A program made the position numbers and the translations under genes. A model generated the notes under the pieces. It saw nothing but the letters and a program-made list of their open reading frames with translations, was not told where the DNA came from and ran no database searches. Shown here piece after piece: positions 1 through 64,000 of a stretch of 64,000 nucleotides of DNA. The stretch comes from Asterochloris sp. CNOR1 (taxonomy: Eukaryota; Chlorophyta; Trebouxiophyceae; Trebouxiales; Trebouxiaceae), in NCBI GenBank assembly GCA_963969365.1, contig OZ017760.1, positions 1,736,001 through 1,800,000 of the forward strand. The letters run 5' to 3'. Position 1 is the first letter of the stretch; every line of letters begins with the position of its first letter.

Positions 1-133
1 TACGCAGCAGGACGCCACTGCCTGCCATGCATGCAGCGCACCTCAACAGCTGCTCCAGGCAACAGGCCCCTGTGCTACCCTGTCTGTGCTTCAGGATGAC
101 CAGCTGACAGAGCTTGCCGTCCCCGCTGTGCAG

Positions 134-2505
134 GTTGCCAGACCCCTTTTTCTCCATCCACACTGACAGGATCCACAAGGTGAGCCCAGCTGCATGAGCC
201 AGTCCTGCAGACCTGATAGCTTGGGGCAACATGAGACAGCAGACAGGGCTAGGCTGCTTGTACAGCATTCGCAGGCAGCAGCGCTGCCCGCCTCAGAAAC
301 CCTGACACACAACAATGGTGGCTGCACTTGCAAGCATATGGCCGAGTGCTGCCACCTGCTTGCCTGACGTGTTCTGGCTGCTGCGCGAGCACTGCAGCAG
401 GACACTGCCACTGCAGAAAGCTGGTGGCCTCTGAGGAGGGTGAGCCTGCCTTGCCACTTAGTTAGACTGCAGAGGAGAGGCACCACGCTGAGCTATCATC
501 GCCTCTTGATGCAGCGCTGAACAACAGAGCCTTCAGGGACAATGACTGACATGTTCAGCGCAACCCTGAGCTGCTCATGCCTGCTGCAGGTGCAAGCTCT
601 TGCATCCTGCAGTTCAACGATGGCACCTACCTTGAAGCCACTATTGTGGTGCAGGGAAAGCATGGCATCAACTGTTGACACCATGTGACTACTGACATTG
701 AGGGGAACGCCATATCAACAGCATCTTATGTCTTGCTACAGGAGCAACCTGTCTAGGCTGCCTGCCTGGCCAATCAGTGCTGGTCCCCAGTCCATGGCTG
801 ACTTCAACGGTTGTGCTGCAGTGCAAGCACGGCAGCGATTCTGAGACCTATGACACGGAAGGGCGCTATGTGGTGGAGAAGTTCGAGGAGCTGTGGACCA
901 AATATGCCAAGTGAGTGGCCTGGCCAGTATGCTTATTTCCGGCCAGCCTGCAGCCTGCACTCTATGCCACCAGAGCGCCCGCTGGTCGACACTCCTTGCT
1001 TGCAGACCTGGATGAGGCGCAGCCCAGGCTGGATTCAACTGCTCTACAGAGAGGCTGAGGGCCACAACAGGCCACACATGCTCACTGTCGCACGCACCAC
1101 TCCCATTCTGCTGGGGCGCGCATCGTGCCCCCATGCCTACCAGCAGGGGATGTTACTGCATGTGCTGCATCCTGTCCAGGCGTTTCAAGCTCAGGCAAGC
1201 GCCTTCTTCGCCCTGATGCTTTGACCAGTGTTGAGTCGCCGGGAGGCAGAGTGCAGCCCATGAAGACGCTCAAACGGCAGCTGACTGCCTCTGGGACCAA
1301 TTGCTGCCCGTCTTTGCTGTCTTTCTGTCTAGATATGGCACCCAAGCCCCGTTGTAAGCAGCTGAGGACAACTTGATCAGTGTCCCTGAGACTGACAGTC
1401 ACGTGAGCCTGCAGGCTGCCCCCTGAGATATTGCAGTCCCGTTCCTGAGGCTGACAGTCATGACCACAGTGCAGGGCAAGTACGACATGACCCTGGGGGA
1501 GCAGAGGACAGTGTCCCTGGGGCTGACAGGCATGCCTCCAATGCAGGGGCAAGGACTACATGTCCCTGGAGGAGCTGTGGAACATGACGGAGGGGAACCG
1601 CAACCTGTTGGATCCCACTGGCTGGACAGCTGAGAAGCTGGAGTGGCTGGCCACCATCTACCTGTATGGAGAGAAGCGGGTGAGGAGTAGAAAACTTGTC
1701 TGGAGACAGTGTGCTGCTTGTGTAAACAACATGCATCAGGTCTGCTTTTGCAGTGCACAGGGTGCATGACCAACAACTGCCTGCACGTGCAACATTTGTT
1801 AATATATGTGTAAACCTGATGATTGCGCGGGAGATGTGGGCGCTAGCCTGCTGTGGGCGTCATTCTGCTGTCCTGTCAAAATTACAGGCACGTGGCAGCC
1901 TGGACTGACAGCCAAGGCAAGGCAGCTGTCTGTGCTGGGCTGGGATCGTCCAGGCAGGGTCAGGCGCTTCCTGCCTGATGTATCAGCCATGCTACTGGTT
2001 TGTAGCCTGCAGCTTGGAGATGGTGTGCTGGATGCACGTAGGGCCGCATGTATCGCCTGCCCATTTGCATGACCCTGCAAGTTTGCAGGGGTCCTCAAGC
2101 ATGCCCGGCACCCAAGAGGGCACCGACTGTGAGGCAATCTGCCTCTGCATGCTGCGTGGCCTCATGGCTGTCTGCATGCTCTGCAGGGCAAGGACATGAG
2201 CCCGGGGCTTCCAGGCTACATTCCAGGAAAGGTGGGCTTGCTGCTCAGCGCAGCTGCTGGCCTTCTGCCTGCTGCATAGCGCTGCTTGGTATGGTGGCAT
2301 TGCGGTGCCTGCCTGATGAGGCTGGCGGTTAAAGATGCCCCTACAAGAGTTCAGCCGCTGGTCTGCTGTGGCAACGGTCACCACTGCCATGCAGGACAAG
2401 GTTTTGACAAAGGAGACAGCTCGCACAGCCTTTGATGGGACTCTTTTCCCAGCCACAGAGGCAGCCTTGAAACAGAAGAAGCTTGGCAGCAAGAAGCACA
2501 ACTAA
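134..2505 (+). CDS. Caleosin (oil-body calcium-binding protein / peroxygenase), 5' part outside window
   Basis: Caleosins are monotopic proteins of lipid-droplet surfaces; many are haem peroxygenases. Four exons join in frame: 134-180, 822-910, 1547-1679 and 2395-2505 (TAA). The first ends in FFSIHTDRIHK. The second begins CKHGSDSETYDTEGRYV, the family's conserved His-Gly-Ser-Asp and YDTEGR block. The third carries LEELWNMTEGNRNLLDP and GWTAEKLEWLATIYLY. The last carries LTKETARTAFDGTLF and ends with a basic tail (KQKKLGSKKHN). Phases agree at all three junctions (0, 2, 0). The N-terminal EF-hand and the membrane proline knot normally precede FFSIH and must lie left of the window. The two larger introns hold degenerate copies of the following exon edge. 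Family assignment is secure; peroxygenase activity is inferred. Confidence 0.9.
1381..1546 (+). repeat. Tandem copies of the caleosin exon-3 acceptor region inside its intron
   Basis: Three units start near 1381, 1441 and 1513, spaced 60-72 bases. Each begins with a GTCCCTGAGGCTGACAG-like stretch, and the last two run through a GCAG acceptor. The second unit continues at 1475 into GGCAAGTACGACATGACC, a degenerate copy of the exon start at 1547 (GGGCAAGGACTACATGTCC). The copied peptide would read GKYDMTLGE against GKDYMSLEE in the exon. Confidence 0.75.
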
Positions 2506-3222
2506 GTGCTACCATGCTGTCAGTCTCCATCCAGCAGTGGCAATGCCCTTCGCTAAAGCTTTCGAATTGCAGCCGGCCCATGTCCTCTTCATGTCCTCCT
2601 GATGAATTCTTGCCACAGTGTCTTCTGTCCACCATTGCTGAATATGTGATCTTCCAGCACTTCAATTCATGACCTGACAGCCATGGAGTTGCCAGCGATG
2701 CAGGGGACCACTTTGACTGTGCTAGGGTGGGGACACGACACGGCTGAAGGTCACGTTCAAGGTCTAGCATGCCTTTGACAATCATGGCCCTGACTTGCTG
2801 CCTGCACTCAACAAGTTCAAACCCTGCAGCAGCTATGGCAGGAAGCAGAGCCTAGTATATATATGTGTGCTCTGCCCAGCTCCTTGAGCAGCCACAGAAG
2901 CCTGATACAATGGGCTGGCCCGGGACCAGAGGGTGGGCCCACGCCAGGATGTCAAAAGACCTCAGGCCCCAGAAGGAGGGGAAACAAAAAAGTCCAGCTT
3001 CTGGATGTCTTGGGCAGCAGCACAGGGCGTTCACGATCATGCATCATCCAGAAACATGGCACCAGGTGCTCAACCGTGGCAGTGCTCATCACAGGGTGGC
3101 CAGCAGGAGGCCGCCCGCCCTGCCACACAACAATAGCAAGCCCCTGGTGAGATGCTGCACATGGCAATGCACTGTGCCTGCAGTAGCAGATGTGGCAGCC
3201 TGATGATGCTGCACACCTGCAC
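2506..3222. other. Intergenic stretch between caleosin and F-box gene
   Basis: No recognisable coding exon. It should contain the caleosin 3' UTR and the F-box promoter. I saw no clear TGTAA-type polyadenylation signal. A TATATATAT run lies near 2855. Confidence 0.4.
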
Positions 3223-3436
3223 GTGCAGGCTGTGCCCTCCCGCTACAACATACTTCTTGAGGACGAAGAGATTGCCTCTGTGAATAATGCTGAGGAGGAT
3301 AGCAAAGAGAGACGGACACCAGCAGGGGGGAGCACTACAGATGTGAGATGGCAGGCAGCGCAGATGATCACTTGTCACAGGCGCTGCAGCTGTCCTGCAC
3401 CTACGAGGCAGTCAGTCTGCATGAGTCAGAGGTCAG
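3223..3436 (+). repeat. Segment duplicated at 27805-28006 (intact copy)
   Basis: This stretch opens with CAGGCTGTGCCCTCCCGCTA and runs into the start of the F-box gene. It matches 27805-28006 at roughly 80% by eye, in the same orientation. Here the ATG at 3348 and the downstream reading frame are intact. Confidence 0.85.
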
Positions 3437-4324
3437 TCTGTGTCTTGTGCAGGACCTCTCAGAGAACGAGCTTGGGAGGGTGCTCAAGTCAGGCCTGCGC
3501 CCGCGAGAGTGGGCAACGGTCCGGCTGGTGTCAAAGCGATGGAAGGCACTGGCAGACAGCTGCGCAGACTGTGTCAACGTTGGCCTGACAGATGCGGCGT
3601 GGTTCATTCGGCTGAAGTGGGCAATCGACATTGCAGCAGACGAGCCTTGCGCAAAGGCAGCCTCCTCCCGACTGTGCTATGAGCTGTGAGTGACTCTGCC
3701 AGCACCATCGAACTGCTGGTCTTGCTGCATGCACAACATGTTCCAGATGCCTTGGCTTTGTCAGGCTTCTGTTGGCAATGGCACCACTCTGCCACATTTG
3801 GTTGCACATGCCTGCCTGCTGCATGCAGGGAGGCCTTCCCTGCTGCTGTTGTGATCATAGTGCATGCTTCACTCAGAGAGCCCATTCTGAAGCTCATGGA
3901 AGCCAGCACAGGTGGGACAGCTGCAGTGTATGTTGCTGAGTGTGGTAGGCAGGGCCTGAACGCCAAGTAGATTGCTCCAGGTGACATCTTTGCTGAACGC
4001 CGTATCTGCTTCCACAGCATAATAAGGGGCTTCAACTACTTCATGCCAGACCTACAGAAGCTTGGAGACTGCTGCAGACGACTGCTCGGCTCCCTTGACG
4101 TGGATGTGCAGGTCTCAGTGTGCACGTCGAGGTGTTGGTTAGTGGAATCCTCGGAATGTGCAAGGATGGTCAAATGCCTGGCACCTCACCTGAACGGAAT
4201 GTCACAGGACGTAAATTGGTCCCCAGAGCCAGAGGGGTTCATGTTGTCAGATTTGCTGCCGGCAGACAGCATCTGGCAATCTTGCCTGGCACCCCTGCTC
4301 TTCAAGGTATGCAGGCTTCTGTGA
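3348..4324 (+). CDS. F-box protein (putative SCF ubiquitin-ligase adaptor)
   Basis: F-box proteins bind SKP1 through the F-box and recruit substrates to SCF ubiquitin ligases. The first exon runs from ATG at 3348 to a GTGAGT donor after GAGCT near 3687. It contains an F-box-like core, DLSENELGRVLKSGL followed by WATVRLVSKRWKALAD, with the typical Leu/Val and Trp spacing. Downstream exons are uncertain; 4043-4324 is open (MPDLQKLGDCCRRLL onward, ending PLLFKVCRLL) and may be a substrate-binding part. The upstream 125 bases plus the first 90 bases of this exon are duplicated as a broken copy near 27.9 kb. The F-box is moderately secure; the 3' gene model is weak. Confidence 0.55.
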
Positions 4325-4584
4325 CTCAGGCCACATGAGGGGCCCCCTTAGTTGGTGCTAGCTCTTTAGGAAGAGTCTGCCTCCCTAGAGATTTATTGCT
4401 GCCAGGTAAGAACTTTGACATTGCATGCACCACTGGGGCCATTGCAGAGTAACAGGTCATTGGTTCCCTTGCTAACTTGGTGGTAGCAGGAGCGCAGCGC
4501 ACTTAGACATGTGTTCATGAGCTAGTTGCTGCAAAGCTGGGTGCGCAGGCACCATTGCAGTTGTGCTAGCCACAGCTGGTGAGT

Positions 4585-7172
4585 CTACATCAGGGCCAGC
4601 ACAGAATCTGGGCTGCTGGCGGTGTATTCTGGAGATACTATGAAGCAGGGGGTGGCCATCTCACAGGCCTGTCTGACATCCTGCTCGCCTATTTCAGACT
4701 GCTGAAGCTGGAGTGTGGTCGACCTCTTCTGGTCAGCAGTGTCTGCTTCCATCGACCCTGCCCACTCCAAAGTCTCCTGGCAGGGTTGGGTGCGTGCTGC
4801 AACAGCAGCAGACTCTGTTGGCGGCGCCCCACAGCTTGGCTGTGGCATACATGCTGGGGCAGCTGTCTGCCTAAAGCTGCCATGGCAGGCGCTTCCGCTC
4901 TGCTCCAGCGAAGCGCCCGTCGCAGGAGCTGCTCCACAGCTCAGCTGCTGGGCACTGCCTCCAGATTGTGTACCATCTGCTGCTGCTGCACGATCATCAA
5001 TTGATCTCTCAGCACCCTCAGCGCTTGTGACAGCAGCTGTGGCCAGCTGCCCTGCCACTGCCTGCCTCAGTTCTTCAACTCGCAGCTTGCAGGCCAGTAC
5101 CTGCAGCGTGAAGCCTGGTGTCAAGCTGGCAAGAGTCACTGCCATGCTGCAGATCCACGTGCTACAGGACTAGGCGCCATGAGGATCCTTGAAATTCTGA
5201 CCCCAGACAGCCTGCAGCTATGTAGCCAGGCGCCACTGCTGCGCACACACATCCTCAGCAAGCTTGGCCTGGCCACAGCATTGACAGGCTGATGCAGCTG
5301 ATGCTGCATGGCGGGCATAGGCTGCAGCATACACATGGCAGGCAAGGCTGCAGGCCTTGCAGGCACGAAGCAACAAAGCCGGGAGCCCCCCACCTGCTCC
5401 TGCGACCTCCTCAGTTGATCCAATGCCTGCTGCTGCTCCTGCAGCACCTCAATCTGGCTGCGCAACCGCTGGGTCTCCAGGCGAGTGATGAGAAGGCGCT
5501 GTGCGACCTCATCGCCTTCAATCTGCATGCACATGAGGGTAGGGGTGAGGAGGGAACATATGCCTGCATTCGCTGTACGCCACCATGTGAACAATTGGCC
5601 AGGGCATTGCCCTGACAAGTCCACCTCCATCATGCTGCACACACCTTTATCCATGCAGGCAGCTTGAGATCTGCAGTTGCTCAACCTTCACATGCTCAAG
5701 CTTGATGCACTTCTGGCATGTCTTCAGTGCTTGTGGAGCTGCTGGACACAGTACAGGGCGCCTGCATGAGTGTGGTACACATGCATCGAGGCTTTGCTGG
5801 CTGTAGCTTGTTGTGCTCTCCACTGACCATGCCATGCATGGAAGACGGTAGTCTGCAGGCAGCATCCAGCGTCATCCGCTGGATGGGGATCTGGCTCACT
5901 TTCAGCTGTCTCTGCTCCAGAAACACACCTACACAGCAGACCAGGCAGCCCTGACTGCTGGGCGCACCTGCTTGAGCCTGTTGCGCTTCTGCCTTGCCTC
6001 CAGCTGCCTCTGCTGTGACCAGATGATCTGACTGCGCGCCTCACTCTGGCACCGGTTGTCCTCAATCAGCTGCGTCAACAGCCTGGCCACCTGCAGGTAC
6101 CCACGCACCGTGAGGGGGGGTGTTTATGTCAGACCCCCACGTATTGTGAGGGACGTGAATTTGTCAGATGCCTACGCATTGTGAGGGAGCGTGTGCAGCA
6201 TTGACACACTGACTGCGCCTGTGCAAGTGGCATCAGGTGAGGTGGCCAGGTTTGACGCCAGAAGGCCTGGCCCTAGGTGCACCACCATGCGCCCAGGAGG
6301 CTGAGAACACAACTTGTTGGGAGGCAAGGGCGCCAGGCCGCCCGCCATCTGCGGAGGCCTGCTTGTCAGGAGCGACGCTGTGCTCTAAGCCAACTGCGAG
6401 CGCTCACACTGGCTCTTAAAGCTCGGCTGCCGCAGCACAGCCAGCCAGCCTGCCAAGATCTGAGACCTGTCCCTGTCAGTGGCAAGGATGTCCCTTGAGG
6501 CGCCCACCCCGCTCATCTGGCAGCCCGGCTGCTGCACACCAGCCTGATGACGCACTACGCCTCGCAGCACGCTCGTCTCTGCTTGCGGCCAAGCAACTTC
6601 AGTGCAGCTATGCTGACTGCTTCAAGGCATGCATGTGACAAGCCAGAGCAGGCCAGCCCGCCTGGCACGGCTCTACAGGTCGGTCAGGACCGCTTCGAGG
6701 CACACATGGCCAGGCAGGTCCCCTGCAGGCCCTTACCTGGCTCTGCTTGCGACTCAGCAGCTGCAGCGCTGCAGTGCTGACGGCCGAGTGGCGCTCCTTG
6801 CTGATGGAATGCTCCAGGCCAGACAGCTGTTGCTGGCGCGCGTCCATGCTCTTGTCCCGCAGGGCGACATCATGGTTCTGCTGCTTCTCTGCGTCTTGCA
6901 GCCACTCGATGTGGGAGTCCAGTACTGCAAGCTGCTCCCTGCGCGCTGCTGGTGTGTCAGGGATACCTGCAGGCAAGCAGTGCAGGGCATTACATATCTG
7001 CACGCTTGCAGCCAGCCATAACCTGCACCAGATTCGAGATAAACACAGGCGCACTTGCTACCGTTATACCTGAGGAGACCAGAGCTACCAGCTCATGCGG
7101 CAGATCACTGCTTTGCAATGGCCCTCTGTCTGCAGGTGCGTTGATGCAGGCCATGGCATGATGCCCCTGCAT
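4585..7172 (-). CDS. Coiled-coil protein of unknown function
   Basis: I do not recognise the family. The start is ATG at 7172 (or 7160, MACINAPADRG), with an exon that ends VALVSSG. An exon at 6966-6737 has IPDTPAARREQLAVLDSHI and a long heptad-rich helix ending LLSRKQSQ. The next, 6090-5968, is VARLLTQLIEDNRCQSEAR through RQKRNRLKQ; its 123 bases keep frame. Further pieces are VFLEQRQLK near 5925 and KTCQKCIKLEHVKVEQLQ near 5700. A strong coiled-coil exon near 5546-5403 reads IEGDEVAQRLLITRLETQRL and ends QLRRSQEQ. A last exon (about 5099-4585) starts VLACKLRVEELRQAVAG and becomes Ala/Ser-rich. No catalytic motif is visible. The protein may be a structural or tethering protein; this is inference from the coiled coils only. 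Confidence 0.6.
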
Positions 7173-7389
7173 CCGAAACGCGGTTGTAATTAGCCACTGC
7201 CGGCGAATTCCACCACCTAGGTCAAGAAGTTATCCTTTTTTGGTTCCGTGAAGATCATGCTTTGCGCTGAGACTGCAGACAGCTGCAGCTGGAACTCTGG
7301 ATTCTGAGAGGCGGCGACGGCCTTGACAGTGGCCTGCCCGTCCAAGGGGACTGTTGCCACTTGGCATTGAGGCAGAGGAGGGAGTCCCA
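7173..7389. promoter_or_regulatory. Divergent promoter region between coiled-coil gene and GlcNAc-transferase gene
   Basis: The two start codons lie 217 bases apart on opposite strands, so this short gap must hold both promoters and 5' UTRs. No TATA box is obvious. It contains ATTAGCCACTGCCGGCG near 7188 and a TTTTTTGG run near 7235. Confidence 0.5.
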
Positions 7390-10300
7390 ATGGACCTCAG
7401 GATCACGGTGGACGGCAAGGCTTGCACCATCGTTGGACTGGTGCTAATTTTTGTGGTGTTTTGGCAGGTACGGCTTCTGACCCCTACTCCTTCTTCTGCA
7501 CATGGTCTGCCCTGGAGCTAGCTTGTACACCTCTATGAACTGCGATGCATTCATCTGTGATTTGCTGGTGGAATTCACGTGAAAAATGTCTCGTCAGTGT
7601 ATAGTGGAGGCTGTCTGAGCTTATGGTGCAAGCATGGCCAGCCCTGCGCCAGCCATTGCACGCCTCCATCTGGTGAGCATGCCAATCCCTGCTGCCCCTC
7701 TGCAGGGTTGCCACACACAGGCAATCCTGAAATTTGCAGCGCTGTACTTTAGCATAAGCCGTTAGATGCCTCGACGTCAGCAGGCATGTCTAGGCTGCAG
7801 CTGCTTGCCTGCCTGTCTTGAAAGCCCCGAATGTGGCCCAATAGCCAGGCAGCATGCCCTTTTGCAAACGCAATGTACGTCTTGTTACTTATGCCAAGCC
7901 CATAAGATGCCTGCAGGGCTCCCCCACAGGCAGTCTACCACGCTTCTGAAGCAACGTAGACCTTGTCACTGCTTTGTCAATTGAGAAGCGTCTTGAAACA
8001 ATCATGCATGCCTCCTCCGGGCATGGTGGGTGTCACAGCCAGCTGAGCATTCAGATCGGCCCGGACGCCAGTCCGCTTGGCCTCCGCCTTCACATTGCCT
8101 TTGCCTGCCTGCCTGCAGGATGCCCCGACCACACGGCAGCATGCCCTGCTCTTGCAGCAATGCAGTCCAGTACTTGTCAGGTCAAAGCATCCATCGCCTG
8201 CAGGTGTTCCACAAGTCCCACAAGCCAGGCAACACAGGTCCTCATTGCGGCTGCCTGCCTGCCTGCAGGGGTCCCAGGTGCCCGGCCCCACAAGCAGCAT
8301 GACCCGCTCCAGAAGCATGCTGGCAGATCCAGGCATCATGCACCCCACCTACCTGGCGCAGCAAAGGCTCATGGAGCCAGAGGTTATGGCAGCAGGCAGG
8401 GATGCACCAGCAGTGGAGGCCACAGCCAACCTCACAGCAGCAGCGGCAGCGCTCAAGTCGACTGAGCCTCCTGCAACAACCCCCCCTGCCCCTGAGGAGG
8501 ACCTGCCCACCATCTTCCTTTCCATTGCAGCTTACAGGTGAGCAGTGGTGGAGCCATCAAGGAGCAGCATTTAGCCCTGGTCGGGGGTGTGGGTACTGGC
8601 TGCCTCACTCTGCCTTCAGCAGGTGCTCATTGTATATTTAAGACTGTCGTCGAAGGCTACCTATGGGGCCAAGTAGGGAGCGGCTTCACAAGGTGCAGCC
8701 ACCACAAGGCAGCGTCGCTGTCAGGGCTGAATGCTGACTGTCTCAGTCTGGCTGCAGCAGGTGCTTCTGTGTATGTTCAGGGCCGGCCTTTGCAGCCTAT
8801 GCATGCGGCAGGGGGGCGCTGAAGCCACCACCCTGCAGGACTGCTGTCAGGGCTGGGTGCTCGCTGCTGCGCTTGACCTGCAGCTGTTCTTCACTGCGTG
8901 CCTGAGGCTGTCGTCTGGAGCCTACGATTCAGTTGGTGAGCTGCTTCAGAGCAAAGCCTACCAACCTTGTAGACAGCAGTTGACAGTCGCGTGATGACGC
9001 TGCTGTGCTTGTGTTGCACTGGCTGTGTCCCTCTGCATTGCAGCTATCAGCATGCCCTGTGTGACAGGGCGCCTAGGGCAGCTGGGGCCACCTCGTGTCA
9101 GCAGAAGCAGCCGCAGGAGCATGCGCCACTAGGCGCCCTGCCTGGCCCTCTCAGCACTGCACTCAGCAGTTCCCTCAAAATCCCCTGGCTACAACGCTCG
9201 GCCACAAGCTCTGTGCTCCATGCAGCAGCCCCTGGCACAGCGGCCCGAGAAAGGCTGCCCTGTGAGTGCAGCGCCAGCACGCATGGAGCCCTGAAAGAGT
9301 GCGGGCTACTGTGTAGAGTGCTGCCCGCTTGTGTTACTGTTGAGCTGCAGGGACTCCCTGAGTGCAGGGCCCTGATCTTTCAGTTGGTTAACTGCTGGGC
9401 CCTGATCATTCACCTTTTTGAGATGGTTTGGAGTTGCCTGGTTCAGCCACACGCTGCCATTGCTGCAGGGATCCCGAGTGCAGCGCCACCATGCAGTCCG
9501 TCCTGGGAAACGCAGCACACCCCGAGCGAGTGCATGTGGCTGTCTGCCAGCAGATCAAGCTGCCCCATGAGGCCTGCTTGCAGAAGGACACGCCGCACCC
9601 AGAGCAGGTCCAGACCATAACCATTCCTTACTTCCAGGTGTGTGGCCACGGCAGCACAGCAACAGAAAATCTGGTTCGTACAGCCAGGGCTTACTCCTGC
9701 ATGAAAACTGAATGATGTCCAGGTGCCTCAGTTCATTGGCCTGCAATGAGTGTCGAGCAGCTCTGTGCGGGCCGGTCCTCCCTGGACTAGGCCACAGAGT
9801 GTTGTGCCGTGAGACCTCCTGCTCAAGTGCCGCAGTGTGCTGCCTGCAGTGTGAGGCAGCTGCTTGCCGCGCAGCTTGGCCGCCAGACAGTCCGCACCCT
9901 GTTGCTGCAGCAAGCCTGCGCCGCTGGTGCTCGTCGCTTTGGCCACTCCTGCTGCCTTGCATGCTAAGGGCCACAGCACAAGGTGGCTTGCCTGTACACA
10001 ACTGAGGTTGCGGAAGCTGGCGCCCCTCTGTCTGCAGGCCAAGGGGCCTACTGTGGCGCGGCATAAGGTGGCCACACTGTACAAGAATGAGGACATCTTC
10101 ATGCAGATTGACAGCCACAGCAAGCTGGCACAGGACTGGGACGACAAGGCAGTGGCTATGCTCAAGAGGTGAGGGGCTGGCCCTGTCGGGGGCCCTGCGC
10201 GGGGCACGACAGCAGGTCAGCTCAGGCTTTGGACAAGCCAGCAGTGGCCATTCATGAGAGGTGGAGCAGGCAGGGCGGCTTGTGCGATGTCCTGCAGTTG

Positions 10301-12657
10301 CAATCGTGCAAGGCAGCATGCTGTGTGTCGCAGGATGCCTCCTGGACGCTCAGCAATGCCACTACCCCTCGGACTGCAGTGTACCCTGGCTGCAGGTCTG
10401 CTGGCCACTATGAGTGTTGCTGCAGGTGCCCTGTGCTGTGCACAGCCACTGAAGGGCACATGCTGCGTCTGTCGCATTGTCCCCGCAGGTGTCCTGCAGA
10501 GGTTGACATGCTCTGCCGCTGCTCTCTGGTGGTGATGAGTGCCGGTGGCCATGAAGTAGCAACAGCTTGCACCCCCCTGCCTGCAGGTGCCCTGCAGAGA
10601 AGTGCTTGCTCAGCCACTATCCTCCCGTGATGGACTCCTTCGGCAACGAAGTGCCCCTCATCTGCAAGTCCCACTGGGATGAGGGCAGCCAGCTGCCCTC
10701 TTTTGCGCCCTTTGCCTTCGATGTCAAGATCGGGCAGTTCATGCCCACACCCTTCTCAGGCAGGTGCTGGGGGCGTTTGCAGCATGGTCTCTGCTCGCAG
10801 AATTTTAGTAGGCTGGGGGCTGTGCTGGGTGCAGAGACCTCCCTAACCGATCTCTGCACAGGCTGTGAGGAAGCTGCATTTTGCTGCACCACACCAAGCA
10901 TACCTCAGAGCCTGCTTATCTGCTGTCAGGGTGGCATGCTGACTTGTTGTCAGCACTCATTCAAAACTCTCAGAGATGCTGCGTTGTTGTAGTGCCTGCC
11001 TCCGCTGCATGTGGCTCGAGACTGCCTTGCCGCACACCGCTGCGCAAAATGCAGACTTTGCTCATGTGCTGTCGGCTCGGCATGCACCCCTTGCTTGAGC
11101 ACCTAGTCAGGGGTTCCAGAGAAGTTGAGCCTGAGGGCAGACTTCTCAGAGACATGGAGCTGAGGCAGGCCTCTCACAAATATGAGATAAGGCAGGGTTC
11201 TTGAGGGTATTGAGCTGAGGTGGCTCCTGCAGGTGCTGGCTTCATCCTGGCGCCTGGAGAGATCGTTCACGAGGTACCCTATGGTGAGTGATGTGCTTGC
11301 GGGTACACTTGTGTGCGACAGTCCCCCCAGTGGGTGGGATGGGTTTGCTCCGAGGCAGAGCTTGCTTTGGTGCTTGTTTTGTGCATCTTGTCAACAGCTG
11401 CCCAGACCTAAGTGAGTATCTTCGCTGTGCCTTTCCAGTGCGCCAGCTTTGTCCCATGTCGATGCAGAGACTGAGGCTGAGTAACGTATCATGTGGCTGG
11501 CATGCACACTGAGCATGGACTCCGGCGTCCTTTTCAAAGTGTTTGTCATTTGCAGACCCTAACCTGGGCATGATGTTTGTGGGAGAGGAGATCTTGCACT
11601 CAGCGCGGGCGTGGACTCACGGCTATGACATTTTTGCACCAGACGAGAATCTGGTGAGCTCCTGACAAGTCTCTCTACATCGTGGTGCTGGCTCTTGCGA
11701 GACTCTTGACCGTACAATTCTCGTTCACCCCCTCCCACCCCTTTCAGCGCTTGTGAACACTGGCGCTCCGCTTCCGGTTAGGCAAGCTTACCTCTTTGAG
11801 CACGGTGCACAAATATTCCCACTGCTGTTGCGTGCTCACAGCCCCTGTTCGGGGCTGTGGGTGCCACCAGCTGCATAGCAGGACAGGCCATGCCAAATCT
11901 TTTCACCCAGCTGTGTCCAACTCCCCTGCAGGTCTGGCACCACTACAGCCGCAGCGATAATCCAAATGGTGAGCTTGCTGGATTCTGCTGATCCTCACCT
12001 CGAGACATCGCTCATAATTTTGATGTTTCTGGCTGTAGCTGGGGCTCTCTGTTTTGTGTCAATTCAGCAGTTGAGCTCTCAGATGGCTTTGAACAAGAGC
12101 CTGCTCTCATTTGACTGTGCCAAGATGTGCAGAGAGGTGACCCTCACTGCACTGCTCAACATGATGGCCTGTACTGCAGTGTATGCGGATCGGCCTGAGG
12201 AGTGGTGGCATGAACAGCAGAAGAGCAATGCCCGTGCGCGATATATACTGGGAATCGATGGGGAGGCCAAGCCTGCTGACAGGGATGAGTCTGACTTCAG
12301 CTACTCGTATTATGGCATGGGCGAGGCTCGCACTCTGCAGCAGTACTGGGAGTTTGCAGGTGAGAGCCTGCGCCAGCCTGTCTCAGCGACAGCTCATATC
12401 TGCCCAAAGCAGCTGTTGCATTTAGCTATATTTTGCTCCAAATCCAAATGCTGCTGCCCGGCCTGTCTTGGCATGCAGTAGTGTGCTTGCTCCCAGCCAT
12501 CATGCTGCAGGTCCTGTGAGCTGGCTCAAGGCTGCCACCCCACCCTGCTTCCGAACTCCCGGCTGACTGCAGAGCACTGCATTGCTCTGCAGGTATCGAT
12601 GTGGTAAGCAAGGAGGTGACATCAGAGGAGAAGTTCTGCCATGGCCCCAACGCCTGA
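7390..12657 (+). CDS. Golgi GlcNAc-transferase-like glycosyltransferase (GT60 / Skp1 GnT1-type domain)
   Basis: Likely transfers N-acetylglucosamine in the secretory pathway; acceptor unknown. Ten exons join in frame to 416 residues: 7390-7467, 8269-8537, 9469-9637, 10038-10168, 10587-10759, 11233-11283, 11556-11653, 11932-11968, 12180-12359, 12593-12657. Exon 1 is a short cytosolic tail plus one hydrophobic anchor (ACTIVGLVLIFVVFWQ), a type II Golgi topology. An Ala/Pro-rich stem follows. The catalytic domain starts TIFLSIAAYRDPECSATM, then HPERVHVAVC. The metal/sugar motif is in FMQIDSHSKLAQDWDD. Next come LLSHYPP, GFILAPGEIVHEVPYDPNL, VGEEILHSARAWTHGYD and WHHYSR, all hallmarks of the PF11397 family. 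The intron after 10759 has a GC donor. Dictyostelium Skp1 GnT1 is a cytosolic relative, so the membrane anchor argues for a different substrate here. Confidence 0.88.
9351..9372 (+). repeat. Echo of exon 3 start in GlcNAc-transferase intron 2
   Basis: After a CTGCAG at 9345-9350 the sequence GGACTCCCTGAGTGCAGG copies the exon start at 9469 (GGATCCCGAGTGCAGCG), offset 118 bases. Related copies in other introns of this gene lie near 7800 and 8110 (before exon 2), 9963-10000 (before exon 4), and 10426 and 10489 (before exon 5). Confidence 0.7.
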
Positions 12658-13308
12658 GGACTGCAGTTCATGCCCCATGCTCCCCTGGTAGATGTCACCG
12701 AATCATCCCATACAGCGTGATCACCAGCTATACAATGCAATAACCAGTCTTGTCCAACACATGCACCAAGGCTTGCTCCCTGTTTTTGCCCACTTACATT
12801 TCATTGATTCTGTGTGAACAGAAACTGATGACCAGTGCAGAAGAAGGTGTTGTCAGTGCAACAATTCACTTGATTAGGAGGCACCTGGCTGTTGGAGCAT
12901 GCGAGTAATCTGCTTGCTCCTCTGAGCAGAGGGGAAAACGTTGGCATCTGTTGTGAGGAAAGAGAGGCATGCAGGCCTGCCTCTATCGTGTGGGGGTTGC
13001 CCACAGCATTGGGCTAGCATGGATGCCTGCCTCAGCACTCATGCAATGGGGCAAAATGGCGTAAAGGCTGCAACAGACTGAGACGGGAGGGCCTTACAAA
13101 AAGCAATGGGGACCTAAGCAACGTTAGGAGTCATTATGTGGCCCACAAGGGCCACGTCAGGTAGGCTGGTCAGCAGGAGTTGTGTTGCGCGAGTGCAATG
13201 CACACCCAGGATGCCATCTGCTTGCTGCCTGTACAGCCGCTGCAGACGTTAGGGGTGCCTCACATGAGGGGAGCATGCCGCATCTAGCCAAGTCTATTTC
13301 ACAACTAG
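12658..13308. other. Convergent intergenic region
   Basis: This lies between the 3' ends of the GlcNAc-transferase (+) and GAF (-) genes. No exon is recognised. The end of the GlcNAc-transferase 3' UTR is not marked by a clear signal. Confidence 0.5.
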
Positions 13309-16300
13309 TCAGTGCTGCAGTGAGGATGTGGTCTGAGAAGAGGAAGGTGAGTCACTGGCTTGCTCGCGCTGCTTCTTCTGAAGTTCGCGGCCTCGAGTCA
13401 TTTTCTGCAAGCAGGTTACACAGGCTGGTCAAGCATCAGCCAGGATATCCAACAAACACTCTAAAGTGGTGCACATCATGAAGCGCGTAGCTTTGCTGAC
13501 GGGAGGCAATCAACAAGACGTTGGCAGAAAGCACACCAGGCTGATGGATCATGAGGATGGCACTGCAATGCATGCATCTTGATGTACCCAGCAATATCAT
13601 CAGCCTGCGCTGCCTGCGTTGCAGCTGCATGCAGCCACGGCGCACCTCAAAGAGGCTGGCCACATGCTGCTCGTCAGCATCGCACGGCTGTTCCCGTCCA
13701 GCAACCAGGGCCCTGAGCCTCTCAGGGTTTGTGTTGAACAGGACGTCCCACACCATGCGCAAGTCTTCCATTGCTACACATCCCTGCAGCAGATTGGACA
13801 ACTCTGAGCTCAATTGCAGCAGATTGGGCTGCCACAACTTTCTAGTACATATCGCAAGTCCTCCACTGCCACACATCCCTGCACTACTGTAGTGAATCAT
13901 GTGGTTGTGCGTGTGCAGCAAATGTGACTGACTTTCAGAGTCCCTGAGAAACTCAGTGTCTCAGATCCCTGCAGCATGGGGACAGAGGGCCGGCTGAGAG
14001 ACTGAGACGCTTGAATGGCTGCTATTGCAGGCTGGAGATGATGTGCACACAGGATCAGCTGCCTTGACTGTACACATTTGTCAGTGCTTCCACTGCCCCG
14101 AGGGGCCCGTCATTTGGGAGAGGCGGCCACACCGGCTGCCATGTTGCCTGGGGTGCGGCATGTTACTGTGTTGTGAGTTGAGAAGCTGCGCTGAGGCTGT
14201 GCAGTGAGCCACAGCAAGCTTGCCACCTGTCCTTCTGCCTGCGCAGACAGTACTCACTGGGCGCCGCGGACGGCAGGCAAAACCCTGAAACCAAGACACA
14301 GTGCCACTTGCCTTCTCGCTGGTGCCCGCAGGGGCGAAGGAGGGGCTGCTGAGGTTGTCCTGGCTCATGCTCTTCTGCAGAGGCTTCAGCTCCGGGCGGC
14401 CCTCAGCAGCACCTGCAGGAAGCACCACAGGGTGCTGAGCACACTGACCCAGTCCATGCAGGGGCAGGCACTGAACTGCTTTTGCACCGGAGGTGTCACC
14501 CCTGCTGGTCCTGCCCCATGTTGACCGATCGACCAGCCGTCTGTCGTGTCACACTTGATGGAGCAGTGACTGCAGCCTGGTGCTGCATGCACAGGCCACC
14601 AGCGCACAAGCGGGCGGCACTCAGCAGATCTGCGCCATGCAGGGGGGCAGCGACAGCAGTGCACCAGTTCCCGTCAGAGGCGTGCGATCGGCGCTGAATG
14701 CTTGCTGCGCCTGGCACGGGCAGGCAGGTGCAGCGCCTGCAGACCCAGAGGGGGTGGCTCTGTGGTCACCTGGGCCGCGCTGCTCCACTTCTTTCATGAC
14801 CAGGTGGCACATGCTGCACAGCAGCATGCAGTCCATGGCGCTGAAGCTGTGGTCCTTGCAGTCGAACACACTCCTGCACCAGGCAAACTGGTACTGAGTG
14901 CTCTGCAGAGGGACTGAGTCACTCGTTGCCAGTTGTGGCTGGCCCACTGGCAAACAGGCAGAGCAGGCGTGATGAAGCAGCAGCACAGCATGCCAGCAGC
15001 GCAGCTCAGCAGCACAGAGCAGCTGCATGCCTGCAAGCTGATGGGCATGCAGCTTGTATGCAGCCAAGTGGCCAGACACGCAGCTTGCGCGCCATGTGCA
15101 GCCTGCATTGCTCACAGGGCACCAATCACATGTCCACGTGGTGAGAGCAGGGGAGCGCCAGCGTAGAACACAATGTGGGGTGGCCCAGTGACTACCCTGT
15201 TGTCTGCAAACCTGCAGTCAACAAAAGGACAGCTCTCTTCATGAAGCCAGTCACAGGCGTGACTTCTTGATGCTTGTGCAAGTACATAGCGTTAAGCAAG
15301 GACAAGTAACGCAAGAGTCCCTTACAATGCATTTCACCGAACAAGTGGCAAATGAGATGAGACCCCCAACTTCCGCTCTTTGGGAGGATGCATGCGGCAT
15401 GCTGTGTCACCCACTGCATAGATTTTGCCACACAGAGACCATCCTGCTCATGCTGTTGAGCAAATCAGTGCGCCATCCTCATAGCAAGCAAAGACGGGAG
15501 AGTCGAAGCGCACCTGGAGTCCTGGCGTGCATCAGGAACAACCAGCACACTGGCCTGCCCTGGTACGAGCATCCATGTGCAGAAGGCCTCATAGGCTGGG
15601 CCCCCCCAGCCAGCACTGACGCCTGCAGCATGGCAGATCATCCAGAGATCAGCAAGGACCTCACAGGACGAGAGGGCTGCCGCTGGCAGTCAGGCCATTG
15701 ACTGGCACCCAAGATGGGGCAGCAGTCACAGAAAGGATCTTGCCACAGCAAGCTCATCTAAGCATCAGCTGGAAGATTTGAAGGAGCAGCACCTGCTTAA
15801 AACCACACAGAGTCTAGATGACATGAGTGAGTTGCTGTGTCACGCAAAATGAGGGTTTCTGTGCAGCCCAGCACACCCTCAGCAGCAGCCAACGGCATGC
15901 ATACCTTCATGCAGGCGCAGTGCCGCGCAGGTTCGTGACCTGGTGCAGTCAAGCCCATCTGCTCCTAGTAGGGCCGTCAGCAGGGAAGCCCAGATCACCC
16001 AGATTGTGCTTCACTTCACGGTCATTGCTTACCCACTCCCGACTTGACGTAAACACGCTCCTCGTCCACTAGACACATGGCGGCAAAGGGGCACTTGAAG
16101 ATGGTGGCAATGGTCTCTGTGAAGTGGTCAAACACTGGCTCAGGTGGGGTGTTGAGAAGCCCAAAGGAGCGCACCACCTTGAGCCTGCAAACAATAGGAA
16201 CTAAGGATCTCACTGAAGTAGTCGTACGTTGGCTGTGCAGGCAGGGCAGCCCAGCAGCATCCAGTGTCAAGTGCAGGTGCCTCAGCACACGTGGTTCCCA

Positions 16301-18927
16301 CCACAGATGTTGCACAAAGATTGAGCAGATTCTCCTGCCCCTGCTACAGACTGAGAAGCCACAGTGCTTGCTTGACCCGCTGTTGAACGCTGAGCAGCAT
16401 GCACACTGTTCTTGTTGGACATGTCCAGGCGGCCTGCTGACTGGACCGCAGAAATTGTTACACTGCCAGCTCACACCTCAAGTGGCCGAGAGGAGGGCCA
16501 ACTCCTCTGCTACTGGCCCCCTTCACATATGAATGCAGCACACCTGCCTCCCATCTCTCCAGCTCCCAGATTCTCGGCTGGGCAGCAGCTGAGACTAGTG
16601 CCTGGCTGAAGCTGCGCCACATGCATGAGCAGTCTACAACCTCAACGTTTGGGTTTCCGCTGAGTGCCACAGGCAGCTTGAATGCAGGCTCAGAGGCAGC
16701 CCAGGCAGGCAAGCAAGCCTCCACAGCAGCAGAGACTGGTCAGAATGATGGCAGGCAACCAGTCTGGCTCCAGTGACCCGGAACACTTGCCCCTCTCACC
16801 TTTCAGGCTCCCGGCTCATGTGGCGCACCAAGCGGGGCCGCTTTGCCAATTCTGCTGACCGCCGCGATCTGGAACAAGAGGGTTCCTCTGCCCCTGAGCC
16901 GGTGTCGCAGTCTGGGAACCCATGCGGCTTGCTGGACAGAGCCTGCAGTACATGTGAGACGGATCTGAGGCTGCAGCACGTACAGACAGGGCCTGCAGTG
17001 CAATGAGATGTGAGTGTCAAGGCTGCAACAGGGTTGGCAGGGGCCTGCAGCACTAGAGGAGTAAGGTTCAGGCTGCAGCAGATTTGAGCAGAGCTATGAC
17101 AGTGAGCACTGATGCGAGGCTGCAGAAGGTTCTTGCAGGGCCTGCAGTGCCATGTCAGTAAGCAGCCAGCAGTTTGTTCAAGGCTGCAGCACGCACAGCC
17201 GGTGGAGCCGTGGGATGTCTGTGCGGAGCATGCACAGCATTGTGTCAGTAGGGGGTGAGGTCCGCCATGGCAGAGCGGCTGGGCCAGTGCAGCTGCGCCA
17301 GTCCGTACAACACCTGGGCAAAGCTGTGCAGCTCATTGCTCCTGCAGTAAGACCTGGTGATGGGCCAGCGTTGCACTATGAGCACATGGCCCTGCTGGCA
17401 GCCAAAATGCCAAGTCACTGCCTGTCTCAGCTCCATCTGACATGCTTTGCAAAATGAATGCATCGCAGCAAACAATGCGCCCCAGATCTTCCAGCGGCCC
17501 TATCATGGCAGCACTGCTCGGGCAGCACTGATGTACCTCGCTGCTTGCCTGGCTTGCCTGGCTTGTCTCAGCGCTGAAGGGGTTGCCAGCAGGGGCAGGG
17601 GCCACCTATCAGGCCAGGTCAAGGGGCTGCCATTCTCAGGGGGCACCTTACATTCTTAGGGGCCACCTGGGGGCCACATGTGCTCACCTGCGCACCCGTT
17701 TCCCCTGACCAGAACGGGCGGCGGGGGTACCCCCGGTCCACCTTCAACTGACAGGAGGTGCACGTTCCCTGGGCCTGGCGCCACAGCCGCACAAACTCCT
17801 CATCTGACAGGTCCGGCGCCTTGACTGACGGCTTGTCCTGAGCACTGCCTGCATGCATGGCACGGGACCACCTAGGCAGCTGCAGCCAGTCATGCGGTGC
17901 AAAGTGGACCGGTGCAGGTGCCTCGCTCTTCGGCGCTGTGGTACGTGAGTCCCTGACAACATGCCGCTCTCCACCTCCAGCTTACCGCTGGCACTGATGC
18001 CCTTGAGACAGTGGCCACATCAGCCCAGGAGCAGGTTCCCTTCACACCTCTAGGAATTGAGGCTCTGTTTATAGCTCAAGCACAGCATGTTGATGAAGTC
18101 CACAATCACCCTCATGATGTTCACAGCCACACGGGCTGTGTACCCACCGCACGTCAATGTTTCAGGAACACAGGACAGCTGCCATCTGAAGTTGGTGGCA
18201 CAGGAGGTGCCCTTGAGAATGGTGGCAACAGACGCAGCAAGTTTATGCACACTGCATGCATGTCAGGGAAGCAGGACAGCTGCCACAGGGAGGTACTGAC
18301 ACAGGGCCCATGAAAGCTCAAGCATGCCCTGACTGTGTGCGAGCAGGCAGGCCACTCGCATGCATTTCAGGGGAGCAGGGACAGCTGCCAGCAGGGAGGT
18401 GATGGCACAGCGCCGTGCCCCTGAAGACTCAAGCATGCCCTGACTATGTGCGGGCAGACAGACCACTTACCTGTGGCCTGCGGGCGCCCAGATGCGGCCC
18501 CAGTCTCTTGCTTCTGCTGCAGGCTCGGCCCGCTGAAAGCCGGGTGTGCGGCGCTGCCTTCCTGGGCCTCTGCGGGGGGCACCGTGTGCTTGGCGGCAGT
18601 ACTGCCGGCCTGCACCTGGGCGCCGCCTACTGCAGGCAGTGGCTGCAGGTGCTTGGTGTCTGCGGCCGCCAGCGTCGGGTGGGAGCCATCGCGATGCTGT
18701 GCTTGCTGGGCTACCGTTTGGCCTCGAGAGAACTTGTTGTGCGCGGCTGATTGCAGGGAGGGAAGGGGCTCTATGCTGCTGCTTGAAGAAATGTGCTGCT
18801 GCTGCTGGCACAAGACAGCAGTCGCCTGTGCCTGAATGTTAGCTGTGTCCTGCTGCTCCTGGCGTCCTGCACTTTCTCCACTGTCGCTGCTTCCCTTGAA
18901 GTCCTGGATTGACTGTGCACCTGAACC
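13309..18927 (-). CDS. GAF-domain protein, putative sensory or regulatory protein (5' end not resolved)
   Basis: GAF domains bind small ligands or chromophores. Three adjoining exons form a full GAF fold. Exon 16184-16033 has LKVVRSFGLLNTPPEPVFDH and CLVDEERVYVKSGVG. Exon 15203-15116 has VVTGPPHIVFYAGAPLL then GHVIGAL. Exon 14873-14770 has SVFDCKDHSFSAMDCMLLC and LVMKEVEQRGP. Then come 14412-14312 (KPLQKSMSQDNLSSPSF), which ends at a GC donor (AAG then GCAAGT), 13783-13646 (GCVAMEDLRMVWDVLF) and 13404-13309 (MTRGRELQKKQREQ, TGA). Upstream, likely exons are 18927-18471 (Gln/Ser-rich, disordered), 17848-17688 (LSDEEFVRLWRQAQGTCTSC, with a CxxC), a piece near 17340 (NELHSFAQ), 16960-16800 (basic, RRSAELAKRPRLVRHMSREP) and 16724-16540. 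No kinase or cyclase domain was seen, so the output is unknown. Confidence 0.72.
13840..13878 (-). repeat. Echo of the penultimate GAF-gene exon start
   Basis: A GTGCAG acceptor at 13884-13879 is followed by GGATGTGTGGCAGTGGAGGA, nearly the same as the exon start at 13783. It would encode GCVAVEDLRYVL against GCVAMEDLRMVW. The offset is 95 bases. The copy stays open for at least 13 codons and could be a usable alternative exon start. Confidence 0.75.
16966..17200 (-). repeat. Tandem array of acceptor-plus-exon-start units in the GAF gene
   Basis: Units of about 50-58 bases repeat four or five times, each with a CTGCAGGCCC(T)-like core and an adjacent CTGCAGCC. On the - strand they resemble the acceptor and start of the exon near 16960 (TACTGCAG then GCTCTGTCC). 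The copies read GCAG GCCCTGTC, GCAG GCCCCTGC and GCAG GCCCTGCA. Confidence 0.6.
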
Positions 18928-19450
18928 CTGCACATGCACAGGCAGCTACCCCTGTGGCCAGGTTTGCAGCGCTTCATGAGTGAAGCCAGCCATGCTGACC
19001 AAGCTGCATAGGCAGCATGCATGAGGCATGTGTCAGCTGTCCACGGCCAGGGCTGTGCAGTGGGTTTCAGGACGGCCGGACCATGCTGAGCAGGAGATTG
19101 AGCAAGCAGGTGGAGGATGCTTAATGCCAGCTTAAGGCTCCCAAAACCATGTATGTGCCTCTGGCTGCTTGCTGACTCTTACCTGCTTGGAGGTGATGCA
19201 GCCCATCTAAGGCGAGTCGATCAGCTCATGCTAATGCTTGCATCGGCAGCTTTGCGGAGGACATATGCTCTTCAGGAGCCTTGCGGTGCCTCATTGTCGC
19301 ATCCAGTTGAGGCCCTTGGATGCAAGTACGCCGAGTCGTTCATAAGCCTCAGCGTTGATAGCCTCAGAGTGAGGTCATGTCATCATGAGATTACGTTAAT
19401 TCCCAAGTTCAGGGCGGATGTGCCCCTACAATCGGTCTTGGGTCACAGCA
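18928..19450. other. Gap between GAF gene and SRP72
   Basis: Both neighbours are on the - strand. This should hold the GAF gene's first exon or promoter and the SRP72 3' UTR. No convincing first exon was found. An open + frame at 19117-19476 has no recognised motif. Confidence 0.4.
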
Positions 19451-22400
19451 TTATCTCCGGCCCTTGCCCTTCTTAGCCTTTGCTCCTGCTGGCCTGGAGG
19501 GTATCTGGGGCCTTGCTGGGGCCCCTGCTGGAGGGGCGGGAAGATTGCTCTGATCCAGAGACTCATCCACACGGCCAGCGCCCTGGCTGCCCCGCACAAC
19601 CTCCTGCAGCCACATGTTGACAGTGATGAGCCCTTACCATATTGTGCTGGCCTCTTTCATATGTGGTGTTTTGGGCAAAGCACCCCATGTCCACTAAGCG
19701 CTGGCTGAGCAGCAGAGGGCCTACCTTCTCCCTGCGCTGCTGGCGGTTGCGTTTCTTCTTTGTGAAGTCCGATCGCTGCCACTTGGGAAGCCATCGGTCT
19801 GGGTCTGGCGGGGGCCCAGGGTTTTCCAGGTCAAGGCCCTTGGGCAACCTGACCCTGCACGGCATGAGCTGCCCTGTCGACACAGTCACAAGAGCAGGAG
19901 CGTCCAGGCCTGGGACCATAGGCCGGCTTGACCATTGTGTGACATGGACTGCCACTCAGGGGGTGCCTGATGAGAGAGGAGTCCTGACAGTCACCCCCTG
20001 TCACATAAGGAGGAGCGGTGCATTGCAGGTGCCAGGTGGTGTCAAGGCGCTGCAGCCTCTTCAGCTCAGGCAGAGAAAGACCTGGGCCCTGATGGTGGAA
20101 ACGGCTTGACCCTTTGCATAAACGGCACCACCGTGTTGGCCATTAGGTAAAGCAGGCCCCAGGCGCGAACCAGGCACAACACCAGTCTCTGGAGCTGAAG
20201 GCATGGGCGCCGCAGGCTGACAGCAAGCTGCCAGCCAGAGCACTGTGTGTTCAAGAAACCATCCATGCCAGCCTGCGGGTGCCAGCCAGGTTGTTGTGTA
20301 ACGGGGGTCCTCAGGGCCCAGAGCGGCAGCCCCCCCCTCCCCCAACCCCCCCCGGCGGTTGAGCGCATGTGCCACTGCATCTCAGCACCCCAGATGAGGC
20401 TGCCTTGCGACAGAGCAGGAAGGGGAGCCTCTAGCAGAACAATAATGATGGGCAAAACCAGCCAGGAAAGTGCCCTCTGTGCCCTGATGGACCAGCACGC
20501 ACGCCAAACATCCAGCGCCGCACAGGGTGAGGGGAGGCTGCCGCAGAAGGCAGCACGCAGGGCAAACTGCTGCAGGCCAGTGCCCTGGGCCAGCATGCTG
20601 TCGTCACGCTGCTGTGCCAGGCAGAGGCTGGAGGAGTTTCCCTGGAGCTCTGCAGCTGCCCCATGAGCCAGCGCAGGCACTGGCTGACAAATGTCCAGCA
20701 CTGTCTAGATGGCTGCCTGGCCGATCAGATCTTCTATGCCTATATGCTACCAGGCACAACAACAGAGGCACAAGAGCTGTCTTGGCGCGTGGGGGCCACC
20801 AGGGAGCTTCATGACAGTGTATCCACACCACTAGTCATGCTTGCTGATGCCACCATGCATGTGAAGACGCTGTTGCGACCTGCTCAGCCCCATCCAACAC
20901 CAGGCTTGAGGTCCGCCAACAGGCTAGCCTGCCGTTCTGGAGCCTGTAGCACCTCTGTGTCCACACCCATCAGATCTTACTTGTGCTTGCGTTTCTTCCT
21001 TTGCTTCTTGTCAGGTGCTCCAGCCTTCGGCATGTCAGCATCCCCCTCTAACGGGCCCTCGGCAGCCCTCTTGCCTGCACCAGCCCGCTTCCCTGCAACA
21101 ATGAGGAGGGCAGTTTTGCCGCGTGTTCATGATGCATGATGATCAGAAGGTCATGCTAGCATGACACGCTGGTATCTGAGAACTGACAACAAGTAGTACA
21201 AACATATCACCCACGCAGATACACATGCTGGAGGGGAGCCATGACATCCAGGTTCAGCTGGCCCTGAGGCGTCCAATGCAATGCACATCCCCTTTAGCCT
21301 TTCCTGTCGCCACATTCCCGGCAGATGTGGGTGCCAACACGCACAACGTAGCTTGAAACATGGATTATACTGACAGTGGCCGCTCACCTGCCCCTCCAGC
21401 CTTTGCAACAAACCGAGCACAGCGTAAATTCAGCCATGCTGCACCAAAATCAAGGCAACTCACCTGCCCTGCTACCTCTGTTGACAACACGCAACATGGT
21501 CTCGATTGTGGGGCGCAAAGTGGCTGCCAGCTCACTTACCGCTGCAGGCCCCTGTGCATCAACACCCCTTGTAGCCTCTGCTGGCAAGACAGCACACTAC
21601 AGTGTCAACCCTAGGGCATGAAAATGAAGAAAGCTCACCTGCCCATGCAGCCTCCAGTGCATCCACATCCAGCTCTGAGGGCTGCTGGTGGGCTGGCAGG
21701 CGTGCCTGCATCTGCCTTGCGCCTGCCGGGTCAGTGTCTGCGCTAGCACGGGCCAGCTGCGCCAGCATCTGGGCTGAGGCAGCTGAGGACTTGTCCAGTG
21801 CCTGCAGCTGCCTGTAGGCTTGTGTGGCTCCCTCACGGCTGCCCTCCTGCAGGCAGGGGGAAGGGGCACAGTGGACGCAGCTGGCAGATGTTGCACCTCT
21901 GCAGCACAATGTCAGTAAAGCCTCCAGGAGGTCTCTTTCAGCTGCCCTCCTGCAGGCAGGCCAGATTCAGGTAGAGTGAGCAGCTATGCAACAGCAGGTG
22001 ATGTGGGACTGCTATACATGCAGGAGCCTGTGGGGCTGGGTGGCCTCCTCGATGGGTACCCTCCTGCAGCCAGGCCAGACGCTGATACCTAGTTGCACCA
22101 CAAAGATGCAGCAGACATGGAACACCGGTCTGGCTTTGTCTGCAGCCTGCAGCTGTCTGAAACGCCCTTCAGACTGGTGCAGCTGGCTCCTACAGGACAA
22201 CTGGCAGGGCTACGCCGCCACATGGCAGAGCTCCCCGCCATGAGTCCTCACTGTGAAGGCAATGGTGCTGGGTAGCACACTGATAGCCGACTGCTGTGGC
22301 ATGATGGCTTTGACACCATGGTAGCATGTAGCCGCTGCGGCTTGATGACTCTGGCAGCCCTGTAACTCTTGTGCTGATGCACCCTTGCACAACTCAAGGC

Positions 22401-25400
22401 ATACCTTCAGCCTCAGGTGGACGAGCTGCTGCAGCAGCCACTTCTGGGCGTCCAGCCTGGCTGCCTTGCTGCCTGAGCCTGAGCCCTGCCAGAAGGACAG
22501 CGCCTGCTGCACTGTGGTCACCGCGCCCTGTACGTCCCCTGCAGAGGGGCATGACTTCGTTCAAGAGGCATCCATCCTGGCATGGGTTCTCACGTGCATG
22601 CTGCTTTGCGTTTTACTCCCACCTGTGGTGGTGCAGGGAGGCAGGACTTTGACAAGAGGCCTCAATTCAGGCCTGGGTGCCGACGTGCATGCTGCCGCCC
22701 ACCTGTGGTGGTGCAGACAGCAGCATGCAGAGCGCTTAAGCCACAGCAAATGCACAGAAGCAGGACTTGGCAGGGATGGTCCACCTGCTGCCTTCTGGAG
22801 CTCCACCAGCGTGGCAGTCAGTGCTGGCTTGTGCTGCAGCTCCTTGTCAGGGAGGCTCGACAGGACAAGTGTTGCCTGCAGCCCAAGAACTGGCACTTTT
22901 GGGCTCGTGTCTCATAGGGGCGGCTGCGCGCGGTCTTGCAAGCTGTTGTGCACAGCCCGGTGCATTGCCTGGCGCATGGTGAACATGAGACAGTCCCATG
23001 CGGTTGCTGCTGGGCAGCTTCTTCACTGCATAAGGAGCAGCTGAATGGAAACCTCAACACTCACAGCTCACAACACTCCATAAGGCATGCACGAGCCAAA
23101 TCTGGCACCTGTGCACTGCGCACAGATGCAGGGTGTACGCACGATCCTGCATAATGCCTGATGCTGGCAATTGTGGACAGCACAGATTCGCAGGTTCCTT
23201 ACAAGGCAACAGCAGCAATTACCCTTGATGGTGTTGTACAATTTGTCACGTCCTGTCAACAGTGCACCATGCAGAGATCTCAAGACGGAACCTCATCTAG
23301 TTGCCTATTGTAGGAAGGAACATTGAGCACAGGATGATGCCAAGATAGCAAATCAACTGCGCGGTGTGACTGACCTCTCCAGGCTTGCCACTCACAGCTG
23401 CCAGCTGGGCACGAATGAGCCCAATCTGCAGCTGCAGCTCAGCGTCCTCAACCTTCAGACTGCCCAGCGCTGCATCTGCCTCTGCGGCATTGCTGGTGCG
23501 TGCCAGCACTGCTGCCTGGAGGGTGGCCACCTGGGCGGAGCCCGGGTACCTGCACACGCAAAGCAGCACTCACTAATTTTTCAGATCTTGTGAGACAACG
23601 ACAGAACTTTGCAAAGCATTGCTGTACGGGGCGCCAACTTGAGGAAGTCGTGCACCTGTCTATGAAGAAGGTCATGAGCAGGGTGCAGTCCTGCCTGCCA
23701 ATGTGTGGCAGGCACTGCACAGTTCATGCATGAGGCATGACAGCACAGTGCAAGTCATGTGTTAGGGGTGCCACGTGCGCAGCAAAACACTTGCAGAGGG
23801 CCATCGGGCGCTGCCACTCGACCACAAGGGCAAACTGCAGCAACCCTTCCAGGTGCAGGCCTGCTCACAAGACAGGCCAAAGACTGCTCACCTTTCAGTG
23901 AGCTGCTGCACCACTTGCTTGCAGGCATCCATCCGCCCTGCGTGCAGCAGAAGCAGAGCTCTGTTGCAGTGCAGCGTCTGCTTCTGGCTGGCAGACAGGC
24001 GCGCCTCCAGGGTTGGCTCCAACTGCAGCTTTGCGCCAGCATCCTGCAGACTCAGGCAAAATATTGTCAGGGTAGATGATGTCCAGGAGATACATGGCTG
24101 AACGCAGATCTGCTTCGATTGAGATGTTTACCACCACGTGCAGTAGTCCCTGGCAGGCAAATTGTCAGACTGCCTGAAGGCAGTCTGCCATGTAGTTTGT
24201 TGACCTGCCCATGTGGAAGCTTCCCAGCTGCGCTCAAAAGAGCTCAGATCATCTCCCCTTCCTGTCAGGCAGGTCTGCTTAGACTGAGCCTTTCATATCT
24301 CGGACCCACCCGGCAGCCACACTACAGTACCCACTGATGTGCTGCCAGCAAGGCCCAACCAGTTGATGCAGGCCTCCAGCTTCCTGATGGCCCCCTGACA
24401 AGGCTGCAGCCCTCCTCCTGCCAGTACAGCCCATCTCGCCGGCAACCTTGTTACACATGAAGACGACACAACTTTACAAAGTGTCACACCTCATCTCAAA
24501 CTCCCCAAAGCGCTGCTCACCTTGTCCAGGTAGGCCTCCATCTTTCTGATGGCAGCATTGAGCCACTTCTTCTGGTGCAGGCTGCCGCTGGAGCACTGCA
24601 GGCTGATCAGGTTGCTCTGGCACACAGCCTGCAGCGGCGCGTCGTCCACCTGCTTGCCCAGCAGGTCCTGCACAGGCAACAGTAGCTGGAAGCTTCAGGC
24701 AGACTGCGGCTGAGGGCGTGTCAGCTGCTTCCCTGGCAAGCCCTGCACGTCAAGGCTTCTCCTTGGGATGCAAGCGCTGCGTCGGCCACTTCCAGCAAAG
24801 CAGAAGTGCGTGGGAATAGCGGGGGGAGTTTGCCTTGTAGGTTGCCTATGGGGACCATGAACCTGCAGGCAGCTTGTTGTGACCTGCAAATCAGCCTGCA
24901 GTGGCTCATTGTCCACCTGCTTCTGCTTGCCCAGCAGGTCTTGCAGGCAAGACGCAAGGTCATTCAGGCTGTGGAGGCTATAATCAGCTCGAGTGGTGTC
25001 TCTGGTAGACAGCCTGCAGCGGCTTGCCAACAACCTGCTGGCCCAGCAAATCCTGCACATAGGCTGCATCTCCGTTGAACACTTGGTGTCAGGCTGTAAA
25101 AGCTGCTTCAGCCAAAGTACGGGCCAATGGAACTAGAAAGGGGATACTGCTGTGGGGCAGCATGTGCAGCCTGCAGCAGTTCACCTGCTTGCCAGATGCC
25201 GCAAGCACAACAGAATATCACATGCAGGCTGACCATTGCTGAGACTGGGGGTGTGATGCAGCAGGCCACAGCGTTGCTGGAATTGCAGCCCTTCAACCTG
25301 CACGCCAGCTGTGAGCACGGGACTGCTGCAAGCGCTGGGTCTGTGCAGGCGCTCATTCAGCAAGGCAATGCAGAGCACTGAGTAGGCTGTCACTGCCTCT

Positions 25401-27698
25401 CAGGCATGCCATACCCTGCCTGTCATGTGAGCTGCCAGGCCCCATCAGGGCGAGCACCCACCCCCGCAGCTTCATGCCAAAGCTTCTGCTTTGCACTCAA
25501 CAAGGCAATGCAGCTCACCTGGTAGGCTGCGATTGCCTTGAGGTCAAGCCCTGGCCTGTCTGTCCCCATGGGCTGCCTGCTCTGCGGGGGGGGACTCTTT
25601 CAACTCTGCAGCTCTTTGCACAAGCCTCCCCGTGTGCACACAGCAGGCAATCTGGTGCACCTGGTAGGCTGCTACTGCCTCGGTGATACGCCCCGCCCTG
25701 CCAGCCACATGGGCTGCCTGTGCTGCAAGGGGCGCCAGCTCCGCCTCCACCTCATCCTCTTCCAACTCCTCCTCAAAGAGGGTCTCCCGCCCTGCAGGCA
25801 CACACAATCTGCTGAGGCAGCTTGGAGAGCGTTTGTGAGAGTTCTGACAAAGTGCGGGGCAGGTAGGCACAAGTGTCCGGGCGAGTATAGGCTGGGGCGC
25901 TGGAGCATGCAATCCGGGCAGGCACAGGGCTCTGTCTTACGCATGAGTGCTCCTGCATGCACCTGGGCTGCGCTCAGGTGAAAAAGTCTGCTGCCACAAG
26001 AGCTGCAGACATTGGCAGCGTGCTGCCTGATGGCTCTGAAGCACACTACTCCACTCCACACCACCAACGGCAAGGTGCCTCGCCCCCTGCAGAGAGGCAC
26101 TGCTCACACAGGTTGGTCTGCATGGACAGGTGCAGCCGCTCCTCAGCAGCCCCCACTGGTTTGCATGGCCACAGTCAAGCAGGCCGCGCATACAGCCAGC
26201 TGAATCTGCCCGCCCACCTATTTGCACGGCCAGCTACAGCTGATAATCAACCGTCTCGCCTGAAATCAGTGGCACAAGAGATCATCGCCAGGGGCACAGC
26301 CAGCTTGCCCTCCCCACCCACCTATCCGCATGGCCAGCTGCAGCTGCTCTTCAGCCGCCCCCAGGTTCCCCTCCGCCAGCTGCCCACAGGCTCTATTGAA
26401 GGCCAGCTCAAAGGAGCCCCCGCTTGCCAGCTTCATGGCTGACAGCAGGGCTGGCACCTCGGCCGCACGCCCATCTGCGAGGAAGGCAGCTGCCAGGTTG
26501 GTGGCAACCTCTTGGGGAGGCACCTGCAGCATGGCATGCCAGACTCCTTGTAAGAGAGACAGCAGCGTCACTAAGCTGAAGAGTGGCCCTCCGAGGCAAG
26601 ACAGGGGGAGACATGCGACACAGCAGATTGAGACTTACCCACAGCATTCAGATCTGTCAGGGAGCTGCGGTGTAGCAGGTTGAAGTTATGATGGTGCACA
26701 AGACATGCAGTTTCTGCAGCAAGCAGCCACTTACAGAAGAGGCTTGCAGCATGGAGATGCCAGCCTGTCAGTGCATACCACTCCCTGTGTTGCTTTCTAG
26801 GCCTTCCGTGGCTGCAGACCGCCTTCACATGTGGTCGGTCACCTTGCACCCACCTGGTTCTGCTTCTGCAGCCTGGAGAGAGCATCAGCTGCCTCCCCAT
26901 AGCGGCCCAAGCGATACAGCAGCTGGGCCTGCAGCTGCAGCCTGGGCACAGCCTGCTGCAACTGAGACACCTGCTCCAAGCAGTCCAAGGCCTCCTCCAG
27001 CTTGCCAGTCCTGTACAGCGAGTATGCCTGCAGGAGCAGAGGAGGCAGTGTGAGCTCATTTGATGTGCAGTCTGCCACTCCTGTACAGCGCGAGGGCTTG
27101 CAGGGTGACGGAGCGACACTGGCCTGCAATTTGCCAGTCCTGTACTGGCCACCAGCACCGGTCAATGCACCAGCAGGCAGCAGCATCATGCAGGCCCTGC
27201 TGTGCTCAGTCGAGCAGCCCTTACGAGTGTACTTCTGCACGCCAGGATGTGCTGCAGAGCTGGTCCAGGGAAAGCAATGAGCAGGGCTGCAGGTTGACCA
27301 GGCGACAAGCAGGCAACAAATGCATCAAGAGTGCAGCCGCCTTTGCCCAGTCCTGCTGTACGATCTATCCTACCTTTTCGAAAGGAAAGCGGCCGCCTGC
27401 AGCTGGGCTGTCCACAAAATGCAGCGCATCCTCATAGCTGCCAGAGTCCAGCAGCAGTGCTGCCTTGCATGTCAGCACGTCAACATCCCCCGGCGTCTTC
27501 CTGAGAACTGCAGGACCAGACGAGGGTGACATGAGCATATGGGCACTGCATTGCAGACATATCAAGACACAATTGAGGTGGGAGAGAGGACTCACTGCTA
27601 TCGGCTGTCCGGAGGGCTTTTTTGGTCTGCTGCTGCTTGATGTGCTCATCTAGCTTGCTGAGCAGTTCCTGCAGATGGTCTATTGGCGTTCCAGCCAT
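19451..27698 (-). CDS. SRP72: Signal recognition particle subunit SRP72
   Basis: SRP72 is a TPR protein that pairs with SRP68 on 7SL RNA in the cytosolic particle that sends secretory ribosomes to the ER. Start ATG at 27698: MAGTPIDHLQELLSKLDEH, exon 27698-27596. Exon 27507-27374 has ILRKTPGDVDVLTCKAALLL; 27027-26854 has YSLYRTGKLEEALDCLEQV and LLYRLGRYGEAADAL, both TPR helices. Further exons lie near 25790-25660 (EEELEEDEVEAELAPLAAQ), 24667-24500 (DLLGKQVDDAPLQAVCQ), 24045-23890 (LHCNRALLLLHAGRMDACK), 23555-23380 (SAQVATLQAAVLARTSNA), 26540-26330 (VATNLAAAFLADGRAAEV) and 21870-21640 (YRQLQALDKSSAASAQML, LDVDALEAA). The C-terminus has a Lys-rich stretch near 21100-20975, then LPKGLDLENPGPPPDPDRWL near 19850, the diagnostic SRP72 RNA-binding PDPERWLP motif, and ends AKAKKGKGRR (TAA at 19451). 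The exon order and content match SRP72 end to end. Confidence 0.9.
24700..25052 (-). repeat. Three echoes of one SRP72 exon start
   Basis: The exon at 24667 begins GACCTGCTGGGCAAGCAGG. Upstream on the - strand, degenerate copies follow CAG/CAA acceptor-like sites at 25052 (peptide DLLGQQVVGKPLQAVYQ), 24940 (DLLGKQKQVDNEPLQADL) and 24742 (GLPGKQLTRPQPQ). The first two stay open and keep most of the exon peptide DLLGKQVDDAPLQAV. Confidence 0.75.
27060..27160 (-). repeat. Two echoes of the SRP72 TPR exon start
   Basis: The exon at 27027 starts GCATACTCGCTGTACAGGAC. On the - strand, copies near 27098 (GCGCTGTACAGGAGTGGCAG) and 27150 (GGCCAGTACAGGACTGGCAA) repeat its YRTGKL-coding part. Confidence 0.7.
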
Positions 27699-27804
27699 GT
27701 TATGGCCCCTAGGAGTGCATGGAGCGTACCTGACATCCTCCTTCCAACATGCAGTTTGCACAATTTGTTCCAATACGGGCAGACTGGTGGGTTTGGAGGA
27801 GGTG

Positions 27805-28010
27805 CAGGCTGTGCCCTCCCGCTACAACATACTTCTTTAGGACAAAGAGACTGCCTCAGTGACTGAAGAGGATAGCAGAGAGATACAGCCAGCAACAAAG
27901 GGGATCACTGCAGATGTGAGGTGGCAGGCAGCACAGATGATGGCTTGTCACAGGCGTAGCAGCTGTCCTGCCCCTGCGAGGCAATCAGCCTGCAGAAGTC
28001 AAAGTAGCAC
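27805..28010 (+). pseudogene. Broken duplicate of the F-box gene 5' region
   Basis: This copies 3223-3436 over about 200 bases. Where the intact gene has ATGGCAGGC (3348), this copy has GTGGCAGGC, so the start codon is lost. Eleven codons on, an in-frame TAG appears in GGCGTAGCAG, and the copy ends without the F-box core. The 5' leader also differs by small deletions. The lost start and the stop show decay. Whether leader or promoter activity remains cannot be judged. Confidence 0.75.
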
Positions 28011-28848
28011 AGGTAAGGCAGTTGTACTGTGTGCTGCTGGCAACTAATGGGCAAGATCAGAGAGCCGACTTGCATGGTTATATAGCTGTGGTGTCAACAG
28101 ATGGGATATGGAGGTACTGGTGCGTCTACAATGCCAGCAGCTGGACCTCCTTTTCGTCAGCACCAGCGACATTGATGAGCATTCTGTGACACTGCTGGCA
28201 TGCATCCAGTGTTCCCCTGAGCTGACGATCAATGTTGTGTACTGGAGCTGGTTGGGCAGCGCGCTGCTCTTCACACTGGCTGGCAAGGCTCCCAAACCTG
28301 ACCATAATAAAGCTCGTCTGTCTCCATGAAGCCTCAAATGCGCTTTGGGACCAGCGTGGCGCCATTAAGCCATTCGTCCAGAGGCTTGAGGTTGAACACT
28401 TGCTGCTGGCCATGAGTGACTTGCTGTTGCCCTTCCCGAGCATCTTGTGCCTGTGTCCAGCATTAAGCACCTCTCCCTGCACAGCCGTCGTAAAGCAGAT
28501 GGCCAGCAGACTTGAGCTTCATGCGCACATTTGGCATGCCTGCAAGACTTGTGTCAAGCTGGTCACGCTGACAATTGACTGAAGTTCTACATGCTTTGCC
28601 TATCAAGATAGCCTGTTGGCAGTTTGCCATGTATCTCAGGCCAACAAGACAGTGACTGGGGAGTTGTGGGGGGAACACTCACACTAATGAGACGGTGAAA
28701 TCTGCCGTAAGCAATACATACAGCATTCAGGCTAGCGAACTGAAGCATAGTGACATGCACGCGTGAAGCTGCTTGGGAGGCCTAAAACACCAATGCATGC
28801 ACAGACTGATGTCAGGTCACACATACCGGTCGAGAGCAGCTGGGGTGC
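28011..28848. other. Spacer with possible further F-box-gene remnants
   Basis: Open + frames (28108-28329; 28232-28582) contain Leu-rich text such as LARLPNLTIIKLVCLHEASN. They may be the remains of a leucine-rich-repeat part of the F-box copy. No start, F-box or splice pattern supports a working gene. The rest, down to the kinase 3' end, holds nothing recognised. Confidence 0.3.
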
Positions 28849-31800
28849 TTAAAGACTACTCTCAGACTTGTAAGGGTAAGGAACGGTGGCCGGATGGTCA
28901 CGCCCGCTTTTTAGTCGAATGCAGGCAGCCTTGACTACTTCGCAGATCTGAATATCAGTCTGGGAGCTCATTTTGCCCATCTTGTATGGACTGCTGCTAG
29001 TCTCCTTGCTCAACCACTGATGCTGCTTGATCTGCTGGATGGTGGCCCGCTGCGCAGGATCAGGCTGCAGCATGTGCCTGCAGGTGCAAGAAAGGCACGT
29101 GCTGTTTTGAGCAAGACAATATCCCAGATGTGGTGGCTGACAGGAGGTGGCTGCAGAGCGCACGCATCTGCACAGCCTGACAAGCAGCTGCGTGCACCTT
29201 GCACAACGCTTGAGTTTGCAAACCAATGACAGCAGCGCCAACAGCAGAGTCAACTTAACGCGCTCTGAGTGCTTTCAAGCTTGGCTGCACGCATAACATC
29301 CATACCTACCTCAGGAGGTCCTCAGCACTGTCTGAGAGGCGCCATTTTGGCCAGAACACCTCGCCCCGTGTCAGGCTGCCCTGCATCTGCCGCGTGAGCA
29401 CTGAAGGGGCGCCGTGCTCCGCTGTCTTGCACTGGTCAGGGTCCTGCAGCAGAGTGTGGAGGTGGTGCCTTGTGGATGCAGGAGAAGTGCTGCGGCTCAA
29501 GTCTCACCACTCCCAGCATGACAAGGGTTGCGCTACACACAGCACAGAAACCCAGACCTGTCAGACTTGCCCTGCCTGAGGGAATGTCTTCCCAAACAAG
29601 CATGCTTGGCCATACACAGCTAGTGCCTGACAGCAGCCAGCCCAGCTTCTTTGCCTCTTATGCCATCAACGAAGTCATGGGGCCCCCTTCACAAGTCAGG
29701 CCCAAAAGCTCACTCGTTCAGGCACCTACCAGAAAAGGGTATCTTCCAGTGAGCATGATGAATAGGATGAGTCCACAGCTCCAGATATCCACTGCCTCCC
29801 CATTGTAGCCATCCATCCCCGCCAGGATGACCTCTGCACAGCAAAGAAGCACCTTTTTAGAAGCTGCCAGTTCATTGCAGCTGCCATGATGGCAGTCGGC
29901 TCCAGCTGAAATGCCTCTGCACGCACAGCAGCAGCCCTTTAGGTGATTGCAGATGTAAGAGCTGCCTTTGAAGCATTGGCATCCTTGCACCATGCAGCAG
30001 TCAGTGTCAGTGCAGCGTGTGAGCAGCAGTAACACAGCAAGCGTGCTTGCAGTGTCTATGCCCTGGTCCATGTCGCTTGTTTGCAGCCATCAGTACTGTC
30101 CCAAAGGACCTCTGCACATGAAGCTGCAGCCCCCAGGACAGTACTGAACCCATCTGCACAGCAGACCTGGGGAGGGAGCTGCAATGATTGGCAGCGAAAG
30201 TCCTCCAAAGTGAAGTGGCTCAGCTGCAGCTGTTTGAGGGCTTGTCACAGAGCGCACACAAGGACTCTCAAACAGCGTCACAGAGATAGGCTGGCACACA
30301 GAGAGAGTGCAAGAAAGCTTATAAAGTGCAGGGCAGCGACGGCACGCCCTGGCAGAGACATGAAGCCCGCACACACAGAGAGTGCAGGGAACCTTATGGA
30401 GTGCAGGGCAGCATTGGCAGGCCCCAGCAAAGACATCTAGCCCCACTAGCCAGGGCTGCCTCTGACAGCAAGTAATGGCTGCATGCACCAGACAATACTG
30501 ATTGGTTCCCCACACCGTCCTGCTTACTGTGCGCAGCACAAATGTGCATCTCGACACAATCCTCACTGGGCAGGGTCAATGCTTATATACTGCCAGTTCA
30601 GCCACCTGCCAGTCAGAAGTTGCCTGTGATCTTGCAGGAGCTGTCTGAGGGTGTGCAGCCGGCAGTGTGTCCGCGTCATTGGCAACTGGCACGTGCGACA
30701 GCAGTGACAGGTCCCGAAGGGTCAGCCTCTTGAGTGCCCCGTCGAGAGCCAGAGAGGGCGCCAACTACGCCAATTCCAGAGCCCTCACCAGGTGCTGCAA
30801 AGGTGGGGACGCCCACTTTGGACTTGGCCATCGAGTCAAGCACCTTGTTCTTGCTGTAGTGAAAGGCAGTGATCTTCAGCGTCGGCCATTTTACGTTGCC
30901 GTCCAGCAGGATATGGTCGGGGCGCAGGTCACGGTGCATCACGCCCTGGCTGTGGCAGTACTCCAACCCAGCTATCAGCTGGCAGAACAGCCTGCAACGC
31001 AATGGGTAACAGCCAATCTGCAGAGTAGACAACACTTGAGTCATGTGGGGTGGCACAGATTGCGGTGCATTGTGTCAGCTGGCAGTACTTCACTCCATGC
31101 ACCTGGACAGCAGAGGTGTGGATTCTGGAATTGTGCATGCTGGCGCCTTGCGTGCAGATTCAGTGCATCGCGCCCTTACGCATGGCAGGACTGCCCCTCT
31201 TGACAGGCTGACCAAGCGGCCTGCAGGGAGGTGCAGGGTACTGAGAGGAGGTCGGCGTACTGCGCTTATGAAGTGAGGGATTGGGCATTTCTGGCACAGG
31301 AAGCATGAGTATAGTCATATGGGTGGCAAGGCAGGCAACAGAGCAGATTGCCCCAAGCAGCCTGCATTGTCCAGTCAGAGCAGCAGAGCTGCATGACGGC
31401 TAGAGTGTTCAAAGCTGTCAAGGCTGACCAAAGTAGAGGACTGTGTAGTCCAGGACAGCTGTTCCTCCAGGACACAACAGCGCCCAGTGGCTGCTGGCTG
31501 GCTGCGCACACTGCACACCCTGGGGACTGCAGAAGCCACACCCTCACCATCCGAAATGCTACTGAGGTAAGCAGCTCTCCAGCTGGAGGCATGGAGGCAG
31601 CTGGCAAGGGCTGTAAGCCGCGCACACCACAAACCCTCACCTTCTGGAAGCATCATCCCAAGGCGAAAGACTGCAGCCTGAGGCAGCTGCTCAAGGCGGA
31701 TCACATGCATGCAAACTTCAGCAAGCTGTACATCCATGAGCACCCCACACCTGCATTCACCCAAACATGAGCCTCAGCTCCCGGCGTTTTCCTCCAGAGG

Positions 31801-33798
31801 AGAGGTCTCCGGCAGCCCAGGTGCCTCGGAAGAATTGAGGTTGCGCCCTGCAAGTCCAGGATCAGCACATGCAGCATTCCTGTCTCTTCTCAGGTAGGCA
31901 CTCTCAGACTTGTGAGCCTCACCTCCTGGCTTCCTCTTCCGGCAGAAAGGCCCTCATGCGGAGGCAGTTGGCCAGGGTCCCTCCAGAAGCATACTCCATC
32001 GCGATGGCCAGCGACGTCTCATCATAAAATACCTCCTTGAACCTGAGACACACCACACAAGGCCTCCGCAAGGTGCACAATGCAAGTCAACGATACCAGG
32101 TTCAGACGGTGTTTGTGCAGGCACGCATGGTGCGTGCAGGCACTGTCAAAGGTGGGCTCATTGGCAGACACCTTGTTGAATCTGCACACAGCCACACACC
32201 AAAGGTGAGCAGCCAGGAGCTGCAGCAAGCTCCCTCAGGCCACAAGACGGGATCTGCCGCATGGCGTCTGCCATCAGGACGGACTTCTTTAAAGCTGCAC
32301 ACAGCCGGATGACAGAGATGAACAGCATAAGAGACCTCTTTGAGCCTGCAGAGCAGCCTGGCAACTCAAAGGTCAGCAGGCAGCAGGGTGCTGCCAGCGC
32401 CATGCAGCCACCAGACGGAATGTGGCCCTTGGCATCTGCCTTCACCCAGGCCCATTGTGCTGGCTCGTGTCCACGCTCAGCCTGAGGGTGGCGGCGCGTT
32501 CAGCACAGAGCGGTCTGGCAGCAGGGCTGGCTATGAATGGAGTCATCCGTAGCAGGGGTGCACCTGCGGCGATGCCCCATCCAGCAGCAGAGTAGCTGGG
32601 TGCAGCCTCCCTGGCTCCTCCACAAGGGCCATCATGCAGAAAAGCGCTAGTTGGCGACAAGCTGGCCGGCCCAAGCGCTTATATGGTGCACAGTTATGGT
32701 GCATCAGCAGTGAGGTACTGTCCAGTACAGAACACTGCTGGCTCACCCTTTTAGCATCCGCTGGCAGCCCAGTGCCAGCAGTGTTCAGCTAAAAACAATG
32801 AAGGCGCGCTAGCTCACCCTATTACATTTGGATGCACCAGCCGGCGATGGTTGACAACTTCGCGCTCTGTAAACTTGGTCAGCCCCATGCCCAGCTGCAG
32901 GCAGCGACTACAGCAATTCATGGTGCGTGATGTGCCACAAGCAACAGACGCAGATTCCCTGTGGTGTTGGCCCGCCCATAGCAAGCTGCAGACACCAGTT
33001 CAAGGTGGCGCAAGTGCCTGCCAGGTTTAGGATCTTGCCTCCTGGTGTTGGTCAGCCTAAACACTGCAGGCAGCGGTGGCTGCGCAGCCACCGCATGCAC
33101 TTGGCCGAATGTTGTCCCGCCAATACTGCTGACTCGAGGCAGGCCGCCACGCTGCTGGCTCAAGGGGTCCCTAACAAGCAGCCATGCTGCGGGCCTTTGC
33201 AGGTGCCCGCATCAAGCACAAGAAGCACTGATGGGTTCTCACCGCTGTGCAGAGGCAGCGCCCGAAGGCTGCATGCACTTGAGATTTGTAAGACTGGGCT
33301 GGGTGCATGCACAGACGTTTGGCCTGACTAGGCAGACTTGTGACAGGCTCAGTGCAATGCTGCCAAACGGCGTGCGCTTAGGCAGTCGGTGGATGGGTGG
33401 GGGGTGCAAAATGAGCCACTTGGGCTGACTGAGCAGTTTTGTGGCAGGCCCGCCGCAGTGCCGCCTAGAAGCAGTGCCTGGGCCAAGGAGCAGGAGGGCT
33501 CGGTGTCCTCACTGCCATCTGGGCTGAGGTGGGCTTGGTGCAGAAGCCACCAGGCGAACAGACTGTCTCTGCATGCACAGGCCAAGCATTGGGCCAGCAG
33601 ACTGATCATCCTTATGCAGCAAGGCATGAAAGCAGCAGACAGGCCCTCTTGCTCCCATGCGCACAGACACCACTTCTGTGCCAGGCAACCAGGCGGGCTG
33701 ACCTCTCTGGAAACATATCTCACTGCCACATGCTCCTTGGTTTTCTTGTTTCTCATCAGCCTGAACTCTCCCTTGCGATCTGAGCCAAGCTCCCCCAA
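28849..33798 (-). CDS. SnRK2-like pseudokinase (5' exon not resolved)
   Basis: SnRK2 kinases act in osmotic-stress and ABA signalling in green plants. Seven exons join in frame: 33798-33703, 32894-32818, 32042-31923, 30991-30789, 29833-29730, 29443-29310, 29077-28849 (TAA); about 320 residues, near family size. SnRK2 signatures are [52 protein letters not shown] and [17 protein letters not shown], then [20 protein letters not shown]. The catalytic set is lost. The beta-3 Lys is Arg (VAVRYV); the second loop Gly is Asp (GSDRKG); HRDLKxxN is HRDLRPDH, losing Asn; DFG is AFH (ITAFHYSK). The alpha-C Glu and HRD Asp remain. All substitutions sit in open, well-spliced exons, so this looks like a maintained pseudokinase, not random decay. 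The C-tail ([17 protein letters not shown]) shows no clear SnRK2 acidic domain. Confidence 0.85.
32160..32345 (-). repeat. Three echoes of the kinase exon beginning FKEV
   Basis: The exon at 32042 starts GTTCAAGGAGGTATTTTATG (FKEVFYDET). Upstream on the - strand, copies follow acceptor-like CAG sites at 32181 ([22 protein letters not shown]), 32294 ([21 protein letters not shown]) and 32345 (GCTCAAAGAGGTC, LKEVSY). The spacings are 139, 113 and 51 bases. All three keep the reading phase after AG. Confidence 0.8.
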
Positions 33799-36409
33799 CT
33801 GCAGAGGCAACGAATGGCATTCTTGGACTTGGAGACATCTGCCAAAGGACAAGGCCTGGGACTGTCATGAAGCTAGAGAGACTCATGTCCACATCAAGCA
33901 TGCCACCAGCAAAAGGGCTGCACTGGTCTCCACTGATGTAGCAGAGCAGCTTCATGCACTACTGACAGCAGGCAGACGCACACGGGACGATGCCTATGCA
34001 CACAAGTTGCTTAAGGCCAGGCTGCAAGAGGGTTCTGAGGACGCCGGGCCACCAGCACATCATCAGCCACCTTGTCTGGGCCTTGAGAGGCAATGAAAAC
34101 ACTGCAGCATGTCAGGGCTCACATATTCATACTTGTCTGCCCCCTCCAGCGGCTTTCGTAGAGAGCTGCACAGAAGACCCATTTGGGGGTTGGCCTGGCG
34201 CAGTCTGCTGATGACTTGGCTTTGACGCCAAGCTCTGCACGGCTCTGATGCTCTTGTTGTGCCGGGCTGTTGGGTTGAGCTGCCTCACATGTACACAGCC
34301 CTGACTGGACTGGGCCTTGTTTGCTGAGATTGTGGAAGCCTCGACTGCACCAGTCAGCAGTTTCCAGACACGGCTTCAGGCGATAATAAAAACCTCAGCA
34401 GAGAGAGGGGTCTGGGCACCTGGCAATCTGGATCAAGGCTTCCCTCAACAAGGCCGACCTTATGGATGATTGCCGAGAATCCAAGATGCGCAGCTTTGGT
34501 CGGTGGACGACCATAACCTGATCTGCCCCAAATTACACGTCTGCATCAGGGGTTTAAGCTGATGGGCAGGTGCTCAGCGGCTCTGACCGGCATACGGCTG
34601 CCGATACCTCAAGTGATCAGGCTCCCTGCTTCTATCTGAAGCTACTACAGCAGCAAGGGTTGCCCAGCACATCAGAGAGCTCTTCTCTTGAAGTTTTCTG
34701 CAGGGCCACCTCTCACTGCCTCACACAGGAGCTGTCGGGCCAGTTCAGCGGCATCATGCAGCATCTGCGCACTGGGCTGCCACATGTGCACAGCTACTGG
34801 AAAGCAGCAATCAGTGGACTGCCGATGGGACACTGCAGGCAGGGGCAGCAGCAGGGCATTCGAGACTCTGAGTGGGGAGCGTCACACCTGAAGCCTGCGC
34901 CTACCATGTACCTTCAGCAGCTTGCTGGACCTGATCTAAGTGCAGCAGCCACTGGCAGCCGCTAGGCAGCTGGCAGCAGCTGCTGGAACCTCTGAGCCAG
35001 GCTCTGAACAGGCGAATCAACGGTTTACAGCTGCCACCTCTGCTGCTCAGAAGCTGACGACTGCCGCCCACATGCTATTGCAGCAGACCGACCAAGCACA
35101 ACAAGTAATGACGAGGCAGACATTTCAACCAAGACCCGTGGTGCTTACAGGTTGCTTAAGGCACATCCACAACTGGGCAAGTGCCAGCTGTTTTATTTTC
35201 TGTTCAGCTGCAGTGTAGCCAGCTGCCAGTTGTCCAGCCCTGCAGGCAACCGCAGCATATCTCAGGCTGTGCTCAGGCAGATGTATGCTGCTGCAAGCAT
35301 GCAGCTGATGCGCCTGGCTGAAGCAGCGAAGGCATCATCGCACATCAGGCCCTCACCCTCAGGGCCCAGCGACTGGGTCCCTACGTCCCCAGTGCCCTGC
35401 CTGCTGCTGCTGTGGCCTGTGCCAGGCACTGCTCCCACCTGCATCAGCAGTGTGGCTGGCTGTGGAACCTAAAGCTTGTGATTGCTCAAAGAATTAACCA
35501 TGGGATGGCGTGGGCAGCAATGTCAAGCAGCTTGTGGGCAGCAGACAGTCCTGGCCAGCGCCTTGCCTTGTACAGAAAGCACACCGTGGTGCTGTTGTCT
35601 CAGAAAGCACCACGTGCGACTGGGCAACACCTGCTGCCTCTCATGGGCCTCTTGTGAGGTGGACACCCAGGCCTTTGTCCTTTGAGCAGAGAATGGCTTG
35701 ACACAGGAAGCACGTGATGCGTGAATCCTTAGACCCAAGGCACAGACTCAGCGCACCTGCTGGCAGAGTATGGCAGTGCAGGCTGTGTATTATCTGCTGC
35801 CTTGGGCTGGCTGCCGATCCAGTGCGCATCCCACATTTCTTCAGGGGTCAGGGCGGCACTCCTGCAGCGCAGCCTTTGGCACGTCATAGGCTGCACACTG
35901 CTTGCAAGTCTGCTTCAGGTGCGTGCTGATGGACAGCTGCACACTGCTTCAGCGCCTGCGTCAGGTGCATGCTGGTGGTCCTTGCAGCATGGAGAAGGTG
36001 ACTTCATGGGCTGCCCACTGCTTGACGCCTGCTTTGGAGGGAGGGTGTCCTATGCAGCACATTCCGGGTGATGTGGCACTTGAGGTGCCAAGCACACCAG
36101 AGCACTGCCCATATTCTATGGCTGCGCACTGACAGCCTCTGGCACAGCAAACTGTGCTGCATTTCGGCACCATGCACAGTGAGGCAGGTAAGCTGCCAGA
36201 CTCATGGCAAGACAGGCCTGTGCTTGAGGGCTGCCCGTGTCAGCCAGGGCTGGCTCCACCCTGCGCTGCAATGTTGCAAAGGGATCTCACCGCCAAAACA
36301 GCAGCCCCAGCACAACATGTGGCTGTGGGGCGCATGAGCAGCAAGCACATGTGGCTCAAGATCAGCTGACCTGCAGGCGCCTGACATGGGTCTGCTGCAA
36401 GCTGCATCT
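33799..36409. other. Poorly defined block between pseudokinase and deubiquitinase
   Basis: This should include the first exon and promoter of the pseudokinase. Both strands have open frames with plausible splice sites. Near 35880-36070 a roughly 55-base unit (GGCTGCACACTGCTTGCAAG-like) recurs three times. On the - strand, AALTPEEMWDAHWIGSQPKA near 35850-35800 and ADLEPHVLAAHAPHSHM near 36370 may be exons continuing the disordered tail encoded at 36410-37729. Nothing here is firmly assigned. Confidence 0.3.
34570..35410 (+). CDS. Possible gene of unknown function (weak)
   Basis: I do not recognise a family. Candidate exon pieces are at 34600-34860 (FYLKLLQQQGLPSTSESSS then LTQELSGQFSGIMQHLRTG), 34940-35110 (Gln/Ala-rich helix, KLTTAAHMLLQQTDQAQQV) and 35246-35400 (AVLRQMYAAASMQLMRLAEA, after a CTGCAG). 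They read like amphipathic helices. However, the opposite strand is also open over part of this, and no start or stop is clear. Confidence 0.22.
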
Positions 36410-37720
36410 TCACGTGGCTTCTTTGTTGGCTCGCTGCAGACCGTGCAGGAGCTTGAGCGTGTCAGGAACGCGCACACTCAGCGCCGCTGACCCTGAGTGC
36501 GAGATGGGCAGTGATGCTGAAGATGGGCTGCACCTTTCAGTAAACAGTGGGAGGAGTGAGTTGGTGTCAAGGGCATGAGCAATGATATGTGGCTGGACAC
36601 TCGCCCACCTGCTAGACGACGTCGGGAGCAAGGGTGGGGTGCTCTCCTCTGCTCCTGGGAGGCTGCCAGCTGGCACTTTGCATGGCGCGCTGTCCATGGC
36701 CCTCCCCCTGCCCTCCCCTGTGCCATGTTCTTGCTGCTGGGAAGCAGGTGCCGTTGCAGAGCTGCCTGGGGCAGCGGCTGCAATGAGGCCACGAAGACTG
36801 GCTGCACTGGTAGAGCTGGGGCTGCTGCTGCACGAGCCTGTGCTGGGTGCCCAGGACTCTCGCTCCCAGTGCGAGGGCTGGCTGGCACGGCTACCTGTCA
36901 TCAAGGGGGAAACCCCGGTGCTGGGCGCGCGCCCAAAGCACCCGCCGCAGCAGGGGGCCAAAAGACGGCGGAGGCTGGTGCAGCAGCCACGCTGCTTGCG
37001 CTGCTTGCCTGGCTGGGCCCTGCGCCCACTGGTGCCAGCCGGCTTGGCTGGCGCCGGCGGCGGGGGACCAGCAGGGTTGCCAGCCTGGGGATGGCAGGGC
37101 TGCACCAGAGCTGCAGCAGCAGGCTCACCTGCGGTGGCGCTGCCTGTGGTGGCGTTTGAGGTTTCTTTGAAGGGCAGAGGCTCGCCGGCACCGCTTGGGA
37201 GCTGTGCAGGCGGCTCAGCAGTGCTGCTGGCATCTGCACCGCTGCTTGGTAGAGGCTCGACGCTGCCACTGCTGCTGTACAGCGCTGTGGGCTGCTCAGC
37301 TGCGCTGTTGTTGTTTGCCCTGCTGGTGCCGCGGGGCGCCTGCCTATGCCTGTCGCCACCCTCTGGCTCATCTGCACACTCGCAGACGGACTCCTCCTCC
37401 AGCTGCTCTGCTGAGGTGACAGCGCAGTCAGAGTGGGCACCCTGTGAGCTGGCCCCATCCTCTTTGACCACAGCCTCGGGGGCACTGCTGCCCAGCTGGG
37501 GGCTGCAAGCGCCCAGCGCGCCCTCCGGCTCACGGGTGTCCCATGTGTGGCCAGGCTGAGTGCTAGTGTACCCCAGCTGGGGGCTGCTGGAGGCGTGCAT
37601 GACCTCTTGGCCACTGATTGCCGCTGTCAGGTCCGCAGGTCTGGGCAGCACTGCAGCCTGGGGGTGTTGGTCACCAGTGGCGGGGGCCTGGCCTGCCTCA
37701 GCGCCACACTTAATCTGCTC
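36410..37720 (-). CDS. Disordered Ala/Ser/Pro-rich exon, probably tail of the deubiquitinase gene
   Basis: A long open frame follows an acceptor TGCTGCAG near 37721-37728 and runs to a stop at 36410. The protein is low-complexity (Ala, Ser, Pro, Gly, Gln), with one Cys-rich basic patch, CCTSLRRLLAPCCGGCFGR, near 36990-36935 that could be palmitoylated or membrane-associated. No ATG context is clear, so I read it as an exon spliced after the repeat exon ending at 37873 rather than a separate gene. The frame may also leave at a GTGAAG donor just before the stop. Function unknown. Confidence 0.45.
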   Translation of the reverse strand, partial: EQIKCGAEAGQAPATGDQHPQAAVLPRPADLTAAISGQEVMHASSSPQLGYTSTQPGHTWDTREPEGALGACSPQLGSSAPEAVVKEDGASSQGAHSDCAVTSAEQLEEESVCECADEPEGGDRHRQAPRGTSRANNNSAAEQPTALYSSSGSVEPLPSSGADASSTAEPPAQLPSGAGEPLPFKETSNATTGSATAGEPAAAALVQPCHPQAGNPAGPPPPAPAKPAGTSGRRAQPGKQRKQRGCCTSLRRLLAPCCGGCFGRAPSTGVSPLMTGSRASQPSHWERESWAPSTGSCSSSPSSTSAASLRGLIAAAAPGSSATAPASQQQEHGTGEGRGRAMDSAPCKVPAGSLPGAEESTPPLLPTSSSRWASVQPHIIAHALDTNSLLPLFTERCSPSSASLPISHSGSAALSVRVPDTLKLLHGLQRANKEAT

Positions 37721-37872
37721 CTGCAGCATTGATGGCTGAGTCAGTCTGAGAGCCTCTGTTGTACATGCACAAACCCCAGCAGGATTGGGCTCCAGCTACA
37801 AAAGCCCATGCCTGTCCAAGCCCTGCAAAGAGGTGTGTGCACAGACCAAAGCAGGACTGGACAACAAAAGCA

Positions 37873-40800
37873 TCAACCCATGCCTGTCTCGAAGAGCTCT
37901 TGTGGGATGCTGTGTGTGATCACCTCATCTGCAGATTCAAGGTGGCCTGGCCTGGTGCGCTGACTACTTGCAGCAGGTCTCCAACTGTCACCAGTCGGCT
38001 CTGCAGCCTGGGTGTCCTCCTCAGCTGGCACTGAGTCAGCCATGCCATCACTGGCTGGGAGGCCCTCTGCCTCATCAGAGGCAGAGCTGCCGCCCTGGCT
38101 GGGCGGCAGGGGAGCAGCGCTTAGCTGCTGACCCACGGCCACCTGGTCGGAGGTGCGCTCCTCTGAGGGCTGCTTCTCAGCTGGCACTGAGCCAGCCATG
38201 CCATCACTGGCTGGGAGGCCCTCTGCCTCATCAGAGGCAGAGCTGCCGCCCTGGCGGGGCGGCAGGGGAGCAGCGCTCAGCTGCTGACCCACGGCCACCT
38301 GGTCGGAGGTGCGCTCCTCTGAGGGCTGCTTCTCAGCTGGCACTGAGTCAGCCATGCCATCACTGGCTGGGAGGCACTCTGCCTCATCAGAGGCAGAGCT
38401 GCCGCCCTGGCTGGGCAGCAGTGGAGCAGCGCTTAGCTGCTGACTCACGGCCACCTGGTCGGAGGTGCGCTCCTCTGAGGGCTGCTTCTCAGCTGGCACT
38501 GAGCCAGCCATGCCATCCCTGGCTGGGAGGCCCTCTTTCTCATCAGAGGCAGAGCTGCCGCCCTGGCTGGGCAGCAGGGCCTCAACAGGAGCCTGCTTGA
38601 CAGCTGTGGGCTCGTCAGTGGCCTGCGGGGCTTCATTGCCCAGTGTGTCTGCCTCAGCAGACTGTGGCCCTGCCCCACTGAGCAGAGCCTCTATGGAAGC
38701 CTCACTGGCTGACGCCTGTGCCTTGGCAGCGGCAGGAGCTGCAGTGCCTGAGGGAAGGGCACCCTGCACGCAGCCCTGCCCACTGCTGCCAGCTGACTGC
38801 TGCGAATTAATCGGCACATCTGCCTGGGAGCCAGCTGTGCCATGATGGGGCTGGGCCTTACAATCTGGAGTCTGCGCAACTGCTGCTGCAGTGGGCACCT
38901 CAGCAGCTAAGGCAGCAGGCTCAGCAGCAGCCTCTCTGCCAGCAGCAGATGGGCTCGCTGCCTCCCTGGGAGGAGAGCTTGATCCCTGGTTGAGCGGCAA
39001 AGCCTTGCAGTTCTGCTGGGTGGCCTGGCCAGCTGCAGCTGGTTCCCCGCCAGCTGGCGAGCCATCAGCTGGCTGGTGGGCGGCGCCTGCTGACAGCACA
39101 GCCTCGCTGGAAGGTGCATTGGCACCGCTGAGCCCAGCAGCAGCTGCTGCCTCTCGTGCCGCGGCTTTCTTCCTCTGGTTATGGCCAATGCCACGGCCAG
39201 TTCGCTGCTTGGCCTTGCCGTGCTTGCTGAGCTTGCCCGCTGTAGTCTGAGAGCTGCCAGTGGCAGGGGCGCCTGAGGAGAGGGCACTAGATGTGCTGCT
39301 CTGCCCGTTGCTGTCAGCCTCTGTCGCGGCTGCATGGCTGGCTTCCCTTGGCGCCCTTGCGGCTCTGGGCTTGATAGGCTTGGCTTCAGAGGCTGCAGGC
39401 TGGCCAGCTGCTGCTGGGGCAGGGCCAGGTTCTGGAGCCGCAGCCTGTGCAGGCTGCTTTGCCTGCTTGGCAGCCTGCACTTTCCTGAGATCCTCTGCAG
39501 CTGCAGCCTCAGCCTGTTTGGCAGCCTGGGCTGCCTTGTGCTGCTCTACAGCTGCAGCCTCTGCCTCTCTGGCAATCTTGGCAGCCTTGCGCTCTGCTGC
39601 AGCTGCAGCCTCTTGCACTCTGGCCTGCTCGGCCAACTCAGCTTGGCGCCGCCTTTCCTTCTCCCTGTGGCGGCGCTGGGCGGCCTGGCGCTTTTCGTCC
39701 AATGTTTGCGTCTGAGTCTTGGCAGCTGAGCTGCACCCTCTCCCCTGGCAGGCCGTGTTGGCCCCAGTGGCGGCTGCCTTGCGGGCTGCACCAGCAGGGC
39801 CCTCAGTCTGGAAGCGAGGAGCAGCTGCCCTGCTGTGCTTTGGGTGCCGTGTGGGGTCTGACCCTGTGCTGCGTGCCAGTGCTGCCCACTGGAACAGGGT
39901 GGCAGCTCGTGCCCCCTCCCGGGCTGCAGGTGTGGTCGGGCCAGGCACCTACACATGAGCAGTGATGGGGTAAGATTGCTGCATGCCTGACTCCCCACCA
40001 AATGCAGACTCCTTTGCCTGCAGACAATGCTGTATGCATGCTGTGCTTAAGTCAGACGATTGCCAACAGAGCCAACAACACACAGCAGGCCTCAGGGCGA
40101 CTCTTGCTGACCTGGCCGTCAGTACGCCGCATCATGGCAGCCCTTCTCCCTGCCGCATGGTAGTCTTGCTCAGTCACTTTCCTGCACCACAGAGAAGCAG
40201 CCGAGCTGGAGACACTGCGCAGCGCCATGGCACGCGTGGAGACTGTTCTGATACCTTATGGTGCAGGAGTCCCCATGCTGAAGTGATTCACCGCTGAGTC
40301 CTCTACTTACACCTGGTTGAGGCTCAAGCAAGACCTGAGCGCAGCCAATCTGCAGACAGAGCAGAGCATCTGGGTGCAGACAGGTGCTCTGTGTGGCTTC
40401 CAATTTGGCTACTGTGCGTGACCCACGCAGGTGCCCCTCCCAGGCTGGCGGGTGCAAAGACGTGCCTGACAGCACAACATGCTGAGCAGCCAGCGTCAAG
40501 CCTGGGGCTGGCTGCAACTGCTGCAGCTGGCGATCTGGACAGTGAGCCTGAAATTTACACGAGGCGCCTCAGAAAGGCACTGTCAAGCCCCTGTAGCTGT
40601 CTGCACACCTGTAAATGACGACAGTGACTGCCTTTGTGAAGCGTGTATCATCAAGGTAGGCCCAGTTGCTGACATGTTCATTTAGGTCTGATAGCTCACT
40701 GAGCGTGCCATCAGGGCGCACCAGCACCGCAAGGTAGTGCCCTGCAGCACAGGCAGGCGGAGGGGCAAGTCAGACACGGCCATGGAGTGGCGGCGATTGA

Positions 40801-43800
40801 GCCGCTGCCAGCCCGCTCTGTCACTGCAGATGAGCTGAGCAGTGCTGAGCATTGCAGCGCAGACAGGAGCAGCTGTTCTGTGGTGCTCGTGAGAGGGCAG
40901 TGACTGCTGCAGGCTGGCCATCTGGACCGTAAGAACAAGGGCAGCATGGCCTGGAGCTGGCACCCGATCTGCCTGAAGTCATTGCAGAGTATGGAACTGA
41001 ATGGCAGCGGCTAGGAACACCAGCTTGCAGGCAAATGGCAGCCAACACGTGTATGCACAGCGCTGGCAAGCATGCCTGCAGCTGCTACTTCTTGGGCTCG
41101 TTGTACTCCGCAAGGCCTGCATGGAGGCAAACAAGGCAGCAACGGCCGGGCTGCCAGACGTTGACCTGCACAGTGCATGACCTGCAGAATCAAGGCTGCC
41201 TGAAGGCGGTTGCGGGCCAGTCATCACCAACCACAGACCAATGGGCTGCTCACCGGAGCGGCCCCCCTTGTCCCCTGTGCGGCACAGAGCCGCGCGCAGC
41301 GTGTAAAAGCGCTGCACACCAGGCTTGCGAGCGTCCATGGGGATGAGTGTGTGTAAGTCCAGGCACTGATCCACATGGACAGGCGTGAGATCAACTTGGA
41401 GTCGAGTGCCATGCTGCAGCGCAGAGACAGAGCAGGGGTCACTGACAGCAGACTGCGTTCCAAAATGATGCTGCGGCGGTGCTCTACTTATGCCTAGGGT
41501 AGCAAGACTGAACTGCAGCACACAGACATGACAGCATCAAACTTGAGAGGCCCCTTGTGGTGTCGCATTCTGGACTTGTGTCTCTGCAGCACAGGACAGG
41601 ACATGCTGCATCAGGCTCACGGGCAAGGTGTCGCTTCACAAACTTTCGTTATCACATTATGTTGTATATCATGTATGCAGTGAATAATACACTAGCTGAC
41701 CTGCAGTGCAGACACATGGCATTTGAGCCTTTGGGACAGTGTGAGACTCATTGACCTGACTGTGGATTTGAGTGACGCTGCAGCCCACAAATACCGTCAT
41801 TCCCAAGTGTGCCCCACTGGCAGCTCAGAGGTATCAAGTCACTCGGGCAGCCTTTAAACGCCTACAGCTCTCTGTAATGCTGCAGCTTGATGTCTCCCTG
41901 TGGCAGGAAAGCATGGCTGCAGAGACGGGGCCACATCGAAGAAGGAAGCACAGTCTACTAGCCACAGACGTGCCGCAGGAATCAATGAAGTGCAAAGTCG
42001 AGAGACTGACTGGGGCTGCGTTGCCTTCAGATAAGGCACACTGGGTCACCGCCAGGGTGCATAGCATTGCAGATAGCAGGCCCCCCTTGCAAGCTGCCAG
42101 ATAATGACAGCAAGGTTGATAGTCTGGAAACATTGACTCCATGCACACAGGAGGCGTCAAGCTGTGCCTGCAAAGGCCTGCCAGTCAGCACACTCCAGCA
42201 ATGACCCCCCCAAGCAGCTATCGGGCTCAAAATGAACGCTGGCTCTGTCATGAGGGATTGCAGGTGACAGGACTCACAAGCTGCCTGAATAAGCCCTGAG
42301 TGGGGACTGGCACAAGCGTTGGTGACAGATGTTAGGCGGGTGTGGGGCCCAAATGTCATGCAGTGATGCTCTAGAGTCTCCTGGCTCAAGATCTTGGCTA
42401 TAGAATAGGCACTCTGTGGCCCAGACTGACAGCTTTATTGCGATAAGTTGAGCAAGCATTGCAACTCACCACATCAGTGCGGGACAGCTCCACATGTAAG
42501 ATGTCAGGAGTGTAGGTCAATTCCTCCTGCTCCTCAACAGGTTTTTCACATGTGGCTCCCCCCACGATGGCTGAGCACTTTGTTGGACGCAAGCGAACAT
42601 TGGTCAATTTCCTCCCCCAGTCCTGCACAGGGGCCATATGCATCAATACTACAGGCTGTGGCAGGTCAGATTCGAGATCTGATGATTTGAATGACTGTGA
42701 GGGGTTGACTGCTTCGGTCACAGCTCAGGCCATGACTGGCATCAAGATGAATGTATGTGCTCGTAGGGGGACCCCCCTAGACTGACGCACTTGAGTCAGT
42801 CTGGTCCAGCTGTGCACAGGTGAAGGGGGCTTGCAAGTTACGAGACAGGCCACATCAATTTGCATGGAGAAGCTCATGCAAGCCACTTTTGGCATGCTGC
42901 TTTACAGCCCTCCCAACCCCAGCCATGCAGCACGCTTGACATTTCGCATTGCAGGATGCAAATCGTGCAACAACAATGAATGACGCTTTGGCAGGCGGCA
43001 GAGGCTGCGCTTGGTGGCAGCACAATCTGCTCACCGTGCAGCCTGCTTTGCCTGATTACTGAACGTCAATTTGGCTCGCTCACCGCCAAGCCATCAGCAG
43101 TGCTTTTTGCTTGTTGCAGCAGCATGATGTTGAAGATGTTCTGGTCATGCGAGTCTCGGTGGTCCCGCGTGCACCTCCAGTCGACTCGCCTGGCAATCTG
43201 CCATCCGTCATCTGGGCTGCTCTGCGGGCCCCGGACAATAGGACTCTGTGCTCGGGCCAGTGCAGGAGGGCCTTCAGGCGCCTGCATGCATCATGTCACG
43301 TCTGATTGGCTATTGCACCCCATCTGCAGGCTGGCGCGGACTGCTCAATGTGTATTGAGTGCTTCAGGCGATTATGCCTCAACAAGGCATGCACAGACTT
43401 CCACGACGAGCTGTGTGCATGCAAAAGCCATCACAGCCCCAGGGCAGCAACTGTGCAGGCTGCTGTCTGTCCAGAGCGCAGGTTTCAATGACGGCAGCGC
43501 ACAAGAGTACAAGGGAAACACTGACCAGCTTTGAAGCTGAGGTGGCAAGCAGCTTACATGCCACTGAGCTTGCAAAGCAGGTGCAGGCTGCCCTGTGGAC
43601 AACCTCTGTGGGCCGCCCGTGTTAACAAGCAATGCCAGAAGCCAGGCCTTGTTGCTGAGGCCTGCCAGGGAGGCCATCTGGCGGGCTGTCACAACTCTTC
43701 GAGAGCAGCAGCATGCACCCCAATCCCACCTCTCTGGCCAGCCGGTCCAGCATGAGCCACAGCACATATTGCGCGTCCTGCTGCCGGATGTGGATGTGGT

Positions 43801-44160
43801 TGGTACCATTCCTAGGCACGCCTGGAGTGGTCAGGCGCAGGACATTCTCCTGCACCAGCTGGGACACAAGTGCCTCTGCGGAGGCATCAGTCCCGTCCTG
43901 GTCGACCACCAGGGAGTGTAGCTCGGCCAGCAGGCCATGGTAGGTGCCTTTGAGCCCTATTTGCCATAGACATCCAGGAGGACTTGGAGTCCCGAATTGA
44001 CGCAACAGCTGCAGGGGGAGCAGCACAAGGTTGCAGCAGAGGTGAGGCAGCAAGAGATGCAAGTCAAAGCCGCATGTGCTCACTAATTGTTAGGGTTGAT
44101 CAGTCCTGCTCGGGGGCGCGTGTGCTTGTTCAGGGCCAGGCCACTGGCATTGCTAGGAGC
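37873..44160 (-). CDS. USP-family deubiquitinase with long repeat-containing disordered tail (5' end not resolved)
   Basis: USP (C19) enzymes cleave ubiquitin with a Cys-His-Asp/Asn triad. The Cys box spans two exons: 44160-44084 ends GLINPNNY and 44008 onward continues CCVNSGLQVLL, matching GLxNxGNTCYMNSxLQ with the catalytic Cys kept. Exon about 43970-43730 has YHGLLAELHSLVVDQDG and the family motif IRQQDAQYVLWLMLDRL. Exon 42633-42470 has TYTPDILHVELSRTDV; about 41430-41260 has DLHTLIPMDARKPGVQRFYT. The His box is at 40741-40618: GHYLAVLVRPDG, then WAYLDDTRF. Later exons are near 40340 (IGCAQVLLEPQP) and 40185-40113 (VTEQDYHAAGRRAAMM). A 2-kb exon (39949-37873) follows, with a charged coiled region (RRHREKERRRQAELAEQA) and tandem repeats. 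Between LLDVYGK and GLKGTYHG the frame shifts with a TAG; see findings. Confidence 0.7.
38020..38590 (-). repeat. 156-bp (52-residue) coding tandem repeat, about 3.6 copies
   Basis: The same CATGCCATCACTGGCTGGGA text recurs at 38041, 38197, 38353 and 38509 (the last with one change), a period of exactly 156 bases. Each unit encodes an acidic, Ser-rich segment (GGSSASDEAEGLPASDGMA, then EKQPSEERTSDQVAV). The frame is preserved and near-identity between units indicates recent expansion or homogenisation. Confidence 0.95.
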
Positions 44161-44917
44161 CTGCACCCTAACACCACCTGGTGCTTGGGCCATGCTGTTG
44201 GCCGCGCCAGGGGCTATGCTCAAGCGCAAACGTACGGGGATGTCAATGTTTTCAGCTGCTGTCGCCTTATGGTGCGCATGCTTGACTTGCAAGTCAAAGC
44301 ATTGAGTTTTCGAAGAAGAACAGAAGAGCGGCTTGAGCCAAGATTACCGGGCCCGGCGCATTTGCCTGAGCGTGAACCCATTGAGATAGGCATCTCACTG
44401 ACGCACCGCACCTGTCGAGCACAATTCGTGGGTCTGGATCTCGTTCGAGAAGCAGTTCAGGGAGCACAAGCTTCATGGGGATGTCAAAGGCACCAATGGT
44501 GCTGCAACCTGGTCTCAAGGGCCTCCTGCTTGCGACTATGGTGTTGCACAGGGCAGGTGAGCCTGGCAGGCGTTGGGGACCTTCTTGGATACAGACTGCA
44601 CACTTGCTAGTGCCAGGGCAAGCCAGCACAAGGTTCTGTCTGCTCTCCAGCCCTGTACCTACATCTGTTAGCTGCCGGGGGGGCTTCTGCCTGCTGCCCA
44701 TGCGGGATCTGTGCAATCTGGTTGGCACCATGCAGTTCGTTGTTGGCAACTCCGACTTGAGATCCGTTGTCTTTCCTGACCTTCCTGGACAGGCCTGCAT
44801 CTCAGCTGCTCTGTATGACTGCATTTTAGTCACCAGCTTCTACACTTGGCGCACAGTGGTGATCTGCCTGTGCAGATGCCCAGAGCTGCTCTCAATTTGT
44901 GACTCAGGGGAGTGCAG
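44161..44917. promoter_or_regulatory. Divergent region between deubiquitinase and LysM kinase genes
   Basis: The genes run outward from here. It must contain the unresolved first exon or exons of both and their promoters. I found no convincing signal-peptide exon for the LysM protein. Confidence 0.35.
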
Positions 44918-47900
44918 CGGGGCAGTACCAGATCTGCTTCGATGTGTGGAATGATCCAAGTGTGGGGATCACGCAGGCGCAATTCTTTGCGCTCAACCCG
45001 GGGATCAACTGTAACGCCTTGCAGTCAGGCCAGCAGCTCTGTATACGCGGAGCAGGAGCACCAGCTGCAGCTCCAGCTGCTGCCGCCCCCTCTGCACCAG
45101 GTGACCGACTGCTGGGGGCGCTTGGAGCAGGGCAGCAATGGGGAACTCAGCTGGCAAGCCTGCTGGCACCCACTGCCAGCATTTTGGGGTATTACCTGGC
45201 AGGAGGTCAGGGCATGCGGTTGCAGCCAGCTGCCGCAGTGCATGTCTGCTCCTGTACTGCTTCAGACCTGCCTGTGAAGCCAGCATTGGCATTCAGGCAA
45301 GGTGACCTGGCCAGCTGATGTCCCGCCTGCTCCAATGCATCATAAACGCCCTGGCATGTTCAGCTGTCATGACCTTTGCTGGGCATAACCTCAGCTGACA
45401 GCTGTGCTTGCCTTACCACCTGCCATGGTTGCATGCGTCAGGCAAAGTGGTCTTGTTGCCAGATGTCATGCCTCATGCAGTGCAGGCATGCCTGCCCTTT
45501 CCCACTCAAGAGCTGCATGCCAGGGCAAGCCTTGCACCAGCTCTTAAACCAATGTCAGGCAGATCTGCCAATCCATGCTGCTGGCTGGCTGCTGGCCCGG
45601 GGACGCGAGCTGTGTAGCATGCCCACTGAGTGCTGCAGCAAAGACAGCGCCTTGCAAGAACAGCGTGATGGGTAGCAACGCTGCTCTGATGGGCACCAGC
45701 AGCGAGCTGATGAGATTCATGCTTCTGTCTGCAGCCAACTGCCCACGGACCTACCTGGTCAGCCCTGGGGACAGCTGCAGCAGCATTGAGTTCAGGAATG
45801 CACTCAGCACCGCAGCATTTCAGAGCTTGAACCCAAATATCAACTGCAATCTTCTTCTGGCTGGAGCACCGGTCTGCCTGCCTGCAGCAGGTGCGCGCTG
45901 CACAGTGTGTCCACTACTTTACAGGGGCACACTGTGAGTAAGGCAGCCGCCAGAAGGCATTGTCTGCCAACTCTGTGAGCACTGCACAACTGCAGTGCTG
46001 ATGCCTCACCCCTTGCTGACTTTCCGCACACGGAGCATGGTCTGTCTGCAGAGCAGACAGCACCACAGCTGCCTCCAGTTTGTGCAGTGCAAGCAAGCAG
46101 TGCCTGCGTCACTGCTGACCTAGTGCAGACAAATTGGCCTTGGGCCCTCATGGCTCTCGCCAGCACATCCCCGTGCTGGCAGTCTTTTTGATCTGCTGGC
46201 TGTCCTGCAGTGCCCTGCGCCCAGACATATGTGGTGCCCCAGGGCTCCAACTGCTCTGCAGTCTGGAGCCAGTTTTGGCTCACCCCTCAGCAGCTGCAAG
46301 GTGGGCTGCACTGTAATTATGGGGCTGTGGCAGCCACCCACCCTTGCTGCTGCACTGCATCTAAGCACGCAGTCTGCCCACCATGGACAGGCACCCCCAG
46401 TGACCCTGCTAGACCGCTGTGCAGCTGTGTAGTGCCAAGGGGTGGTGACAGTCTGGCATCTGGCTGCCAGGGTTGAAGCTGACAGTTACCAGTGCCGTGC
46501 AGACCTCAACCCAGGTCTGGACTGTGGCCTCCTCCAGACCAATACGACTCTTTGCGTGGCGGCGCCCCCTTCAGGTCAGCTGCTGCCTTGTTTGGAGGCC
46601 ATGCCTGGCATGTGCCCACACGTGGCAGGCCTGCAGAGCCTGTGCTGTGCAGTCTGGTGTGGCCTGCACTGCTGCCGCGCTCTCCCCACTGGAGCACGCA
46701 GGTGCTCTGCTCCATGTTCTGCTGCAGCTGTCTGCATATGCTCAGGGGTTGATATTGGTGTGCTGGCTTTAGTGCTGATGCCTGTTGGCACCAGCCTCCG
46801 CGCTCAGCACTGCCCACATTGGCTCCAGTGTTGCTGCCACCTGCACTGGTAAGCTGGGGTCAGGAAGCAATGCTGAATTGGCGCTGAGGCCTCGAGGGCT
46901 TTCTGACCTCGACTTGCCAATGCAGGCAATTGGGAGGAAAAACAGGGAAGCCACCTTGGTGGGCATATGGGTGGAGCGCTGGCTCTGCTACTGATGGCAT
47001 TAGGCTCCAACATAGCTTTCTGACCCCAGCAGCTTACTTGCGCAGGTGGCAGCAACACTGGCGCTATTGTGGGAGGGATGGTGGGAGGCATAGTGGCTCT
47101 GGCGCTGGTGGCTGTCATTGTCGCGTTGCTCTTGCGAAGGCGGCAGCGGCAGCGCTCTCAGCAGAAGCTGCATGGAGCCTACAGCAACAACAGCAGGGGG
47201 AGGGGCCTGCCAGAGCACTCTGCAAGGCCGGGGTTGCCAGTTTATAAGGCTTTTGAGCCAGACACAGGTGAGCAGCCTTAGCCAGGCAAAGGGTGATCTT
47301 ATGACATGCTGCCATGGCCACGAAATGCTCCATGGCTGTGGGTGAGGTACCCAGGCAGGGCATCTGCAGCCTTCCTCCCAGGACGTGGGCGGCCAGTGGA
47401 CCTGCCGCTTTGTGGCCAACTGCCTCTGAAGGGACCTGAATAGGTAGAGCTCTGCTGTTTGGCCTGTGTGTCGACTTTGGCTGCCTGCCTCATGGACAAC
47501 TGGCATGCCCCTCAGTATGAGCAGGGGACCAGCGCTGTGACAGTCGCTAAAAGAAAGAATAGCTGCACGATGAATGCGGCTATGAGCAGGAGTATCAAAG
47601 CAGCAGATGCGCAATCGCCTGGTGGTGCAGCCTCAACCCACCGCTGCGACAATGGGCTGGTGTAATTTCTGTGCAGCCAATCTGCAGGAGACTGCAGAGT
47701 CGATGCCCTCCTTTGCCATGCAGGTCCCTCAGTGCTGGATGCCGCACCTGAGCAGTATGCGGTGAGCTTGCACTGTTGCATTGATGCAATGCCGTGCACT
47801 CTATTGCTGTGCTCACTGATGTGGAGCCGTGTCGAAAGCAACGCTGCTGATTGCCTGCAATCTGTTGGCCAGCGTACGAATGAGCAAGGCTGCTCCTGCT

Positions 47901-50900
47901 GAGTATCTTCTGTTGGGATGCTGTTCAGGCGTTACCAGAGCTGCAGTCTGACAAGGATCTGATGACAGGCAGTAGTCGAAGCACACCCACAGATGCCCTC
48001 AGTGCTGTAGCAGGCATGCATCACTTGACTGCAGACCTGCACTGCCACACTTGCGACCAATGGTTTGTTAGGGCTGAGCCAGCAGCTGTGCTGCTGATGC
48101 AGTGTCTGGCCTCCTGCCAGCTCACTTCCCCTGGCCTTGCAAGCTGCTTGGGCGCTCGATCTCACAAACAGTTGCAGCCGCATATCTGCACTGTCCACAA
48201 CTGCACCAGCATGGTCCACCGCTGAACTCCTGCTGACCGAGAGAGCCTCTCTGCAGGCAGCATGCGGCACACCAGCACATGTACGGACTCTCGGGGGAGC
48301 GCAGGGCGCGGTGCAGGTCAGCAGAGCAGTGTGTCTGCTTGGCATCCGCAAACTTCGGGCGGGGCAGCAGCTTGACGGAGTGGTCGCGCGGCATCACAAC
48401 TTCTCACTTGGCCTGCGCATGTGGTGGTAGTGGTTGCAGGAACCAGGAGCTCAGCCTTGCTTGAAGTTGGCCCCAGCCTGGCTGGCAGGCAAAGTTATTA
48501 CATATCAATCAGAGTCTCTCTGTGTCCTCTTCAGCAGGCGGCTCACCGGGCTCCCTTATCTGCAGGGCTGTCAAAGCTGCTGACGTCACGCGTAGGGAGT
48601 GCATCGCGGGCCGGCAGTGCACAGACAGTGAGTCGCTGCACATACCAACCAACTTCTAGCATCGCTCAATGCAACGGGGCAACAATGCATGAGCCCCTGG
48701 CTTCGCCTTCACCATCCAACCCCCATAAGTGCCTCTCATGCACCCTGCACACTGATTCCCAGCAGGGACGAGCTGTGAGCTGCAGATTCACATGCAGACC
48801 TCATTGCTGGCAGCTGAGTGGCTTGCTGTGCATGCGTCACTAGAGCTGTCTTTCAGGCCCTCAAAGATGTTGTGGCTCGCCGGAACTTTGCTGTGTGCTC
48901 AGCTGGTACCAGATTCTGCAGCTGGCAGCTGCTCAATGCCTGTTGCTCCATGCTTGTCCTTCAGCCCTGTACGTGTTTGGCTCTAGCTGCCTGTCTATCA
49001 TGCTATGTGGCTCATGACAACTGGGGGGAGATGGCCTGTTGCAGCACGCCTGGCGCAGTCTCGGCTGTTTGCTCACCATCTTGTGGCTGTGCACAGCATG
49101 CACAAGCAGCTGTTGCATTGCGCTCCAGCTCATCATCTGTGGACATGCTGCCCGCACAACAGCAGGATGTGATAGGCCTTGCTGTGCACTGCAACATGGG
49201 GTCTGCAGTTAAGCTGGGCACAAACATAGCTAAGACACAGCCACCAGTCTGCTGCCTCCATGCTTCAAGTCAGACATTGCTGGTGCAGGGGCTGTCAAAA
49301 TTTTCCTCATCAGAACTGTTGGGATCTGGGCGTGGCTCAGCTCCCTGGATTGTGAACCCTGATGACCTTGAGTGGTGCCTGAACGCCGAAGGAAATCCAA
49401 TTGTTCTGGGAAGGGGAGGCTTTGGAGAGGTGCGTAGATGGCCAACTGTCATATTATGCACACATATTGCAAGGTGCTCCTACAGATGGTGGCTATGTTT
49501 AGATGCACAGCACTCCTTGCAACCTGCAGTAACATGAGCTAGTCTGGGAGGGTGGGAGGGATGCCAGCTTTGTTTTAAGGCCAGCTTTCTGTCGTGCATT
49601 GCTGAGCCTGTGCATAATAATTGCTCGTGGTGCTCCATGGCATCTGCAGTGCCCCATGATAGTATCTGCTGCAGACACTTTGACCCACAGCAGCAGCCGC
49701 CATATCTGGCAGCCCGTACAGATGGGGTTCACTGTGCTGCGGGTGTTTGAGGCATTGTGGCATAAGCTGACTGCTGTGTGAGGCTGACTGCTCTGTGGTT
49801 CTACAATGGCACCCTGACTGTTTTGAAAGGCTCAAAAACGGGAAGAAAGGGGAAGTGCATGGTCTCAGACATTGTTCCACCATTCTGCAGGTGTACAAGG
49901 CACTATGGCAGAAGCAGACCATAGTGGCTGTCAAAGTCATGCGGGAGCAGACTGACAAGGCCCAGCAGGCTTTCCTGAAGGAGATTGAGGTCCTATGCAG
50001 TCTCCGGCACCCTAATGTGGTCTCCTTCTATGGCGCGTACGCACAGGTGAGGCACTTGGGCAAGCTTACAAGCCTTTCTGGAGGTTTGAGGTGCTTCGTA
50101 ACCTCCGCCACCCTAACGTGGTGTCAGCTTTGCACAGATGAGCACCTGTGCTGGGCAACATCAGTGCATGAGCAATAATGGCTGCGAAAGCTTGACACTG
50201 CAGTCTGGTGCAGCATGGCTGCCTGACACTGCTTGCTGGGACAGCCTTGTGCAGGATGCTTGACGCTATGCGCTATGCATGCCTCTTGATGCAACATGTC
50301 TCCAAGGCTGGCCCTGCAGTCTCTGACCTGTGGTGCACACACACTATTCAAAGTCAGCATGGACTGGCCCCATAGGGCTGCAGCATGTCTGGAGCCGCAG
50401 CTCAGCATTAGGCCCCACTGCCTTTGACAGGCTGTGTGACAATGCCTGCTTCATCACGTATCGTGGGAGCCAATGTGCATTGTGCAGGCCCCTGCCCAGG
50501 CTGAGGGCCCAGCTTCTTCAGCAGTGGGGAGCACAGGGCCAGCTGTTGCTGTTCATATATGTGTTTTGGGGTGGCCTGTAAGCCTTGCCTGCTGCTGTTA
50601 CTGGGAGGGGCCTGGTAGAGAGCATTGGGCACCGTGCTGGTGATCCAGCTGCTCCTGCTGCCCTCTGTTGGCAACGAGCACTGCACTACGTGTTGAGATG
50701 GCTATTGCAAGCTACTGAAGGCTGACAAACTTATAGTCGGCGCTTCAGCTGCCATTGCTATACTGGCTTCGTACCGACATGCCACCTGCTCCGCTGTGCT
50801 GCAGAATGACACCATCATGCTGGTAACAGAGTTCATGCCTCGGGGCGACCTCTACCACGCCCTCAACTCATCTCAGCAGCCTGGTGCATGGTGGCGCAGG

Positions 50901-52875
50901 TGAGAGCAACCGCTGCCTTGTGGTGACTTAGAGTGCTGCAGAGGGTCAGAAATGCCTTGGGATGACCTCTGTCGAGCTCTGCAACTCACAGCAGCAGGCA
51001 GCAGTTACTGGCGCAGGTGCGCAATCAGGCACTGTGGTCAACGTTGCTGCAGCTGCTGCAAGCTGATGCACCTAAGTTGCTGACTGGTGTCTTCTGGCGC
51101 TTCAAGCTTTGCCTCCCTGTTATTGATACAGACAGCAATGCTGTGAAATCTTGATTGCCTGTCCGTGGCACATCTTGGCATGTCTGGTCAATGCTCTGAG
51201 TTGAGCAGGCAGAGAAGATGGTGCTTCATGGTGTCAAATTATGTCACGAGTCAAAATGAGCCTTGCGCTTGCACTGGGTATGGGTGCAGGCTCTCACGGT
51301 GAGCTGTTGGCCTTGCAGGGGTCGTCACATTGCTCTGGACGTGGCAAGGGGCCTAGTATACATGCACCAGGTGTGCTTGAAGTATTGATGGGCCTTTGCC
51401 AGCACGGCTACTCGAATGCTGCTGTCGCGCTGAGGTGACAAGCAAACATGATCTCATGCCTTGTGCGACTGGTGCTATAGAATTCTGCTGACAGAAGTTG
51501 CTGGCTGCAGGCCAACATCCTCCACCTGGACATGAAGTCGTGCAATGTGCTGCTGGCTGGCGATGCGACAGCCAAGGTGCGCCACCTCCTTGCAGACATA
51601 GCTGTGCATCTGACTGCTGAAGACTTGGGCTGGGAGCAACAGGCCTGCTCAGGCACTCCTGAAAACAATAAGTGCAGTCTGCCCCCTGGCTAGCTTCAGC
51701 TGCCTGCAGCAAACCCCATCAGAGCTGCTGCTGGAATGTAACTTGGAACATTTCCAGGCCTGTGTCCCCACAACGGTCAATGGGTTGCAGGTTGCAGACG
51801 TTGGGCTCAGCAAGATGATCTCCAACAGTGTGGGCACCAAGGCATCTGGCATCGGCACCCTAGACTGGGTGAGCATTGCAGAGAGTCAAAACTGGCTGCC
51901 TGCTGCTGGAGTAGTTGCGCATGAGCAGGGATCTGAAGAGCAGCCTGTCATGTGCGACTGGGGCTGGCCGCCAAGCTCTCTTTCTGTGCTGCTTAGTGGC
52001 CACTGCGTAGGCCGTTTCCTGAGAGATGCAACAGCTCTGTGGGTGAGTACGGGGCAGGTGCTGGGCGGCAGATACCGCGCAAGGGCAGCTGACTGGCGAG
52101 GGCTGTCCCTTGCAAACGTGCAGCACTTCGCTTGGCTGTGCTTTTGGAGCTGTACCCTTCGTCTTGAGCCTGAAACCCACAAGTACTGCTGATGCTCAAA
52201 GCCTCCTGTTGTGCAGGCTGCACCAGAGATGGTGATGTGCCAGCCATGCAGCAAGGCCAGCGATGTCTTCAGCTTTGGTGAGGCTGCAGCTGTGTCTGCT
52301 GGTGCCCAGTGACCTGCCTGCTTCATTGTCACATGCTGCAGCTTGCTGGACCTCTGGCAGTGTCAGCTTCGCCTTACACTTTGACCTTCAGCTGGGGCCT
52401 TGAAGCTGGGGGTCTCAGTGGGCTGGAGCGTCCTCTGATTGCAGGCTCTGATGCATTGAATCCATTGCAGGTGTTGTGCTATGGGAGATCTGCTCTGGGG
52501 AGCAGCCCGTCAGGCGGCAGTACCGGCCCCTCAGGTGTGGACTCCTCTAATGGTCAGAGCTCACAGCAATGGTTCCGTCTGAGGGTCGGATGGCAGATGG
52601 CCGCCGTCTGGCTTCCATGGGCTTTTCCCCTGCCGCCTAGCACAGGCCCTTGCATGTACCTTGATGCCATACGCACCTTGGTGCACACCCGTCTGATCTC
52701 ACGTCCCCTGGTCTGCAGAATGCCTGAGGAGGGGCCGCCAGAAATCATTGACTTGGTGCAAGAGTGCATGCAACAGGACCCCAGGGATCGACCGACCATG
52801 CAGGAGGTCCTGCAACGTCTGGCAGTAGCAACGAAAATCCCGCCTCCTACTAAGGAAGGCACTGCCTTACCCTGA
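44918..52875 (+). CDS. LysM receptor-like kinase (three LysM domains, TM, TKL-type kinase; signal-peptide exon not found)
   Basis: LysM domains bind chitin, peptidoglycan or related GlcNAc sugars. LysM1, 44918-45100: ICFDVWNDPSVGITQAQF then LNPGINC and QQLCI. LysM2, 45735-45890: TYLVSPGDSCSSIEF then LNPNINCNLLL. LysM3, split over 46211-46300 (TYVVPQGSNCSAVWSQFW) and 46503-46573 (LNPGLDCGLLQTNTTLCV). The TM exon, 47046-47267, is GGIVALALVAVIVALLL followed by RRRQRQR (stop-transfer). Kinase exons: about 49298-49434 (VLGRGGFGE), 49891-50046 (VAVKVM; EIEVLCSLRHPNVV), 50805-50899 (MLVTEFMPRGDLYHAL), 51319-51370, 51511-51579 (ILHLDMKSCNVLL), 51791-51868 (VADVGLSK), 52217-52277 (APEM, SDVFSFG), 52471-52534, 52719-52875. 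The beta-3 Lys, catalytic Asp and metal-binding Asp (DVG, common in plant TKL kinases) are present, so it is probably active. Exon phases agree from 49891 to the stop. The 47.3-49.3 kb juxtamembrane exons are uncertain, so fusion of both halves is inferred. Confidence 0.8.
46812..47073. repeat. Inverted repeat around the transmembrane-exon acceptor
   Basis: The left arm, about 46812-46878, and the right arm, about 47003-47073, are reverse complements at roughly 80%. They share a perfect 20-base core CCAGTGTTGCTGCCACCTGC and a spacer of about 125 bases. The right arm includes the acceptor and first 25 bases of the TM exon (47046). The left arm includes a GTAAGC that could be the donor of the preceding exon. 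The transcript could fold into a long hairpin. Confidence 0.8.
49742..49780 (+). repeat. Upstream echo of the kinase exon starting VYKALW
   Basis: GTGTTTGAGGCATTGTGGCA at 49743 copies the exon start at 49891 (GTGTACAAGGCACTATGGCA), offset 148 bases. It lacks a good CAG acceptor and runs into a TGA. Confidence 0.65.
50081..50137 (+). repeat. Downstream echo of the kinase alpha-C exon
   Basis: This copies 49981-50036 at an offset of 100 bases and encodes FEVLRNLRHPNVVSAL where the exon has IEVLCSLRHPNVVSFY. Most differences are synonymous or conservative. It ends in CACAG and lies within the following intron. Confidence 0.75.
50943..51016 (+). repeat. Downstream echo of kinase exon including its donor site
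   Basis: This copies 50822-50899 at an offset of about 117-121 bases. Both end in GGCGCAG followed by a GTG(A/C) donor-like site. The copy has lost the reading frame in places. Confidence 0.7.
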
Positions 52876-54975
52876 AATTGAGATGTGTGATGTGTTTTTC
52901 TACTGGATTTCGGTGCTTGGCAGTATCTCTGCACAAGTCCTGATTGTGGTTACTTACCCCTGAACGTCAACTTTACACGTGTATCCAGCATGAAATGACA
53001 CCCTGTACTGCAGTTGATTTCCTGCTCCCTCTGTGTTCACGCTGATGACTCTACCACAAACTGAAGCTGGGTTTTCATTTGATGCTAATCCTGGCCTGAC
53101 ACAAGACCAGTCATGTGTAGGCACATTCTGAATTCAATATCTCAGTTCTGGACCTGGTGCCACCTTGGTGTTGACGAGTGGTGCACATTGTTGCAGCAGC
53201 ACAGTGAGCCGCAACTATTCACCATCAGTGATGTTGCTCCACCCAGACCATGGCTGCCTCCATATTGACAGCTATATACTGCACCTGGCCTCATTGGCTG
53301 TGCAGAGCATCAGCGCTGCAGCCAGCAGACCCAACATGCCGTGTAAGCCTTCTACTCCTCAGATTTTTTACCAAAATCAGCTTTGCTGACGCGTAGAGGA
53401 GTTGATGGACTGGTATCCTCCCTGCACGTTCACCTGCCATTGCCGAGAGGATCAATCACCTTCCTCCCATTGGCTGGGACTATAAATCTGTTCGGAGCCA
53501 CTCAACAGTTTCTCTGATTGCATCTACGCATGACTTTGAGCTGATATAGAGTGTTGTGCCCCTACTAGAAGCAGAAAGCCATGCAGAAAGTGCTTGGGCT
53601 GGAGCAGGGAAATCCAGGGTGCTGCCAAGCTCAAAGGTTGCTGTTGCTTCGATGCCCAGTACACCTTCTGCCCCTGTCTGACTGGGAAAAGCATCACACT
53701 CTGTAGATCATGCTCCCATGGACAGACCATGGCCAAGAGGACACACAGGCAATGCAGCCTTCAAGTGCGGCAGGCGGAGGCCAAGCAGACCTCCAAGGAG
53801 CCTGCATTCATCGAGTTTGGGGTGAGGATCTGCAGGATGGCAAGTGCTCCACCCATGCAGCACATGTAGAGGAGACATTGGGACACCATTGAACTGCTAA
53901 TACTAAGCATGGGCCGCCTGCAGTCACAGATGCCAGGGTCAGTGCCCGTCTCAAGGGAGCGCCCTCAACAGTGGTCGGCAAGAAAGCTCGAATTCCTCCA
54001 ACCTGCCGGCACTGAAGCCCCGCCAATTGCTGCTGCAGAGCACTGCTGGAAAGCAGCAATCAGGAGGCAGGGGTTCAAGAGGTGCAGGCATGCAGGGGCA
54101 GGACCAGAAGGTGGATGCAGAACAGCTGATGGGACGTGCGGTAGGTAGCCCCAGCAAGGTCTGGAGTTGCTGCGCCTGAGTGAGGCACTGTATGCCTATC
54201 ACGCAGGGTCTGGGGTGCCCAGGCGCAGAGGCTGGCAAGAACCTTGCACCCTCATGCACGGCAGCATGAAGTGTGGGGGGCTGTGGGAGAGGCAGTGAAA
54301 TAGTCAGGCACCCTTGACGTGGGATGCAGCCCAACTGATGGAGGGAGCAGGGAGTGACATTGTGTCATTGCCTGCTGTGTCACCAAGGCAGGCTGCCTTC
54401 CAGGGGCGCCTCGTGGGTGTGCAGTGAGCGTGGCCGCCATCTTTGTGCTGCTGCAGACCAGCTGCCTGTGCGGGGCCTCAAGGGGCTGCCAGTGAAGTGT
54501 GGCCATGTTTTGGTGCTGCACACAGGCACAATGTGTGCGTGGTGCATTATGCGACGCAGTGCGTTCTGCTGCATTCATAGGTACATATGCCTTCTCTGGC
54601 TGCCTCTTGCATAGCAAAGTGCAGCGTGCCCAGGATGTCTTATCAATCTGCAGGAAGTGCAGAGCCAGCATGGCACTGCCATTGTCTGCTGAGCTGGCTG
54701 CCCTAGGAGAGCAGCCGGGGACTGCTCTGCTGCCTGCTGCAACAGCTGCCAAGTGCCTGTGCCAAACATGTGTCGCCGCCTGCGCCATGAGCACACTGGC
54801 TCTGCGGCTCGCTGCAGTCATGATGGTGGAAGCAGCCTTGTTAGTTGGACTGCTTGTGCGCTGCTGCATGCTGCAGGAGGCTGCCCTGGCATCGGCCAGG
54901 AGGACGCCCCATCTGAGTGCCCCTTCTTCACGACTGTGCATCACTTGCCCGCCACCATACGCTGCTCTGCTGCAG
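52876..54975. other. LysM-kinase 3' flank and ESV1-like gene 5' region
   Basis: 52876-53590 has no recognised gene. A candidate first exon for the starch protein lies at 53729-53821: ATG, then KRTHRQCSLQVRQAEAKQT and PAFIEFG, with a GTGAGG donor. It is basic and hydroxylated like a chloroplast transit peptide. Another possible exon is near 53960-54140. An echo of the exon at 54976 sits at 54877. Confidence 0.4.
54877..54910 (+). repeat. Echo of ESV1-like exon start (nearly identical)
   Basis: CTGCAG followed by GAGGCTGCCCTGGCATCGGC repeats the exon start at 54976 (GAGGCTGCCCTGGCGTCAGC), offset 99 bases. Both encode EAALASARR. Divergence is low, so this is one of the youngest copies. Confidence 0.85.
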
Positions 54976-57900
54976 GAGGCTGCCCTGGCGTCAGCCAGGA
55001 GGGCACTGGAGGAGGCACGGCAGCGAGCCCCTGTGAGGCCCCAGTATGGCGAATTCGTGTTCCAGAGCAGGTGGGCAGGGCCCCTTCTGCTTGGAGAACC
55101 CCACAGCTGTGGCACCTGGTCAAGCAGAGGGACACCGTGGACAGCAGCCATGCGCTGCCCTGCAGGAGCTGACCTACAGGAAGACACCTTGTCATGCTGT
55201 CACAGCTGCTGGCTGCAGGCCGGACAATGGCATAAGGGCGTCAGCAGGCACAGCAACTCCTCATGCCCCTGGGCAGCAGAGAGACGCGGAGGGCAGCAGC
55301 CGCACTGATGCCGCACTGCACGAGGCTTTGGCCCGCATGTCGGGCGATGACCTGCCGGCCTCATTCGACGAGGGCAATGGGCCGACAGGCAGCATCGCCA
55401 CAGCAGGTGAGTCCTCACATGCTGCCTCACATGCACGGGCTGCCCTGAGGCCCAAGTGGGACAATGGGGATTGTGACTCACTGCTGCATCTGTGAGGCCT
55501 GCTGACGGCTGGCACTCCCGCCGGGCTCGCATCGCAGCCACACAGGGACTGATTGTGGGGCCTCAGGCAGGATGAACAAGAGCCCACCGAGACTCCCAAC
55601 CCTCCCACCCCCAAACCCCCTTCCTCAAAGGCCCCCTTTCCCTCCAGCTCCCCACTTGCCTGCAGGTCTGTGAAGCAGTTCTAGAAAGCTACACCAGGCG
55701 GCTGGAATGCAGCTGGACATTAATCTTTTGCATGCCTTGCCTGGGAGGGAACTATGCTCAGCAGGACTATACTCAGCAGAGCGTTGCAGGTAGTGGGGAC
55801 AGCAGCCAGACAATACCATAGACAGCTGTGGCCCCCCGCCTGGCCATGTCCTGAGCGTCACAGGAGCTCACCTGCACACCTGGCCTGCAGGGCAGAGGGG
55901 TGAAAGCACCGCCCCCAGCTGGGCAGAGGGCCTCAGCAGAGAGGACAGCAGCCGGGAGCCAAGCATGCACCGCTTGTCCCACACCCCAAAGCAGCAGCTA
56001 GACTATGCAGAGCCCACCGCAGCCAACCTGGAGTTCTCGGCCACACAGTCAGAGCAGGTGAGGGGGGTTTTAGGGCCAGAGAACTCTGGTGGCAGCACAA
56101 CTGGTGGCGCTGTTGATGCTCCAGCAGCATTTCATATTGGGACAGGCTGGACATGCAGGGTTGGAAAGTTTGTGCAGTGGGTGTGAAGCAGCAGGCTGCA
56201 AGCAGGTTGTGCTGGGATCGCAGCAGGAACACGAGCTGTGGCTTGCATCGCAGTGGGCCTTGCAGCTGAAATTGAGTTCCAGCGCACCACCTGCAGATGC
56301 ATCCTGCGCATGTTCAGCCGCTGGCAGTGCTGCTTCCTACGTGTTTGACGGGTTTGCATCCAGCTCAGGTGACTGTGAATGTCATGTGTTTGCAGCTGCA
56401 AGGACCATTGCTGAGTCCTGCCAGGTGTCTCTGCCTGCAGGACGCTGCCTGGGCACATGCAGCCGCCCTCCCGCCGCTGCAGAGCGTGATGGAGATGACT
56501 TCGGCCTACAAGCCCCCAGCGCGTGGGGAGGAGCCTGCGATGGACATGGTCAGCTCCTCTGCAGGTCAGCCGCCCTCACCGTGCCTGGAGAGTACATCCT
56601 TGGCTTTTTCTGGAATTTGTAATTCTGGTGAAGTCAATATCTCTGGGCCGCCTATCATCAGGGCACAGGACTGGGCAAGGGCATGCCAGGGGCCCTGCAA
56701 TGTCCTCCTGGATTACATCTATGCTGCCTGTTCTCTCGGTTGCTCATGGCTGGGGGTGAGAGCCTGCCTAGGAAAGCTGCAGACCCCTCTGCAGTCGAGC
56801 TGCCCCTGACAGCGGTCTGGAACAAGCCATGCAGGGCAGCTGACGACAAATACTGCTGTTTGCAGTGTTTCTCTCCCAAGCATTTTGAGTTTCTGTTTTC
56901 AGGAGACAGGAATCTGCCGTTTGAGTGTTCAGGCTGCATACTCTGGCAGCATGAGGTCCTACTTTGACCACATTGAACTGCAAACTATCATTCACTGCAA
57001 ATGTGCAAGTGTGTGCATGTGCAGGGCGCGCTCTGGAGGATGGCAGTGGAGTGCTGCCAGACGGCACGCAGTGGGACCGTCAGTCAGGAGAGGAGTTCGG
57101 GCCCAATGGCTACTGGTTCAGATGGCACCGCCTGCGCGGCAAGAGTGGCAAGGTGTGTCATGCATTTGCTGCCTACAAGATGTATTCAGGCATCATCGCA
57201 ACTGTCAAGTGCAAGCATGCCTGACTTTGCGGCTTGGTCAGCGGCAGGGCCTGGTGACAGACAAGCTGTACAAATGGAAATATGCAGAAGGATGGATGCC
57301 TGCTTGCTTGGTCTCAGCACAGGTCATTGACAGGGCTCAAAAACTGCAGTGTGCATGCAGGTGGAGTGGGAGGAGTACTGGTGGGAGGCCAGCGACTGGG
57401 CAGGGATGAAGGAGATGGGGGCAGAGAAGTCGGGGTGCAGCGCTCAGGGAGCGGCCTGGCGGGAGACCTGGAAGGAGGCGTTGACCTTTGACCACGCCAC
57501 CGGGGAGCCGGTGGTGGACCGCACAGCCCACAAGTGGGCGCATGACGAGAAGGTGCGGCATGGTCTGCTCCTGTGGGGTGTGGGGGAGGCTTGCAGCGAC
57601 AAGTGTTGGCCTGCATATCTCACATCCAGGCGCATGCCTTGGGCTGCTCTGAGGAGGCCTTGGGATACCTCTGGCTGATCAAACAGTCCATAAGCTGGTG
57701 CAGAGCAAGAGCTGCATCTGGTCCTGGCCTAGCCTGCCCTACCTGACCACACTGCATCCCCTGTATGCTGCACCACACAATGTCTAGCTGGGGGCATGTC
57801 TAAGCCTGCAAGTGGGACTTGGGTGGCACGAAGATGCTGTTGCTTGATTGTGGGGCAAGCCACCAGCAGGTGAAGGGCTGCTGGTTCTTCGTGAGGGACG

Positions 57901-60694
57901 TTTGCTGCTCGCCAAGACGGCGCTGTGTCATTATGGCATGGCCCTGTGGGTGACTGCACACCCTCTAGGCAGTTATGGGTGATGGAGCATTGCGGGTGGT
58001 GTTTCTACTCATTGCTTCCTCCCCAGCTCAGCTTGGCAAGCCAGCATGCCGCCTGGCTTCTGATGTGAGTTGTGGCTCCGCTTTGATTGGACCATGCAGG
58101 ACCATGTGAACCCAGCTTGTCAGAGACTTCTCCTCGCCTCGCCCACTTACGCTGGCTATGTGCTTTCAGAGCGGTTTGCCAAGGTGGTTGGGAGCCTGCA
58201 ACGCATGTATGCATGGCAGTATCTGACAACTGGCTGCACTCCAGGTCAGTAGGGCATCCTGCCCCAACAGCAGCAGTTTCCACATGTTTGGACATGTGGG
58301 CGACCTTGTAGCTGCCGGCCTGGCCATGGCTTGTTTCAGCCCTGCTTCCTGTCTGCCAGGTCCCGGTGCCTTTGTCAGGTTCCAGATAAGAGGTACCGAA
58401 GGTCATGCAAGACTCTGCGGAGCGGCATGTGGGACGAGGAGGAAGGGGGAGCGGTGCGTGTCCACCACTCCAAGAATGCCGTTCACAAGCCGCCAAAGAC
58501 CTTGCCTGCAGGGCGATGAGTGGGAGGAGAAGTGGGGGGAGTGGTGGGCCTCCCTGGGCCGCGCCAACAAGTGGGCCGACAAGTGGGGCAAGGACGGCGG
58601 CTCAGTGTGGCACGAGAAGTGGGGAGAGGACTACGATGGGGAGGGCGGGTGCATCAAGTACACAGACAAGGTGAGACAGAGGCTGCGTGGATGCTTTAGC
58701 ATGCTTATGCTCTGCGCAATCCAGGACATTGATCACTGTGGGGCTGCAATGGAGCACCAGATGTTCTTGTGCCAACAGCATACCAAGGTGCCTTCATTGG
58801 TCATGAGCTGATCAGGCCTAGCCCGAGTGTGCAGTGGCTCTGGACATGGGCCTCAGGGCAGGGCAAGTCTGTAGTGGCCAAAGCAGCAGCCTTGTGCACT
58901 TCTTGCGGCATTGCAGCCGCTGCACATCAGCGCTGATGAGGGCTGCTCTCCAGATGGGGGCTCGTGCACCGCGCCCACTGCAGCTGTCCTTATGTTCCTA
59001 CAGGGGGGTTGTCCTGAGCTGCAGTGGGCAAAGCGCCTGCTGTAAGGGCAGGCCAAAGCAGCAACAATGCATCGGGTGGGTGTGAGTGAAAGCTGCATGC
59101 CCGCCTGAGTGCAGAGGACTGCACAATTGTGCGCCTAAAAAAGCCTGTTCACTGCCATAAAGATGTGCCCCTGGCTGCAGTGGGCTGAGCGCCTGCTGGC
59201 TGAAGGCAAGACAGAGCAGTGGGGAGAAAAGTGGAAGGAGGACTTCAAGGATGGCAAGGGCAACAAGACGGTGAGCTGAGACGTGGCTAGCCAGACTGAA
59301 CCCTAACCAACACAGAGCACGGGTAGATGTTAGCGGGGAGCACACCTCGTAGGCCCTGCGGTGACTGACTGCTCTGACCTCCTCTCAGTATTGATCAACG
59401 TTCCTGTCGGTTGTGATCCGCTTGATTGACCCTTTGCACTGACAGGAGTACCAGCACAGACCTTGCGAGGGTCACATTCTTTGGTTGATATCTGCGCTGA
59501 CAGCGGTGGCTGCGCCTGCAGGGCGAGACCTGGAGCGTGGACGAGCAGGCCAACAGGTTCCAGCGCTGGTGGGGCGAGAACCACTTTGGCAACGGCTGGG
59601 TGCAGAAGTATGGGAACAGCACCGCAGGTCAGCGTGCACCAGCAGCTGCCGGCTTGAGGGCAGCAGCAGGCATGGGGGGTGGTGGCAGGGGACGGCAGAG
59701 CATGCATGCCTGGTGGCGGCAGCTGCAGGCTTGAAGCGCTAAGGCAGGGGATACAGTGGTGGCATGCCTGGTGGCAGCCGCTGTGTGGCTGGCATACCTT
59801 GCGCTGTGCCTGCTTTGCAGCCTTTCTGCACCTGCCCCCTGCTAGGCAGGACCAAGTCGGTGCTGAAGCACAAGGCAGACCCTGATTCCATTGCAAACTG
59901 CACCTCGCACACACTGCTGGAAGGTGGATGTGTTGGCCAGGAACCAGCTTGCCGCCATGTAGTCTTGAGTGCAGCACTTGGCTCACAGTCCTTGCTGCTG
60001 CATTGTCTGGCCCCTCCACTTCCCTGTTGTCTGCAGGTCTGGCAAGCGCTTCCAGCTGCGGTCTGTGTGTACAGTCTGGAGCCTCACTCAGGTGTCTTGC
60101 AGGGGAGCAGCAGGATGCCAGCCGCAGCGCGCCAAGACCTGGAGGCCTGTATGTGGCCTGGTCACTGTGCTGTCAACCAGGTGCCATGCAGACCAGATGC
60201 TCCTGTCCTGGCCACCTGCACTCAGCAGGGCACCAGTTCTACACCAAAGCCACAATGACAGCAGAGTGGTGCCCTGCAGGAGGCCGAGTGCAGTCTCAAC
60301 ACGGTCTCCTGTGGCAAAGTCTGAGCTACTGCCTTGATGTGCTGCATGCAGGCGGACAGCGGGATGTCGGCACACTGCTAGCCTGGGCTCTCACTATCCT
60401 GCAGCGCCCGGTAGTGACACCAACAAGCATGGGACCATCTGAAGTGGTGTTTCTGCTGGGGAGCAGTGGAATGTCAGCAAGGTAGATAGGGAAAGTTCAT
60501 CAGTGGCTCAAGTGTGGCCACATGTTGTGCCTGCAGGGGAGCAGTGGGACGTCAGTGAAGAAATGGATACCTACTACAACCCCATCCCTGTGGGGGGCTA
60601 CGACTGGGCCGTAAATCACTCTCCTCAACTGAGAGGGGTGGCCACCAAGCCACGTGGAGGCGACGACCTAGGCGATGGACTAGACGCGCTTTGA
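54976..60694 (+). CDS. ESV1/LESV-like tryptophan-rich starch-binding protein (5' end uncertain)
   Basis: EARLY STARVATION 1 and LIKE-ESV1 bind glucan chains in plastid starch and organise granules. The conserved Trp-rich domain is spread over in-frame exons: 57025-57152 (QWDRQSGEEFGPNGYWFRW), 57361-57552 (VEWEEYWWEASDWAG), 58512-58670 (GDEWEEKWGEWWASLG; VWHEKWGEDYDGEGG; KYTDK), 59181-59270 (WAERLLAEGKTEQWGEKW), 59522-59627 (RWWGENHFGNGWVQKYGN) and 60537-60694 (MDTYYNPIPVGGYDWAVNH; SPQLRGV; TGA). Order and motifs match the family throughout. Upstream exons are 54976-55067 (EAALASARRALEEARQRAP; YGEFVFQSR), about 55280-55408 (DAALHEALARMSGDDLPA), about 55939-56058 and 56441-56564 (MEMTSAYKPPARGEE), giving a linker. 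A plastid transit peptide is expected but its exon is only a candidate (53729). Confidence 0.88.
59025..59060 (+). repeat. Echo of ESV1-like exon start with stop codon
   Basis: GCAG then TGGGCAAAGCGCCTGCTGTA copies the exon at 59181 (TGGGCTGAGCGCCTGCTGGC), offset 156 bases. The copied frame hits TAA at codon 7. Similar copies of the last exon start (60537) lie at 60103 and 60458. Confidence 0.75.
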
Positions 60695-61237
60695 GGCGTT
60701 AAGCACCAAGCGCGGGGTCTGGGGCTGGGCTCACCTGTTTGTGGCTGCAGACCTGGAGAGGGCACCAGGTATCCTAGTCACTTGACAGACTGCCAGGCAG
60801 ACATTGCAGCCAATCCACATTACAACAATTCTCTTGGATTCATGTGCGCAACTCACTGATTCATGCTGTGACCCAAAGCACGCATCACCTCTTGCAGATA
60901 CAATGTGCCACATGATTTGAATGAATGAATCTGTTCTGCCAGAACTAAACTTGTGCTTGAGACTCCAAGAAATGACTCCATGGGCATCACTGCCGTGTTT
61001 GCTGACAAAGAGCCCAGCAGACGACAAAAATTCACAGATCTTAAGATCTGGGAGGAGATGTAGCTGCATAGGACTTATGAAAATACATCAGCCAATAAAC
61101 TAAGCAAATGGAGGCACCTGAGAACGCTAGGCATGCGAGAGAGCAACAAGGGTTGATCCTTTGGCACCTGTGCACGACAACGTATCAAGTTCTCGGTGAG
61201 GGGAAGGGCAGGCAGACAAGTGGGGAGTCAATAAGGC
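60695..61237. other. Convergent intergenic region
   Basis: This lies between the 3' ends of the ESV1-like (+) and F-box/XPA-like (-) genes. It is locally AT-richer than the genes. No exon, RNA gene or clear poly(A) signal was seen. Confidence 0.5.
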
Positions 61238-63215
61238 TCAGACTTGCACCTCTGGCATCATGACGGCAAGCATTGCTTCAATACTGCCATGTTTTTGAAT
61301 GGCTCTCTCCCTGACATCCATCTTATGATACAGCCTCATGGGCCCGTAGTAATGGCTGATGGGGTTGGGATCAACTGCATATTTCAACCCCTGCACGCCA
61401 GGACAGGTATCCCATAGTTTGCCTGGAGGCACAGAAAACGGCTTTCCTGCTTACAATGGCAACAGGGCACTAGCCAGACAACAAGAGTGGCCGCCAGGCA
61501 GCCAGGTGGCCAGCAAGCAGAGGACAGGCGGCGCCATGGGTGACATTGTAATTGACCAACAACAAAACATTGGTTGACCTCAAGGTCCTCCTTCTTCAGC
61601 CTGTATCTGTGATGCGCCTCAGTCTGCGTCATCAAGCGTTGCTCAGGGCTGCTGCAGGCGTATCCCTGCAGGCAGGAGCAATGCATCAGCAGAAACGCAT
61701 CGCATCACAGCCAAGTGGCAGAGCAGCACTGACATACTGCAATGTGCCAGGAACGGAGCAGATGCAGACATGCTGGCAGCTGCTAGGCACTGCGGCCATG
61801 CTTGCTGGTGCCTCACACCACAGCGAGTGCAGCATAACGCGCAATGAGGCACACCAGCCTGTGACACTGCAGGGCACCAGCAACCCACACACCGCTGCAT
61901 TCCTGTTAGTCGGCCCAAGCAGCAGGCCAGCACCCAACATTTGGCACACTTGTCGCAATTCAATCAATTGGGAATCAAATCAACTGGGAAAAGCGGGATC
62001 ACAACAAGTGGAGCTGCACATACTCTGCTGCACTCCAGCAGTGCCGCAGGCAGCCAGCAAATTTTACTATGTTCCACACTTGATCACATAGACTGTGCAC
62101 ACTATGTGCATCACCAGCAGCACTCACCCTGCTGCACTCCCGGCACAGGGGGATGCTGCGGCAGTCCTTGAAGCCCATTGCCTCGCCCTCACTGAATGTG
62201 AGCGTGCTGCGGTTTGGTGGGCGCCTACAATCCCAGCAGCGGCCGCGCAACATCTTGTGGTAGTAAGCTCTGGGCCCCTTGCCGTCATCGCAGGGCTGCA
62301 CCACCCCACCAGATGTAAGTGTACTGAATGTGAGTAATTTGACGCTTAAAGGGACTCCTTGGTACCAAGAAGTTCCCTGAGCTCTGAAAGCGCACAGCAA
62401 GCAGGCACCTGCAGCTGTGCCAGATGCACTCTTGGGAGGCCACTACGACAGAGCAAGCAGGCATCTGCAGTGCTGCAGACTGGACTGATGCAGACTGGAG
62501 GTCGCAAAAGCAAGCAGTCGCACCGAACTTCTCAGAGTCAGCTCAGCGAGTGAGAGGCGCTGCCAGGCGATGTCTGCCTCAGCACGTAGCAGCCTGCACA
62601 CCTGCAGCACGCAGTGCGGCCTGTCCTGCAGATTAGATGCAGTAGTCTTGCAGATTACCTCCTGCATACCACAAACACAGTGCAGTCTGACCTGCAGATC
62701 TGTAAGCTTCTGAAGGGGGAACAGCAGGAAGCTTGGCACAGCAGGCTTGAGGGCTCTGCTGCACTGTGGCCGCAACGTGGCAGTGTGCTCGGAAACAGCT
62801 CAATTACCAGCCTTCCCTCACCTTTGCTGTGGATGTCAAGCTGTCACGGTCCAATCTGCTGAGGATCAGCCGCAGTATGTCTGAGTTGAGTGCCAGCAGG
62901 TCAGACAGCTGACTTTGGCATGCTGTTCCATGCACGTCAACCTGCATGGAGTCAGCCTGTATGGTGCAATATTGAGCATTGCAGACTCATCGCAATGCTG
63001 TTCTCACCCCTTCAGCCATGTCTTTATGGCTAATGCCCTGCATGATCTGTTGCTCCACCTGCAGTCTGACCACAGGCTCATCCAAGGCATGTTCCTGAAG
63101 GTGCATCTGCTGCTCCAGTCTGCGCCGGCAATGCTTCATGCTGGTGGTGTTCTGATTGCTGATAAACTCCGGCAACAACACTTCGATGCATTGCTGCAGC
63201 TCGTTTCCCATGCTT
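61238..63215 (-). CDS. F-box protein with XPA/Rad14-like zinc finger and DNA-binding region
   Basis: XPA/Rad14 verifies damage in nucleotide excision repair. The XPA-like part has a zinc-finger exon, 62295-62128, with GRCWDCRRPP and IPLCRECSR (CxxC pairs). Exon 61653-61579, QRLMTQTEAHHRYRLKKEDL, mirrors XPA's LITKTEAKxEYLLKxxDLE. The last exon, 61390-61238, has GLKYAVDPNPISHYYGPMRL then YHKMDVRERAIQKHGS, mirroring LKFIVKKNPH..MKLYLK..VxKRSxxxWGS, and ends at TGA. Upstream on the same strand is an F-box: exon 62906-62824, LLALNSDILRLILSRLDRDS, and about 62609-62520, VCRLLRAEADIAWQRLSLAE. An exon at 63215-63008 (SMGNELQQCIEVLLPEF; EPVVRLQVEQQIMQG) precedes it. The start is not fixed. Linking F-box and XPA-like parts into one protein is inferred from order, strand and compatible splicing. 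It could be an F-box protein that reuses the XPA fold rather than a repair factor. Confidence 0.7.
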
Positions 63216-63807
63216 CTGTTGAATCCAGGGATCAGGCTGCCAAGAAAGTTACAAGCCACAACATTTCCATGCTATCTTCGAAGTTTACTCTAACCTGCCC
63301 AACAGCACAGATGGTGCTAAGTGGAGGGGAAGGGGCCAAATGGAGAGGGAGTGTACCTGCTGACCCTAGTTGCTGATACTGGAGGGCACAGTGGTCATGC
63401 AAAAAAGGGAAGCTGACGCGTCTTGCTGGGGCAGGGCTGCCAGCTGATGACGCCCAAGCAAATGGCAGGCAGCATTCAGCGTGGCAATTGAGAGCTAACC
63501 AGGCCTCTCAGCTGCGGCTGGGCGCTATCTGCAGGCAGCAACTGCTGCTGCTGACAGGTGCCACCTGCTCCAACAAGGTGTGCTTGGCTGATGGCTTGCA
63601 TGGCATCAAAGCTGCAATGGGCAAGGTGCACAGCTGCAACAGACCTCGCATGGTTTGCCTGTCGTACAATACACCTAATGATGTGCACATAATACAAAAC
63701 TTTCCAGCTCAGCACTGTCTAGCAGCCTGCTGCCGACAGCAATTCATGCAGCCAGCCAAGACTGGGCAGCTATGGTACAGTGCCAGGCCAGGTCGAACAA
63801 CATTCAG
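63216..63807. other. Spacer upstream of the F-box/XPA-like gene
   Basis: Probably the promoter and possible first exon of the - strand gene to its left, plus the 3' end of the - strand gene to its right. No motif was recognised. Confidence 0.4.
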
Positions 63808-64000
63808 TCAGGTGAGGTCCACAACATCATTGGTGAGGTCCATGATTTCGCCATCTCCAGGTGATGGTGCCAGCTCTGGCCTGTGCAGATCATAGTTGAC
63901 ATCTATCACCAGGTGGTAGCCACCACTGACGAGCTCATAGCGTTTCTTTGGACGAAGGGGGCGTGTCTTTGCAACAGCTCCTTGTTGGACCCCCAGCACC
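63808..64000 (-). CDS. 3' end of an unidentified gene with SUMO-interaction-like motifs (partial)
   Basis: The open frame enters from the right edge and ends at TGA (63808-63810). It has a basic stretch, RPLRPKKRYELVSGGYHLV, then HRPELAPSPGDG and finally EIMDLTNDVVDLT at the C-terminus. IMDLT and VVDLT resemble the V/I-x-D-L-T SUMO-interaction motifs of SUMO-targeted ubiquitin ligases. I do not recognise the rest. The exon could instead splice on into the F-box/XPA-like gene, but no good donor is present before the stop. Confidence 0.45.
   Translation of the reverse strand, partial: VLGVQQGAVAKTRPLRPKKRYELVSGGYHLVIDVNYDLHRPELAPSPGDGEIMDLTNDVVDLT

Follow-up and report, generated by a model that had tools for sequence, protein, structure and literature searches.

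Exon-edge echoes in Asterochloris introns look like neutral scars of short-range, same-strand DNA duplication

Genes in the 64,000-nucleotide stretch of Asterochloris sp. CNOR1 DNA analyzed here (the window) carry, within their introns, degenerate copies ("echoes") of the adjacent exon edge, raising the question of whether a process acting at splice junctions produced them or whether they are remnants of something more general. The initial annotation had placed such echoes at a series of coordinates, and 17 of the 19 matched their neighboring exon edge well beyond random targets (Table 1). When 16 of them were locally aligned to the exon edge, fewer than 1% of 400 random targets each were as good in 15 cases, including the echoes at 27150 and 50081, which match the exon part only and do not cover the junction itself; the match at 10426 was weak, being equaled by 3.25% of random targets. 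Near 32 kb in a kinase gene, the echoes at 32181 (SW score, 17) and 32345 (18), compared with an edge at 32042 read from open reading frames, exceeded all 60 random targets each (maximum, 12), whereas the echo at 32294 (11) fell below that maximum. The pair near 62.65 kb (62593-62633 and 62661-62699; 76%) is a weaker, candidate case. The gene models are mostly ab initio, with homology backing only a few genes, and for several of the exon edges used (e.g., 13783 and 27027), no homology supports the ab initio prediction.

Table 1. Exon-edge echoes and related repeats in the window
Feature	Position	Strand	Details
Echo of caleosin-gene acceptor edge	1441..1508	+	Copy 1513-1581, exon start 1547; 80% over 69, offset 72; nearly full tandem; SW 31 vs random maximum 15; gene identified as Pfam caleosin
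Echo of acceptor edge 9469, GlcNAc-transferase gene	9344..9369	+	26 aligned, 96%, offset 118
Echo of acceptor edge 10587	10482..10557	+	Copy 10580-10652; 67% over 76, offset 98; SW 22 vs random maximum 18
Echo of predicted acceptor edge 13783	13853..13883	-	Copy 13758-13788; 90% over 31, offset 95
SRP72 intron with copies of both flanking exon edges	24668..25660 (993 bp)	-	In-phase splicing; human SRP72 match
Acceptor-edge copy, SRP72 intron	24695..24753	-	72%
Acceptor-edge copy, SRP72 intron	24886..24950	-	78%
Acceptor-edge copy, SRP72 intron	24995..25059	-	80%
Fourth acceptor-edge copy, SRP72 intron (weak)	25148-25211	-	69%
Donor-edge copy 2, SRP72 intron	25364..25436	-	70%
Donor-edge copy 1, SRP72 intron	25504..25579	-	77%
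Echo of predicted acceptor edge 27027	27068..27104	-	Copy 26998-27034; 78%, offset 70
Kinase-gene intron repeat pair, includes echo 32181	32166..32276 with 32330-32444	-	71% over 115
Echo of kinase acceptor edge 49891	49730..49771	+	Copy 49878-49919; 74%, offset 148
Downstream copy of kinase exon 3' part (49966-50061)	50069..50151	+	66% over 96
Echo of acceptor edge 54976, spaced not tandem	54859..54903	+	Copy 54960-55002; 93% over 43 aligned bases
Echo of acceptor edge 59181	59013..59061	+	Copy 59170-59219; 85% of aligned bases, offset 157
Echo of acceptor edge 60537	60445..60477	+	Copy 60523-60555; 82%, offset 78

Biased composition (words such as CTGCAG and GGCTGC) might have produced such matches by chance, TGCAG being both a common acceptor and a frequent word. 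However, same-strand pairs at 45 to 165 bp had a density of 6.0 per Mb per offset, about 95 times that in a resample preserving composition within 2 kb (0.063), and none of 428 exon edges found an echo in targets 3 kb away (10 of 900 for noncoding probes). These two controls refute chance, to which we assign a negligible probability, and uphold the earlier assertion that random similarity cannot explain the echoes. Within a 264-kb stretch, 229 gapped pairs were found at offsets of 30 to 299, lying in exons, introns, and intergenic DNA. The short-offset excess was also present in four of four other contigs sampled (8 kb each), while a check of the method on 50 kb of E. coli K-12 returned 0 pairs per Mb per offset at 45 to 165 bp. 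Over the same distances, direct pairs numbered 1.0 to 2.2 per offset and inverted pairs 0.07 to 0.17, 9 to 17 times rarer; inverted copies, tried as the main form, accounted for only a minor share. The strong short-offset excess in almost only direct orientation supports local duplication as the source.

The echoes appear to be neutral scars left behind by short-range duplication of DNA, lengthening introns rather than offering a new route to their formation, and those at exon edges are probably explained by general local same-strand duplication combined with survivorship of the exon copy. Same-strand duplications of about 30 to 140 bp would accumulate anywhere in the DNA, with copies mostly 45 to 165 bp apart; part would be head-to-tail tandems, and a good part short copies with an unrelated spacer between them. 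A duplication across an exon edge would leave the gene unharmed if the original junction were still used, so that the copy would stay in the intron and the intron would lengthen. With selection preserving the exon copy and the intronic copy free to drift, exon-edge pairs would remain recognizable long after noncoding pairs had faded, and the echoes would be the part still visible of a more general duplication process. Most events would be old, with the original junction staying in use; at the molecular level, either slippage backward followed by re-priming or staggered breaks repaired by fill-in may be responsible.

An echo within 340 bp was found at 81 of 428 confident exon edges in the 264-kb stretch, compared with 33 of 900 noncoding probes and 3 of 83 exon interiors, giving an edge excess over noncoding DNA of 3.9- to 5.2-fold; the edge and interior tests covered exons above a coding-score cutoff (92 of 619 at the strict cutoff), leaving out edges less than 3.5 kb from the ends of the stretch. 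The description of the echoes as mostly at acceptors did not hold in this larger sample, where donor edges (37/218) did about as well as acceptor edges (44/210). Start-codon (2/14 ATG) and stop-codon (0/6) edges were samples too small to separate survivorship from splice targeting. Shifting the whole annotation left an excess of just 1.32-fold for acceptors (82 versus 62.3; p = 0.007) and 1.04 for donors (64 versus 61.8), values lowered in part by echoes that the gene finder itself predicts as exons.

Duplication might instead favor splice junctions or transcribed exon edges, for example through transcription-linked breaks, and the observed edge excess is indeed larger than the 1.7-fold that a survivorship simulation gave when duplication continued to the present at a constant rate. 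However, breakpoints were scattered around the junction, with 5 of 23 donor echoes ending before it, and an old-skewed age distribution explains the excess: simulated values were 3.2 at per-lineage ages of 0.1 to 0.6 and 12.5 at 0.2 to 0.6, bracketing the observed range. We consider site preference unlikely, and nothing requires a splice-specific process; the earlier view of duplication across splice junctions as something special is not supported, given the presence of pairs in exons, introns, and intergenic DNA, the similar behavior of donors and acceptors, and the ability of survivorship to produce an edge excess. As the constant rate yields only 1.7-fold, the survivorship account needs mostly old events. 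In the identity histogram (pairs with at least 30 aligned bases), young pairs were few, 15 of 174 having at least 85% identity versus 74 of 214 when a constant rate was simulated. Pairs lying in noncoding DNA on both sides numbered 56 versus 79.4 under shifted annotation, a deficit predicted by the faster decay of noncoding pairs.

The word "tandem" in the initial annotation fits some pairs and not others. Adjacent copies alike over their whole offset occur (e.g., 30294-30443 and L018:7719-7879), while about a third of pairs, and more among the well-conserved ones, are short copies with an unrelated spacer: 32% of 183 pairs at offsets of 45 to 200, and 59% of the 29 with high identity, covered less than half of their offset, versus 4% and 1%, respectively, of simulated tandem duplications. 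For the pair at 54859..54903, similarity was sought in the 56-bp spacer and the outer flanks, and none was visible. The idea that spaced pairs are eroded tandems was rejected, as their flanks were no more alike than random (107 pairs covering less than 0.6 of their offset). The 29 best spaced pairs had flank scores of 8.93 (right) and 8.36 (left), with 8.60 for random; a score of at least 12 in 7 of these 29, against about 13% expected, gives a weak hint toward eroded tandems, and the older groups had 4 of 46 and 2 of 32. A 156-bp repeat at about 37.9 to 38.8 kb was excluded from the flank, offset-coverage, codon-position, and substitution/splice-site analyses. Tentatively, and with less confidence than in the general account, the record may reflect a past burst of exceptionally heavy copy insertion, short-range and same-strand, that has since largely stopped. 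It would have left a recognizable intronic copy at roughly one exon edge in five and some introns made largely out of their own exon borders, as in SRP72 (about a third of its 993 bp); the frozen exon copy would make the echoes a readable fossil record. In this reading, 30 to 60 bp would often have been copied with tens of bases in between, not in plain tandem.

If the echoes were real duplicated exons, mutually exclusive or otherwise coding, misread as introns, their mismatches should reveal it, and the kinase copy of 49966-50061 at 50069-50151 does have third-position-biased mismatches (4/3/10 by codon position), making it the most coding-like on both sides among the listed window cases and a possible exception. 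In bulk, however, coding constraint on both copies was absent: mismatch rates at codon positions 1, 2, and 3 were nearly flat where one copy was exonic (0.244, 0.226, and 0.286), and echo offsets showed no frame (22/27/35 modulo 3). With the SRP72 intron spliced out, the match to human SRP72 ran unbroken and ungapped through the junction (133.5 bits), whereas keeping the predicted inner exons broke the match (122.4 bits). The intronic status of the echoes is thus upheld in bulk, and misread exons are a very improbable explanation. Slightly less probable still is that the echoes are retained for a function as decoy or alternative splice sites, the initial annotation having suggested that duplication would create such acceptors. 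Identity in the acceptor core (-5 to -1) was somewhat raised (0.86 versus about 0.75 in the exon part), but no rise was found in the donor core, and AG was kept in 31 of 47 echoes and GT in 18 of 37, near the 58% expected at about 76% identity. The matching junctions of both paralogues of a window gene also lack an echo above the cutoff. The mismatch spectrum was ordinary (A>G, 0.132; C>T, 0.114; transition/transversion ratio, 0.87); with C-to-T not dominant, RIP-like repeat mutation was rejected.

The claim that echoes lengthen introns was supported, echo-bearing introns having a median of 489 bp versus 366 bp in the others (27 versus 54 introns; p = 0.004), with the caveat that longer introns also give more room. 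The further suggestion that tandem duplication of an exon segment containing AGGT gives rise to introns here (the Rogers model) fared poorly, although local duplication is abundant and one intron of the window gene (11969-12179) is absent from its two paralogues. None of 556 introns had donor-flank/acceptor-flank identity of at least 28/58 when the offset was set to the intron length (0.25 per shuffle under the null); the ends of intron 11969-12179 showed no resemblance to its flanks by eye, and a genome search found it at its own place only. Moreover, the trio of paralogues shares intron positions, yet echoes above the cutoff occur in one gene only, at 3 of 14 junctions versus 0 of 10 and 0 of 12 matching junctions in the others, which were placed by the nearest AG or GT such that one or two may be off; acceptor edge 9469, for instance, is conserved in the paralogues, there without an echo. 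We regard birth by this route as highly improbable, the data arguing weakly against it for recent gains; old gains would have lost the signal. Introners were also rejected: two introns searched in the genome, by a method that skips very common words, were each found at their own locus only, one also at its own neighboring exon edge.

Transposons and small insertions are usually held responsible for longer introns; in this DNA, local copying accounts for a measurable part of intron sequence. The closest known kind is short local "doublets", reportedly described by Thomas et al. in 2004 as short paired duplications with a same-strand preference. Our pairs share both traits, short-distance pairs exceeding distant ones and direct copies exceeding inverted ones 9- to 17-fold at 45 to 165 bp. 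Vaughn and Bennetzen are said to have described, in 2014, small tandem duplications arising by fill-in of staggered breaks. For the repair-mediated proximal duplications of Pace et al. 2009 (PMC2671141), the reported spacing is about 1.2 kb, with pairs within 50 bp excluded; like these and doublets, echoes are short local copies, but they lie 45 to 165 bp apart, are mostly diverged to 70 to 80%, occur in an alga-like genome, and are traced to exon edges. Staggered-break fill-in with 43-base overhangs (PMC8355091) likewise involves direct local duplications at breaks, whereas a good part of the echo pairs have an unrelated spacer, which simple fill-in would not be expected to give. Intron gain by tandem duplication, as in Rogers 1989 (as cited in PMC4974935), potato RdRp (PMC4974935), and Drosophila (PMC2891723), shares duplication near splice signals, but here existing introns are lengthened and the birth signature is absent. 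Tandem exon duplication with mutually exclusive splicing (PMC9013439) also places copies of exon sequence beside the exon, but echoes are partial and lack coding constraint in bulk. Among the matches listed, no title reported exon-edge copies in algal introns.

Exon edges could serve as a frozen reference able to date each event, such that the rate, length, and decay of short duplications would be measurable in one genome. Echoes also provide spare acceptors on which alternative splicing could draw, and they misled the ab initio gene finder into predicting exons at some of them.

Our counts showed a strong local excess of same-strand pairs of similar copies. The sample comprised the window (C15:1736001-1800000) with the adjoining 200 kb of its contig, C15 (264 kb in total), plus an 8-kb stretch of each of four further contigs in the assembly (56.4 Mb, 21 contigs). 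When ungapped same-strand matches were tallied by offset, the distance between copies, the 264 kb yielded about 1-2.3 matches per offset at 45-165 bp versus 0.025 at 3-5 kb. The normalised density was 6.0 per Mb per offset, compared with 0.063 in a resample preserving composition within 2-kb blocks and 3.1-6.3 in the stretches from the four other contigs; a 50-kb E. coli sequence gave 0. Inverted pairs were 9-17 times rarer than same-strand pairs at equal distances.

Echoes, degenerate intronic copies of a neighbouring exon edge, were enriched at both acceptors and donors. Exons were modelled with a small gene finder trained on the 264 kb itself (62 genes, 619 exons; donor consensus CAG/GTGAGC, acceptor CTGCAG/G), and for those with high coding scores, the edge sequence (15 intron and 40 exon bases) served as query against the neighbouring 340 bp. 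Under the most stringent cut-off, which kept 92 of the 619 exons, echoes occurred at 19/85 acceptor and 19/89 donor edges, against 28/500 noncoding probes, 29/500 any-position probes and 3/83 exon interiors; targets 3 kb from exon edges gave 0/174. A looser cut-off returned 44/210 acceptors and 37/218 donors versus 33/900 noncoding probes, with far targets giving 0/428 for exon edges and 10/900 for noncoding probes. A cruder test, in which the complete annotation was shifted stepwise against the DNA, gave only a modest acceptor excess (82 vs 62.3, p=0.007) and none for donors; it was blunted because the gene finder calls some echoes exons. Seventeen of the 19 echo coordinates in the initial annotation stood (15/16 in one test, 2/3 in a second); two did not.

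That the echo-bearing introns might be mis-modelled exons of duplicated genes, named there as a refuting outcome, was ruled out in bulk by nearly flat mismatches across codon positions: 0.244/0.226/0.286 in 101 pairs with one exonic copy and 0.263/0.275/0.276 in 46 pairs with both copies called exonic. Unlike the bulk, the downstream copy in the kinase gene may, judging from its mismatches by codon position, be a real alternative exon. Echoes did not preserve reading frame (offsets modulo 3, 22/27/35) and retained splice dinucleotides no better than overall identity predicts (AG 31/47, GT 18/37). RIP-like mutation of echoes was rejected, as were introners for the two introns searched. The proposed fit to intron creation through AGGT duplication failed, its signature being present in 0/556 introns.

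Local tandem duplication, the source originally proposed, accounts for some clean cases, yet 32% of 183 pairs at offsets 45-200 span under half their offset. This share was 59% among high-identity pairs (n=29), whereas simulated tandems gave 4% (high-identity, 1%, n=105) and simulated spaced copies 41% (high-identity, 44%, n=98). Flanks of the under-covered pairs were no more similar than random. A good part of the pairs thus appear to be short copies separated by unrelated spacer. Serial backward slippage would be the preferred molecular step, and fill-in of staggered breaks could produce the tandem pairs.

Events of this kind are already known from the literature: doublets and short duplications at close range (Thomas et al. 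2004, via PMC2671141), complex tandem insertions seen in both flies and primates (PMC2374710), tandem duplications of small size that arise at breaks (PMC8355091) and intron changes through tandem duplication (PMC4974935, PMC2891723). What is new is the echo density at exon edges, in the one alga-like genome examined, and a reading based on survivorship. General short-range duplication with survivorship at exon edges most likely explains the echoes. Duplication would occur throughout the genome; over an exon edge it would be harmless while the original junction is used, so that the copy persists. Selection would freeze the exon copy as the echo drifts, while noncoding pairs would drift on both sides. 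Simulated edge-to-noncoding ratios were 1.7 with events even up to the present, 3.2 with events younger than 0.1 substitutions per site missing and 12.5 with those younger than 0.2 missing; the observed ratio was 3.9 to 5.2. Young pairs were indeed scarce (at least 85% identity in 15/174 vs 74/214 in a constant-rate simulation), in agreement with the missing young events that the ratio needs, and the identity histogram of the 264 kb dropped steeply toward young copies, unlike that simulation. Its counts per 5% bin upward from 70% were 55, 53, 25, 11, 3 and 1. As anticipated, echo-bearing introns were longer: their median was 489 bp (27 introns), against 366 bp for introns lacking echoes (54 introns; p=0.004).

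SRP72 provides the best single example. Omitting the predicted exons inside its 993-bp intron joined the flanking exons in phase, and alignment to human SRP72 became one continuous stretch, gapless at the junction (133.5 bits), versus separate stretches with them included (122.4 bits). On its donor side the intron carries the end of the upstream exon in two copies (77%, 70%), and on its acceptor side the start of the downstream exon in three clear ones (80, 78, 72%); together these make up about a third of its length. At junctions common to the window GlcNAc-transferase gene and two paralogues, echoes numbered 3/14 in the window copy and 0/10 and 0/12 in the paralogues (cut-off 17; one paralogue junction scored 16, just below). 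These echoes are therefore not conserved among the paralogues, and the introns that carry them predate them. A 211-bp intron of the window GlcNAc-transferase gene, missing from both paralogues, reflects either gain or losses; no duplication signature was seen by eye, and a genome search found no further copy.

Coordinates of individual features (window positions unless a contig or sequence handle is given)
Feature	Coordinates	Strand	Observation
GlcNAc-transferase intron	11969-12179		211 bp; in window copy, absent from both paralogues
GlcNAc-transferase paralogues	C15 about 1.982 Mb; C1 about 3.642 Mb
SRP72 intron	24668-25660		993 bp
Clean tandem	30294-30443		80%
Repeat	38017-38579	minus	156 bp (52 codons), 3.6 copies, 96%; in long low-complexity predicted exon
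Kinase exon part and downstream copy	49966-50151		differences mostly at third codon positions (4/3/10)
Tryptophan-rich protein gene	57025-60694		GDEWEEKWGEWW-like repeats
Tandem duplication in analysed sequence L018	L018:7719-7879		perfect, 78 bp, in predicted intron; most similar among pairs listed

A Pfam scan of one part of the tryptophan-rich protein gene (E 0.01) gave no match. The window has a GC content of 58%, and its caleosin, GlcNAc-transferase, kinase and SRP72 genes contain many short exons, features that suggest a green alga. Among the matches listed, TTTAGGG telomere arrays lay at both ends of contig C1 and one end of contig C2.
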